Positions 1 to 38,039 of a stretch of DNA of 38,039 nucleotides are shown one piece after another. Origin of the DNA: a virus. Position 1 is the stretch's first letter, and every line of letters starts with the position of its first letter. Where the stretch lies: IMG/VR virus record IMGVR_UViG_3300044577_000012, positions 1 to 38,039 of that record, one strand, 5' to 3'. Both the position numbers and the translations under genes were made by a program. The notes under the pieces were generated by a model. That model did not search any database. It had not been told where the DNA came from and saw only the letters and a program-made list of their open reading frames with translations.

Positions 1-25
1 ACATATTTCTGCTTTTAGAACTCCA

Positions 26-72
26 CCACCTAATACCTTATTAGATAGGTGGGTAAAATGTCATCTAATAAG
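26..72. promoter_or_regulatory. Interlocked inverted repeats upstream of the first gene
   Basis: Two inverted repeats overlap here. CCACCTA (26-32) pairs with TAGGTGG (46-52), and CTTATTAGAT (37-46) pairs perfectly with ATCTAATAAG (63-72). The loop of the first contains most of the left arm of the second, so as RNA they would be mutually exclusive or form a pseudoknot, while as DNA they could be operator half-sites. The element ends 26 bases before the ATG of the RHH-like gene, so autoregulation is plausible. Neither hairpin is followed by a T-tract, so it is not an obvious terminator. Confidence 0.45.
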
Positions 73-98
73 AGATAAAATAATACTTGGTGATATTA

Positions 99-719
99 AT
101 GCCAAGTAGAGTAATACATATAAGAGTAGATGATTGGGTACTACTTGGTTGTCATGACCTTATAGAAGCGGCTGGAAAGAGTACGGTTAATCTTTCTATG
201 TCTACTATTGTAAGGGATGTACTAACCGCGTTTGTGCGAAAAATGCAGCAAAATGAGGACATACCCTTTTATAGCAGAGAACAGATCATGGATAGATTAG
301 AAGAGTTATATAAAGGTGAGCTTGATATAGACATTGCTTTCAATCCTACTGATCTATTTGATATAGCAACTACTCCTCAATCAGAGATAAGTGCTATTGC
401 ACAAGAGGCTGCTGATATAATTGCAGGTGAAAGTGAGCCTGAAATCGTTTCAGATAAAGTAGTTAATATAGCAGATAGTCCTAAGAAAAAAGAGAAGACT
501 ATACTTATAGACATCTTTAAACAACCTGCTGTTCATTTTTCAAAACTTCAGAAGCAAGCCCCTAAAGATAGATTTATAGAACAAGCTAAGGAACTAGAAG
601 ACCCTATCTTTACTCAAGCAGTTCGTATTTGCTATACTAACTTAGGTAAAGACCTCTGGGGATCAGAAGAAGCTGGAGCAATAATTATGGATTTGGTTAA
701 GCGACACAACGCCAAATAA
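99..719 (+). CDS. Probable ribbon-helix-helix DNA-binding regulator
   Basis: The 206-residue product starts with a short strand of alternating residues (VIHIRVDD) followed by two predicted helices, the second being MSTIVRDVLTAFVRKM. This is the layout of a ribbon-helix-helix (MetJ/Arc type) domain, with a slightly long inter-helix segment. The rest is acidic, then has a K-rich stretch near residue 130, and matches nothing I recognise. The open frame extends to TTG 87 and GTG 90, but ATG 99 is preferred as the only ATG. No strong Shine-Dalgarno is visible. As first gene of the early arm, just behind interlocked inverted repeats, it is a good candidate for a phage transcription regulator. RHH proteins bind palindromic DNA, which makes it one candidate reader of the dispersed GTTCAAATTTTGAAC sites. 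The fold is inferred by eye. Confidence 0.6.
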   Translation: MPSRVIHIRVDDWVLLGCHDLIEAAGKSTVNLSMSTIVRDVLTAFVRKMQQNEDIPFYSREQIMDRLEELYKGELDIDIAFNPTDLFDIATTPQSEISAIAQEAADIIAGESEPEIVSDKVVNIADSPKKKEKTILIDIFKQPAVHFSKLQKQAPKDRFIEQAKELEDPIFTQAVRICYTNLGKDLWGSEEAGAIIMDLVKRHNAK

Positions 720-721
720 TT

Positions 722-750
722 TTGCAAAGATAGCAATCCCATGTTATACT
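722..750 (+). promoter_or_regulatory. Sigma70-type promoter with extended -10
   Basis: TTGCAA at 722-727 is separated by 17 bases from TATACT at 745-750, and TG sits one base before the -10 box (742-743), giving an extended -10 element. This is the cleanest vegetative-type promoter I find in the early arm. It would start transcription near 757, just after the first gene, and produce a leader of more than 300 bases before the next convincing start codon at 1074. A second -10-like TATACT lies at 969-974 but lacks a good -35. Confidence 0.6.
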
Positions 751-756
751 GGCCAT

Positions 757-1073
757 AGGTCAGAGAGAGGAAATCAACTATTATTAAACATAAGAATTCG
801 AGCCGTAGTTTCTAACCATGTCTCGGATAGGTAGCTGCGAATTGGTTCGCTACTGGTTTGTAGAGAGTCGGGTTTGAGTGGTGCAACTTAATTGGTGTAT
901 CCGCGGTAGGCTCACCTATTCTGGCGTACCGTGACTGGACCGCGTCAAGCATCGACCCTTAAGCGGGTTATACTATAGGCTCAGGTAGCACCTATGATGT
1001 GAAACGCTCCGAGATTTTAGGTCAAACAGGAATACCTATAATAAAATTCCTGCGTAATGTAAGAGGATCTATA
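757..1073 (+). ncRNA. Candidate structured leader or small RNA
   Basis: This stretch of more than 300 bases has no convincing gene, appears richer in G+C than its surroundings, and lies between a good promoter and the ATG at 1074. Visible pairings are GTA(831-833)/TAC(851-853) around GCGAA(837-841)/TTCGC(846-850) with a TTGG loop; CGCGGT(902-907)/ACCGCG(939-944) enclosing AGG/CCT; and ACCC/GGGT around 954-967. It does not match tRNA, tmRNA, RNase P or group I intron core sequences that I know. It may be a leader, a riboregulator or an independent RNA. The fold is by eye only. Confidence 0.4.
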
Positions 1074-1427
1074 ATGGCTGCAAAGGAAATTGGCGCAAGA
1101 GCCGGCACAGAGGAAGATTCACCTTCAGCAACAGTAAGCTATGATTTCGGAGACGATCTCGATAGTGCTGCCGAAAGGTTCGGCCCTGACGTTATCTTTT
1201 CGCGGTTCGTAGCTGCTGCTACGGTTGATCTTCAGGCTTTAATTCGTAGGAGTTTAAAAGGAGAGAATCCCAAGAGTCCAAAGGAGATTCAAAAACTCGT
1301 AAACGATTGGAGGCCCGGAGTATCAACCCGTGTCAAGAAATCTCCGCAACAGAAAGCTCAGGAAGCTGTTGATGCACTTTCTGATGATGAGAAGGCCGCA
1401 TTGCTTGAAAGCTTAATGGCCGCATAA
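1074..1427 (+). CDS. Small phage protein with acidic C-terminal tail
   Basis: The 117-residue product is not recognised. The open frame reaches back to a GTG at 999, but that start has no ribosome site, while ATG 1074 is preceded by AAGAGGAT at a good distance. The middle is helical and charged, with a basic linker near residues 65-95. It ends in a short helix, ALSDDEKAALLESLMAA, which resembles the end of the 78-residue protein at 5710-5946 (LTSEEKAELIAKLKK). Such conserved acidic tails in phage proteins often serve as partner-docking peptides, but the role here is unknown. A strong terminator follows directly, so with the promoter at 722 it forms its own transcription unit. Confidence 0.65.
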   Translation: MAAKEIGARAGTEEDSPSATVSYDFGDDLDSAAERFGPDVIFSRFVAAATVDLQALIRRSLKGENPKSPKEIQKLVNDWRPGVSTRVKKSPQQKAQEAVDALSDDEKAALLESLMAA

Positions 1428-1434
1428 CAAGATT

Positions 1435-1468
1435 AAGGGATGCTGATATTCGGTATCCCTTTTCTTTT
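1435..1468 (+). terminator. Rho-independent terminator
   Basis: AAGGGAT (1435-1441) pairs with ATCCCTT (1455-1461), followed by TTCTTTT and further T-rich sequence. It lies eight bases after the stop codon of the preceding gene and separates the promoter-RNA-117 residue unit from the rest of the early arm. Confidence 0.75.
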
Positions 1469-1494
1469 GCTCTTTTTTCTTACAAGATTACTAA

Positions 1495-1610
1495 GTAATT
1501 TACTTTGATGATGGTGCATATACGTATGTGTGAGTGAGCCTAAGTTCTAGACCTTTGCTCAGTCGGTAGACACTCTAGTGAGTCCGGCCACCATCTTTAA
1601 AGTAATTTAT
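1495..1610 (+). ncRNA. Three-armed structured element with an 18-bp closing stem
   Basis: Non-coding. An outer stem of 11 positions (1496-1506 with 1599-1609, one mismatch) continues into a perfect 7-bp stem GATGGTG/CACCATC (1510-1516 with 1589-1595). Inside are three arms: CATA/TATG (1517-1528); TGAGC/GCTCA (1535-1561) with AAG/CTT inside; and CGG/CCG with ACTC/GAGT (1564-1586). The string GCTCAGTCGGTAGA inside looks like a tRNA D-arm, but no standard tRNA can be completed. It could be an RNase III processing site, a tRNA mimic, an origin element or a stable small RNA. It sits between a terminator and the start of the next operon. Confidence 0.5.
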
Positions 1611-1674
1611 CGCTTAAAAAAATTTTACATTTAGGCAGAAACGCACAACCTGCCTCAATAGAGAGAAGAACGGT

Positions 1675-1980
1675 ATGAGATTAACAGATGAATCAAAACA
1701 AGCTATGATAGATTGCGGAATACCTAGATATATGCATAGAGCAATTATAGATTTTTATGAGAATGGTTGGCAACCAGGCGGCTTTCTTACAGCTGTTATA
1801 AATAATGACCTAAAAGAATCAGTAGGTAGAGCTGATGATACGAATATAAATTGTTTAAAAAACTATGTAATGTGGTTTTATAACCATGCCCCCGGAGGTT
1901 CTTGGGGATTTGAAAATGCCGTAGAAACTTGGTGTAATCGTATAGAAGAAGAGAAGTTAGCACAAGTTGAAGTATCATGA
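1675..1980 (+). CDS. Conserved small phage protein, unknown function
   Basis: The 101-residue product begins MRLTDESKQAMIDCGIP and contains GGFLTAVINNDLKESVGRAD and YNHAPGGSWG. I recall this pattern from many small phage proteins of early regions, none with a known function that I can name. It is mostly helical, soluble, and has no metal-binding cluster. It opens an operon of tightly packed genes; its stop overlaps the start of the next gene in ATGA. The ribosome site is only a weak GA-rich stretch. Coding status is secure; function is not. Confidence 0.75.
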   Translation: MRLTDESKQAMIDCGIPRYMHRAIIDFYENGWQPGGFLTAVINNDLKESVGRADDTNINCLKNYVMWFYNHAPGGSWGFENAVETWCNRIEEEKLAQVEVS

Positions 1981-2258
1981 AGATTAACTACAATGGTTTT
2001 CGCCCGATGCCAATAAGCTTAAGCGATATTATGGTAAGTCAGGCATTTGAGTTTGAGGGTCACTACTATATGAAGATTGAAATTGCCTGTGCCAAATTAG
2101 AGGTAAGTTATCTAACCCCAGGTCTAAGACCAATAGTTAATCTTCATTCTGGTACTGTAAGAGTTATACCAAGATCAACTGATGTTTGGCCTCTCCAATC
2201 TAAGGTACAACTCCGCCAGGGTCATACTCATGAAGAACTTAACGGAGAAAAACTCTGA
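1977..2258 (+). CDS. Small beta-rich phage protein, paralogue of next gene
   Basis: The 93-residue product shares a pattern with the neighbouring protein at 2258-2470: Leu-x-Asp-(Ile/Leu), then a short hydrophobic run with Phe and an aromatic-Met/Ile core (AFEFEGHYYMKIE), then an N-L-x-(S/D)-G-(T/K)-(V/L) strand (NLHSGTVRV). This suggests a small beta-barrel or SH3-like fold. The ATG overlaps the previous stop by four bases and its own stop overlaps the next start, so the genes are translationally coupled. The function is unknown. Confidence 0.65.
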   Translation: MKINYNGFRPMPISLSDIMVSQAFEFEGHYYMKIEIACAKLEVSYLTPGLRPIVNLHSGTVRVIPRSTDVWPLQSKVQLRQGHTHEELNGEKL

Positions 2259-2470
2259 TGCATATTTCTAGGAAAAATAGTGGAGTACGTCTTAGATTAG
2301 ATGACTTAAACGCAGGAGATGTATTTCGTTATAAACGACATGTATACATACTATCAGATCATATTAATAGTGGAAATATGACTATACTAAATTTAAGAGA
2401 TGGTAAGTTATCAGAACAAGACCCAAGTACAATAATATCTTTCGTAAAAGCTACAGTGAATCTAGAATGA
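2258..2470 (+). CDS. Small beta-rich phage protein, paralogue of previous gene
   Basis: The 70-residue product has the pattern LDDLNAGDVFRYKRHVYIL and later NLRDGKL, matching the preceding protein in order and spacing. I recall the motif L-x-D-L-x-x-G-D-x-F from many small phage proteins. The second copy is shorter at both ends. It starts one base into the previous stop and overlaps the nuclease gene after it by four bases. Tandem duplication followed by divergence is the simplest reading. No catalytic residues are visible. Confidence 0.65.
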   Translation: MHISRKNSGVRLRLDDLNAGDVFRYKRHVYILSDHINSGNMTILNLRDGKLSEQDPSTIISFVKATVNLE

Positions 2471-3417
2471 AATATTACGATAACACTCGTATAGGAGCTT
2501 ACAAAGCCTGTCCCAGGTTATACTATCTCCGTCACGTTAGACATTTAGTTCCAGATCATATAGCAATGGCTTTAGCTTTCGGCCTAGCCTGGCATGAAGC
2601 AATGGACGTCGTTTGGGGTATGCTATCAGAAGATGCTAATCCAGATGATGTATTAAAACCTGCTATGGCTAGATGGAAGATAAGTTGGGAAGAATCTGGA
2701 CTTAACTTCACACCTGATTTAGCACAGCAAGAACGCTATGGCATCCGTACGCCCGGCATCGCGGCTGAGATGCTTGTAAACTATATGAGGGAAAGATTAG
2801 ATTTTATTCAAAGTATCGAGCTAATCTCAATCGAACAACCTTTTGCTGTCAAACTCTATGAAGATGCTTCAGAAGTTAAGTACGTTGGACGTCTTGATAA
2901 GGTAGTAAAGCATCCTCAATATGGAATACTAATCATAGAACATAAGACTACCTCAGCATACGCTAAGGCTTCTGGCTTCCGCTCCGATTATGTAAACTCT
3001 TGGAGTCCTAACAGTCAGATTGACGGATATCTACATACTGGTCATATGCTATTTGGTAAAGCCGTAAAAGGTATTTGGATAGATGCAGCTCTCGTACATA
3101 AAACAGTTCATAATAGATTCCGTTTCATCCCCATAGATCGGCAATTTGAACAACTAGATGTGTGGCTTCATGAGACAAGGGATTGGATCAAGAGGATTGA
3201 AGATGAAACAAGTGGAGAAGATGGAAGCTCGTATGGAGGGTACGCTAAAAATACTGGGAATTGTAGTACTTATGGTGGTTGTCCCTATCGTGATATTTGT
3301 AAGTTCGTTGCTAAGCCTAGCGATCATGATGATGATTTTGCAGGTTACAAAGTAAGTCCGTGGGAACCGTTTGACATACTTAAGTTAGAACAAATCAACC
3401 TGGAGCCAGAGAAATGA
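2467..3417 (+). CDS. Cas4/RecB-like PD-(D/E)XK exonuclease with Fe-S cysteines
   Basis: The 316-residue product has the signature of the PD-(D/E)XK nuclease superfamily: His43 in AWHEAMD, Asp144 in GRLDKVV, Glu158-x-Lys160 in IEHKTT, and Gln184 in the QIDGYLH motif. Cys15 near the N-terminus and Cys266, Cys272 and Cys278 near the C-terminus match the four-cysteine iron-sulphur arrangement of Cas4 and AddB nucleases. Family members are 5'-3' or bidirectional DNA exonucleases. The gene precedes a Sak4-like ATPase and a DUF669-like protein, so it most likely supplies the end-resection step of a phage recombination system. Its ATG overlaps the previous gene. No cas1 or cas2 is nearby, so a CRISPR role is unlikely. 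Confidence 0.85.
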   Translation: MKYYDNTRIGAYKACPRLYYLRHVRHLVPDHIAMALAFGLAWHEAMDVVWGMLSEDANPDDVLKPAMARWKISWEESGLNFTPDLAQQERYGIRTPGIAAEMLVNYMRERLDFIQSIELISIEQPFAVKLYEDASEVKYVGRLDKVVKHPQYGILIIEHKTTSAYAKASGFRSDYVNSWSPNSQIDGYLHTGHMLFGKAVKGIWIDAALVHKTVHNRFRFIPIDRQFEQLDVWLHETRDWIKRIEDETSGEDGSSYGGYAKNTGNCSTYGGCPYRDICKFVAKPSDHDDDFAGYKVSPWEPFDILKLEQINLEPEK

Positions 3418-3497
3418 GAAAGTTTAATCGAGATTATATATACTTAGTAATAGCCATAGTATTTGCTATTCTTATAGCAATAAGTCTAACTACGTAA
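3414..3497 (+). CDS. Tiny single-pass membrane peptide
   Basis: A 27-residue frame starts in an ATGA overlap with the nuclease stop. After a basic start (MRKFNRD) it is almost entirely hydrophobic (YIYLVIAIVFAILIAISL), a textbook single transmembrane helix with positive-inside topology. Being only 27 residues it is easily missed. The overlap with the nuclease suggests coupled translation. Phages often encode such peptides to alter membrane enzymes or block superinfection, but nothing here points to a specific role. Confidence 0.5.
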   Translation: MRKFNRDYIYLVIAIVFAILIAISLTT

Positions 3498-3515
3498 GAG
3501 ATAAAGGAGAGGAAA

Positions 3516-3800
3516 ATGAGTCACGTATTTAAATGTGATCACTGTGACAATATACAAGAAAAGGAAAGTGCAGGCTATTCTAATCTACCTGAAGGTTGGG
3601 GAAGGATTACAATAGGTGTTGTATTTACAGGAGCTCAACGTCGAACAATATCTGAAATAAGAGAGCTATGTTCTAATTGTCTCGATATAAGATTTTCAGA
3701 TAGAGAAGAAGATCCAAAGAGTGTAAGAGAGAATTTATTAGACTATTTGGATGATTATATCAGTGAAAAAGTTCAAGAAGTATTTGACAAGGGGCCTTAA
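3516..3800 (+). CDS. Small zinc-ribbon protein
   Basis: The 94-residue product has CDHC near residues 7-10 and CSNC near 52-55, a two-knuckle zinc-binding arrangement, followed by an acidic helical tail. The ribosome site AAGGAGAGG is strong. It lies immediately before the Sak4-like gene. It might be a DNA or protein adaptor in recombination or replication, but no specific family is recognised. Confidence 0.65.
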   Translation: MSHVFKCDHCDNIQEKESAGYSNLPEGWGRITIGVVFTGAQRRTISEIRELCSNCLDIRFSDREEDPKSVRENLLDYLDDYISEKVQEVFDKGP

Positions 3801-3802
3801 AA

Positions 3803-4597
3803 ATGCCTAACGCTAAAGATACAAAAGATATAGGTAAAGCTAAATTCTTACTCTTAGGCCCAAGCGGATCTGGCAAAACTTCTCAAATTCTTACACTTCC
3901 AGGTAAGACCTTCTGCTATCTATTTGATCCATCAGCTCTTGCGACATTAAAAGGACACGATATAGATTATGAACTGTTCTTACCAACGAGAGTAAGCACC
4001 GCTGCTGTATCTTTGACAAAAGGAAAAAGCGATGCAATGTCAAAAGAAGATGCTTCTGATGTATATACTAATTGGGAAAAAGATTCTGATGAGAAGATGG
4101 AATCTGGATTCTTTGAACCATACGATAATATCTGCTTTGATAGTTTTACAACCTTCTCAGACGTTGTAATGGATCGTGTTCTTAAGTTAAATGGACGAGC
4201 CGGTAAGTTCCCTCAGCAGGATGATTGGGGCGGACAGATGCAGACGATAACTAACGTTGTTCGTACCTACGCAAGTATGAATAAAGTTATCCTATTCACC
4301 GCCCATGAGGAGTTTAAGCAAGACTCTGAAAGTGGTCGTATGGTTAATATCATCTTACTAACTGGTCGTTTAAGGGTAAAGCTGCCATTACTATTTTCAG
4401 AAATGCTACATATGGAGTGTGCTAGCACCTCTACTAAGATAGCCTATCAAGTTCAAACAAGGCCAGATAGATTTAATCCGGCTATTAGGTGTTCTTTCAG
4501 AGGACTGGATATGTTCCATGACGTTACTATTAAAGACTGGAACAAACCACAAGACTACGGACTAGGAAAAATACTACAACGAGGTACTACGAAATGA
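3803..4597 (+). CDS. Sak4-like RecA-fold ATPase (probable single-strand annealing/recombinase)
   Basis: The 264-residue product has a Walker A motif GPSGSGKT at residues 19-26 and a Walker B-like strand NICFDSF ending in Asp113, with a later conserved VILFTAHEE strand. The size and the order of these motifs match phage AAA_24/Sak4 proteins, which are RecA/Rad51-core ATPases that promote strand annealing together with a phage single-strand-binding protein. The next gene, overlapping in ATGA, is DUF669-like, the usual partner. With the nuclease at 2467-3417 this makes a complete recombination cassette. Confidence 0.8.
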   Translation: MPNAKDTKDIGKAKFLLLGPSGSGKTSQILTLPGKTFCYLFDPSALATLKGHDIDYELFLPTRVSTAAVSLTKGKSDAMSKEDASDVYTNWEKDSDEKMESGFFEPYDNICFDSFTTFSDVVMDRVLKLNGRAGKFPQQDDWGGQMQTITNVVRTYASMNKVILFTAHEEFKQDSESGRMVNIILLTGRLRVKLPLLFSEMLHMECASTSTKIAYQVQTRPDRFNPAIRCSFRGLDMFHDVTIKDWNKPQDYGLGKILQRGTTK

Positions 4598-4995
4598 GCT
4601 TTATTGAACTAAAAGGATTAGATGAAACTAGCGAGCCAAAAGTTGCTCCAGAAGCTGAATACGATCTCTGTATTACGACTGCTAAGCTTACTGAGAAAGA
4701 AGGTAAGCATAACATTATGACGATTATAGAGATTGAAGGAGAGTCGGATTTTGCAAACGTTTTCCACTATATCGCGCTTCCAAGTGAAGATGATGAAGAT
4801 GATAAGAGAAAAGCAAAGCTGTTATTTGCTAAGAGATTCTTCTATCAATTCGGAATCGAAATGGATGGTGGAATTGAGCTGGAACAGCTAGTTGGCAGTA
4901 GGGCACGAGGTAAACTAAAACTGGATGAATACGAAGGAAATCTTAAAAGTGTTCTACAAGTAGATAGATTACCGGCAGAAGTAGAAGAAGGGTAA
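4594..4995 (+). CDS. DUF669-like probable single-strand DNA-binding protein
   Basis: The 133-residue product has an N-terminal segment that opens with a short beta strand, a central run of strands (ITTAKL, IMTIIEIEG), a charged acidic stretch (SEDDEDDKRKAKLLF) and a final strand pair ending at an acidic tail. This is the layout of DUF669 phage proteins, which are OB-fold-like and usually sit next to Sak4-type ATPases. The start overlaps the ATPase stop by four bases. The role as ssDNA-binding protein is inferred from family and context. Confidence 0.7.
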   Translation: MSFIELKGLDETSEPKVAPEAEYDLCITTAKLTEKEGKHNIMTIIEIEGESDFANVFHYIALPSEDDEDDKRKAKLLFAKRFFYQFGIEMDGGIELEQLVGSRARGKLKLDEYEGNLKSVLQVDRLPAEVEEG

Positions 4996-5002
4996 TAAAT
5001 TT

Positions 5003-5073
5003 GGGCGGAGTGAGAGAAGTTTAGCTGTTGTGCGTTGGACCGTCTGGCAGTTAGCAGGGCTTTCACTCTGCCC
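5003..5073 (+). ncRNA. Long intergenic hairpin
   Basis: The gap between genes contains GGGCGGAGTGAGA (5003-5015) pairing with TTTCACTCTGCCC (5061-5073), 13 bp with G-U wobbles only as exceptions. TAGCTG (5022-5027) can pair with CAGTTA (5048-5053) inside. TCTTTAAAG follows directly, and the same nine bases follow the stem of the structured element at 1495-1610. The ribosome site AAAGGA for the next gene begins within this tail. It could be an RNase III site, a translational switch or a stable RNA. There is no T-tract, so it is not a typical terminator. Confidence 0.5.
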
Positions 5074-5090
5074 TCTTTAAAGGAAACAAC

Positions 5091-5408
5091 GTGGACGAAA
5101 ATGTAATAAGATTAAGTGTGCCAATAGAAAGGGAAGTCAATGACAAACTTTTAGCGTTGCTTCCTTGGGGTGTCAAGGCACAAGTTATTAGAAGTCTTAT
5201 AAAGTTGTTTATTGACACTCAAATCGAGCACGGAGAAAATAGATGGATTGCAGAAGATCTTATAAAGGGTCGTTGTAAGCTCGTTGTTCAAATTTTGAAC
5301 GTCCCTGATAATGTATTAACAGCCTGTGATAAATGCGGAGGTCCACTTCATGCAACGAAAGATGGTGGATGGGAATCTGCATTTTGTCCAAAATGTGATA
5401 AAGAATAA
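5091..5408 (+). CDS. RHH-type DNA-binding protein with C-terminal zinc finger
   Basis: The 105-residue product starts with IRLSVPIEREVNDKLLALLPWGVKAQVIRSL-type sequence: a strand, a helix, the PWGVK turn and a second helix, a pattern I recall from short phage RHH-like proteins. The C-terminus has CDKC and CPKC (near residues 83-86 and 99-102), a zinc ribbon. The start is GTG, supported by AAAGGA seven bases upstream. The coding sequence holds one of the four copies of the GTTCAAATTTTGAAC palindrome at 5286-5300, so self-regulation is possible. It is the second candidate reader of those sites. Confidence 0.65.
   Translation: MDENVIRLSVPIEREVNDKLLALLPWGVKAQVIRSLIKLFIDTQIEHGENRWIAEDLIKGRCKLVVQILNVPDNVLTACDKCGGPLHATKDGGWESAFCPKCDKE
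5286..5300. repeat. GTTCAAATTTTGAAC palindrome, copy 1 (intragenic)
   Basis: A perfect 7+1+7 inverted repeat inside the RHH/zinc-finger gene, in the frame GTT CAA ATT TTG AAC. It is identical to the copies at 18127, 26269 and 38010 and is the only one on the early arm. Its position within a putative DNA-binding gene suggests autoregulation by roadblock or a stoperator-type role. Confidence 0.7.
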
Positions 5409-5461
5409 AAAGAATTGTGCAATGCAGCATTTAGTAATTTTAAGAAATTCGGAATTTTAAT

Positions 5462-5713
5462 ATGAAAGTTAGATTTATTGGTGGAACTGCTGCTGGTAAA
5501 GAAGTAGTATTTCCACACGATATGCCATTTGTAAGAATGCCCATTTATCAAGAACTTTCAGACTCAATGTCAATAGAAATTGAAGAATATAAAATAGAAG
5601 TTCTAAAATTCGGAGACAGTAGAGAACAGAAATACGGTATTAATCCAAAGATATCTATTATGGACGCATTTACTGATATGTGGATTAAATATTCTGCAGC
5701 AGAAAGAAAGTGA
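5462..5713 (+). CDS. Small phage protein, unknown function
   Basis: The 83-residue product begins with a beta strand and a glycine turn, MKVRFIGGTAAGKEVVF, and ends in an amphipathic helix. GGTAAGK is not a P-loop, since it lacks the GK(S/T) ending and lies in a strand-turn-strand context. No catalytic motif is seen. Its stop overlaps the next start (GTGA), placing it in the same operon. The upstream 50 bases contain no gene and only a weak ribosome site. Confidence 0.6.
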   Translation: MKVRFIGGTAAGKEVVFPHDMPFVRMPIYQELSDSMSIEIEEYKIEVLKFGDSREQKYGINPKISIMDAFTDMWIKYSAAERK

Positions 5714-5946
5714 CTAAGCAACTTAAAGATATTTTTAAAAGCTTCACTAATATGTCAATAGAGGAGCAGTATGCCAAAATTGAGGAGGCTAGGGATAGCA
5801 GATCAATCGAACGTCCTGCTGTTGCACAACGTCGCAGGAAAAAGGAATCAAAGACTAGTGATAAGAAAAAAGATAAAGCTAGAGATCTCCTCATGAATTT
5901 AACATCAGAAGAGAAGGCTGAACTAATAGCGAAATTAAAGAAATGA
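5710..5946 (+). CDS. Small highly charged protein with conserved acidic tail
   Basis: The 78-residue product has a helical N-terminus, a lysine/arginine-rich middle (residues 40-60) and the ending LTSEEKAELIAKLKK, similar to the end of the 117-residue protein at 1074-1427. The GTG start overlaps the previous stop; an in-frame ATG at 5752 is an alternative. The basic middle suggests nucleic-acid contact and the tail a protein-docking peptide, but both are inference. Confidence 0.55.
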   Translation: MTKQLKDIFKSFTNMSIEEQYAKIEEARDSRSIERPAVAQRRRKKESKTSDKKKDKARDLLMNLTSEEKAELIAKLKK

Positions 5947-6155
5947 CTCGAAAAAAGATAGGATTTGATAAACTAAGAGAAGAATTCCATATGACTGTAG
6001 AAAAAGCAAAAGAAGATCGTAAACCAAAGTCTGAATGGGAAGAACTGATGGAGATTGAAGGTAGATTTTATAGTTGGAGCTATCTTAGTATTCAACAAGA
6101 GGAAGATATTACTTGGCTTATTAAAACATTAAAGGAAAAGATAGAAAATGAATGA
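5943..6155 (+). CDS. Small charged helical protein
   Basis: The 70-residue product is rich in Lys and Glu and predicted to be almost entirely helical, with two tryptophan-containing segments (SEWEEL, YSWSYL). No family is recognised. It overlaps both neighbours (ATGA upstream, eight bases downstream), so it belongs to the coupled operon leading to the ParB/methyltransferase gene. Confidence 0.55.
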   Translation: MTRKKIGFDKLREEFHMTVEKAKEDRKPKSEWEELMEIEGRFYSWSYLSIQQEEDITWLIKTLKEKIENE

Positions 6156-6330
6156 CAGGGATTATTTTTATATAACTGAAGATCAAGAAGTCTATATAAC
6201 ACGATCAAGAGATTCTATGTTATCTTGGCCAGAGCCTTACTATAAAATGGTTGCACAGTTATTAGATGAAGGTTTTGCTGAAATAAGTATTAAAGCTGTA
6301 CATGCTATTAATTCTAGTTGGCCTTTATAA
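6148..6330 (+). CDS. Small protein, unknown function
   Basis: The 60-residue product is aromatic-rich (DYFYITEDQEVYITRSRDS at the N-terminus) and ends in NSSWPL. It has no metal-binding or membrane segment. AAGGAAAAG lies upstream of the ATG, and the stop shares a base with the ATG of the next gene (TAATG). The N-terminal strand pair followed by a helix is consistent with a small alpha/beta fold. The role is unknown. Confidence 0.5.
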   Translation: MNDRDYFYITEDQEVYITRSRDSMLSWPEPYYKMVAQLLDEGFAEISIKAVHAINSSWPL

Positions 6331-7667
6331 TGGACATTAGTTTTATTGATCCAGATGACGTTGAAGTAGGAGAGCGATTCCGCAAAGACTATGCCCTTAC
6401 TGACGACTTCTTAGATACAGTAAGAGAAAAGGGTATCATCCAGCCAATAACTATCAATCAAAATATGGAACTGGTTGCAGGTGGCCGACGTCTGGCAGCC
6501 GTAAAGCATCTTGTTATGCCTACAATCCCTGCGATTATGCGTCAAACAGAGGATGAACTAGACTTAAGAGAATGTGAGTTCATCGAGAATTTCTTCCGAC
6601 AAGACTTAAACTGGCAAGAAAAGAATGCTTCTGTCGCCCGTATTCATGACTTAATGAAAGAGAAGCATGGTGATCACTGGACAATTCGTAAGTCAGCTGA
6701 ACTGATTGGCAGGAGTGCTGGGGGAATAGTAAGATGTTTGCAGATGCACGAAGAGGTCACTAAATTTCCAGCCCTGGCTAAGTTTGATAAAGAGGATGAA
6801 GCTGTTAAAATCTTACGTCAAATGCGAGAGAAAATGGCATCAAATATTCTTGTTGGAAAACATAAAGAGAGAGTTGAAGCATTCCACGGTGGTAATAAAG
6901 AAGAAGAAAATCTAAAAGTTATCTCTGCTATGTATGCTGAAGATCACTTCAACGTTGGTGATGCCTTCATCGGTATGCAAGAAATGGTAGATGATAAGTT
7001 GGAACCACCTATATCATTCGTCGAAGTAGATCCTCCGTATGGGATAAACTTGAAAGAGGTAAAGAAAGGTGATAAGAGTAGAAAGCTGGACAAGTACGAA
7101 GAGATTGAATCTAAAGATTATAAGGCGTTTCTCAAAAAACTTTGTGAACTCTTATATCAGACGACTCCAGCTAATACTAGGGTATGTTTCTGGTTCGGCA
7201 TTGAATGGATATCAGAAGTCAAGACTGCTCTTAGAGACGCGGGATTCAAGCTCGATCCTATCCCGTGCTTATGGACTAAGCGAGCCGGACAAACTAATAG
7301 TCCTGAGCTTTTTCTTGCACGAGCTTGGGAACCTTTCTTCATCGCGTGGAAGGGCGATGGTATCCCGATCCATAATCGAGGAAGGATTAACGTATTCGAC
7401 TTTCCTGGTGTTCCAGCAGCTCGTAAGTGGCACCCTACCCAAAGGCCGATCGAGCTCATGCAAGAAATCCTCAAGACGTTCGCGTGGGAAGGATCTATTT
7501 GTATGATACCCTTTTTAGGATCAGGCGCAACGCTTCTTGCTTGCTATAGAGAGGGAATCAATGGATTCGGATGGGAACTTAACGAAGAGAATAAACAACC
7601 ATTCCTGGCAGCAGTTGAACAAGATATTCAAGAAGTATTAAGTAATGATGGAGGAGAAAATGAATGA
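6330..7667 (+). CDS. ParB-like / DNA methyltransferase fusion
   Basis: The 445-residue protein has two parts. Residues 1-170 form a ParB/Srx-like domain with the box VAGGRRLAAVKH (49-60), the segment ENFFRQDLNWQEKNAS, and a helix-turn-helix around 118-138 (TIRKSAELIGRSAGGIVRCL). Residues 205-445 form an amino-methyltransferase with catalytic DPPY (234-237) and the SAM-binding FLGSGAT (395-401), in the order typical of N6-adenine or N4-cytosine beta-class enzymes. Such fusions occur in phages and probably protect DNA from restriction or regulate it; the target sequence is unknown. The frame extends four codons to TTG 6318, but ATG 6330, coupled to the previous stop, is preferred. No restriction gene is nearby, so it is probably an orphan methyltransferase. 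Confidence 0.85.
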   Translation: MDISFIDPDDVEVGERFRKDYALTDDFLDTVREKGIIQPITINQNMELVAGGRRLAAVKHLVMPTIPAIMRQTEDELDLRECEFIENFFRQDLNWQEKNASVARIHDLMKEKHGDHWTIRKSAELIGRSAGGIVRCLQMHEEVTKFPALAKFDKEDEAVKILRQMREKMASNILVGKHKERVEAFHGGNKEEENLKVISAMYAEDHFNVGDAFIGMQEMVDDKLEPPISFVEVDPPYGINLKEVKKGDKSRKLDKYEEIESKDYKAFLKKLCELLYQTTPANTRVCFWFGIEWISEVKTALRDAGFKLDPIPCLWTKRAGQTNSPELFLARAWEPFFIAWKGDGIPIHNRGRINVFDFPGVPAARKWHPTQRPIELMQEILKTFAWEGSICMIPFLGSGATLLACYREGINGFGWELNEENKQPFLAAVEQDIQEVLSNDGGENE

Positions 7668-7824
7668 AGATAGAGAAATAACATTGGAAGAATACTGTGC
7701 AAAATTACCAGACTTTCATGCTGTTAATAGAGAATTACAATCTTTAAGATGGAAAGAAAAACATCCACTTAGAGAATTTTGGCATCAGTGTCAATTTAAA
7801 ATTCGATTCTGGGGAAGAAAATGA
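7660..7824 (+). CDS. Small basic protein, unknown function
   Basis: A 54-residue frame starts eight bases before the methyltransferase stop, with a very strong GGAGGAG ribosome site. It begins MNEDREITLEEYCAKLPDF and ends in a tryptophan-rich basic segment (FWHQCQFKIRFWGRK). The stop overlaps the next ATG (ATGA). The strong ribosome site and the overlaps on both sides support a real gene; the function is unknown. Confidence 0.6.
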   Translation: MNEDREITLEEYCAKLPDFHAVNRELQSLRWKEKHPLREFWHQCQFKIRFWGRK

Positions 7825-8012
7825 GTGAAATAGAACCTAGTAGCTGTTCAGATGAAGATATTATACAATTCATAGAGAATGTCAAAGGTGAAGATTCTTT
7901 ACATTATAAACATAACTGGATTATAATGAGAGCTCTCAAGATTATATTCAGAGTTTTACAAACATCAGAACTACATGAAGATATGAAAGATAAATGTCTA
8001 AAAGGAGATTAA
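7821..8012 (+). CDS. Small acidic helical protein
   Basis: The 63-residue product is predicted all-helical, starting MSEIEPSSCSDEDIIQFIENV. It overlaps the preceding gene in ATGA, and AAGGAG at its 3' end serves the next gene. No motif is recognised. Confidence 0.55.
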   Translation: MSEIEPSSCSDEDIIQFIENVKGEDSLHYKHNWIIMRALKIIFRVLQTSELHEDMKDKCLKGD

Positions 8013-8013
8013 G

Positions 8014-8307
8014 ATGCAAACAACTAGACCAGAAGGTATGTCAGAGGAACTTGCTGAAATACAAGGTAAGTTAAGAAAGGAACTATTTACTGCTGACAGT
8101 AAAAAAGAATTAGAAAACGCTATGGATGAACGGCTAGAATATCTTACAAAACATAGACGAGAAGTTTTAGTCAGTAGAACACAAATAGAACCTGAGGCTA
8201 TTCCATTAGTTATAGCAGACTTTAGCGCAAAAATAATTATGGCTCATGATAGAGGGCATAGAAAAAGATTAAAGAAGGAAGTGATTAAACTAATAGAGAA
8301 GTTATGA
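8014..8307 (+). CDS. Small helical protein, unknown function
   Basis: The 97-residue product is charged and largely helical, with a strand-like VLVSRTQIEPEAIPLVIADF in the middle and a lysine-rich helix at the end. The start has a near-consensus AAGGAG. Its stop overlaps the polymerase exonuclease gene in ATGA, so it is co-translated with replication genes. No family is recognised. Confidence 0.55.
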   Translation: MQTTRPEGMSEELAEIQGKLRKELFTADSKKELENAMDERLEYLTKHRREVLVSRTQIEPEAIPLVIADFSAKIIMAHDRGHRKRLKKEVIKLIEKL

Positions 8308-9329
8308 CTTTCCTACCTGATACAAGTACTGGCCTTATTCAAGGTATAGGAAAAGCCAACGCTGACATAATGATTGTCGGTGATTGTCCTTCCGTAGCTG
8401 CTATTAAAGAACATAAGCCTATAGCTCCACCAGTTGAGACTGTATTAGAAGGATGCCTACATCAAGCTGGACTGATTAAGAGCGAGGTGTTTATAACTAA
8501 TCTTATTAAGGATGATACCAGAGTTGAGAAGTATTGGAAGGAAAGGACTAAGCAGGTCCTGCAAAATATAGATCACTATGTAAAAGTTTTAGAAGAAGAA
8601 ATAAAAAGTATTAAACCTAAAGTAATAGTTACAATGGGAGAGTTGCCATCATATGTTCTAACAGGTAACGGAGCTACAACTAAAACAAGGGGTTATCCTT
8701 TTACATATAGAGAAGATACTAGATGGAATGTCTTTAGTCCTGATCTATTTAGTATAGTCATACCTATTCTTCATCCATCCAAGATGATATGGGGTAATTA
8801 TATCTGGCGATACTATCTAAGTCATGACTTAACTAAAGCTAGGAAGTTAGCAGCAAATCCTGAGCTTTTACATAAACCAGATATAGAAACTTATATACCT
8901 GAATCATTTGAGGAAGCTAGAGTAATATTAGAGTGCTTTCTTGATGATGAAAAGTTAAGTATTGATATTGAAGTTAATAATTTTGAAGTAAGCTGTATTG
9001 GATTCGCTAACGATGTTGACTTTGCCGTATCTATTCCTATAGATATGAGATGGACAGTACAAGAAGAAGTTGAACTATGGAACGGTATTGCCAGAATTAT
9101 GGGAGACCCTGATATAATTAAGATAGGTCAGAACTTTATCTTTGATATACAATTTCTAGCTCAGAAAATGAATATCATAACTCGTGGCCCTATCATAGAT
9201 ACAATGATGAGTCACAGTATATTATATCCGGACTTTCTTAAATCATTAAACTTTCTAGCAAGTATACATACGATGCAACCACGATGGAAAGATATGGTTA
9301 GCTTTAAAGATATTAAAGAGGATAGCTGA
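8304..9329 (+). CDS. DNA polymerase A, N-terminal part: UDG-like domain plus 3'-5' exonuclease motifs I and II
   Basis: Residues 20-175 of 341 look like a uracil-DNA-glycosylase superfamily domain (IMIVGDCPS, FITNLIK, VIVTMGELPSYVLTG, ILHPSKMI), probably without glycosylase activity since the usual catalytic loop is not clear. Residues 200-320 carry the proofreading exonuclease: motif I Asp221-x-Glu223 in SIDIE, and motif II Asn277 to Asp281 in GQNFIFD. The exonuclease stops before motif III, which lies at the start of the gene at 9584. The frame is closed by TGA directly before a small unrelated gene. The two proteins presumably assemble to form the full polymerase. UDG-like N-terminal domains occur in some phage family A polymerases. 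Confidence 0.8.
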   Translation: MTFLPDTSTGLIQGIGKANADIMIVGDCPSVAAIKEHKPIAPPVETVLEGCLHQAGLIKSEVFITNLIKDDTRVEKYWKERTKQVLQNIDHYVKVLEEEIKSIKPKVIVTMGELPSYVLTGNGATTKTRGYPFTYREDTRWNVFSPDLFSIVIPILHPSKMIWGNYIWRYYLSHDLTKARKLAANPELLHKPDIETYIPESFEEARVILECFLDDEKLSIDIEVNNFEVSCIGFANDVDFAVSIPIDMRWTVQEEVELWNGIARIMGDPDIIKIGQNFIFDIQFLAQKMNIITRGPIIDTMMSHSILYPDFLKSLNFLASIHTMQPRWKDMVSFKDIKEDS

Positions 9330-9330
9330 T

Positions 9331-9579
9331 ATGAAATATAGAAAGAAACCAATTGAAGTAGAAGCCTTCCGATGGAATGGAACTGCTGAGTCACATAATT
9401 GGTTACGGGAATGGACTAATGGAAAGGTAAATCTTGTTACAGAGGGTAGGCTTCAGGTATTAACTTTAGAGGGTGCAATATATGCGTCAGTTGGTGATTG
9501 GATTATTAAGGGTATACAAGGTGAGTTCTATCCATGCAAGCCTGATATATTTAAGAAAACTTATGAATTAAGTCTATAA
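9331..9579 (+). CDS. Small conserved phage protein inserted inside the polymerase gene
   Basis: The 82-residue product begins MKYRKKPIEVEAFRWNG and ends GDWIIKGIQGEFYPCKPDIFKKTYE, a pattern I recall from a widespread phage and prophage protein of unknown function, found in many genomic positions. Here it sits between the two halves of the DNA polymerase, one base after the stop of the first half and four bases before the ATG of the second. It has a good AGAGGAT ribosome site. It has no homing-endonuclease motif and no intein or intron sequence around it, so it looks like cargo that split the polymerase rather than a self-splicing element. Confidence 0.8.
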   Translation: MKYRKKPIEVEAFRWNGTAESHNWLREWTNGKVNLVTEGRLQVLTLEGAIYASVGDWIIKGIQGEFYPCKPDIFKKTYELSL

Positions 9580-9583
9580 TAAT

Positions 9584-11104
9584 ATGACCTACCGAACGTC
9601 AGATGAAATGCTAACTTACAATGCCCTCGACTGTGCGGGTACATGGCAATGCGCTGACTCATTCTTCTCTGAGATAGAGGATGGATACCGAGAGACATAC
9701 GATCATACTATCTCCTTATACGGTCCTCTGATCTACATGATGACTCGTGGTATTAGAGTAGATCATGATAAGTTAGCTAAAGTTAAGAAGGAAGTAGATA
9801 GGCAGTTACTAAGCTTGGAAGAACAAATAACTGAACGCTGCGGCAGATGGGTTAATCCATTATCTCCTAAAGACTGTCAAACATACTTTTATATCGAAAA
9901 GAAAATACCACCATATACTAAGTATAGTAAACAAACCGGTAAGAGTTCTATCACGACTGATGATAAAACCTTACAACGTATAACTAGAGGTACATCAGCA
10001 CGCAAGGGCTTATTTGAAGCAAAGCTCATGCAAGACTACAGACGACTTAAAAAGCTAAAAGGAACATACTTAGACATAGTCTTTGATACCGATAGTAGGA
10101 TGCGTTGTAATTATAAGCCTCGCGGAACTAAGTTCGGACGCCTATCGAGTACTAAGACAATCTTCGGAACTGGTATGAATATGCAAAATCTGCCAGAAGC
10201 TTTTCTCGGTTTTCTTATTGCGGATCTAAATTGCATATTCATAGAATTAGATTTACGTAGGGCTGAATGGGTAGTAGTGGCTTATGACTCAGGCGATGCT
10301 AATATGCTTCATGCTATTAAGACTGATTTAGATGTACATTCTTATACAGCTAGTCAAATGTTTGGAATACCTATTGAAGCTGTTAAGTTTGAAGATAAGA
10401 TATTAGGTCATATTGGTGACCCAGAAGAAATAAAAAAGAAACGCCCATTGATAAAGGAGCTTGATACTTATAAGGATAACTGGATGCCACGCACAATGTC
10501 TATGCGGCAATGTGGAAAGAAATCAAATCACGGGTTGAACTATGGAGAAGGAAAAAAGAAATTTGCACTCGATAACGAGATCACAGAAAAGGAAGCTGAG
10601 GTTGTTGTTGAAAGATATCACGGAATCTATCCTGGTATTAGACGAAACTACGAGCGAATACAAACTCAGCTCGGAACCGATCGCACTCTCACTAATTGTT
10701 TCGGACGGAAATGCCGCTTTCTTGATAGATGGAACGACGACCTCTTCAAGTCAGCTTATAGTTTCAATTCGCAAAGTACCGTGGGGGAGATTATCAATAG
10801 AGGGATGGTGTCAATCTATAATTCAGAGGATACAGCACTTGCTGATTGGGAGATTCTCAGACAAGTCCATGACTCCATTAATTTTCAAGCACCTACTAGA
10901 CACGCCAATAAACTCGCTATCGGAATTCGAACTGCCGCAAGAGACCTTTCGCCAAGCCTTACAGCGTCTGGCCGTGAGTTCACGATCGCCGTCGATTGCA
11001 AAATCGGATACTCCCTCGACAGAATGAAAGAAATAGAAATCACTGATACAAGCACACTGACTAAGTCTATAGAGAGAGCTATCAGTGAGCTTAAGGAGAC
11101 TTGA
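9584..11104 (+). CDS. DNA polymerase A, C-terminal part: exonuclease motif III plus polymerase domain
   Basis: The 506-residue product opens with exonuclease motif III, Tyr12 to Asp16 in TYNALDC, which completes the proofreading domain begun at 8304. The polymerase follows: FGRLSS (184-189), motif A Asp223 and Glu228 in LDLRRAEW, motif B Arg308, Lys312 and Tyr320 in RQCGKKSNHGLNYG, and motif C His429-Asp430 in QVHDS. Aligning motif B with E. coli Pol I puts His316 at position 762, where Phe, Tyr or Leu is usual. Motif C reads HDS instead of the common HDE. No strong ribosome site precedes the ATG, so translation is probably coupled to the small gene upstream. It is the main replicative enzyme. 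Confidence 0.9.
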   Translation: MTYRTSDEMLTYNALDCAGTWQCADSFFSEIEDGYRETYDHTISLYGPLIYMMTRGIRVDHDKLAKVKKEVDRQLLSLEEQITERCGRWVNPLSPKDCQTYFYIEKKIPPYTKYSKQTGKSSITTDDKTLQRITRGTSARKGLFEAKLMQDYRRLKKLKGTYLDIVFDTDSRMRCNYKPRGTKFGRLSSTKTIFGTGMNMQNLPEAFLGFLIADLNCIFIELDLRRAEWVVVAYDSGDANMLHAIKTDLDVHSYTASQMFGIPIEAVKFEDKILGHIGDPEEIKKKRPLIKELDTYKDNWMPRTMSMRQCGKKSNHGLNYGEGKKKFALDNEITEKEAEVVVERYHGIYPGIRRNYERIQTQLGTDRTLTNCFGRKCRFLDRWNDDLFKSAYSFNSQSTVGEIINRGMVSIYNSEDTALADWEILRQVHDSINFQAPTRHANKLAIGIRTAARDLSPSLTASGREFTIAVDCKIGYSLDRMKEIEITDTSTLTKSIERAISELKET

Positions 11105-12287
11105 AGATTGGATATCTGGGTATTTAGAATACGCCCAAGAAACAGAGAGTCCTTTATCCTATCATGCATGGACAGGAATCTCACTACTCGCAGCAGCATT
11201 ATCTAGAAGGGTATATATAAGATGGGGATACGAAGTAATCTATCCAAATATGTACATCGTATTAGTTGGCCCTTCTGGAAAGTGTCGGAAAGGTTCTGCG
11301 ATGAATCTTGGAAAGGATATTATTTCAGGTCTTGGCATAAAGGTAACTTCGGAGTCGATTACGAGAGAAGCCTTAATCCGATCAATGAAGCGGGCAGTAG
11401 CAAGCTACATAGAACCAGATACTGGAATTGCAAGGTTTCATTGTTCTTTGACTGCTATATCCCCAGAACTCTCAGTTTTTCTTGGACAAAACGATGTAAA
11501 GTTTCTTGCAGACCTGACTGATTGGTACGATAGTTTGGATAACTGGGTCTATGAAACTAAAGGAAGTGGAACAGATGAAATCAAGGGAGTTTGCTTTAAT
11601 CTCTTGGGTGCGACAGCCCCAGATTGGCTTCAGTCTATCCTACCGGAAGAAGCTATCGGTGGAGGCTTTACAAGTAGAATTATCTTTATTGTTGAGGAAC
11701 AAAAACGTAAAACTATCCCTCTCCCGGTTATCTCCGAGCGTCTATCTACTCTTCGTACGGCACTCAAAGAAGATCTCGAAAGAATCGCTACGCTCGCGGG
11801 GGAGTTTGTATTTACAGATGAAACGAAGGAAATTTATGCGGCTTGGTATCAGCAAGAGGATGAGAAGATTAAGGAAGGAAATCCCGCAATAGATGATCCC
11901 CGCTTTGCCGGCTATTGTGAGAGAAGGGCAACACATATTAGAAAGTTATGTATGCTATTCTCTGCTAGTAGAGGAGAAGACCTGGTAGTCACTCAAAACG
12001 ATTTTGAACGATCAATGAAGGTGTTACTATCAGCAGAAAAGAAAATGGCTAAAGTCTTTTCTGGTCTTGGCAGTACTCCATATGCTAAAGTAACTGAGAG
12101 GATATTAGAGTTTCTTAAGGATAGGCAAAGAGTTAGTAGGAGTGAACTGTTAGTTGTGTTCTACCAAGATTTAGATATGAATATTCTTGAGACTATAGAG
12201 AAGACTTTAAGTGCCATGAAAGTTATTAAGGTAATAATAGATCCTAATCAAAACGAAGTATATTATAAGTGGAATAGAGATGAATAA
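11085..12287 (+). CDS. DUF3987-like P-loop ATPase, probable replicative helicase
   Basis: The 400-residue product has YHAWTGISLLAAALSRRVYI, NMYIVLVGPSGKCRKGSAM (P-loop variant at residues 62-71), LTAISPELSVFLG and a GGGFTSRIIFIVE segment. I recall this combination from DUF3987-type ATPases located next to phage polymerases and taken to be helicase or helicase-primase components. The C-terminal 80 residues look like a winged-helix region (ILEFLKDRQRVSRSELLVVFYQ). GTG 11085, 20 bases inside the polymerase gene, is the only reasonable start. No separate DnaB-like or primase gene is seen, so it may be the sole helicase. Confidence 0.75.
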   Translation: MSLRRLEDWISGYLEYAQETESPLSYHAWTGISLLAAALSRRVYIRWGYEVIYPNMYIVLVGPSGKCRKGSAMNLGKDIISGLGIKVTSESITREALIRSMKRAVASYIEPDTGIARFHCSLTAISPELSVFLGQNDVKFLADLTDWYDSLDNWVYETKGSGTDEIKGVCFNLLGATAPDWLQSILPEEAIGGGFTSRIIFIVEEQKRKTIPLPVISERLSTLRTALKEDLERIATLAGEFVFTDETKEIYAAWYQQEDEKIKEGNPAIDDPRFAGYCERRATHIRKLCMLFSASRGEDLVVTQNDFERSMKVLLSAEKKMAKVFSGLGSTPYAKVTERILEFLKDRQRVSRSELLVVFYQDLDMNILETIEKTLSAMKVIKVIIDPNQNEVYYKWNRDE

Positions 12288-12459
12288 TGATGAACTTGTT
12301 AAAGCAACGATAAAAAATCCTTTCTATGTAGATAAGACACAGCCTGGAATTGTACGAGGAGGCTGGCTAGATGAAATGGGCGGTTTTCTGATAGGTCGAG
12401 GATCACAGTATGTTGCTGATGCACTGAATAGCTATGCCGAAGCAAAACCAGATGACTAA
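12280..12459 (+). CDS. Small protein, unknown function
   Basis: A 59-residue frame starts eight bases before the end of the helicase gene. It contains the pattern TIKNPFYVDKTQPGIVRGGWLDEMGG and a helical end with DALNSYAEAKPDD. The stop lies inside the next frame. The gene fills an otherwise 150-base gap and is in the same direction as its neighbours, which supports it. No function is recognised. Confidence 0.5.
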   Translation: MNNDELVKATIKNPFYVDKTQPGIVRGGWLDEMGGFLIGRGSQYVADALNSYAEAKPDD

Positions 12460-12697
12460 TCAACTAAGATGTGGAGTCTGCAAACATCCTATTGGTCGAG
12501 GCAAAGGTAAGAGGACTGGAGCATCTATATCTGAATTTGAAGTAACGATAGATTCAGCTAAGGTGCCTCAGATTCGTGGATTACCAGTTACTGCTACAGT
12601 TAATTTCTGTATCAGATGTATAGAGATGTTTGCTAACAAGCTGATAACAGAGGAACATCGAGCGACTGTACTTAGTAAAAGGGATTTAGATGGATAA
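12434..12697 (+). CDS. Small zinc-ribbon protein
   Basis: The 87-residue product has CGVC near residues 13-16 and CIRC near 56-59, a four-cysteine zinc site, with a strand-rich middle. ATG 12434 overlaps the previous gene by 26 bases; ATG 12452 would reduce this to eight and keep the zinc site, so the start is uncertain. It is one of several small zinc proteins encoded by this phage. The role is unknown. Confidence 0.6.
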   Translation: MPKQNQMTNQLRCGVCKHPIGRGKGKRTGASISEFEVTIDSAKVPQIRGLPVTATVNFCIRCIEMFANKLITEEHRATVLSKRDLDG

Positions 12698-13028
12698 CCG
12701 AATTAAACTAGCTAAGGCAATGGGATGGACTAACTTTGCCAAGCGCGACGGTGTATCTGATGGAGGAAGATGCCGACAGATAATGGGAAAGAGCCCAAGC
12801 AGATTGAGTGGAGAATACAGCACCGATGCTGGTAATTTTGATCTCTTACCCGATCCAGAAAGTGACGCTAACGACGACTATGCGGTGTTGGAGTGGATGC
12901 GAAGTCTTGAAAAAACAAACATTCACTCAAACTACAAAATATATATAGATTTCGCGTGTATGTTATCCCCTGGCCCGGCCTACAAGATAGGCGACTACGC
13001 TCGCGCTGCTTTGAAAGTTATAGATTAA
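12690..13028 (+). CDS. Small protein resembling phage ABA-sandwich proteins
   Basis: The 112-residue product has LLPDPESDANDDYAVLEWMRSL in the middle and GDYARAALKVID at the end. This is the pattern of short phage proteins that contain the ABA-sandwich domain, whose function is not known. It is the last gene of the plus-strand arm. Its TAA stop shares the sequence TTAA with the stop of the large minus-strand gene that ends here, so the arms converge without an intergenic space. Confidence 0.65.
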   Translation: MDNRIKLAKAMGWTNFAKRDGVSDGGRCRQIMGKSPSRLSGEYSTDAGNFDLLPDPESDANDDYAVLEWMRSLEKTNIHSNYKIYIDFACMLSPGPAYKIGDYARAALKVID

Positions 13029-15934
13029 CGCTCAGTCCTAGCATCATCATGTTCAAAGTTAGCAGCAGATACTGCAGCTGCAGACCAGATAGTCCTAATA
13101 GCCCTCCTACCAGATCTATTCTTAGCATTCTTCGCTAACTCTACTGCATATCTCCAATTATACATAGCTTCTTCAATCACCCCAACAGCTGAATTCGAGG
13201 ACATTATATCTAATCCCTGATTAGCAAGTTGGATAGCTGTAAATTGAGGGCTAACGAATCCTTGCAAAGATGCACGAATCTTAGAGAATGCCTGACCCAT
13301 CTGTCTTTGACTGGTATGCTGTCCCTTTGATAGTTCATCAGCGGCCCTGCCGAAAGTTTCAACTCTTCCTTCTATCCTTCTAACACCACGAGCAAGAGTT
13401 GTTAACGCTTCATAGTGTTTATTATCTAATGCTGATCGTAATACCGTCTCATGTTCAAGAAGTTTAACTAGCATAGTATCAGGAGATTTTATCATCTTCT
13501 CTACTGAATCTAATCTACCAGTATTAGCTGAATCTAAGAGAGTATCCCAAACTTCCTTCTTGAATGCACGTATAGCTGGGCGACTACCAGTCTCCTCTAC
13601 CTTCTTAGCTATCTCAGCTATACCACCTCCGTCTATTTCTTTCCTGATAAAGCCACGAAGGTTACGAGTCTTAATAACTGATTGTAAGATAGACCTCTCT
13701 ATTTCCCTACGATCTAATACTCCTTGAATAGTTACCTCTGTCGCCCTAGCTTGAGCTTTCCCTACATCGTCAAACTTATTCCAGACTCCTAGCTCTTTAA
13801 GACTTGTCTCATGCCTAAGCAACCAATTTTCGATTCCTGTTAGATCAAGCTTACCAGCTGATATACTCTTATTAAGATTATATGCGACATAATCTGTTAC
13901 CAGCGACTCTATCACTGGATCAAGTTTCTTAGTCTTATCATTCATAAAGATACGCTTAAATTGCCTAGCTGCATTGACCGCAGTTTTAGCATCACCAGGC
14001 TGTACCCATGTTTTCCAGAAACTTTCAGGAGAAAGAGCTTTTATCCCATGCAGATCTTCTTGCAAAGCTATTCTGGCAAAGCCACTATCGAACTTAATAT
14101 CAATTTCTTCTCGCATCTTATTAGCTTGCTTAAATACTGTAGCAGCTTTACCTCTAGCACTTCTAGCACCAATCTTAAGTTGATTATCTATTCCTTTCTT
14201 CATAGCCATTAGTCGAGCTATAGTTTCACCATTCTTCTCTATTGTAATAAAGCTATTTATCTCTGCTCTCATATCTCGTATAGTAGCTAAGTCAGTCTTC
14301 TTAGTTCCAGGCCCAAAGTTAAGTTCCATGCTATCAAGAAGATCTTTATGAACACCACCGAATTCTTGGGCTGTTCCTTTAGCTCCTATAACAGGCTCTC
14401 CTGCTATTGTTCGTCTAACATTCTCCTCTGCGAATCTAGGACTAAACTTAGACTTAAGCATACCAGCCTGGATATGAGAAACAGAATACTCTACTGTATT
14501 ATCTAATGAGTTATAAAGCCCTTCTACCATATCATCAGCTTCTTTTTGGAAAACCTTTAATTGAGTAAAACCAGCCTCACCTAATTCAATATGACTTCTT
14601 TCAGGATGTAGTAGCTGTGCTTCATCAACTGCTTTTGCAACAGTCTCATCAATTCTATTTTGAACCTTAGTTAATTCATCATCTAAAAAGACTCCAAGAT
14701 CCTTTTGAAGATTATCAGACTTCTCTATAATCGGAGTCATCTTGTTAGAATATTGTCTAAGTCTCTCCCTTTCAGCTTCAAATAATCTAACGAATCGAGT
14801 TGCTGCAGCTTTATTTGGTGAAGTCCTAACAGCATTTTGTACCATAGCAGCTATATCAGGATTCTGAAATGCTACATCAGCTGTTAGCTTTATCCCAAGC
14901 TCCTTTTCCAGCGCCTCTGTTACTGCTATATTGTTAAGAATGTTAGGATCAGCCTCCATTATTTCATTAAAGACTTCACCTACCTGAATCTCTGCTGCAC
15001 GTTTCTGATGAGCTGCTCCCCATACTATCTTTCTTCTAGCAAAGTCAGAGAATTTGGCAAGTAATCTTTGACCAAATCCTAAGCCTAATACTGCTCCAAT
15101 CTCAGCCCCGAATCGAATCCATCCTGCATTCTCTACCTCATTAGGATCTCCACCTTGTGCAGCTAATTGAACGGCAGTCTCACCTGCGATAGCAGCTCCG
15201 GAATTCATTCCTATCTCTAGAAATTGAAGCTTTGCAGGATTTTTAGCCATATGAACAAATGCTTTCTGCATAAAGTTAAGAGCTTCTGGAGCTTGAAGAG
15301 CTAACTTAGCCCCAGCAGTTGTTAGACCTTTAGTTATAAAAGCCCCTGGAACTACAAATTCTCCAACTTTCTTTGCGGCACGAGTTTCGAAATTTTCAGG
15401 AGCACCTTCAAGATTAAATAAACTATCAGATAAATCTCTACCTATACCTTGAATAACTCCGCTAGCAGGAAGATGAAACTTAAAATCATCAGATGCTACT
15501 GCTTTAATCCCTCCTACAAAAGCGTCTGTAAGCATGAACGGGAGAGATACGAGATTAAATGTACCTTCTATTGAACCCTTCGCGAAGTTAGCTAAATCTA
15601 AACCAAGCTGTTGTTCATCATTCAGCTGTGCAGGAGTCATATCTACATTTGGTTCAATACCTTCATACTTCATATACTCTACTACATCGTTAAAGGTAAA
15701 GTTCTGTTCATCTATACCTTTCCTAACATTAGCTTGGATGCGATCAAACTCTGCTGGCGAAATATCAGCTTTTTCTAAAGCAGTCTGACCAAATGTAGAT
15801 TCTCCTTCTTCTCTTTTTCTTTGTAATTCTATAAGAGTACTACTTCGCCTCATAACTTGAAAGTCAGGAATGTTGGCAAAATCACCAGCAGCCCGTTCAA
15901 CTGCAGCTTGTAATCTTTCAGAAGTGTGTGACAT
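13025..15934 (-). CDS. Large internal virion (ejection) protein candidate
   Basis: The 969-residue product is the largest in the window and the last of the late arm. It is predominantly helical with many charged heptad-like stretches, and has hydrophobic segments near residues 115-150 and 275-290 that could form membrane helices (LVSLPFMLTDAFVGGI, FGAEIGAVLGLGFG). No lysozyme or peptidase motif is visible. Size, helicity and position after the tail hub and two smaller proteins resemble the DNA-ejection proteins of P22- and T7-like phages, which leave the virion to form a channel across the cell envelope. The ATG is preceded by GGAG. The assignment is by context. Confidence 0.65.
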   Translation of the reverse strand: MSHTSERLQAAVERAAGDFANIPDFQVMRRSSTLIELQRKREEGESTFGQTALEKADISPAEFDRIQANVRKGIDEQNFTFNDVVEYMKYEGIEPNVDMTPAQLNDEQQLGLDLANFAKGSIEGTFNLVSLPFMLTDAFVGGIKAVASDDFKFHLPASGVIQGIGRDLSDSLFNLEGAPENFETRAAKKVGEFVVPGAFITKGLTTAGAKLALQAPEALNFMQKAFVHMAKNPAKLQFLEIGMNSGAAIAGETAVQLAAQGGDPNEVENAGWIRFGAEIGAVLGLGFGQRLLAKFSDFARRKIVWGAAHQKRAAEIQVGEVFNEIMEADPNILNNIAVTEALEKELGIKLTADVAFQNPDIAAMVQNAVRTSPNKAAATRFVRLFEAERERLRQYSNKMTPIIEKSDNLQKDLGVFLDDELTKVQNRIDETVAKAVDEAQLLHPERSHIELGEAGFTQLKVFQKEADDMVEGLYNSLDNTVEYSVSHIQAGMLKSKFSPRFAEENVRRTIAGEPVIGAKGTAQEFGGVHKDLLDSMELNFGPGTKKTDLATIRDMRAEINSFITIEKNGETIARLMAMKKGIDNQLKIGARSARGKAATVFKQANKMREEIDIKFDSGFARIALQEDLHGIKALSPESFWKTWVQPGDAKTAVNAARQFKRIFMNDKTKKLDPVIESLVTDYVAYNLNKSISAGKLDLTGIENWLLRHETSLKELGVWNKFDDVGKAQARATEVTIQGVLDRREIERSILQSVIKTRNLRGFIRKEIDGGGIAEIAKKVEETGSRPAIRAFKKEVWDTLLDSANTGRLDSVEKMIKSPDTMLVKLLEHETVLRSALDNKHYEALTTLARGVRRIEGRVETFGRAADELSKGQHTSQRQMGQAFSKIRASLQGFVSPQFTAIQLANQGLDIMSSNSAVGVIEEAMYNWRYAVELAKNAKNRSGRRAIRTIWSAAAVSAANFEHDDARTER

Positions 15935-15936
15935 AC

Positions 15937-17268
15937 TTATTGCTCCACGTCAAATTCTTCTACAGGATTAGATTTAGGCTTAACATCAAAACCTAAACCT
16001 TCATAATGCTTATCTAATGCCTCATCTCTTTCTTTCTTATCTAAGATAATTCTAGTAAATCCCTTTGTATATGGCTCATCTTGTAAACGAGAATATGAAG
16101 TTTGAAAATCAGCCTGTAGACTATTAGTTAATCCTCTCATATTTTGAGCAAAGGCAACTACATTATGAACATCTGAACCAACCCTTGTTAGAAATAATTG
16201 TAAATCTCTATCAGAGAAATTTCTACCGCTAATTCCTCTAGCAGCAGCAGCTATGATAGCCATATCAAATAACATACCTTTAAACTCTGCCCTTTCCCCA
16301 GTTAGTGATCCCCAATCAAAATCTTCTATATTCTTATCTGGTCTTCCACCAACAAGACCTATAACAGCTTCAAACTCAGCAACTACATCAGATCCAAAGG
16401 ATGCTAATCCAGAAGCTCTTGTAATCAATCTTGGGTCTTGTATAGCTTTATCTACCAATATCTTAGCTAAGCGAGAAGCATTCTCTACCATAGCTGCTTG
16501 TTCTGTTAGATCGGGAAGAGAATCTTCTGCCATATCAGTAGCTGTTCTACCATATATAGTCGTAGCTTTCTTCCAAGCTTCCTCAAATTGACCTTGTGTT
16601 AAATTTCCAGAAGATCGTTCATGCACTAAATTAGAAAATACAGTTGCTCCTTTTTGCTTATCAAAGCTAAATCTATCTTGTCTTAAAAGTGAGTCAATTT
16701 CTGCCCTTCTTTGATTAGCTCTTGTTGTTGCAAATTGAGCTTCAAAGCCAGCTTCAGCTTGATTAAGAATTCTATTCTCTAAACCTGATATATCTAACCC
16801 TTCATCTTCCAAGCCTTTAAGAGCTTGTCCCTTACTTCTAAAGCTACCTATAAGTTCAGGGATTTCTTCTTCCTTATCCCCTTTAAGATAGAAACCTCTC
16901 TCGCGTTCTGGGTGTAATCCACGATCAGAAAATAAAGCATTATCTATCGGAGTTCCTTGTGGAACAGAGAACAATACCATTTCTCCATCTTCAGTAAATC
17001 CCTGTAAAGATGTTTGTCCCGGCTGAGCTGATTCTAAGAATTTCATAGTAACAGCAAATCTTTGCGTATCATTCACAACATCTTTAAAACGAGGATCAGC
17101 AAAGAGAGCAGCAGCACTAGCTTCATCTTTAGAATTAGATATTTCATCCATAAGCTCTTGCTGTAACTTATCTATACGATTGTCTTGTAGCTTAGTTAAG
17201 AACCCACCTACAGCCTTACCAAGACTAGAAGCTCTAGTATCTGGAAATCCTCTAACTACGGTAGCCAT
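15937..17268 (-). CDS. Probable virion internal/ejection protein
   Basis: The 443-residue product starts MATVVRGFPDTRASSLGKAVGGF. An upstream extension to 17307 exists, but the ATG at 17268 has GAGGAT just before it and avoids overlap with the preceding gene. The protein is helical, rich in Gln, Asp and Ala, and has no transmembrane segment or catalytic motif. It lies between the 278-residue and 969-residue proteins, a block that together resembles the three ejection proteins of P22-type phages (gp7, gp20, gp16). The family match is not seen directly. Confidence 0.6.
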   Translation of the reverse strand: MATVVRGFPDTRASSLGKAVGGFLTKLQDNRIDKLQQELMDEISNSKDEASAAALFADPRFKDVVNDTQRFAVTMKFLESAQPGQTSLQGFTEDGEMVLFSVPQGTPIDNALFSDRGLHPERERGFYLKGDKEEEIPELIGSFRSKGQALKGLEDEGLDISGLENRILNQAEAGFEAQFATTRANQRRAEIDSLLRQDRFSFDKQKGATVFSNLVHERSSGNLTQGQFEEAWKKATTIYGRTATDMAEDSLPDLTEQAAMVENASRLAKILVDKAIQDPRLITRASGLASFGSDVVAEFEAVIGLVGGRPDKNIEDFDWGSLTGERAEFKGMLFDMAIIAAAARGISGRNFSDRDLQLFLTRVGSDVHNVVAFAQNMRGLTNSLQADFQTSYSRLQDEPYTKGFTRIILDKKERDEALDKHYEGLGFDVKPKSNPVEEFDVEQ

Positions 17269-17275
17269 ACTATCC

Positions 17276-18112
17276 TCACGTGTTAATTGTAGTGGATCTG
17301 TCTGCACCAGCGAAGGAACTGAGAATATTAGTTAAGAATCCCTCAGTACCAGGTAGTGCTGTAACTACATTTTCAACTGCACCAACGTTTAGAGATTGGA
17401 GAAGCTGTTGAATTTGCGTATCATCTAGACCAGCCTCAGCCAAGAATTGCTGAAATTCCCTACTGACATTTCTCTCTGCAAGTCCTGTCTGACCTTCACC
17501 AGCTTGTAATAAGGATAAGAGTTCATTAGTATCTCCTCTGCCAACAGCATCAATTCCTGGTGCTATACCAAGTGCTGATAAGGCTCTATCTCTATTTGCT
17601 TGATCTGCTCGGAAACTAATATCAGCTCTACTTCTAGTTAATCCAGTTAGTAAATCTTCTCTAGCTTCAGCATCTGCTTGTTGTCTTTCTGAACCAAAGA
17701 AGTTAGAACCTCCAAAATCTCTACCTATTGCTGGCAGAACTGTCTCTTCAAAACTTTTAAGTGCTGGATCACGAACGGTAGTATTGAAGAACTCATCAAC
17801 ACCTGCCTGCTGTCCTTCAAAATCAAGCAACTTTAATAAGGTATCAGTTGAAGCATTGAATATATCACTCTCTCTATTTGGATCAGATAAAGCTAATGCT
17901 CTTTCTTCTAAACCAGCTAAACTAAGTTGAGAAAGATCAGATGGAGCAACATTAACATCTCCACTAAATCGCCTCTCCTCACCAGCACCAGATCCGGTAG
18001 TAAGTTGATTCAGAAGTGCCTCAAGTGAGTTTTGCTGTTGTGGACTAAGAGTTGATAAAGTCTGAGTCTCTACACTTGGCTTACTTCCAAAGAGAAAATC
18101 TAAGAATGCCAT
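17276..18112 (-). CDS. Probable virion internal/ejection protein with hydrophobic N-terminus
   Basis: The 278-residue product begins MAFLDFLFGSKPSVETQTLSTLSPQQQ, a start I recall from phage internal virion proteins, followed by Gln/Leu-rich helices. The ATG has GAGG eight bases upstream. Fourteen bases upstream of the start lies a GTTCAAATTTTGAAC palindrome, so this gene may open a separately controlled block that includes the two larger ejection-type genes after it. No enzyme motif is visible. Confidence 0.6.
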   Translation of the reverse strand: MAFLDFLFGSKPSVETQTLSTLSPQQQNSLEALLNQLTTGSGAGEERRFSGDVNVAPSDLSQLSLAGLEERALALSDPNRESDIFNASTDTLLKLLDFEGQQAGVDEFFNTTVRDPALKSFEETVLPAIGRDFGGSNFFGSERQQADAEAREDLLTGLTRSRADISFRADQANRDRALSALGIAPGIDAVGRGDTNELLSLLQAGEGQTGLAERNVSREFQQFLAEAGLDDTQIQQLLQSLNVGAVENVVTALPGTEGFLTNILSSFAGADRSTTINT

Positions 18113-18126
18113 TTCAATAACCTCAT

Positions 18127-18141
18127 GTTCAAATTTTGAAC
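18127..18141. repeat. GTTCAAATTTTGAAC palindrome, copy 2
   Basis: A perfect copy in the 33-base gap between the tail hub candidate and the first ejection-protein gene, 14 bases before the start codon at 18112. It would overlap or flank the promoter or leader of the ejection block. No good -35/-10 pair is visible around it, so it may act as an operator on readthrough transcription or at the RNA level. Confidence 0.75.
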
Positions 18142-18145
18142 AATT

Positions 18146-19936
18146 CTAGTTTTCTGTTTCCAATGATACTCGTATATTAAACCAACTAAGAGAGAAAGCA
18201 CTAGAACCTTCTATCTTATATCTTATCGAACGACCAACAAACTGTTTCTCCAATCTAACCTTCATTGGAGTAGTTCCTATTGTTACAACCTCTAGAATAT
18301 TAAACGTAATGCCTTCATCTGTTGAATAGGAAACTGTAATAATACCGCTAGTACCTTTAAGTTCTAAATAATCATGCCTAAGATTTCCATTAGGATGAGA
18401 AAAATCTGGAGTTTCTAATGTAAAGGTCTTAGCGTTTCCATCATCATCAGCAGTTATAAAATCATACTCTTCAACCTGACCATCAGTAGCACATAACAAT
18501 AACGTTTTTGATACAGTAACAACAGCGGCAGAGTTCCATAAAAGAGTTTGATCATCCCAATTACCTGGTATATCATTCCATGAGAAAGCTGTACTATCAA
18601 CTGCTTCGCCAAATCCCTGAACAGTATCGAAAAACTCTCTTGTAGACCAAACACCGCCAAGATCGCCATGCCACCTTAAACATTTATCAGGAAAAGTTCC
18701 AGCACCAGTTTGATAGAATATAAGAACGTCATTCTTATCCTTTACATAAACGCAGAAGAGTCTATTAACTTTATCATCAGCCATTTCAGCTTGAACACCA
18801 AATAGTAAATCTTCTACATTCTCTCCAATCTCTTGAAAATCAAATCCACCTTTGTAGATATAAATCTTATTCTGACCGACAACAAGATGTCTATCTCCTA
18901 TATCTGCAAAACCTCCAGAAGATATGATACCTTGAGCTGTTACCATTGTATCCCATTGAAATCTACTAAGCGCGTTATTTGTTATGGCTCCTCTAACTAT
19001 ACTTCCACTTCTATATACAACTAAATGAGGGCCTAACTTACGTGCCTGTCTAACATCATCAGATGAATCTAAAAGATCTATAAATCCAGAATCCCCTGTT
19101 GTCCAATTAGTATAGTCAGCTTTATCACTCCATCTAACACGTTGATTAAAGTTTGATCCACCCTCTATCGTTTTAATTAAGAAAAGAGATGAATCAAAAA
19201 GAGCTATACTTTCACAAATAGTATCTCCAGAACTAGGAAGATTCTGAACAAGTTTAATAGTTGCTGATATAGTATCATAGTAATGAGGTTTATCTATACC
19301 ATTTGTAAAAGTAAGTTCATCATTCCACGGAACAGTTATTGCAAATACTTGCTTATCATCTGTACCAGCTAACTTAACAATCTCTATACATGAATTTCCA
19401 GATGTTGCTTGAACACCAGCTCCAGGTACTGCATCATCTATTGTAATAGAGACGCCAGCTGAAACTGAAGCTATAGTACTTATATGATCTGAACCATCGT
19501 CTAGTCTAAGAGCAATCCTATCGCCCGTAGCAAAGTTAGTAGTAACTGCTACTGGAATAACTGTATCTGTTCCACTTACGTTAGCATCAATAGTAGTATT
19601 TTCGCCACCATCTAGAAGAACTCCATGCCAATTAGCTTCACTATTAGCCAAGACATAGAAACTAAGATTAGATATGGCAAAAGTACTAGCTGTTCCACTA
19701 GCCGTAATATGCTGATGGATATTTCTAAAGGTTCCAGGAACTCCAGATGGAATATCGGCAAAATCAGCATAACCTGTATCTTTCTTTATATCATTTTTAT
19801 CGTATATGAGATTATTAAGCTGCAGAAATTCATTATCCCGCATTGACTCCGTATTGGAGTTTAAATTCAAACCACCTAATAAGGATGGTACTGTTTTATT
19901 TATCCAATCTTCTCCAGTTAAATCAAGCTCGCCCAT
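18146..19936 (-). CDS. Tail hub / DNA-stabilisation protein candidate (beta-rich)
   Basis: The 596-residue product is almost entirely beta-strand with repeated strand-turn units and aromatic-Gly patterns (TNGIDKPHYYD, RFQWDTMVTAQGI, KIYIYKGGFDF), consistent with a propeller-like fold. Proteins of this size and composition in P22-like phages plug the tail after packaging (gp10 type). The position before the ejection genes fits. It begins in a TAATG overlap with the previous frame. No enzymatic motif is seen. The assignment rests on fold impression and position. Confidence 0.6.
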   Translation of the reverse strand: MGELDLTGEDWINKTVPSLLGGLNLNSNTESMRDNEFLQLNNLIYDKNDIKKDTGYADFADIPSGVPGTFRNIHQHITASGTASTFAISNLSFYVLANSEANWHGVLLDGGENTTIDANVSGTDTVIPVAVTTNFATGDRIALRLDDGSDHISTIASVSAGVSITIDDAVPGAGVQATSGNSCIEIVKLAGTDDKQVFAITVPWNDELTFTNGIDKPHYYDTISATIKLVQNLPSSGDTICESIALFDSSLFLIKTIEGGSNFNQRVRWSDKADYTNWTTGDSGFIDLLDSSDDVRQARKLGPHLVVYRSGSIVRGAITNNALSRFQWDTMVTAQGIISSGGFADIGDRHLVVGQNKIYIYKGGFDFQEIGENVEDLLFGVQAEMADDKVNRLFCVYVKDKNDVLIFYQTGAGTFPDKCLRWHGDLGGVWSTREFFDTVQGFGEAVDSTAFSWNDIPGNWDDQTLLWNSAAVVTVSKTLLLCATDGQVEEYDFITADDDGNAKTFTLETPDFSHPNGNLRHDYLELKGTSGIITVSYSTDEGITFNILEVVTIGTTPMKVRLEKQFVGRSIRYKIEGSSAFSLSWFNIRVSLETEN

Positions 19937-20124
19937 TATACCGTATCTATTTTAAAGGTTATATCAAAAGCCATACCTACACCATCAGAATTAGCAACTT
20001 CTATATTAGTAGGTGTAAAATCTATAATACCTAATTCAAGAGCTTTAGCTCCTAAAACATTAAGCATTTCAGTCATAGTAACTGATACTACAACTACCCG
20101 TTTATCTGTAAGTGTACTTGGCAT
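19936..20124 (-). CDS. Small virion-associated protein, unknown
   Basis: The 62-residue product, beginning MPSTLTDKRVVVVSVTMTEMLNVLG, has a strand-helix-strand pattern. It lies between a fibre-like gene and the tail hub candidate, in phase with both. No family is recognised; a structural or chaperone role is possible by context. Confidence 0.55.
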   Translation of the reverse strand: MPSTLTDKRVVVVSVTMTEMLNVLGAKALELGIIDFTPTNIEVANSDGVGMAFDITFKIDTV

Positions 20125-20133
20125 AATAAGCTC

Positions 20134-20700
20134 TTATGTTGATGTTACAAACGCTACTTGCATCTCGCAACGGTCTCCTGCTGCCACTATTACTGCAAGC
20201 CAGTCTATGAAATTTATACTTCCACGTTTTATTAAACTTAGAAGTAAATTAGTAGTTCTATTAACATATGGAACATACATTTCAGTCGTTGATCCGCTAT
20301 TAAGATCGTGTGTTGCAAAAGAAAATCCAAGAATACCAACTATATCCTCAGATAGATCAATCGTAATAATAGTTCCAGCTGCATTCAAAGAATAGCTACC
20401 ACTACTGCCTGATTTAGCTATATTACTTCCATCAATTAATGCAGGTCGATTATAGTCTAGAATGCTACCAGAAAGATCAGATATAGTAAGATTTGTACCT
20501 GGAGTTGAACCGGGACTTATTCTGAACCTTACTGATCGTATAATACCCCTTTCGGTAGATTGCCCTTCAAGAAGAAAATTAGGATCACGTTTTGTACTCC
20601 TTATCTCTGATTCAAGTCCTCTGATAATAGATTGTAATTCCTTAAACGCATCTACTACCGCAGGACTTTCTATTTCATTTTCTCTGAAACGAAATGTCAT
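20134..20700 (-). CDS. Probable tail fibre or appendage protein
   Basis: The 188-residue product has an N-terminal helix of about 35 residues with coiled-coil character (ESPAVVDAFKELQSIIRGLESEIRS) followed by beta-rich sequence with Ser/Gly-rich loops (IAKSGSSGSYSLNAAG). This layout is usual in trimeric fibre or tail-appendage proteins. It follows the polyglycine adhesin with a one-base overlap. The specific function is unknown. Confidence 0.55.
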   Translation of the reverse strand: MTFRFRENEIESPAVVDAFKELQSIIRGLESEIRSTKRDPNFLLEGQSTERGIIRSVRFRISPGSTPGTNLTISDLSGSILDYNRPALIDGSNIAKSGSSGSYSLNAAGTIITIDLSEDIVGILGFSFATHDLNSGSTTEMYVPYVNRTTNLLLSLIKRGSINFIDWLAVIVAAGDRCEMQVAFVTST

Positions 20701-21500
20701 TAGATTATAGCACCAGTAACTGTTATACCACCATCAATACTGTGTGTAAATCCCTGAGAATCTATTGCATTACCATCTGACCCTGCAAGACCCCCAGATG
20801 ATGTTCCTGCAGCACCGTTCGTAGCTGCTCCTCCGGCGTCTCCGCCATTTCCTCCGTTTCCTCCCGGAGATCCACCAGCACCTCCAACTCCATTAGCAGT
20901 TCTAGTTGCAGCTGTACCATTAGCACCATCATTAGTACCCGGACCTACTTCAATACCACCTGTACCACCAGCACCTAGTGCAGCACCACCTCCAGCACCC
21001 CCACCACCACCTATATTACTTGGGCCAGTAGCTCCACCACCACCACCTCCACCACCAGCATAACCCTTAGTTATAAGACCAGCTGATCCTTTTATATTAG
21101 TCTCACAACCAAATCTTATAGCTGTTCCACCATTACTACCTGCATCTCCTCCACCAGATTGATCGAAACCAATCTCAACATTCCAACGACCCGGGCCCCC
21201 ATCCCCACCTCTAGCACCTCTAGCATAGATATTAGTAGATGGATCTATATTTATAATAAGTAATGCATCGTTATGTAGAGCATCTCCGTCTATAGCAAAT
21301 CCACTAGCAGAAGCAGCTACGAAGTCAACTCCACCGAGAGTCATTATAAACTTATCATTAGCTTTAGAAGGTGCTGCCGATGGAAACTGAGAAGCAAATT
21401 GTGCTTCTACATTATAAGCTAAAGCTAAATCTTGAGATGTAAGAGGGGCTAGATTAAATACTCTACCACCAACTCCTACAACAGCCATATTAAAGGGCAT
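20700..21500 (-). CDS. Glycine-rich adhesin-like fibre protein
   Basis: The 266-residue product carries dense glycine runs from about residue 95 to 250 (for example AGGGGGGGGATGP and GGAGGSPGGNGGNGGDAGG), separated by short polar spacers. Such repeats form the polyglycine type II lattice of receptor-binding adhesins (gp38 of T-even phages such as S16). The N-terminal 90 residues are beta-rich and probably attach to the fibre. The start at 21500 has AAGGAT seven bases before it; an in-frame ATG at 21488 lacks this. It lies directly after another fibre gene. Host-recognition tip protein is the best reading. Confidence 0.65.
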   Translation of the reverse strand: MPFNMAVVGVGGRVFNLAPLTSQDLALAYNVEAQFASQFPSAAPSKANDKFIMTLGGVDFVAASASGFAIDGDALHNDALLIINIDPSTNIYARGARGGDGGPGRWNVEIGFDQSGGGDAGSNGGTAIRFGCETNIKGSAGLITKGYAGGGGGGGGATGPSNIGGGGGAGGGAALGAGGTGGIEVGPGTNDGANGTAATRTANGVGGAGGSPGGNGGNGGDAGGAATNGAAGTSSGGLAGSDGNAIDSQGFTHSIDGGITVTGAII

Positions 21501-22167
21501 TATCTACATCCTTCTTAAGATTTAGAACGTGCCAAACGCTACCTGTAAAATATGCTATTAGTACATCTAAATCACTAGCACCAGTTGAAAGTGCTAAATC
21601 ATCACCAGCATTTCCTCTCCAACCAGAACCAAACGTAAGAGTTCTACCACCAGTACCATCTTGTTTAAATCTAAGAGTTATTACTTGTCCAGACTTACCA
21701 TTACTAGGAGTATTAACTGTTATATTACCAGTTAATGTAACTACAAACGCATTACTTAGCGAAGCGTTTGGTGTAATAGTAGATGCAAATGTAATAATAA
21801 CTTCTGTAGTAGCTTGCCCTTTTGTAAAAGCGTTATTATTATTCAATAATTGTATCTTACCATTATTAGTTATCTGTTGAATATTTCCGCTATCACTCTG
21901 ATAGAATATTTCGGTAACACCACCTACATCCTTAGTATAAATAAGATGAGTATTAGCTAAATTACCTGGATCAGATGCTTGTTCAATAAGAGTTACTACT
22001 CTATGTCTACCATCATTAGTATCATCGTCATCCATGATATGATCTAAGTCTAAGCGTTCACGAATATCTACCTTAAGCTCTCGTATACGCTGAGCACCTT
22101 GAGAAACACTCTGAGGATTAGGAGGAGTAAGCTCATATGCAGCGTCCCAAGTTCTAGTATGTGCCAT
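21490..22167 (-). CDS. Tail fibre/spike attachment protein
   Basis: The 225-residue product starts MAHTRTWDAAYELTPP and has RIRELKVDIRERLDLDHIMDD near residues 28-48, an N-terminal pattern I recall from phage fibre proteins. The remainder is beta-rich with Thr, Gly and Asn (NAFVVTLTGNITVN; GQVITLRFKQDGTGGRTLTF). The ribosome site AAGGAGC is good. It overlaps the adhesin after it, consistent with a shaft-tip pair. Confidence 0.65.
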   Translation of the reverse strand: MAHTRTWDAAYELTPPNPQSVSQGAQRIRELKVDIRERLDLDHIMDDDDTNDGRHRVVTLIEQASDPGNLANTHLIYTKDVGGVTEIFYQSDSGNIQQITNNGKIQLLNNNNAFTKGQATTEVIITFASTITPNASLSNAFVVTLTGNITVNTPSNGKSGQVITLRFKQDGTGGRTLTFGSGWRGNAGDDLALSTGASDLDVLIAYFTGSVWHVLNLKKDVDNAL

Positions 22168-22170
22168 AAC

Positions 22171-22524
22171 TTATAGCTCCTTATATGCCTCTTGGAGTGA
22201 ATCCAATTCTATCTCAAGATCAACTAATAGCTTTGCATCACTTTCAGCCCAATCATTAGGATGTCTAGTTCTTTTATAATTTAGTGATGCTATTTGTTTT
22301 CTTTTAGTATTTATATCATTCTGAAGTAACACCTTAAAGGCTGAATTTAATGGTTTAACTTCTGATTTAACCTGCTGTTGTATATCATCAGCTACAGCAT
22401 CACTAACAGCAGATATTAAAATTGGTTTAACTAAGAACCAAAAAACAGGTATTAAAGGTATCCAAGATAATACTGCTGCTATAGATATATGAACACCTTC
22501 TCTTTTCGTAATCGTATTAGTCAT
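22171..22524 (-). CDS. Membrane-anchored lysis protein (holin or spanin-like)
   Basis: The 117-residue product has one hydrophobic segment at about residues 12-39 (ISIAAVLSWIPLIPVFWFLVKPILISAV) followed by a charged helical, coiled-coil-like tail. N-terminal anchor plus periplasmic coiled coil is the layout of an inner-membrane spanin; a single-helix holin is the alternative. The gene follows the endolysin directly, which supports a lysis role. No outer-membrane lipoprotein partner is seen next to it. Confidence 0.6.
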   Translation of the reverse strand: MTNTITKREGVHISIAAVLSWIPLIPVFWFLVKPILISAVSDAVADDIQQQVKSEVKPLNSAFKVLLQNDINTKRKQIASLNYKRTRHPNDWAESDAKLLVDLEIELDSLQEAYKEL

Positions 22525-22865
22525 TACATCTTTCCATTATGAATTAGAGAATAATGATTTCCATCGTTCTCACCGGGTTCTCCTGGATGATCATCTTTAT
22601 CCCAGTTACCACCCCAACGACAAAGTTCATGACGGGATTCCCACTTTTCCCCACTTTCAAGATGATCATTAGTTTCAGTTAGATACTTACTATCTTTAAA
22701 TAAGTTAATATCACCAGCTAACTTAATATAATGATTGCTACCTTCTCTATGACCATCATGTGCGAACACATCGCCTAGCCGTACAGAATATCCTTGCTCG
22801 TACAGCCAGACTATATGCTCTGCAAACAGTATTGCAAAAAGTTCTTGTTTTTCTCCCAACCTCAT
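22524..22865 (-). CDS. M15-family peptidase, probable endolysin
   Basis: The 113-residue product has the zinc-site pattern of M15 L-Ala-D-Glu or D-Ala-D-Ala peptidases: GSNHYIKLAGDINLF with His45 and Asp52, later RWGGNW, and His104 in NHYSLIHNGKM. It would cut peptidoglycan cross-linking peptides at lysis. The first codon is the ATG at 22865, overlapping the previous stop in ATGA; a further upstream TTG at 22874 is unlikely. It has no signal peptide, so it needs a holin; the next gene encodes a membrane protein. The pair lies in the middle of virion genes. Confidence 0.85.
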   Translation of the reverse strand: MRLGEKQELFAILFAEHIVWLYEQGYSVRLGDVFAHDGHREGSNHYIKLAGDINLFKDSKYLTETNDHLESGEKWESRHELCRWGGNWDKDDHPGEPGENDGNHYSLIHNGKM

Positions 22866-23605
22866 AATGGCCAATCTCCAGCTACTGTTGATCTAACAAA
22901 CGGATCATCATAACCTCTAGAGCCTTGAGATATATCTTGAGGGAATTTAACACCAGCCATTGCTTCATCAATGCTTTCGGCATCTTCCATAAGAGCATCC
23001 TTTGCTAATCCTCGATATATGCCAAAGAAGTCTTTAGCTTTATCCGTTCTACCTAAACTCCAGTAAGCATAACTTAAAGATAGATTAATAATTAAATCAT
23101 CTACATTCTCTAAATCAATAGGATTTCCTTCACCTGTAACACTTGCTTTCTTTGGCCATCTACTTAATCGTATTTGAAGAGTATATACTATATCAGGTAC
23201 TTTCCATAATTCAAACTTATTATTCTCCCAAACTGTATAATGAGTAGGCCAACCTCTAGCCCAAAATTCAGGTTCCGGTATTACTTCGTCCCATCTTCTT
23301 GTAAGAACTTTAGTTAGCTTACCTGCTAATGTTTCATCATTAGGTGCAAATCTTCTAAGAGAATATATCTTCCTAATCCTTGCATCAGTCAGAGTTGGAA
23401 AGGTAATAATCTTATCATCTGCTGCTACCGATGTTATAGGAGTAGTAGTAGATTCTATCTGTCTAAGCTCATCGAAATCTTTTAACCTTGCCAGTCTAAG
23501 CTGTGCAAGATCAACAATATTATTCATCCTGGTATCTAAGTCAGCTCTGCCGCCTAGACCTTGCTTAATCTCTGTCTTAAGATCTGCTAAAGTTAAAAGA
23601 CTCAT
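22862..23605 (-). CDS. Head-to-tail adaptor protein
   Basis: The 247-residue product begins MSLLTLADLKTEIKQGLGG, a helical start typical of phage adaptor/connector proteins (gp4-like and similar), followed by a mixed segment with YTVWENNKFELWKVPD and a helical C-terminal part. It lies after capsid and decoration genes, the usual position for the protein that joins portal and tail. No enzyme motif is seen. A hairpin with T-rich tail upstream may lower its expression relative to capsid. Confidence 0.65.
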   Translation of the reverse strand: MSLLTLADLKTEIKQGLGGRADLDTRMNNIVDLAQLRLARLKDFDELRQIESTTTPITSVAADDKIITFPTLTDARIRKIYSLRRFAPNDETLAGKLTKVLTRRWDEVIPEPEFWARGWPTHYTVWENNKFELWKVPDIVYTLQIRLSRWPKKASVTGEGNPIDLENVDDLIINLSLSYAYWSLGRTDKAKDFFGIYRGLAKDALMEDAESIDEAMAGVKFPQDISQGSRGYDDPFVRSTVAGDWPL

Positions 23606-23610
23606 AGTTT

Positions 23611-23635
23611 AAAATGAGGGAGTTTTTACACTCCC
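23611..23635 (-). terminator. Weak terminator after capsid and decoration genes
   Basis: On the minus strand GGGAGT (23635-23630) pairs with ACTCCC (23623-23618) around a six-base loop, followed by TCATTTT. The hairpin sits in the 43-base gap after the decoration gene. A partly effective terminator here would allow more capsid than adaptor to be made. Confidence 0.5.
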
Positions 23636-23648
23636 CCACTCATTCTCC

Positions 23649-24131
23649 TTACCAAGGGCAATCTAACAAAACAATAAATGCTGAGGCATCAAGAGCTATT
23701 GCAGAAATATTACCGTTAATAGCTCCTGTAACTACAACATCAAGAGTGCCGTCACCGGCTCCAACAGAAGTTAATAAATCACCATCAAGACCTGCGGTTA
23801 GAGCAGAATTAAGAACTGCTACACCCTTAATCTGAATCCAACCGAACTCAGTGTCGGCAATAACTGCCTGTAAAACACCAGCAGTAATAACTCCATCAGA
23901 TACATCCATAGTAACATCAGCTGCTGAATCAATCACAACAGCATTATCACCATGATATACTACAACTTCATCTGCAACAGCAGCTACAACGCCTGTTCCT
24001 GCATTATAAGAAACATACTTGTAGATCTTTGCGCCTTCAAAACGAATTACACCAATACCTTCAAGATCACTTGCGTTAGTATCAGTTAGCTTGGTAATGA
24101 AGACTTTTTTCATACTTTCGTTTGTACCCAT
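23649..24131 (-). CDS. Capsid decoration/head fibre protein candidate
   Basis: The 160-residue product is beta-rich with many Val, Ala, Gly and Asp (VVAAVADEVVVYHGDNAVVID; AGVLQAVIADTEFGWIQIKG), without charged helices or catalytic residues. The AGGAGG ribosome site seven bases before the ATG is a perfect Shine-Dalgarno, implying high expression. It follows the capsid gene by 11 bases. This fits a head-decoration protein. Confidence 0.65.
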   Translation of the reverse strand: MGTNESMKKVFITKLTDTNASDLEGIGVIRFEGAKIYKYVSYNAGTGVVAAVADEVVVYHGDNAVVIDSAADVTMDVSDGVITAGVLQAVIADTEFGWIQIKGVAVLNSALTAGLDGDLLTSVGAGDGTLDVVVTGAINGNISAIALDASAFIVLLDCPW

Positions 24132-24142
24132 AATAAGCCCTC

Positions 24143-25117
24143 CTAAGCCATATCGATTGTATGAAGGACACCCTGAACACGGCGACGTGAAGTCGTCATA
24201 GTACAGGCCGTTGCAATTTGCGCAGCTCGGTCATTTACTTGCTCAGGAATCGGTTTCCACTCAGTCATGTCAAAGAACATCATTGGGTCGTAGACAAATC
24301 GTAAGAAAGTAGTATTAAGGAAATAAATCCTCAGACCACAAGCAGGAGACCAAATCATCGGAATACCTTTGAACGTCTGATGATCGAATCCTAACTCTGC
24401 TAGTTTCGTACTGTGTATTTCAAGCTTTGCAAATGCTGCATCTTCATAGTACTCATACGGAATTTGCCCTGCAACAAGAATATCAGGACGATCTTTCATC
24501 CTATTATTCGCGCATTCATTAAGCAAAGTCCGCATTTCATCAACACCTGATGTAGCAAAGGAAACACCAGTTAAATCGTGTAACTGATTTTGCCACCAAG
24601 TATTTGTACTCTGATTGATGCTACCGACAACAGTAGATGAAGTCGGATCATCTTGAACTAAATGCAATAGGCCATCAAAAGCTCCGCCTGCAGCGCCAAC
24701 ATTAGCGAATAGAGTTGTTTCCAACGTATCCACTAATGAATTTTCTGCATTTGAAAGCTTAGCTTCGACTAAAGATAAAATCTTTGTCTTGCCTCTGTTC
24801 ACCTGATCGTCTACGCCAAATCTAACGAGGGGGGCAATAAGGTACCGCCAGTCAAATAGTGCTTCTGTGAGAAACTCACGATCATTTAAACTAACAGTTC
24901 CACCTTTGCCGATGAACTTCACTCCGTCGTTTTTAGCATATTCTAAAGGTTCCAGAATGTGACGGCCGCCGCTCTGTGTTTGAAGCCTACCCTTATCCTT
25001 CATCCAGAACCAGAATGGGGTTGAGTCAAAGATATTATCGACCGCACCACCTTTCATATGTTGCCAGGTAGAAGTATATAGGTTGTCAATCGCTTCAGTT
25101 AACGAATAGACGGGCAT
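24143..25117 (-). CDS. Major capsid protein (HK97-fold expected)
   Basis: The 324-residue product starts MPVYSLTEAIDNLYTSTW, and has an internal segment NDREFLTEALFDWRYLIAPLVRFGVDDQVNRG and a C-terminal WSPACGLRIYFLNTTFLRFVYDP. This sequence type and size resemble phage major capsid proteins of the HK97 fold. It follows a scaffold candidate and precedes a decoration protein, as expected. GGAG precedes the ATG. No N-terminal delta domain or protease is seen, so the scaffold probably acts in trans. The tryptophan-rich surface (WFWMKD, WWQNQ) is noticeable. Confidence 0.8.
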   Translation of the reverse strand: MPVYSLTEAIDNLYTSTWQHMKGGAVDNIFDSTPFWFWMKDKGRLQTQSGGRHILEPLEYAKNDGVKFIGKGGTVSLNDREFLTEALFDWRYLIAPLVRFGVDDQVNRGKTKILSLVEAKLSNAENSLVDTLETTLFANVGAAGGAFDGLLHLVQDDPTSSTVVGSINQSTNTWWQNQLHDLTGVSFATSGVDEMRTLLNECANNRMKDRPDILVAGQIPYEYYEDAAFAKLEIHSTKLAELGFDHQTFKGIPMIWSPACGLRIYFLNTTFLRFVYDPMMFFDMTEWKPIPEQVNDRAAQIATACTMTTSRRRVQGVLHTIDMA

Positions 25118-25142
25118 CTATATTTCTCCGGTTAAAGTAAAC

Positions 25143-25859
25143 TTAACCTTCGCCAAGCTGAGCAAACTCAGGAAAATTCTCTAAAGTATCGTCCCAAGCT
25201 TTATCTGCTGCCTCTTTCTTCGTCAATTTCTCATCGCCCTCAGCCGTCACGCCGCTTGTAGGCATAAAGCCTATATTAAGACCGGGCGGAATCTTATCCT
25301 TATCGTCGCCTTCTTTCTTATGCTTCTCATCCATTTCTGCAGATTTTGTTTCATTTCCTGATCTAGCTAAAGTGTATAGCTGGTTAATAGAAAGCCCTGG
25401 AGTTTTCGTACTAATATCTTTCATCTCTCCAGTCCATTCAATTAAATCTGGATTAGTTACTAATAAAGTTTTAAATTCAGTTTCAACGTCTCTGCTATTT
25501 ATAGTCTCATTAGTCTTATCCAGATCACCTTTTATACCACCTATCTTTTCATCAAGAAGCTTCGCAACCTCTGTCAGAACAAGAGGAACAAGCTGAGAGT
25601 TATCAAGCTCATTGATCGCATCAGGATTAGGTGGCTTATCACCATCAGGCTTTGGTCCTCCTAACTTTCCTGCTTTAATAGTTTCAACTAATGAAGTAAG
25701 ACCCTCATTAGTTTTATCACTTGTAGCTTTCTGTTGCTTCATTAGCAACCCAATACCTGTTATGGCATTGTTTATAGCTACAATAGCAGGATTCTTAGAT
25801 AAGTCAAGATCGTCTTTATCTTTATCCTTATCTTTATCTTTATCTTTTGGATCGGGCAT
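25143..25859 (-). CDS. Scaffolding protein
   Basis: The 238-residue product is hydrophilic, helical and highly charged, begins with a run of Lys-Asp repeats, and ends in a helical acidic tail (AWDDTLENFPEFAQLGEG). Composition and the position directly before the capsid gene are those of phage scaffolds. The frame has two close ATGs; the one at 25859 has AGGAG nine bases upstream, while the first at 25865 is only three bases from it, so 25859 is preferred. The Lys-Asp run comes from a hexanucleotide repeat. Confidence 0.75.
   Translation of the reverse strand: MPDPKDKDKDKDKDKDDLDLSKNPAIVAINNAITGIGLLMKQQKATSDKTNEGLTSLVETIKAGKLGGPKPDGDKPPNPDAINELDNSQLVPLVLTEVAKLLDEKIGGIKGDLDKTNETINSRDVETEFKTLLVTNPDLIEWTGEMKDISTKTPGLSINQLYTLARSGNETKSAEMDEKHKKEGDDKDKIPPGLNIGFMPTSGVTAEGDEKLTKKEAADKAWDDTLENFPEFAQLGEG
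25809..25850. repeat. Hexanucleotide repeat in the scaffold gene
   Basis: About six imperfect units of CTTTAT read on the plus strand (AAAGAT-type units on the coding strand) encode alternating Lys-Asp pairs. Unit number may vary by replication slippage without breaking the frame, changing the length of a charged, probably disordered end of the protein. Confidence 0.7.
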
Positions 25860-25871
25860 CTTCATATGCTC

Positions 25872-26249
25872 CTATTCAGTTACCGCTTCGCTTTTACCTT
25901 TACCTTTTACTTTATCTTTAGCAACCTTCAACATTGCTTCTAAGAGTTTAACACTCTTACTTTCGGCTTTCCTTGCAAGATTTTGAAGACGCTTATCTTC
26001 TTTTTTATGAAAATTCTCATCATCCTTGATATTCTTAGCAGCTTCTCTTGCTTTAGCTTCTCTGGCCATTGCATGACGTTTTACATTATGAGCCCCTCTT
26101 TTTCCTCGATACTCACGTGCAAGTAAGTTCTCTGCAATAGCTAAATTCCTCGGAGATACTCCTACTAAAGAATCTAACTCAACAGTAACTTTATGTTTCG
26201 TCGGCCAGAATCGTATAATCGCTGTCGCTGTCGGCTTTTCGTTACTCAT
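25872..26249 (-). CDS. Basic helical protein, likely scaffold- or capsid-associated
   Basis: The 125-residue product has a beta-rich start (ATAIIRFWPTKHKVTVELDSL) followed by a long, very basic and Ala-rich helical region (ARKAESKSVKLLEAMLKVAKDKVKGKGKS). It could bind nucleic acid or scaffold. The start lies 19 bases after a GTTCAAATTTTGAAC palindrome, so it opens the scaffold-capsid block. No family is recognised. Confidence 0.55.
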   Translation of the reverse strand: MSNEKPTATAIIRFWPTKHKVTVELDSLVGVSPRNLAIAENLLAREYRGKRGAHNVKRHAMAREAKAREAAKNIKDDENFHKKEDKRLQNLARKAESKSVKLLEAMLKVAKDKVKGKGKSEAVTE

Positions 26250-26268
26250 ATGTCACCAATACGATTTT

Positions 26269-26283
26269 GTTCAAATTTTGAAC
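26269..26283. repeat. GTTCAAATTTTGAAC palindrome, copy 3
   Basis: A perfect copy in the 38-base gap between the FmdB-like gene and the basic protein that precedes the scaffold, 19 bases before the start codon at 26249. It marks the boundary between the terminase-portal block and the capsid block. Confidence 0.75.
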
Positions 26284-26287
26284 GCAA

Positions 26288-26590
26288 CTACATATCATCT
26301 TCAATCCACTTAGATATAAGTCCACGTTCACCTAGCCATTCACTGGCATGTACTTTGTCCGTAAACTTCTTATCCACGCCATGTGGAGTAGGAAGCTGTA
26401 TTTCATTCCCCGTCGCTGGGAACGGCTCTTTTGATATAACCATCGAAGGAGCCTTAAAAACCTGTTTCATTGTTCCCGGACATTTGTTACCGCAAAGAAT
26501 TCCGGGAGATATAATATCTTCATGTTGAGATATAGGACATCCTATTGTAAGTTCTTTTTCGCATACATCACATCTCATATCATATAACAT
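26288..26590 (-). CDS. FmdB-like zinc-ribbon protein
   Basis: The 100-residue product starts MLYDMRCDVCEKELTIGCPI with CDVC at residues 7-10 and a later CGNKC, then the segment KQVFKAPSMVISKE. Short zinc ribbon followed by a basic strand is the FmdB pattern, common as a small gene near phage portal genes with no known biochemical role. It begins in a TAATG overlap with the portal stop. Confidence 0.65.
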   Translation of the reverse strand: MLYDMRCDVCEKELTIGCPISQHEDIISPGILCGNKCPGTMKQVFKAPSMVISKEPFPATGNEIQLPTPHGVDKKFTDKVHASEWLGERGLISKWIEDDM

Positions 26591-28302
26591 TAGCTACGTC
26601 CCCCACCGTTAAGTAGTTGTGGAGCTCGTTGATTCACATTCTGAACTAGCTTTCCGAACTGACCAATACCTAAAGGCTGTTCTTGCGAAAGTCCAGCACC
26701 GTTAGGTAATCCTCTCATCATATCATCGAATGCAACTCCATGCATATTATGAAGAAGGTATGCAGTAAGTTTAACTGGATCAATCAACGGATTTAATTTA
26801 AACTGCTCATAAACTAACAAGGCTTTCCTTTCCTTAAGTTCCTTAGTCATAGGTATACTTGTATCAGGATCAACCGAAATCTCATACTTACCACGTTTAA
26901 GCATTGCTGGCTTGAAAGCTACCCAAATAGGTATACCCCCCGGCCCAACGACGTCTATTACCTGCTCTTCTGTCCAGTGTTTAAAGATGATAGTATTTAT
27001 ATCGTGAGTTACTGAAACAAGAATATCAGCAACCATATCTCTTCGTTCATCTACCCTGATTTCACTAGCAGCCTTAACTATCTGAGCCTCAGTTGCGGTT
27101 GGACTTTCCCTACCACCTTGAAACTCTCCAAATTCATTCCTACTAAAGCCTAACGTCTCCCGAACGTCGTCACGTAAACCGGCTTCTGATTGAAATAACT
27201 CAGTTGGTATAGTAGCAGATTGCATAACCTTAACAGCTTGATCTAATGGGCCATCTACCCATACAATCGGTACGACATCGGGGCCAATTAACTTTATAGC
27301 CTCCTCTGGAGTAATTGAGTTTCTTTGTGCTAATATCCTTACAATACTAAGACGTCTGTGATACATCTCCATTGTCTTAACTTCGTTAAGTTGTAATTGC
27401 AAAGGTTCTAACATCTGACTATCTGGAATACCCCAAAATCTCTCATCATCGTCATTAAAGACTAATGTATTTCCAACCTCAATTCCTAAGCGTAAAAACT
27501 CATCATCCTCCATAGCCAATGTATGATCGTTAAGATGAGGGCTAATAATAATCACTTTGCCTGTTTTCTTATCCCTTATTTCATAAAGATCAGCCATTTC
27601 AACAGCATCTCTATGATCTCTCCTACCGACCTCCTGTCTATTAAAACCTGTTGATGCCGATTTAATCTTATCTACATTTGTAAGTCTTTTATCTATCTTC
27701 AAGTCGGTTAGGGGACGTCTAGTTATAAAGCATTCCCACCTCGCATCCTCTCGATTAGCTGTTCCTGCTGGAACTACATATCCACTAACAGGCCATCTAG
27801 CATACCAGGGCATATTCGGCATAACGTCAAAGTTATATTCAACAGATTCCTTTCCCTCATTATATAGGGGAGCCTCTGTTGTACCTACACCTTCTGGACT
27901 AGCATGGAATTGACTTCCGAATCCTAGCTTTCCTATACCGGTACCAAACATAAAGGCATCTTGTACTTGCCGCTTCATATGTTTCTTAAGTTGCATCTGC
28001 CTTATAAGCTTGTTGTCTGTACGTTCGAGGAGCTTAGCAAGTAGGAAACCCTCCACACCTGGTTTTCTGGAAATAACGGATATCGATGGATTTCTAAAAT
28101 AGATCCGGGGAACAACTGTCCGTACCATCTTAAAAAATACGTTGGAGGGTAAAACACCAGGTTTCCACTCACCTCTGTACATATTACGCCACATTCGCCA
28201 TTTTGATTCATAAGCTGCCTCCTTCCTAAAGGCTAGACCTAATCTAATCTGTTGAAGCCACCAAGGTATATCTGGCTTACCACCTTTTTTATATCCTTCC
28301 AC
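26590..28302 (-). CDS. Portal protein
   Basis: The 570-residue product has the features of podovirus portals: a helical N-terminal region with WRMWRNMYRGEWKPG, a wing with DAFMFGTGIGKLGFG, the stem-like segment DSQMLEPLQLQLNEVKTMEMYHRR, and ETLGFSRNEFGEFQGGRESPTATEAQI. It forms the dodecameric DNA channel at the capsid vertex. GTG 28302, sharing its G with the stop of the preceding gene and nine bases after GGAG, is preferred over TTG 28317. It follows the ATP-grasp gene rather than the terminase directly, which is unusual. Confidence 0.85.
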   Translation of the reverse strand: MEGYKKGGKPDIPWWLQQIRLGLAFRKEAAYESKWRMWRNMYRGEWKPGVLPSNVFFKMVRTVVPRIYFRNPSISVISRKPGVEGFLLAKLLERTDNKLIRQMQLKKHMKRQVQDAFMFGTGIGKLGFGSQFHASPEGVGTTEAPLYNEGKESVEYNFDVMPNMPWYARWPVSGYVVPAGTANREDARWECFITRRPLTDLKIDKRLTNVDKIKSASTGFNRQEVGRRDHRDAVEMADLYEIRDKKTGKVIIISPHLNDHTLAMEDDEFLRLGIEVGNTLVFNDDDERFWGIPDSQMLEPLQLQLNEVKTMEMYHRRLSIVRILAQRNSITPEEAIKLIGPDVVPIVWVDGPLDQAVKVMQSATIPTELFQSEAGLRDDVRETLGFSRNEFGEFQGGRESPTATEAQIVKAASEIRVDERRDMVADILVSVTHDINTIIFKHWTEEQVIDVVGPGGIPIWVAFKPAMLKRGKYEISVDPDTSIPMTKELKERKALLVYEQFKLNPLIDPVKLTAYLLHNMHGVAFDDMMRGLPNGAGLSQEQPLGIGQFGKLVQNVNQRAPQLLNGGGRS

Positions 28303-29486
28303 TAGATCACACTCCAACTCTTAAGATTTTGAAAAGTCACTGCTGATCTTCCCTCTAAGTTTGGTAAGTAACTCATTCTAGGAAATTGTACTTCATCAAT
28401 AGTCCTATAGACTCTTCTAGCTGCTTCCCTTACGTCTTGTCCTCTAGCTACTGCTGTATAAATAGGCGCTGTTTCTCCACTCATCATATAGCCAGTTTCA
28501 TCCTTATATACACCATGTAAGAAGATATGTTTTAAATTCCCATCTTCTAGTCCTAAAACAGGTGCTCCATGCATACCCTGGTCTTTGCTTTGTACTTCGA
28601 CTCCAAGTAAATAGTCCATAGACGCATTCATCTCAGATTCGTTCCCAAAAGCAAGCGAGTTCAGAAAATCTCCGGTTGGGGACTTAAGACTCTCCATCAT
28701 CGCGAATATGCACGGAGCAGTTAATCCTATTTCAAATCGATCTACATAAACTTCCTCTGTTTTATCCTCAACTAATAGGTAAGCAGTAACTGAACCTTTA
28801 TAGTCTATAGCTCTTAACCACTTATCTAACGGTTCTATTGTGCGCGCAGTTAGCTTTGTATTATTCTTCTGAGCTAACATAGCAACGGCACCGATTTCCT
28901 TAGAATTTGGTGTTGCATAAAAGAAGGGACGAACCCAATTCAGCCCATTAAACCATCCGATTACATTAACTTCTCTACCTTTCAGTTCCTTTTGCAATAA
29001 GATTTCTTCTCCAATAGGAAGCTGATACATTGCCCAAGCCATCCATTCCTGCCTAGTGCATACGAATAACTTTCTATCGACTTTTATATTATATCTTAAG
29101 AAGGTACCTTCTAGCATTTTTGGTTGAAGTCCTTGCACATCACTATAGACTTCAGTCTTAGGAAAATTGACACCTAAGCGCATACCTAACTGATACTCCT
29201 TAACACAATTACCGTTAAGCATATCAGTCATAGCATTACAGCCAATAATAGGCTTATTGTATGTACTAGCCCTTTTATAAAGGGATGGCCAGTTTCCACA
29301 ATCAGTAACTATGAATTTACACTCCTGTACAGATTTCCATAAATTCATAGATATATCGTAAATACTTCCTCCGGTATGAACCAAAGTTAATACGTCTGAA
29401 TAAACGTCTACACTATGCCCTTCTTGAACCAGCCTCTGTGCTAATCCTAATGCCGAGCCGTCGCGCGTCAAAATTAGAATCTTCAT
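28302..29486 (-). CDS. PurD-like ATP-grasp protein
   Basis: The 394-residue product resembles phosphoribosylamine-glycine ligase: a Rossmann-like start (MKILILTRDGSALGLAQRLVQ), PIIGCNAMTDMLNGN and a linker with LGVNFPKTEVYSD, an ATP-grasp core with EEILLQKELKGREVNVIGWFNG (160-181), and a C-terminal VREAARRVYRTIDEVQFPRMSY like the PurD closing domain. The Glu-x-Asn metal site expected near residue 250 reads VYVDRFEIG instead, so catalysis may differ. ATP-grasp enzymes join a carboxylate to an amine using ATP. Its place between terminase and portal suggests a role in the particle or DNA modification rather than plain purine synthesis; no other purine gene is seen. It overlaps the terminase gene in ATGA. 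Confidence 0.65.
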   Translation of the reverse strand: MKILILTRDGSALGLAQRLVQEGHSVDVYSDVLTLVHTGGSIYDISMNLWKSVQECKFIVTDCGNWPSLYKRASTYNKPIIGCNAMTDMLNGNCVKEYQLGMRLGVNFPKTEVYSDVQGLQPKMLEGTFLRYNIKVDRKLFVCTRQEWMAWAMYQLPIGEEILLQKELKGREVNVIGWFNGLNWVRPFFYATPNSKEIGAVAMLAQKNNTKLTARTIEPLDKWLRAIDYKGSVTAYLLVEDKTEEVYVDRFEIGLTAPCIFAMMESLKSPTGDFLNSLAFGNESEMNASMDYLLGVEVQSKDQGMHGAPVLGLEDGNLKHIFLHGVYKDETGYMMSGETAPIYTAVARGQDVREAARRVYRTIDEVQFPRMSYLPNLEGRSAVTFQNLKSWSVI

Positions 29487-31060
29487 ATTGCTCCCTTATC
29501 CTGTCTTGGTATCGGATATGACCATCCCGACCTATTCTGACCATGCAGATCAGCAATTATTCCCTCCAAACTGAACGGATCGATTATTTTATCAGCTTCA
29601 GCTTGATAACTTTCTTGTGCTAGCATATAACCAGCTCGAGTTGCACCTGTCAAGCCTACAGCCATTCCCATAACTCTATCATCAAAACAACCTGGCTCAG
29701 CCTCAAGCTTACCTGTTGGAGTTTCAGAGAATGTATTAAGCTCCGATCTAAGCAAAGGTGACCTAATGATAAAATCATGTGCAAGTTCGTGGCGGAGATT
29801 ACCGATCATTATAGGTTTACTTTTCGATGTAGTTCGATATCCAAAATTTATGATGTTATCACTTTCATGCTTACTTCTAAATATCAAGTTAAGTGGGTAT
29901 ATAAGTTTAAGTGCAAGTAGTGTAGTAGCACCATAATTATTGGATTCAACTATGACATACGCCATATTCCAGTATGTCGCAATCTCCGCCACTTTTACTG
30001 CTAAATCATCGGGAGCGATATTATCCGCTACCCATTCTCCAACCTGTTCCCATTTAATAAGATCAATTATTTCAATAACACTTCTGTCTTTCTTAACGCC
30101 TCCACTAACGTCTACACCTAGAGCATACTTACTAGGACGATGTTTATAAGCCTCGATCATAACATATTGATATCGGTCTAGGCGTGTCCAATCTGTTGAT
30201 GGTTTATAGTTAACCTTAGTAAATAGTGAATATCCTGTAGTCTGGAAACATTCATCCAGAGTCATTGGATATTCCTGTTGGAACATACGAATATCGTAAT
30301 CTAATTCCTCAAGCTTTTCTCTCCTAAATAGAAGTTGTCCGGGCTTAATTCCATAATCTCTGATAAGTTCTGGCTCTCCAGTCTCCTCATCAAGAGCAGA
30401 CATTATATCATCTGACTCTTCCATAGATACATCGATATTGTATTCTTTAAAATCAAGCCATGAAAGGAAGTGAAGTCTCCAACGATTCTTTCCTTCTGCT
30501 GCTCTGGTGCACATCTTATGATAGAAGTTTCCTACTCCATTACCTGTTGATTCCATTGCTATCTCACCATTACGTGGAACAGCTTGAAATAAACCAGCAG
30601 TTAATTGCTTTGGATCAGGCCAATACGCTACCTCTGAACAGTGTAAATCAGTTATAGTATCACCACGGCCGAACTTTTTCGCACCAGCAGTTCCTATATA
30701 GAACATACTATCTGTCTTAGGAAAGGTTAGTTCATTTCTACTAGCATTCTTAATCTTAGCCTTTGGGCCTCGAATATGATCTAGGTAGTAGTGAACCTTG
30801 TTTAGCATACGCTGAGTACTTTTCTCATCATGAGATATAACAACTGCACGAGTATTTCTTTTACCAAGGCACTTAATTAAATATCTCGCTAAAAACTTAC
30901 TCGAGACTCCCATCTGTCGAGCTTTTGGTATTAAGTCCCTACCAGAAAGCCGAGCATCAACTGCTGCTTGCTGTTCATTGAAGATAAAGTTTACATCATT
31001 ACCTTCCTTATCAGCAATCATAAGGAGATTTTCTATTGCTATTCTTTCTTTAGTAGCCAT
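29483..31060 (-). CDS. Terminase large subunit
   Basis: The 525-residue product has an ATPase with a Walker A variant PKARQMGVSS (45-54) and Walker B DLHCSEVAYW (138-147, acid pair around Asp138 and Glu143), the FQQEYPMTLDECFQTTGYSLF segment, and an RNase H-type nuclease with Asp317 in GVDVSGG, Glu372 in VIVESNN and Asp460/Asp461 in CFDDRVMG. It packages DNA through the portal and cuts the concatemer. It stands 5.6 kb away from the small-subunit candidate, separated by appendage genes. Two bases separate it from the lectin-like fibre gene upstream. Confidence 0.9.
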   Translation of the reverse strand: MATKERIAIENLLMIADKEGNDVNFIFNEQQAAVDARLSGRDLIPKARQMGVSSKFLARYLIKCLGKRNTRAVVISHDEKSTQRMLNKVHYYLDHIRGPKAKIKNASRNELTFPKTDSMFYIGTAGAKKFGRGDTITDLHCSEVAYWPDPKQLTAGLFQAVPRNGEIAMESTGNGVGNFYHKMCTRAAEGKNRWRLHFLSWLDFKEYNIDVSMEESDDIMSALDEETGEPELIRDYGIKPGQLLFRREKLEELDYDIRMFQQEYPMTLDECFQTTGYSLFTKVNYKPSTDWTRLDRYQYVMIEAYKHRPSKYALGVDVSGGVKKDRSVIEIIDLIKWEQVGEWVADNIAPDDLAVKVAEIATYWNMAYVIVESNNYGATTLLALKLIYPLNLIFRSKHESDNIINFGYRTTSKSKPIMIGNLRHELAHDFIIRSPLLRSELNTFSETPTGKLEAEPGCFDDRVMGMAVGLTGATRAGYMLAQESYQAEADKIIDPFSLEGIIADLHGQNRSGWSYPIPRQDKGAI

Positions 31061-31062
31061 AG

Positions 31063-32424
31063 TTACGCTGCTATCTTACCGTTGCTCAAGTCTTCAAGGA
31101 ATGTATTGTCCTTACGGACGTTGTAGTAGCGGAATTCTTTGATGTGGCCATTAGCCAACTGCGCGTCAACTTGATTAGAACCTACGTTTAACTGCGTCAT
31201 TGTAGGTAAAGTTCCTGATGTATCTGGAGTTCCTCTAGCAATGCCGTCCATATATTGTACAAAGTCATTTACTGCCCATGCTGCAACAACTCTGTGAGTA
31301 TCGCCGTCTGACCATAAACCAGCCACTTGTAGATTTGCCTGTTCAACTCCTCCGTCTGCGACAAACAACTGTTGCTGTGTTCCGGCCGGTCTTAAAAGAA
31401 CTACTCGCTCATTTGTTGTTCCATCAGATATTGCTGCCTCATATCCCGTTGAAGTTCCTACAAAGGGAACATGATTACTGATATAGAGCGTTCCTGCACT
31501 AGCATTCAACCAACTCACATCCGTTGTACTCACTACATCGGCGTTACGGGTTACACTAACTGTTGTGGTATCAATAAATGAAGTCGGAAAACTAGCATTG
31601 AGTTCCAACTGAGCAGCATCAAATACCGCAGTACCTTGTGCGGCAGCGTCAAATGTTCCAAAAATTGTTCCTGCTGCTGGACGTAAAAATAAGGTTGCTG
31701 TTACGTTTCCAGTTGTATTATTAGTAACACTGATTGTTATTCGCCAAAAAAGTCCTTTATCTTCTACAATCCCAGTAGTCGTTCCGACCTCAGCGCGTAA
31801 AGTTATTGCTCCTGTTTGACTATTTATATGATAAAAACCTTGTTGTGCTGTTCCACCACCTAATGATAGACCAACTTCCGGAAATCTACTTATATCTGTA
31901 TCTTTTGCCAAATAAATAGAAAAAGAATGCGTATTTGAGTCATTAGGTATCGTAATGTTTTGTCGAAGTGACTCATCACTTGAACTATTATCATTTAATG
32001 TCCATGCCGTATTCGCTACTCCATCTACTCCAATAGAATCTTGCGCTATTGTAAGACCTCCGTTAAGAGTCCAAGTAGTATCAAATTGGCGTGCTTGGAA
32101 ACAAACATTCGTCCTCGCCTCCTCTACCAGAAGGCCAAGACTTAGTAATGTTGCAGGATCGTGGTCGAATCTTGGGGTATTAGCTACAAGATTTGTTTCA
32201 AGAATTCCATCAGAATTATATCTACTTGCTGTAGCTAATACTCTGGTAATTCCTAATATCGGTCCAAGCCCACCAGAAGAGCTTAGGTTTTTATTTCTAG
32301 CAAACTCATATAACAGAGTCATATCTGGATCGTATGGCGGTTTCCTAGATATATTTAAAATATTAGGAGCAGCTAAACTACGAATAGGATAACCAATTGG
32401 CTGAACTATATTTGTAGCTGGCAT
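31063..32424 (-). CDS. Lectin-like tail fibre or head spike protein
   Basis: The 453-residue product has the segment LETNLVANTPRFDHDPATLLSLGLLVEEARTN near residues 75-107, a pattern I recall from phage fibre and spike proteins, followed by beta-rich domains with a concanavalin/LamG-like appearance (TLYISNHVPFVGTSTGYEAAISDG; VVAAWAVNDFVQYMDGIARG). It probably binds carbohydrate on the host surface or decorates the head. The ATG shares bases with the previous stop (TAATG). Confidence 0.7.
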   Translation of the reverse strand: MPATNIVQPIGYPIRSLAAPNILNISRKPPYDPDMTLLYEFARNKNLSSSGGLGPILGITRVLATASRYNSDGILETNLVANTPRFDHDPATLLSLGLLVEEARTNVCFQARQFDTTWTLNGGLTIAQDSIGVDGVANTAWTLNDNSSSDESLRQNITIPNDSNTHSFSIYLAKDTDISRFPEVGLSLGGGTAQQGFYHINSQTGAITLRAEVGTTTGIVEDKGLFWRITISVTNNTTGNVTATLFLRPAAGTIFGTFDAAAQGTAVFDAAQLELNASFPTSFIDTTTVSVTRNADVVSTTDVSWLNASAGTLYISNHVPFVGTSTGYEAAISDGTTNERVVLLRPAGTQQQLFVADGGVEQANLQVAGLWSDGDTHRVVAAWAVNDFVQYMDGIARGTPDTSGTLPTMTQLNVGSNQVDAQLANGHIKEFRYYNVRKDNTFLEDLSNGKIAA

Positions 32425-32666
32425 TACTGTTGATCCTTTCTAGTAGAGACTGGATCAAAGGCTATTCTTCTAACTATAGCTCTTGCTACATTCTGAGCTA
32501 TGTTTATAAATACAGAAGCAACTATTGCTGAATAAGTAAGTCCTGAATACGCCCAACCGGCTGCAGCTCGATCAGGAGCTGTAATAGCACCATCTGGAGG
32601 GGGCAAACTTTGTCCTAGAAATAATCCCATAACTGAAGATCGCTTAGCTTTAGTATCAATCGCCAC
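32424..32666 (-). CDS. Small conserved appendage-module protein, copy 2
   Basis: The 80-residue product starts MAIDTKAKRSSVMGLFLG and has PPPDGAITAPDRAAAGWAYSG, a pattern I recall from small phage proteins next to head and tail genes. The start is very like that of the protein at 33811-34047 (MAIDTRIKRASVVGVGRV), so the two are paralogues. The C-terminal part is hydrophobic (TYSAIVASVFINIAQNVARAIV) and may contact membrane or pack in an oligomer. The function is unknown. Confidence 0.6.
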   Translation of the reverse strand: MAIDTKAKRSSVMGLFLGQSLPPPDGAITAPDRAAAGWAYSGLTYSAIVASVFINIAQNVARAIVRRIAFDPVSTRKDQQ

Positions 32667-32916
32667 GATAAGAGTGTCCTACCTCTCTAAGTCTATTCCT
32701 ATAAGCTTTACCCTTGTTAGAGTTAGGGCCATATTCTTTAGCTTTCTTAGTCCAATCCTCTATTACTTCTGCCTCTACGATATTTTCTCGTAAGTTGCTT
32801 CGGACACCAGTAATAACATTTTTTATTGCTCTAAGAGAATAGAATCCATATCCTATAGCAGCAATTAAAAGAATATCGATACCAATTAGTATTTCATTCA
32901 TACTTAGATCAAACAT
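32656..32916 (-). CDS. Small single-pass membrane protein
   Basis: The 86-residue product begins MFDLSMNEILIGIDILLIAAIGYGFYSLRA, one membrane helix at about residues 8-28, followed by a charged tail. The frame continues upstream to 32985, but the ATG at 32916 has GGAG at a proper distance and overlaps the previous gene by only eight bases. It lies between two appendage genes. A holin-like role cannot be excluded, though the lysis pair is elsewhere. Confidence 0.6.
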   Translation of the reverse strand: MFDLSMNEILIGIDILLIAAIGYGFYSLRAIKNVITGVRSNLRENIVEAEVIEDWTKKAKEYGPNSNKGKAYRNRLREVGHSYRGD

Positions 32917-33814
32917 ATTTAGTTCTCCGAAACGTTGTGCCGTCATCAGAAAGAGTACCTGTTCCAAGAACAACAGCTGCATCATTATGAATCTCTTGTG
33001 CTGTAGCAGTTATATCCATTTGATTCTTAAGAGCCATATATAGAAAGGCAATAGCCTGCTTAAGTGTTGGAGAAGCTCCTGGAAGTGCGGCTAGTTCTGT
33101 CATAGCACCATCATAAACTGAATCTCGTATTTCAGCAGCGGCATCTGTGGCAAGAGCTGCCGCATCAATTGCGTTAGTAGCAATACCTCCAACTGGAATA
33201 CCATTAGCCGTTAATACTCTAGCAGCAGTACTCCAGGCTTTATCAGCAGCTGCTTGAGTTATATCTACTAATCCAGTAGTAACTACAATTGCCATATCAG
33301 CAAAGTTAGTTGGGAACGCTTGAGTTAAGCTATAACCAGTTTTACCTATATTCCAATCTCCTTTGCCATTAAGAGACGCTGCACCAAAGTCAGCTGCAAC
33401 ATAATTACCGAGTGTATTACCTAAGTCGATTCCAGCCTCTCCAGTAGCAGCAACGTCTAATGTCTGACCTGCCGTAGTAGGTCTTAATGCTGGAGATCGT
33501 TCAATACTAAACTGAGCAATTACTTCACCAACTACTGATACACTATCAACAGTACCTGCTGAAATAACTACTGCATAGCTCTTACCTACTTCATATCCAT
33601 TACCACTTGTCGCAATAATACGAACATTATTCAGTCCAGTTATACCATCAAAATTAGCCGTTAAAGTATCACCAACTGTTATCTGCGTAATATCATTATC
33701 TTCATAAACCTCTACAGCAGGAGTACCAGCTAATAGAAATGGGGCGCCTGTTGAAAATTGACGAGTCGTGAACTTAAAGTCTAAAGTTTCTCCTAAAGGA
33801 TAATCAGGCATCAT
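32909..33814 (-). CDS. Beta-rich appendage protein, copy 2 of duplicated C-terminal domain
   Basis: The 301-residue product has an N-terminal domain with LDFKFTTRQFSTGAPFLLAGTPAVEVYEDND, DGITGLNNVRIIATSGNGYEVGKSYAVV, a pattern I recall from phage tail proteins. The C-terminus, TLKQAIAFLYMALKNQMDITATAQEIHNDAAVVLGTGTLSDDG, matches the C-terminus of the 279-residue protein at 34047-34886. It is likely a trimeric virion appendage component. It overlaps both neighbours. Confidence 0.6.
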   Translation of the reverse strand: MMPDYPLGETLDFKFTTRQFSTGAPFLLAGTPAVEVYEDNDITQITVGDTLTANFDGITGLNNVRIIATSGNGYEVGKSYAVVISAGTVDSVSVVGEVIAQFSIERSPALRPTTAGQTLDVAATGEAGIDLGNTLGNYVAADFGAASLNGKGDWNIGKTGYSLTQAFPTNFADMAIVVTTGLVDITQAAADKAWSTAARVLTANGIPVGGIATNAIDAAALATDAAAEIRDSVYDGAMTELAALPGASPTLKQAIAFLYMALKNQMDITATAQEIHNDAAVVLGTGTLSDDGTTFRRTKYV

Positions 33815-34047
33815 CCAGCTAATCCCCCACCCTCACCTACTAATCCGCCAAGATTAGCTAATCCACCATGCTGCACTAAGCTAAGCACAGAACCTCCACC
33901 TACAGGAGGGGACAGCACAGTTCCAGCATAAGATTCACCAGTAGCATGTCTCCAACTTTCACTAATGGCCTCAGACATCTTGCCACGCAAATATACTCTG
34001 CCAACACCAACAACTGAAGCACGCTTAATTCTAGTATCAATAGCCAT
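33811..34047 (-). CDS. Small conserved appendage-module protein, copy 1
   Basis: The 78-residue product starts MAIDTRIKRASVVGVGRVYLRG and ends in a Gly/Leu-rich tail (LVQHGGLANLGGLVGEGGGLAG). The N-terminus is a paralogue of that at 32424-32666, while the C-terminal half differs. It is coupled by overlap to the genes on both sides. Function unknown. Confidence 0.6.
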   Translation of the reverse strand: MAIDTRIKRASVVGVGRVYLRGKMSEAISESWRHATGESYAGTVLSPPVGGGSVLSLVQHGGLANLGGLVGEGGGLAG

Positions 34048-34886
34048 TATAGACCCGTTATCATCTTAGCTTCGCTGTAATCTCCAGCAGAGTCTGTTAA
34101 AGCCTTCTTAGTTATAACTGTACCAGCATCATTATGAACTTCTAAGAAATCTGCTCCGGAGGTAGTTACATCTAGTTTATTTCTTAAAGCCATATACATA
34201 AGCATTACTGCATCACGTAGCCCTGGAGTTGCAGAAGGAACACCTTGTGCAATTTCTGTTAAAGCTGTATCAAGAGCATTATCAACTTCAGTATTAACCT
34301 GCGCTGTTGAGATGTTATTAAGTGCTGCTACAGTTGCCTCAAGAGCTAATGTGTCAAGAATAAGATCAAGTCTGCCACCATTAATCCAGTCAGTTAATGC
34401 ACCCATCCTAGCAACAGTAACTTCATTCGTATTAGCGAGTTTAGTATCCAGATCAAGACCTCCAGCATCAGATATCGGTAGACCAAGAGCGGCATCTGCA
34501 GCTGCGTTTGGAAGTGCTGTCAAGCCTAATCTCACTCCATCTTCTGGGTCAAAATCAACTAATTGAATTGTCTGTGGGAGAACTATCATTCCAGTTACTG
34601 TACCTTGAATACTAACAGTTTCAGCCCCTGTAGCTACAGCAGCATCTGGAAGATCAAGTCTATAGTATCCATGACCTATCTCTAAGAAACCCCCATCTGC
34701 ATGAGCTGTAGTTAGTGCTGCTAAGGTTGCTTCGGTTATATCAACAACTGCAGCTCCTTCTCGTCTATACTCTAAATCCATGCCCGCAGTATTAAATAAT
34801 ACCCCTAGCTCTGGCGTACCGTCTGTTGAGTCTATGATATAAACATCAACTGAAACATTAATACTACCTTTTAAAACTTGTCTCAT
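34047..34886 (-). CDS. Beta-rich appendage protein, copy 1 of duplicated C-terminal domain
   Basis: The 279-residue product has an N-terminal domain starting MRQVLKGSINVSVDVYIIDSTDGTP with LEIGHGYYRLDLPDAAV near residue 70, and a C-terminus (LRDAVMLMYMALRNKLDVTTSGADFLEVHNDAGTVI) shared with the 301-residue protein at 32909-33814. Shared end, different front, is usual for virion appendages that use a common trimerisation or attachment module. It overlaps both neighbours in ATGA or one base. Confidence 0.6.
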   Translation of the reverse strand: MRQVLKGSINVSVDVYIIDSTDGTPELGVLFNTAGMDLEYRREGAAVVDITEATLAALTTAHADGGFLEIGHGYYRLDLPDAAVATGAETVSIQGTVTGMIVLPQTIQLVDFDPEDGVRLGLTALPNAAADAALGLPISDAGGLDLDTKLANTNEVTVARMGALTDWINGGRLDLILDTLALEATVAALNNISTAQVNTEVDNALDTALTEIAQGVPSATPGLRDAVMLMYMALRNKLDVTTSGADFLEVHNDAGTVITKKALTDSAGDYSEAKMITGL

Positions 34887-35461
34887 GATGCTCTCATATA
34901 TGCTGGAATGATATGTCTACGAATATCACCAGCTGGTGGTGTAGGAAAAGGATAATCGTTTGTTTGATCCGGTACGATTGTAAACGAACTATTACCATGT
35001 CCAGTACCTGCAAATGTCCAAATTACATAGACTCTATCAGTTAAAGCCGCTCCAGTATCTTCTGTTACGGTAATTGCGCGAGATAAGGTTTGTGCAGAAC
35101 TAATACTTAATCCAATACCGGTTTCACTACCATAAGTTGATTGAGATACTCCAGACGAATTTACTCGACATATGTGGCATTCTTCAAGTGTAACAGCACC
35201 ATTACCAACAGATATTCTACACTTAACATTAGCTGTACCACCCGCCCAAGTAGTTTCATTAACTGCTTCAGTTTCATCACCCCATACAACTACATTACCT
35301 TCTGTATTACCGATTGTTACTACTTGTCCTGTAACACCGACACTGCCTCCTATCTCACTCTGACAATCATCAGGAGTTTTACTAGTAAGTGCTGAAGGAG
35401 CGCACTTAGACGCTATAGCATGGGCAGCAGCAGTATCAGTCTGGACAAAATTCTGTGTCAT
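34883..35461 (-). CDS. Virion appendage protein, unknown
   Basis: The 192-residue product is beta-rich and polar, with Thr, Ser, Gly and Val (VGVTGQVVTIGNTEGNVVVWGDETEAVNETTW), and four cysteines in two pairs (SKCAPS, DDCQS, NVKCRI, EECHICR). It begins in an ATGA overlap with the preceding gene. The composition and position suggest a fibre or appendage domain. No family is recognised. Confidence 0.5.
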   Translation of the reverse strand: MTQNFVQTDTAAAHAIASKCAPSALTSKTPDDCQSEIGGSVGVTGQVVTIGNTEGNVVVWGDETEAVNETTWAGGTANVKCRISVGNGAVTLEECHICRVNSSGVSQSTYGSETGIGLSISSAQTLSRAITVTEDTGAALTDRVYVIWTFAGTGHGNSSFTIVPDQTNDYPFPTPPAGDIRRHIIPAYMRAS

Positions 35462-35823
35462 ACTGGACTTTCATTACGAATTGCTACATAAGCTACTCGA
35501 TCCATTATCTTATCAGTAGTCCATCTTCCATTAATAATAACGGGATTTTTGTAATTTTGTCTAATCTTTTCCTCAGTATCTATTTCTCCATAACGACTCT
35601 GACCAAAGAGGGGATTACCGTTTTCATCTTCATATAGAAAATAATAATCTACTCCCTGCATCATACGACCAGTATTATTATTGTTATACAATCTAACAAC
35701 TAATACATCGTCGTTTTGAAATCTACCGACTAAGTTTTTCCAATCAGAAACAAAATCAATACCTGATTCTTTTATAGTTTCATCAGTATAGTGTATTCTA
35801 AAAGCTACAACGGACTGTATCAA
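35458..35823 (-). CDS. Small virion-region protein, unknown
   Basis: The product (about 121 residues) has SVVAFRIHYTDETIKESGIDFVSDWKN and later VVRLYNNNNTGRMMQGVDYYFLYEDENG, a mixed alpha/beta sequence without recognised motif. There is no ATG near the front. TTG at 35823, overlapping the previous stop in TTGA and preceded by AGGA at a fitting distance, is the likeliest start; a TTG at 35829 is possible. Confidence 0.5.
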   Translation of the reverse strand: MIQSVVAFRIHYTDETIKESGIDFVSDWKNLVGRFQNDDVLVVRLYNNNNTGRMMQGVDYYFLYEDENGNPLFGQSRYGEIDTEEKIRQNYKNPVIINGRWTTDKIMDRVAYVAIRNESPV

Positions 35824-36347
35824 GGACAAATTCCTACATCTAAGGCAAAAGCACGATCTTGGAGTGTTTCAAATAGCGATCCATCTGGTACACTTAAGAT
35901 TCCACCTTCATCATTTCCAGATAAAACACTTCGTTCAAATCCTGATGGTGCTTCAGGAAAGAATGTACTAACTGCTATTGTAGTTGCATCACCATCACTA
36001 AGTCTAAATCTTTGTCCGAAACCTGGTGATTTTTGATACTGAGCTATACGCATAGCTTCACGACCTCCAACATTAGGAAAATACTTTAAAGCATACTCAT
36101 CACGACCTGAAATAATCGTAGTTCCAGTAAATCCTTGTGTAGTATATTTTAGTTTAAACATAATAATCTCTAACCCATCAATATCTGCATCAATATCAAT
36201 AACTTGAGACCATTGCACATTACGAACTACTAAATCATCTGGATCAGTTTCGGCTGGATCATAGTAGATCGCGGCAACACACGGTAATTCAGCAAAAGTT
36301 GGAACTGACATTAATAATAGTACTAATGTTGTTATTAGAGTCTTCAT
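35820..36347 (-). CDS. Secreted phage protein with Sec signal peptide
   Basis: The 175-residue product starts MKTLITTLVLLLMSVPTFA, a classical signal peptide with a Lys, a hydrophobic core and an Ala-x-Ala-like site after residue 19, followed by a mature part with beta-rich sequence (IIMFKLKYTTQGFTGTTIISGRDEYALKYF). It has no lipobox. The mature chain has two Cys, near the start and end, which could pair in the periplasm. A perfect AGGAGG ribosome site and a hairpin (36359-36378) precede the ATG. Export during a late-gene programme suggests a periplasmic task, such as superinfection exclusion or envelope interaction; this is inference. Confidence 0.6.
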   Translation of the reverse strand: MKTLITTLVLLLMSVPTFAELPCVAAIYYDPAETDPDDLVVRNVQWSQVIDIDADIDGLEIIMFKLKYTTQGFTGTTIISGRDEYALKYFPNVGGREAMRIAQYQKSPGFGQRFRLSDGDATTIAVSTFFPEAPSGFERSVLSGNDEGGILSVPDGSLFETLQDRAFALDVGICP

Positions 36348-36351
36348 AATA

Positions 36352-36378
36352 ACCTCCTAGATGATACAAAAATCATCT
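36352..36378 (-). promoter_or_regulatory. Hairpin plus perfect Shine-Dalgarno before the secreted protein
   Basis: On the minus strand AGATGAT (36378-36372) can pair with ATCATCT (36365-36359), ending just before AGGAGG (36357-36352). The hairpin could stabilise the mRNA end or keep the ribosome site open. The gap from 36348 to 36394 contains no other gene. Confidence 0.5.
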
Positions 36379-36394
36379 TCATAAAAAAGATAAA

Positions 36395-36694
36395 CTATAC
36401 AACGAAAGCGTTAATAGATTCTGAACCACCACCACCGGCTACATTTATTCGCTGATATCTAGCTCTATGTTCTATGTTTATAACCTTATCAGCTGTTATT
36501 GCATCAGCATCTGCTACATCATAAAACGTAACGTTATCGTTTGATATTTGATACTTAACAGTCGCACCATTAAAGGTACCAGTAACAAATAAAGTTCTTA
36601 AATGACTAGCTGCTGTATGGCCGTATCTACTAATCTCTATCGCTGTAGAGTTGCCATTTGCCTGGGCAGTCGCAATTTGGACTTCATCGGTCAT
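36395..36694 (-). CDS. Small beta-rich virion protein candidate
   Basis: The 99-residue product has a beta-sandwich-like composition (STAIEISRYGHTAASHLRTLFVTGTFNGATVKYQISNDNVTFYDV), and ends GGGGSESINAFVV. The segment resembles small phage head or tail surface proteins. It overlaps the terminase small subunit candidate upstream. No catalytic residues. Confidence 0.55.
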   Translation of the reverse strand: MTDEVQIATAQANGNSTAIEISRYGHTAASHLRTLFVTGTFNGATVKYQISNDNVTFYDVADADAITADKVINIEHRARYQRINVAGGGGSESINAFVV

Positions 36695-37190
36695 CTTTAG
36701 TTCCTACATTGACTTGAATATGAGAATCCTTAATCGAGACTCCCTTGAAAATTCGTTCTACTACATCTTCTGCACTCTCAACTGAACTAACTTCAGCACC
36801 TATACTATCCTTAAGTTTGGTGTATTTATCAACAGCTGTTAGACGCTCCCGTATAGATACTTTATCATCCATACCTTCTCGCACAGCGTTAATAGCCTTA
36901 CCAGCAAGAGCATCTAATTCTAACTGACGATCTGAGAAGATACGAGATATAATTATCTTAACAAGAGGATCATTAAGCACTCGAGAAACTGTCACACCAC
37001 GGACGTGCATTCTCTTAGCTATATCCTCTCCACGTATACCTTCTACGTGCATAGAGATCATAGCTAAATGTCTATTGCTTAATTTCTTAAGTTTTCTTGC
37101 CCCATTCGCCCGACGGATGCCAGTACGTTTTTCACTCTCGTAAAGAGTAAGAGCTTGCTCGGAAGGATCTAGTTGAGATAAGAAAGTCAT
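36684..37190 (-). CDS. Terminase small subunit candidate
   Basis: The 168-residue product has a central helix-turn-helix at about residues 53-75 (RGEDIAKRMHVRGVTVSRVLNDP) and a helical C-terminal part with TAVDKYTKLKDSIGAEVSS, a layout found in terminase small subunits, which recognise the packaging site and form a ring. Its place near the start of the late arm fits, although the large subunit is 5.6 kb away. A transcription regulator is the alternative. Confidence 0.6.
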   Translation of the reverse strand: MTFLSQLDPSEQALTLYESEKRTGIRRANGARKLKKLSNRHLAMISMHVEGIRGEDIAKRMHVRGVTVSRVLNDPLVKIIISRIFSDRQLELDALAGKAINAVREGMDDKVSIRERLTAVDKYTKLKDSIGAEVSSVESAEDVVERIFKGVSIKDSHIQVNVGTKDDR

Positions 37191-37657
37191 TCTTTCTTCT
37201 CCGTTGTTTCTTCTTGCTTTTTCTCAGTTCCTTCTGTCATTGCTCTTAATATAAACTGTCTAAGGAAGCCTTGAGCAGCTCTTTCTTTCTCTCTTTCAGC
37301 TGTTATTGAAGTTTTAAGAGGTTTACCATTCGCAGCATCTATTACTGCTTGAGTTAATCTTTCTATATCAGGGTTTAAACTTTTCGCAGCAGCTTGTACC
37401 GATTTTTGTCTATTAAGAAATATAGATTCATTTTCAGCACCTGTTCCTATACGCAAAAGTTCTTCCATTGTTGGCATTTTCTGTTTTGATCTATTCCTAA
37501 GCATTATACCTTCAAGAAGATCTCTGACACCACTCTTACTAAGCTTCAACTTATCTTCAGCAGTTAATCCAAGGACACCATGCTTAAGACTAGCAGCAGT
37601 TCCAATCTTACCTCTGCCTACATTAACAAGTGTATCTGCATGACCTTCGAATGGCAT
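37187..37657 (-). CDS. Helical phage protein, unknown function
   Basis: The 156-residue product starts MPFEGHADTLVNVGRGKIGTAASLKHGVLGLTAEDKLKL and ends in a Glu/Lys-rich tail. It is predicted mostly helical. No motif is recognised. It overlaps the terminase small subunit candidate in ATGA and may be part of the packaging apparatus. Confidence 0.55.
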   Translation of the reverse strand: MPFEGHADTLVNVGRGKIGTAASLKHGVLGLTAEDKLKLSKSGVRDLLEGIMLRNRSKQKMPTMEELLRIGTGAENESIFLNRQKSVQAAAKSLNPDIERLTQAVIDAANGKPLKTSITAEREKERAAQGFLRQFILRAMTEGTEKKQEETTEKKE

Positions 37658-37806
37658 TACTTCTTTCCTTTCTTCTTTCTAAGAGGTTTACCAGTCTTAA
37701 AACTTTGATTCGTAGATTTCTGACAAGTAGCAATAGCTCTTCCTTTTTCTACACCTTTAGATACTAATAAGTCTACACAACGATGAACTTTTGTGCCTTT
37801 CGGCAT
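37657..37806 (-). CDS. Small basic protein
   Basis: A 49-residue frame starts in an ATGA overlap with the previous gene and ends in TAATG with the next. It reads MPKGTKVHRCVDLLVSKG with a later CQKSTNQSFKTGKPL and a Lys-rich end. I recall this pattern from small proteins in many phage genomes. The perfect coupling on both sides supports it. The function is unknown. Confidence 0.65.
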   Translation of the reverse strand: MPKGTKVHRCVDLLVSKGVEKGRAIATCQKSTNQSFKTGKPLRKKKGKK

Positions 37807-38000
37807 CAGCTATCACCGCAAACCTTTTGACCACAACCAGTACAGTTATAACAACCAGAAATCTTATCTAACTTACTTTCAGAGCCACAAGACTCACAGA
37901 TAATTACAAGGCGTAAATCTTTATCTTCTAATGCTATACGAATACGCTTACTTTCTTCATCAGTCAGAGCTCCATCCCATAATCTTTCAATATCTGTCAT
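37806..38000 (-). CDS. Small protein ending in an NrdJ-like zinc tail
   Basis: The 64-residue product has six cysteines, Cys35, 38, 50, 53, 56 and 61, in the order CxxCG, GCxxCxxCG, CG. This is the same layout as the C-terminal zinc tail of B12-dependent (class II) ribonucleotide reductases. The reductase core itself is not present. It is the first gene of the late arm, with a GTTCAAATTTTGAAC palindrome nine bases upstream of its ATG. It may be a regulator or simply a zinc ribbon that converged on this pattern. Confidence 0.65.
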   Translation of the reverse strand: MTDIERLWDGALTDEESKRIRIALEDKDLRLVIICESCGSESKLDKISGCYNCTGCGQKVCGDS

Positions 38001-38009
38001 AAGCTAATC

Positions 38010-38024
38010 GTTCAAATTTTGAAC
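38010..38024. repeat. GTTCAAATTTTGAAC palindrome, copy 4
   Basis: A perfect copy just upstream of the first late gene, nine bases before its ATG. If the window closes into a circle, the site would lie in the divergent control region between the early and late arms, with the interlocked repeats at 26-72 on the other side. Confidence 0.75.
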
Positions 38025-38039
38025 ATATCTTTTATATTT

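Follow-up and report, generated by a model that had tools for sequence, protein, structure and literature searches.

What reads a 15-bp palindrome that recurs four times in the viral contig IMGVR_UViG_3300044577_000012 (analysed over its full length of 38,039 nucleotides and called the window here), and what purpose might its scattered copies serve? A sequence-only reading had proposed operators or stoperators at the starts of late gene blocks, bound by one of two RHH-type proteins or by a ParB-like methyltransferase fusion. Exact search of the window confirms the four identical copies that it had described, and its distances of 14, 19 and 9 bases to downstream start codons are correct as well.

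Palindromic sites in the window and in related phages

The four copies, none of which is assigned to a strand, are:

5286..5300: putative parS-like site 1, GTTCAAATTTTGAAC, within ORF 5091-5408; the ParB-methyltransferase gene lies 1.0 kb downstream
18127..18141: putative parS-like site 2, in its full 17-bp form TGTTCAAATTTTGAACA, in the gap separating 17276-18112 from 18146-19936
26269..26283: putative parS-like site 3, in the gap separating 25872-26249 from 26288-26590
38010..38024: putative parS-like site 4, close to the contig end and ahead of the first late gene

GTTCAAATTTTGAAC is a 7-1-7 inverted repeat in which 14 of the 15 bases are paired around an unpairable centre, which is T on the + strand in all four window copies. 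From base composition, about 1e-4 exact copies would be expected in 38 kb, whereas four are present; with up to three mismatches allowed, the window contains 9 strand-matches versus 1.8 expected from shuffles, and 9 is attained in none of 100 shuffles. The four sites score 26-30 bits, compared with 7.0 for the best additional near-site. They were set by hand rather than taken from the automatic palindrome search because that search selects codon-repeat palindromes in the window, and four should be regarded as a minimum for this phage, since the contig appears to be incomplete at its 38039/1 junction when compared with the related genome G003. Megablast of the late arm of the window against GenBank gave no match.

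In related phages, palindromes were searched automatically with an EM script. Nearly all virus contigs that have the window's ParB-DNA methyltransferase gene in common possess a dispersed odd palindrome of 15-17 bp with one unpaired centre and letters of its own, e.g., GTTCAAAnTTTGAAC, GTCCCAAnTTGGGAC, GTAACAAnTTGTTAC, TGGGGAA..TTCCCCA, or TGTTTCATCATGAAACA, among others, and OP947158 carries the 17-mer TGTCCCAAnTTGGGACA. The half-site of TGTTTCATCATGAAACA is the same as that of bacterial parS, and the half-site of G042, TGTTTCA, is that of canonical parS. At least four sites are found in 39 of the 41 longer contigs of the main set that encode the fusion, and three in the 29-kb genome G036. 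An odd geometry was best in 36 of 42 genomes, and the even-centred 16-bp parS layout that is a hallmark of ParABS systems is not that of this family. Phages devoid of the fusion (PaMx41, Tiera, and Kuura) yielded repeats in coding regions only and none in intergenic ones. Genomes G049 and G052 encode the fusion and show no clear palindrome, G010 has five palindrome copies and no detectable ParB domain, and in the Microcystis phage Mel-JY34, which possesses a distant fusion, the best palindrome is coding and no clear set of sites was recognized. Site-bearing related contigs differ widely in G+C.

The ParB-methyltransferase fusion as candidate reader of the sites

The fusion gene of the window comprises the following features:

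6330..7667, + strand: ParB-DNA methyltransferase fusion of 445 aa, proposed reader of the sites (Pfam and AlphaFold2)
6330..6602, + strand: predicted ParB CTPase-fold domain, residues 1-91 (box II GGRR, box III ENxxR)
6684..6764, + strand: predicted helix-turn-helix, residues 119-145 (model helices 119-126 and 130-145; covariation with site letters)
6717-6719, + strand: codon of residue 130, start of the recognition helix
6795..6797, + strand: codon of residue 156, which covaries with the innermost half-site base (ParB residue 201 equivalent by offset)
6924..7634, + strand: predicted β-class N6/N4 methyltransferase domain, residues 199-435 (DPPY and PFxGSG motifs)

An alternative TTG start exists at 6318. 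Pfam matches of the fusion are ParB_N (PF02195, E 2.2e-10) and N6_N4_Mtase (9e-16), and its AlphaFold2 model has a pLDDT of 87.5. Because Foldseek and VIA matches of the full model were mostly methyltransferases, the ParB part was folded alone for structure comparison; it matches CTP- or CDP-bound ParB structures (VIA Z 14.0 for 7bnk and 13.7 for 6sdk), and the HMMER alignment of the fusion to 6t1f extends through the helix-turn-helix. Among 32 fusion sequences, residues G51, R53, R54, E86, and N87 of the CTP-binding boxes are invariant and R90 is nearly so. A ParB_N fold, CTP boxes and a central helix-turn-helix would place the fusion in the ParB/Noc clamp family, with nucleotide binding predicted, and nucleotide hydrolysis may differ from canonical ParB, given that box II reads GGRR in place of GERR. 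The methyltransferase domain matches M.BceJIV (VIA Z 23.4) and CcrM (23.3), its motif residues D234-Y237 and G397-G399 are invariant in the 32 sequences, and, as judged from its DPPY and FxGxG motifs and its modelled fold, the fusion is a β-class N6/N4 DNA methyltransferase. ParA (AAA_31, PF13614) was detected in none of 30 records, whereas 14 of 14 control genomes were positive. A 2025 survey already lists ParB-N6_N4_Mtase fusions as enriched in phages; of the 28 ParB-fold proteins purified there, only 11 bound a nucleotide, and the methyltransferase fusions reported as binders took ATP (PMC12704722).

A scan of 412 fusion columns against 8 half-site bases gave its six strongest associations for residues 156, 129, 130, 131 (twice), and 120 (z 8.2-5.0; next 4.4), all of which sit in the helix-turn-helix or where the next helix begins; for Sak4, used as control in the same genomes, the peak was 5.6 versus 6.8. 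Among residue-base pairs chosen after this MI scan, His130 occurs only with G3 (7/7), Gln130 only with A3 (3/4), Asp129 only with G5 (4/4), and Arg120 only with G2, G067 being an exception to the base-3 rule. A tree of the methyltransferase domain shows five changes each for G3 and His130, which are associated in every independent pair, although such pairs are few on the starred branches (2-5 per trait). Fusion residue 130 aligns with R173 of Caulobacter ParB and residue 156 corresponds, by offset in the structural match to 6t1f, to ParB residue 201; in ParB and Noc, the variable bases of parS and NBS are read by residues 173 (outer) and 201 (inner) (PMC7383237). For the held-out contig L331 (DQSTLSK, R120) the code predicted G2, A3, and G5, and the palindrome found there, TGATGATTaAATCATCA (k=9), has all three bases as named. 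As site letters and recognition helix covary and the held-out prediction was correct, it is highly likely that the ParB fusion reads the palindromic sites. This singles out one of the three binders proposed earlier and leaves the two RHH-type ones unsupported, and it upholds, as a prediction from sequence, the view that the palindromes form a real set of protein-bound sites.

An operator or stoperator set for an RHH-type small protein (99-719 or 5091-5408) is, in comparison, very improbable. Site 1 does lie within ORF 5091-5408, as had been described, and sites occur in or beside relatives of this ORF in G003, G034, and G033. However, BLAST relatives of 5091-5408 and of 99-719 exist in only 5 and 3 of 13 core genomes, respectively, whereas the palindromes are family-wide, their letters follow the ParB recognition helix, and their placement (see below) is not operator-like. 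The label "RHH/zinc" given to 5091-5408 is plausible by eye; in Pfam this ORF had no match above cut-off, its zinc-ribbon matches all being below the cut-offs. When 99-719, 999-1427, and 5091-5408 were scanned against PHROG and Pfam, no DNA-binding family scored above cut-off. A "transcriptional regulator" of a Desulfofustis phage (OP947158, 2296-2838) was considered as reader and dropped, as no domain was found.

Even less credible, to the point of being nearly negligible, is recognition of the sites by a transcription factor of the host, whether LexA-like or not. Some LexA boxes resemble the GTTC/GAAC half-sites; on the other hand, the letters vary from one related phage to another in step with a phage protein and across very different G+C. 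A search of the literature on LexA-type motifs found no GTTC-N7-GAAC motif.

Placement and spacing of the sites

Of 395 sites in 39 related genomes, 293 fall between genes versus 30.3 expected, and spacing is over-even, with a Stouffer z of -11.4 versus uniform and of -8.6 and -13.3 versus distinct-gap nulls, pooled values that overstate independence as the genomes are related. Divergent, promoter-bearing gaps contain 20 sites versus 48 expected by length and 15.5 by count, convergent gaps contain 17 versus 15 expected, and in long tandem gaps sites lean slightly toward the upstream stop codon. The operator or stoperator role is therefore not supported, since divergent gaps show no enrichment of sites, convergent gaps show no depletion, and spacing is even. 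In relatives with the flanking genes retained, two of the three late-arm positions gain or lose their site: G003, G008, and G036 lack one at the 18127 junction, and at the 26269 junction G034 and G003 have a site and G008 has none. Loss of sites with flanks kept had been named beforehand as an outcome that would speak against an operator. The apparent location at starts of late gene blocks arises because intergenic gaps are the only free space.

A KorB-like control, in which the ParB-methyltransferase would load at the sites and mainly silence phage promoters at long range, maybe with a KorA-like clamp-stalling partner, seems rather unlikely. KorB, a CTPase clamp of the ParB family, represses promoters as distant as 1.5 kb from its operator (PMC11790492). 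Both sequence (8qa8, E 1.6e-7) and fold (8qa9, Z 11.5) give matches to KorB structures, RHH-like small proteins adjoin sites in some members, and the site upstream of the fusion gene is closer than chance (median 1.2 kb versus 2.5 kb), which could point to autoregulation of this gene. The gap counts, including the lean toward upstream stop codons, do not show KorB-type promoter-tied sites, a test softened by the fact that KorB-type silencing acts from distal sites too, so that position does not suffice to dismiss such control. Against it stand also the even spacing, which would not be expected of operators, the invariant methyltransferase motifs, which would be needless in a pure silencer, and the lack of a universal KorA-like partner.

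A possible clamp-loaded methyltransferase and its relation to known systems

The best model, which we consider moderately likely from sequence, is that a ParB clamp loads at evenly placed parS-like sites and takes a methyltransferase with it along the phage genome. Each phage's own fusion would recognize the 15-17 bp palindromes through its helix-turn-helix; at every site the CTPase-fold domain would form a closed clamp and then slide off, by analogy with ParB, Noc, KorB, and VirB, and DNA passed by the clamp would be modified by the methyltransferase fused to it. Evenly spread loading sites would thus allow the whole phage genome to be covered, and the purpose of such methylation might be protection from restriction or self-marking. 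That a processive enzyme of relaxed specificity would in this manner mark only DNA with the right loading sites, distinguishing self from host, is a further suggestion, which falls somewhat short of probable. If true, co-infecting phages would be prevented from sharing protection by the rapid divergence of the loading code.

Even genome-wide spacing also fits a coating role of any kind, with the clamp stripping host nucleoid silencers, condensing DNA for packaging or blocking nucleases, and VirB, a CTP switch resembling ParB, counteracts H-NS (PMC10770331). However, every member examined has a fused methyltransferase whose catalytic motifs are intact, and we judge it unlikely that its activity would be secondary to coating.

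For loading of a methyltransferase-bearing clamp, chromosomal ParB-parS and Noc-NBS are among the closest parallels in having a ParB CTPase-fold domain, a helix-turn-helix and palindromic sites, which in Noc-NBS are dispersed as in these phages, and the phage fusion has counterparts of the specificity residues 173 and, by offset, 201. In contrast to the 8-8 layout of parS, the phage sites are 8-1-8, with one extra central base, and their letters differ phage by phage; compared with ParB-parS, no ParA was found and the C-terminal part is replaced by the methyltransferase. KorB-OB of plasmid RK2 likewise pairs a clamp of the ParB family with operators scattered across a mobile element, and the OB core TTTAGCSGCTAAA is odd-centred like the phage sites, whereas the latter are not promoter-linked, the phage clamp is fused to a methyltransferase, and no KorA equivalent was identified.

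The ParB-N6_N4_Mtase phage fusions of the 2025 survey (phrog_498 with ParB families) have the same domain fusion; its accessible part describes no sites, whereas cognate candidate sites and a specificity code are identified here (PMC12704722). Our literature search found no reported cognate sites for phage ParB-methyltransferases, and dozens of these fusions are now paired with candidate DNA sites. The amino-acid/base code extends the experimentally established ParB/Noc switch to many natural specificities, making both the role of phage ParB fusions and the evolution of ParB specificity testable, and diverse orthogonal ParB/site pairs might be of practical use, for example in labelling DNA loci.

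Stoperators of mycobacteriophage L5 are similar in being short sites dispersed in short intergenic gaps. They are asymmetric and oriented with transcription, a pattern not seen here, where the phage sites are near-perfect palindromes, evenly spaced and present in convergent gaps too.

A dispersed palindrome in the window and in related phages

An exact 15-mer search of the window bears out the claim of the sequence-only reading that GTTCAAATTTTGAAC occurs there in four exact copies (5286-5300, 18127-18141, 26269-26283 and 38010-38024), against about 1e-4 copies predicted from composition. The repeat is inverted, of the form 7-1-7, its central base having no pairing partner, and it is dispersed over one virus record of 38,039 bases with two gene arms:

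Early arm, + strand: exonuclease, Sak4-like annealing protein, ParB-DNA methyltransferase fusion (ParB-MTase), split DNA polymerase A, primase/helicase
Late arm, - strand: portal, terminase, major head protein

DNA polymerase A of the window occupies two genes, 8304-9329 and 9584-11104, with a small ORF (9331-9579) between them; it is split in several relatives also and is a single gene in OP947158, G001, and G018 (G numbers denote the virus contigs compared). Two small core proteins, 999-1427 and 5710-5946, present in 9 and 6 relatives, respectively, resemble each other in their C-terminal helix and in the lysine-rich stretch that precedes it.

An exact scan of IMG/VR gave mostly single matches, which are probably due to chance, plus contigs with many copies. 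Copies within one mismatch of GTTCAAAnTTTGAAC number 12, 10, 8, 7, and 9 in the whole records of G001, G002, G003, G009, and G020, respectively, in none of which the reversed pattern was found, and G018 contains about 20 copies of the wider form GTTC-N7-GAAC. The common feature of these contigs and the window is the early core (exonuclease, Sak4, ParB-MTase, polymerase, primase); their virion genes are not alike. G041 has six sites, every one made of hybrid half-sites (TTTCAAAnTTTGAAC) and differing from the window palindrome by a single mismatch, which is identical and on one side in each copy.

Desulfofustis phage OP947158, which is closest to the early core among GenBank relatives, lacks GTTCAAA sites and carries dispersed GTCCCAAnTTGGGAC arranged likewise. 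Relatives were gathered by an IMG/VR search with a ParB-MTase alignment, and whole records were scanned for dispersed palindromes without restriction on geometry. Almost all members carry a palindrome particular to themselves, among them TGTACCAAnTTGGTACA, TGTAACAAnTTGTTACA, TGATCAAAnTTTGATCA, TGTTTAAAnTTTAAACA, TGGGGAA..TTCCCCA, TGGTTAAAnTTTAACCA, TGATACA..TGTATCA, and TGTTGATTaAATCAACA. The palindrome of G042, TGTTTCATCATGAAACA, has the same half-site as bacterial parS, TGTTTCAC, with one additional central base. Odd geometry is best in 36/42 genomes versus 24/42 in codon-block shuffles, and real palindrome scores far exceed shuffled ones in most genomes. In PaMx41, Tiera, and Kuura, which have the primase alone in common, the scan gave coding repeats only.

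A clear odd palindrome was not found in G049 and G052, where ParB-MTase is present; in G052, a set of GGTGAATATTAACC copies (k=8) lies between genes and looks even. Two contigs without detectable ParB_N also carry repeated sites:

G010 (33% GC; no core genes in common): five TGTTCAAAaTTTGAACA-like copies, four intergenic, near 6116, 16946, 17794, 22327, 28344
G004 (79 kb): even palindrome GATTTCCGGAAATC, about 10 times, e.g., at 1823, 6652, 53838, 58909, 58973, 62101; layout similar to the Noc-type site

Placement of the sites

Intergenic sites make up 293 of 395 in 39 genomes, where 30 are expected. Such pooled statistics are inflated by relatedness of the genomes, most of which are metagenomic and some of which are partial. 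Spacing (median 3.8 kb) is evener than uniform placement (p<0.05 in 26/39 genomes) and evener than a random choice of distinct gaps. In tandem gaps of at least 60 bp, sites are shifted toward the upstream stop codon.

Operators are expected to cluster in divergent gaps and to avoid convergent ones. The operator set proposed by the sequence-only reading is not supported by the distribution over tandem, convergent, and divergent gaps, 244:17:20; the expectation is 218:15:48 if gaps are weighted by length and 251:14:15.5 if they are counted equally. At syntenic junctions, sites are gained or lost: the 18127 site is missing in G003, G008, and G036, and the 26269 site is retained in G003 and G034 and missing in G008. 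The pattern is that of a site density maintained wherever coding sequence leaves space.

The probable reader protein and its residue-base pairings

The fusion, very probably the reader of the sites, joins a beta-class methyltransferase to a ParB part made up of a CTPase-fold domain and a helix-turn-helix (HTH) of ParB type. Mutual information between each of 412 fusion columns and each of eight half-site bases in 45 genomes singles out residues 156, 129, 130, 131, and 120. His130 pairs exclusively with G3 (7/7), Gln130 exclusively with A3 (3/4), Asp129 exclusively with G5 (4/4), and Met131 with A4 (3/3), and Arg120 is seen with G2 only. When mapped on a tree built from the methyltransferase part alone, G3 has five origins and so does His130, together each time. 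Common ancestry accounts for part of the background and not for the clustering of associations in the HTH, because the Sak4 control from the same genomes peaks at 5.6 versus 6.8 for the fusion.

The counterpart of residue 130 in Caulobacter ParB is R173 by alignment, and residue 156 would correspond to ParB 201 if the match to structure 6t1f is free of gaps over its final nine aligned residues. In ParB/Noc, G1 is read by R173, A1 by Q173, and base 6 by 201 (Jalal et al., PMC7383237); the phage pairings keep this geometry from the site centre (6 versus 6.5 bp and 1 versus 1.5 bp). For the held-out contig L331, G2-A3-G5 was predicted and TGATGATTaAATCATCA was found; sites of held-out L210 and G061 agree with the code, and that of G067 does not. 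‘DNA methylase’ genes of Wolbachia phage WO (GenBank H32-H36, H39, H43) are about 22% identical to ParB-MTase in alignments that cover as much as 90% of it.

Candidate functions of the sites

The ParB-N6_N4 methyltransferase fusion is a known domain architecture, enriched in phages and lacking an assigned function (PMC12704722). In a limited literature search, no description of the cognate sites of such phage proteins was found. We file phage sites and fusion with the ParB-parS kind, as a variant of it. A classical partition role seems unlikely, since ParA was not found. The best fit appears to be that a sliding ParB clamp is loaded at the sites. How ParB clamps work from sites scattered over a mobile element is shown by KorB (PMC11790492). 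Such a clamp would load at the sites, slide, and deliver methylation via the fused methyltransferase; the universally intact methyltransferase domain suggests methylation as its output. The evidence throughout is sequence and predicted structure, from which site binding, use of a nucleotide, clamp sliding, and DNA methylation are all predictions. Upstream of the fusion gene, a site tends to lie no more than about 1.2 kb away, which may reflect autoregulation or preferential loading there.

Follow-up and report, generated by a model that had tools for sequence, protein, structure and literature searches.

Judged by its sequence, the DNA polymerase encoded in the window (the whole stretch of DNA that was analyzed, 38,039 bases long and recorded in IMG/VR as a virus) is a family A enzyme with an N-terminal UDG-like domain that is made as two polypeptides. 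The explanation that we consider probable is that an old split lies in a floppy loop of the protein, that the two chains would form a single proofreading polymerase, and that the junction between their genes would now act as a site for cargo that homing endonucleases visit as well. The first-pass annotation had treated the split as a one-off oddity; the same break turned out to be common to 45 of 143 non-redundant related loci.

The window locus and its relatives

Three open reading frames make up the split polymerase locus (cf. Table 1). A single base (9330) lies between the first two and four bases (9580-9583) between the second and the third, the spacing that had been claimed for them. The break had been placed between exonuclease motifs II and III, and this was borne out, as motifs I and II are found in the first frame and motif III at residues 12-16 of the third. 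In Pfam searches, the N half matched DNA_pol_A_exo1 (PF01612, 8.9e-8) and the C half DNA_pol_A (PF00476, 1.3e-44). The names exonuclease motifs I, II and III and polymerase motifs A, B and C are those that we take to apply to these residues. The top Foldseek matches of the UDG-like domain were family 4 UDG and UdgX; this domain had been overlooked in the first-pass annotation, as had the recurrence of the break, sometimes without an insert. The middle gene had been described as an unrelated phage gene; its protein matched PHROG 419 and had no Pfam match above the cut-off. A sequence scan indicated no clear ribosome-binding site for the C half. The locus is flanked by a ParB-like/methyltransferase gene upstream and a primase-like gene downstream.

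Table 1. Positions of the features of the split polymerase locus in the window
Feature	Position	Strand	Basis
N half, UDG-like domain and exonuclease motifs I and II, 341 aa	8304..9329	+	ORF, Pfam, AF2 model
UDG-superfamily domain, residues 14-162	8343..8789	+	PF03167 2.3e-12; Foldseek
Exonuclease motif I, D221-x-E223 (SIDIEV)	8964..8972	+	Invariant in relatives' alignments; D, E in 45/45 site-A loci
Exonuclease motif II, N277..D281 (GQNFIFD)	9132..9146	+	Alignment-invariant; D in 45/45 site-A loci
GAGGA in N-half tail, plausible ribosome-binding site for the following gene	9318..9322	+	Sequence
Cargo gene, 82 aa, PHROG 419, unknown function	9331..9579	+	PHROG match 7.7e-34
C half, motif III helix then polymerase domain, 506 aa	9584..11104	+	ORF, Pfam
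Exonuclease motif III, Y12-x3-D16 of C half (YNALD)	9617..9631	+	Alignment-invariant; Y, D in 45/45 site-A loci
Polymerase motif A, D223..E228 of C half; site B just upstream	10250..10267	+	Alignment
Polymerase motif B, R308..Y320 of C half	10505..10543	+	Alignment
Polymerase motif C, H429 D430 of C half	10868..10873	+	Alignment

Related loci were gathered (232, several of them from the same contigs), and their stop-to-stop frames were scanned with a profile derived from polymerases with and without a split. Loci with at least 97% identity over shared columns were then collapsed to the 143 non-redundant ones. Since all searches used patterns, and two of the profile searches listed at least 80 loci, these counts are a sample and not a census. 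In the 45 loci that share the window's break, it interrupts the linker that leads into motif III (site A, profile columns about 362/365). Another 29 loci are broken just before polymerase motif A (site B, profile columns about 577/579), 52 are unsplit, and the remaining 17 are partial, distant or otherwise unclassed. The split polymerases are diverse, with a median pair sharing about 46% identity. One locus, L042, was first scored as site A and later dropped, because the interruption in its site-A loop is just one in-frame TGA, which is not a true split; it is still within the 37 site-A rows used for the 103-row tree and for the linker and ribosome-binding-site counts given below. In-frame inserts of ~300 residues, by their sequence likely inteins, were seen near polymerase motif B in four loci (L035, L041, L053 and L075).

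Conservation of the two halves and the loop between them

The five exonuclease residues (D, E, D, Y, D) are complete, across two chains, in 45/45 site-A loci and are likewise complete in 29/29 site-B loci, and the residues of polymerase motifs A, B and C are kept in all 42 site-A loci whose contig reaches them. Decay, in the form of relatives with missing motifs, was thus searched for among the site-A loci and not seen. The dN/dS ratio was usable in three site-A pairs, the whole-half dS being saturated in the other three. For L105/L106 the values were 0.009/0.219 (about 0.04) in the N half and 0.037/0.612 in the C half, for L017/L018 0.080/1.72 (about 0.05) and 0.056/1.49, and for L102/L113 0.080/1.10 (about 0.07) and 0.073/1.74, respectively. 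Both halves are under purifying selection, with dN/dS of about 0.04-0.07 where measurable. A decaying gene or an assembly or sequencing artefact might be suspected from the in-frame TGA of L042 and from the fact that some contigs are short fragments, but we regard this as extremely improbable in view of the 45 non-redundant loci, among them a GenBank record of the cultured phage Kuura, of the complete catalytic residues and of the strong purifying selection.

The two halves also diverge together. Pairwise identities of the N and C halves correlated at 0.883 in split polymerases (820 pairs, 41 rows) and at 0.886 in non-split ones divided at the same column (1378 pairs, 53 rows, L042 being counted among the latter), which indicates that the two chains evolve like one enzyme. 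Independent reassortment of the halves was not seen in this correlation. These data bear on the possibility that the N chain acts mainly as a separate UDG-like or exonuclease protein and that the C chain by itself is a polymerase lacking exonuclease. Each product does have a start codon of its own, and the amounts made of the two could differ; however, all 45 C halves retain motif III, which would be useless without motifs I and II, and co-divergence equals that of unsplit enzymes, so we find this quite unlikely. Assembly of the two chains is strongly implied by the sequence data.

The break takes little or nothing away from the protein. We measured the linker from a conserved YWK-type triplet to the tyrosine of motif III in 35 of the 37 split rows (L004 and L042 being left out). 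The tail of the N half comprised 11-15 residues and the lead of the C half 2-15, with a median sum of 21; the lead of 2 belongs to the window, scored from a late ATG, and becomes 11 if counted from the first ATG at 9584. In unsplit or site-B polymerases the linker had 10-23 residues with a median of 18 (61 rows). These lengths are in line with the earlier claim that little or no polymerase sequence has been lost; the claim that the order is kept was supported as well. In the AF2 model of the window's N half (mean pLDDT 87.6), the sole stretch below 50 is the tail, residues 334-341. The model of an unsplit relative, L026, the only protein for which the polymerase fold was compared, superimposed on Klenow fragment 1kfs_A with a Z score of 32.8 and an rmsd of 3.9 over 551 aligned residues. 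One of its only two stretches with pLDDT below 50 is the loop 352-361, which directly precedes the predicted helix 362-390 that bears motif III. The best reading of these models is that the cut sits in a floppy loop between motifs II and III.

We propose that the N and C chains would fold separately and then dock. From the N chain would come the UDG-like domain, together with an exonuclease sheet that bears the acidic residues of motifs I and II, and the first helix of the C chain, covalently part of the polymerase, would contribute the tyrosine and aspartate of motif III. Because motifs I/II and III reside on different chains, the proofreading site would be completed only in the complex. A proofreading site built from two chains had been predicted in the first-pass annotation, and the motifs conserved in 45/45 loci, the dN/dS values and the structure model all argue for it.

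History of the break and the genes found in it

In a 103-row tree, a single starred clade, free of unsplit rows, took in 32 of the 37 rows labelled site A, and L118/L124/L127, L004 (Kuura) and L042 fell outside it. In a 130-row FastTree, a starred set of 42 rows was made up of 40 of the 44 site-A rows and 2 partial rows; the other site-A rows, except Kuura, joined this set without support. The trees excluded rows in which fewer than 450 columns were filled as well as a handful of distant or odd loci, and L112 was too short for the 103-row one. A common origin of the breaks of Kuura, which forms a long branch, and of the window's clade was rejected (AU p 4.2e-5), as was a grouping of the two without the three-row clade (AU p 4e-117). 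Since this grouping is rejected, the same loop has apparently been cut at least twice. Joining L118/L124/L127 to the main site-A clade was not rejected (AU p 0.208). Site-B polymerases formed a main clade with Vibrio phage VS-ABTNL-3 standing apart, and the phage MEP401 is also cut at site B. Within the main site-A clade we saw no gene that had been re-fused, even where the reading frames only touch. By their branching, these trees show the site-A cut to be old and conserved.

That the exonuclease site would be completed only on binding of the N chain makes two forms of the replicase conceivable: the C chain alone, fast and error-prone, and the complex of both chains, their ratio being set by how translation proceeds across the exchangeable spacer. 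We consider such detachable proofreading unlikely. If it were true, the complex would perhaps be uracil-sensing and the split would be kept as a tuner of the mutation rate, which would explain the absence of re-fused genes in the main clade.

The spacers between the halves differ widely. At site A they range from -4 to 1671 nt and hold no gene in 7 loci, one in 20, two in 12 and three in 6, the seven empty ones measuring zero to minus four bases; at site B they range from 164 to 2660 nt and none is empty. In the non-empty site-A spacers 62 genes were called, largely of unrelated families. A grouping of 78 spacer genes gave 48 groups of proteins. These calls were mechanical, and some are probably wrong. 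A 60-aa call in the spacer of L001 is probably such a case, a 43-aa membrane protein in another frame being likelier. Spacer genes are packed edge to edge, many of them overlapping by 1 or 4 bases, and the median coverage of the spacer by reading frames is 1. Cargo that could be named includes dATP/dGTP pyrophosphohydrolase, helicase, dCMP deaminase, a tail-collar domain and HNH proteins at site A, and M15 peptidase and GH25 lysozyme at site B. A ribosome-binding site is present in the N-half tail of 29 of the 37 loci. With synonymous recoding, 500 draws averaged 23.9 such loci and never exceeded 32, so that codon-level selection for this site was not detected above the null.

Near-identical polymerases carry different cargo. 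The DNA of L105 and L106 is 94.9% identical over 2,992 bases up to the stop codon of the N half, beyond which the starts of the spacers are unrelated and 89% identity resumes only late in the spacer. L102 has an additional gene related to the spacer gene of L105, and its neighbour L113 is without it. As read from their alignments, these differences are recent gains and swaps of cargo. The relatives with and without an insert that had been sought were both found (38 and 7 of the 45 site-A loci), and the earlier view that the small gene is what splits the polymerase was not supported, the gene being replaceable and sometimes missing.

Alternatively, the spacer protein might be no passenger; it could work as a third subunit and either bridge the two chains or regulate them. 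Eight of 16 site-B loci compared in this respect share one family in the 67-83 aa class, with proteins of 71-83 aa, a spacer protein ending in C-x2-4-C occurs in 16/45 site-A loci as compared with 0/57 site-B cargo genes, and among the loci collected, which reach only a few kb, nearly all spacer genes occurred in spacers only. On the other hand, such a subunit would be lacking in the seven site-A loci without a spacer gene, the 48 groups include the dCMP deaminase, the helicase, the pyrophosphohydrolase and the site-B lysozyme, and the window's own cargo family turns up in 777 of 50,697 phage records. A third subunit therefore appears doubtful to us. Under the cargo-site explanation, the junction, lying in a compact co-directional operon, would be a permissive landing site at which unrelated small genes may be gained, swapped and lost, and the polymerase gene would double as a site of gene capture.

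Introns in phage polymerase genes are known, and a self-splicing intron holding the small frame would yield one protein after RNA splicing. A published account raises such an intron for MEP401/402, which are split at site B, and in its available text calls the matter unknown (PMC10580990). We judge it very improbable for site A, as the spacers of seven site-A loci measure zero to minus four bases, reading frames fill the typical spacer, and the linker already reaches full length when the N tail and the C lead are added together. The empty spacers rule out an intron at those loci. Rfam revealed no intron in the window region, as the first-pass annotation had proposed, and none in 26 loci at the gathering threshold. 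An intein at the junction, which that annotation had likewise dismissed, was rejected on the basis of linker length, the tail and lead leaving no room for intein ends.

The same annotation had reported no homing endonuclease. This holds for the window's spacer, but not for the same spacer of its relatives, 4 of the 45 site-A spacers containing HNH genes in a Pfam scan that took in part of the spacer genes and in PHROGs: those of L019, L159 and L187 were detected by Pfam, and that of L022 by a PHROGs match (6.3e-31) with no Pfam match. Two of the 29 site-B spacers (L050 and L055) encode proteins with an HNH-like C-terminal part, and HNH genes also lie at other positions in related loci. The HNH gene of L022 ends in KDSVKFNDIKENS, a duplicate of the N-half tail that matches its own N-half end at 26/36 nt and those of L076 and L013 at 31/39 nt. 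Such a copy would be left behind if an endonuclease had inserted where the N half has its 3' end. An HNH-type homing endonuclease may thus have made or first exploited the break; since no such gene is present in the window or in 41 of the 45 site-A spacers, this origin is one that we infer.

Comparison with known split polymerases

Split phage polymerases are already known, namely PolB of T4-like phages and PolA of MEP401. The nearest proven case that works as two chains is gp43A/gp43B of Aeromonas phage 25, which co-purify and are active (PMC2988022). These proteins of phages 25 and 44RR differ from the window's in belonging to family B, and no rotating ordinary cargo is described for them in the available text of that article. 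The same source reports that nrdA of Aeh1 is split by MobE and a T4 topoisomerase gene by mobA, with an endonuclease in a functionally critical region, and that reassembly of the two products was demonstrated for nrdA (PMC2988022). These are other enzymes with one endonuclease, as compared with the exchangeable cargo of the window's family. PolB of MIJ3 resembles the window in being encoded by two reading frames around an intervening gene, but there a putative split intein would rejoin the chains (PMC6892783), whereas the window's junction fits no intein ends.

The nearest PolA case in print is that of the OM43 phages MEP401 and MEP402, which, like the window, have a small ORF of unknown function between two family A polymerase genes (PMC10580990, as far as its available text goes). 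Unlike in the window, the cut is at site B, and the proofreading domain stays whole: gp13 ends in LFLSRYGE and gp15 begins with MILNADAKALEW, just before polymerase motif A. The window's family argues against the intron reading printed for these phages. Searches of open-licence papers turned up no description of a PolA that is cut between exonuclease motifs II and III. If our reading is correct, a demanding and essential fold runs as two chains among diverged phages, with the active site itself divided, and offers a natural setting in which to study how split enzymes become fixed and why they stay unrepaired, and whether proofreading is separable.

The window's break also occurs in the cultured Caulobacter phage Kuura (OQ067476; Kuura_029 / Kuura_028+027 / Kuura_026). 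The main text of its isolation paper contains neither "split" nor "exonuclease" (PMC9959647, available text). Unlike the window's enzyme, that of Kuura is a distant polymerase that appears to have been split independently (AU p 4e-5), and the existence of this cultured phage makes the split polymerase testable.

Borderline junctions and a second break

In one related polymerase locus (L042), whose polymerase is of the unsplit type, a single in-frame TGA falls at the exact loop that is broken in other loci; it may mark a split at an early stage, a stop codon subject to recoding, or an error. At another (L098), a TAG is followed immediately by an ATG, with nothing else between the two halves, and since the two codons adjoin in one frame, readthrough of the TAG could yield a fused enzyme. 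The same polymerase family also shows a recurrent second break, immediately ahead of polymerase motif A (site B), found in 29 of the 143 loci, among the matches listed. Site-B spacers reach at most 2660 nt, and their contents may include a GH25 lysozyme or an M15 peptidase.

Spacer proteins and in-frame insertions

Small spacer proteins from several groups carry C-x2-4-C near the C-terminus; they account for 16 of 62 cargo genes at site A, the loop between exonuclease motifs II and III, versus none of 57 at site B. Four polymerases contain in-frame insertions near polymerase motif B that are probably inteins, and two of the four are also broken at site A.

Composition and upstream neighbour

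GC content is unequal between the halves of the window polymerase (0.348 vs 0.407; third position, 0.252 vs 0.370). Several relatives have genes similar to the window's upstream fusion gene, also upstream of the polymerase.

Features of the window and related polymerase loci (L-numbers)
Locus	Position	Feature
Window	6318-7667	ParB-like domain and DNA methyltransferase fusion gene
Window	8304-11104	Split polymerase
L042	4968-4970	In-frame TGA
L098	5917-5922	TAG-ATG, same frame
L148 (MEP401)	6111-8221	Site-B break
L050, L058, L079, L215 and others		Site-B break
L035, L041, L053, L075	Near profile column 639-676	In-frame insertion, ~300 residues
L003, L013, L017, L018, L021, L022, L033, L076, L092, L095, L096, L102, L106, L113, L150, L151		Site-A spacer with C-x2-4-C protein
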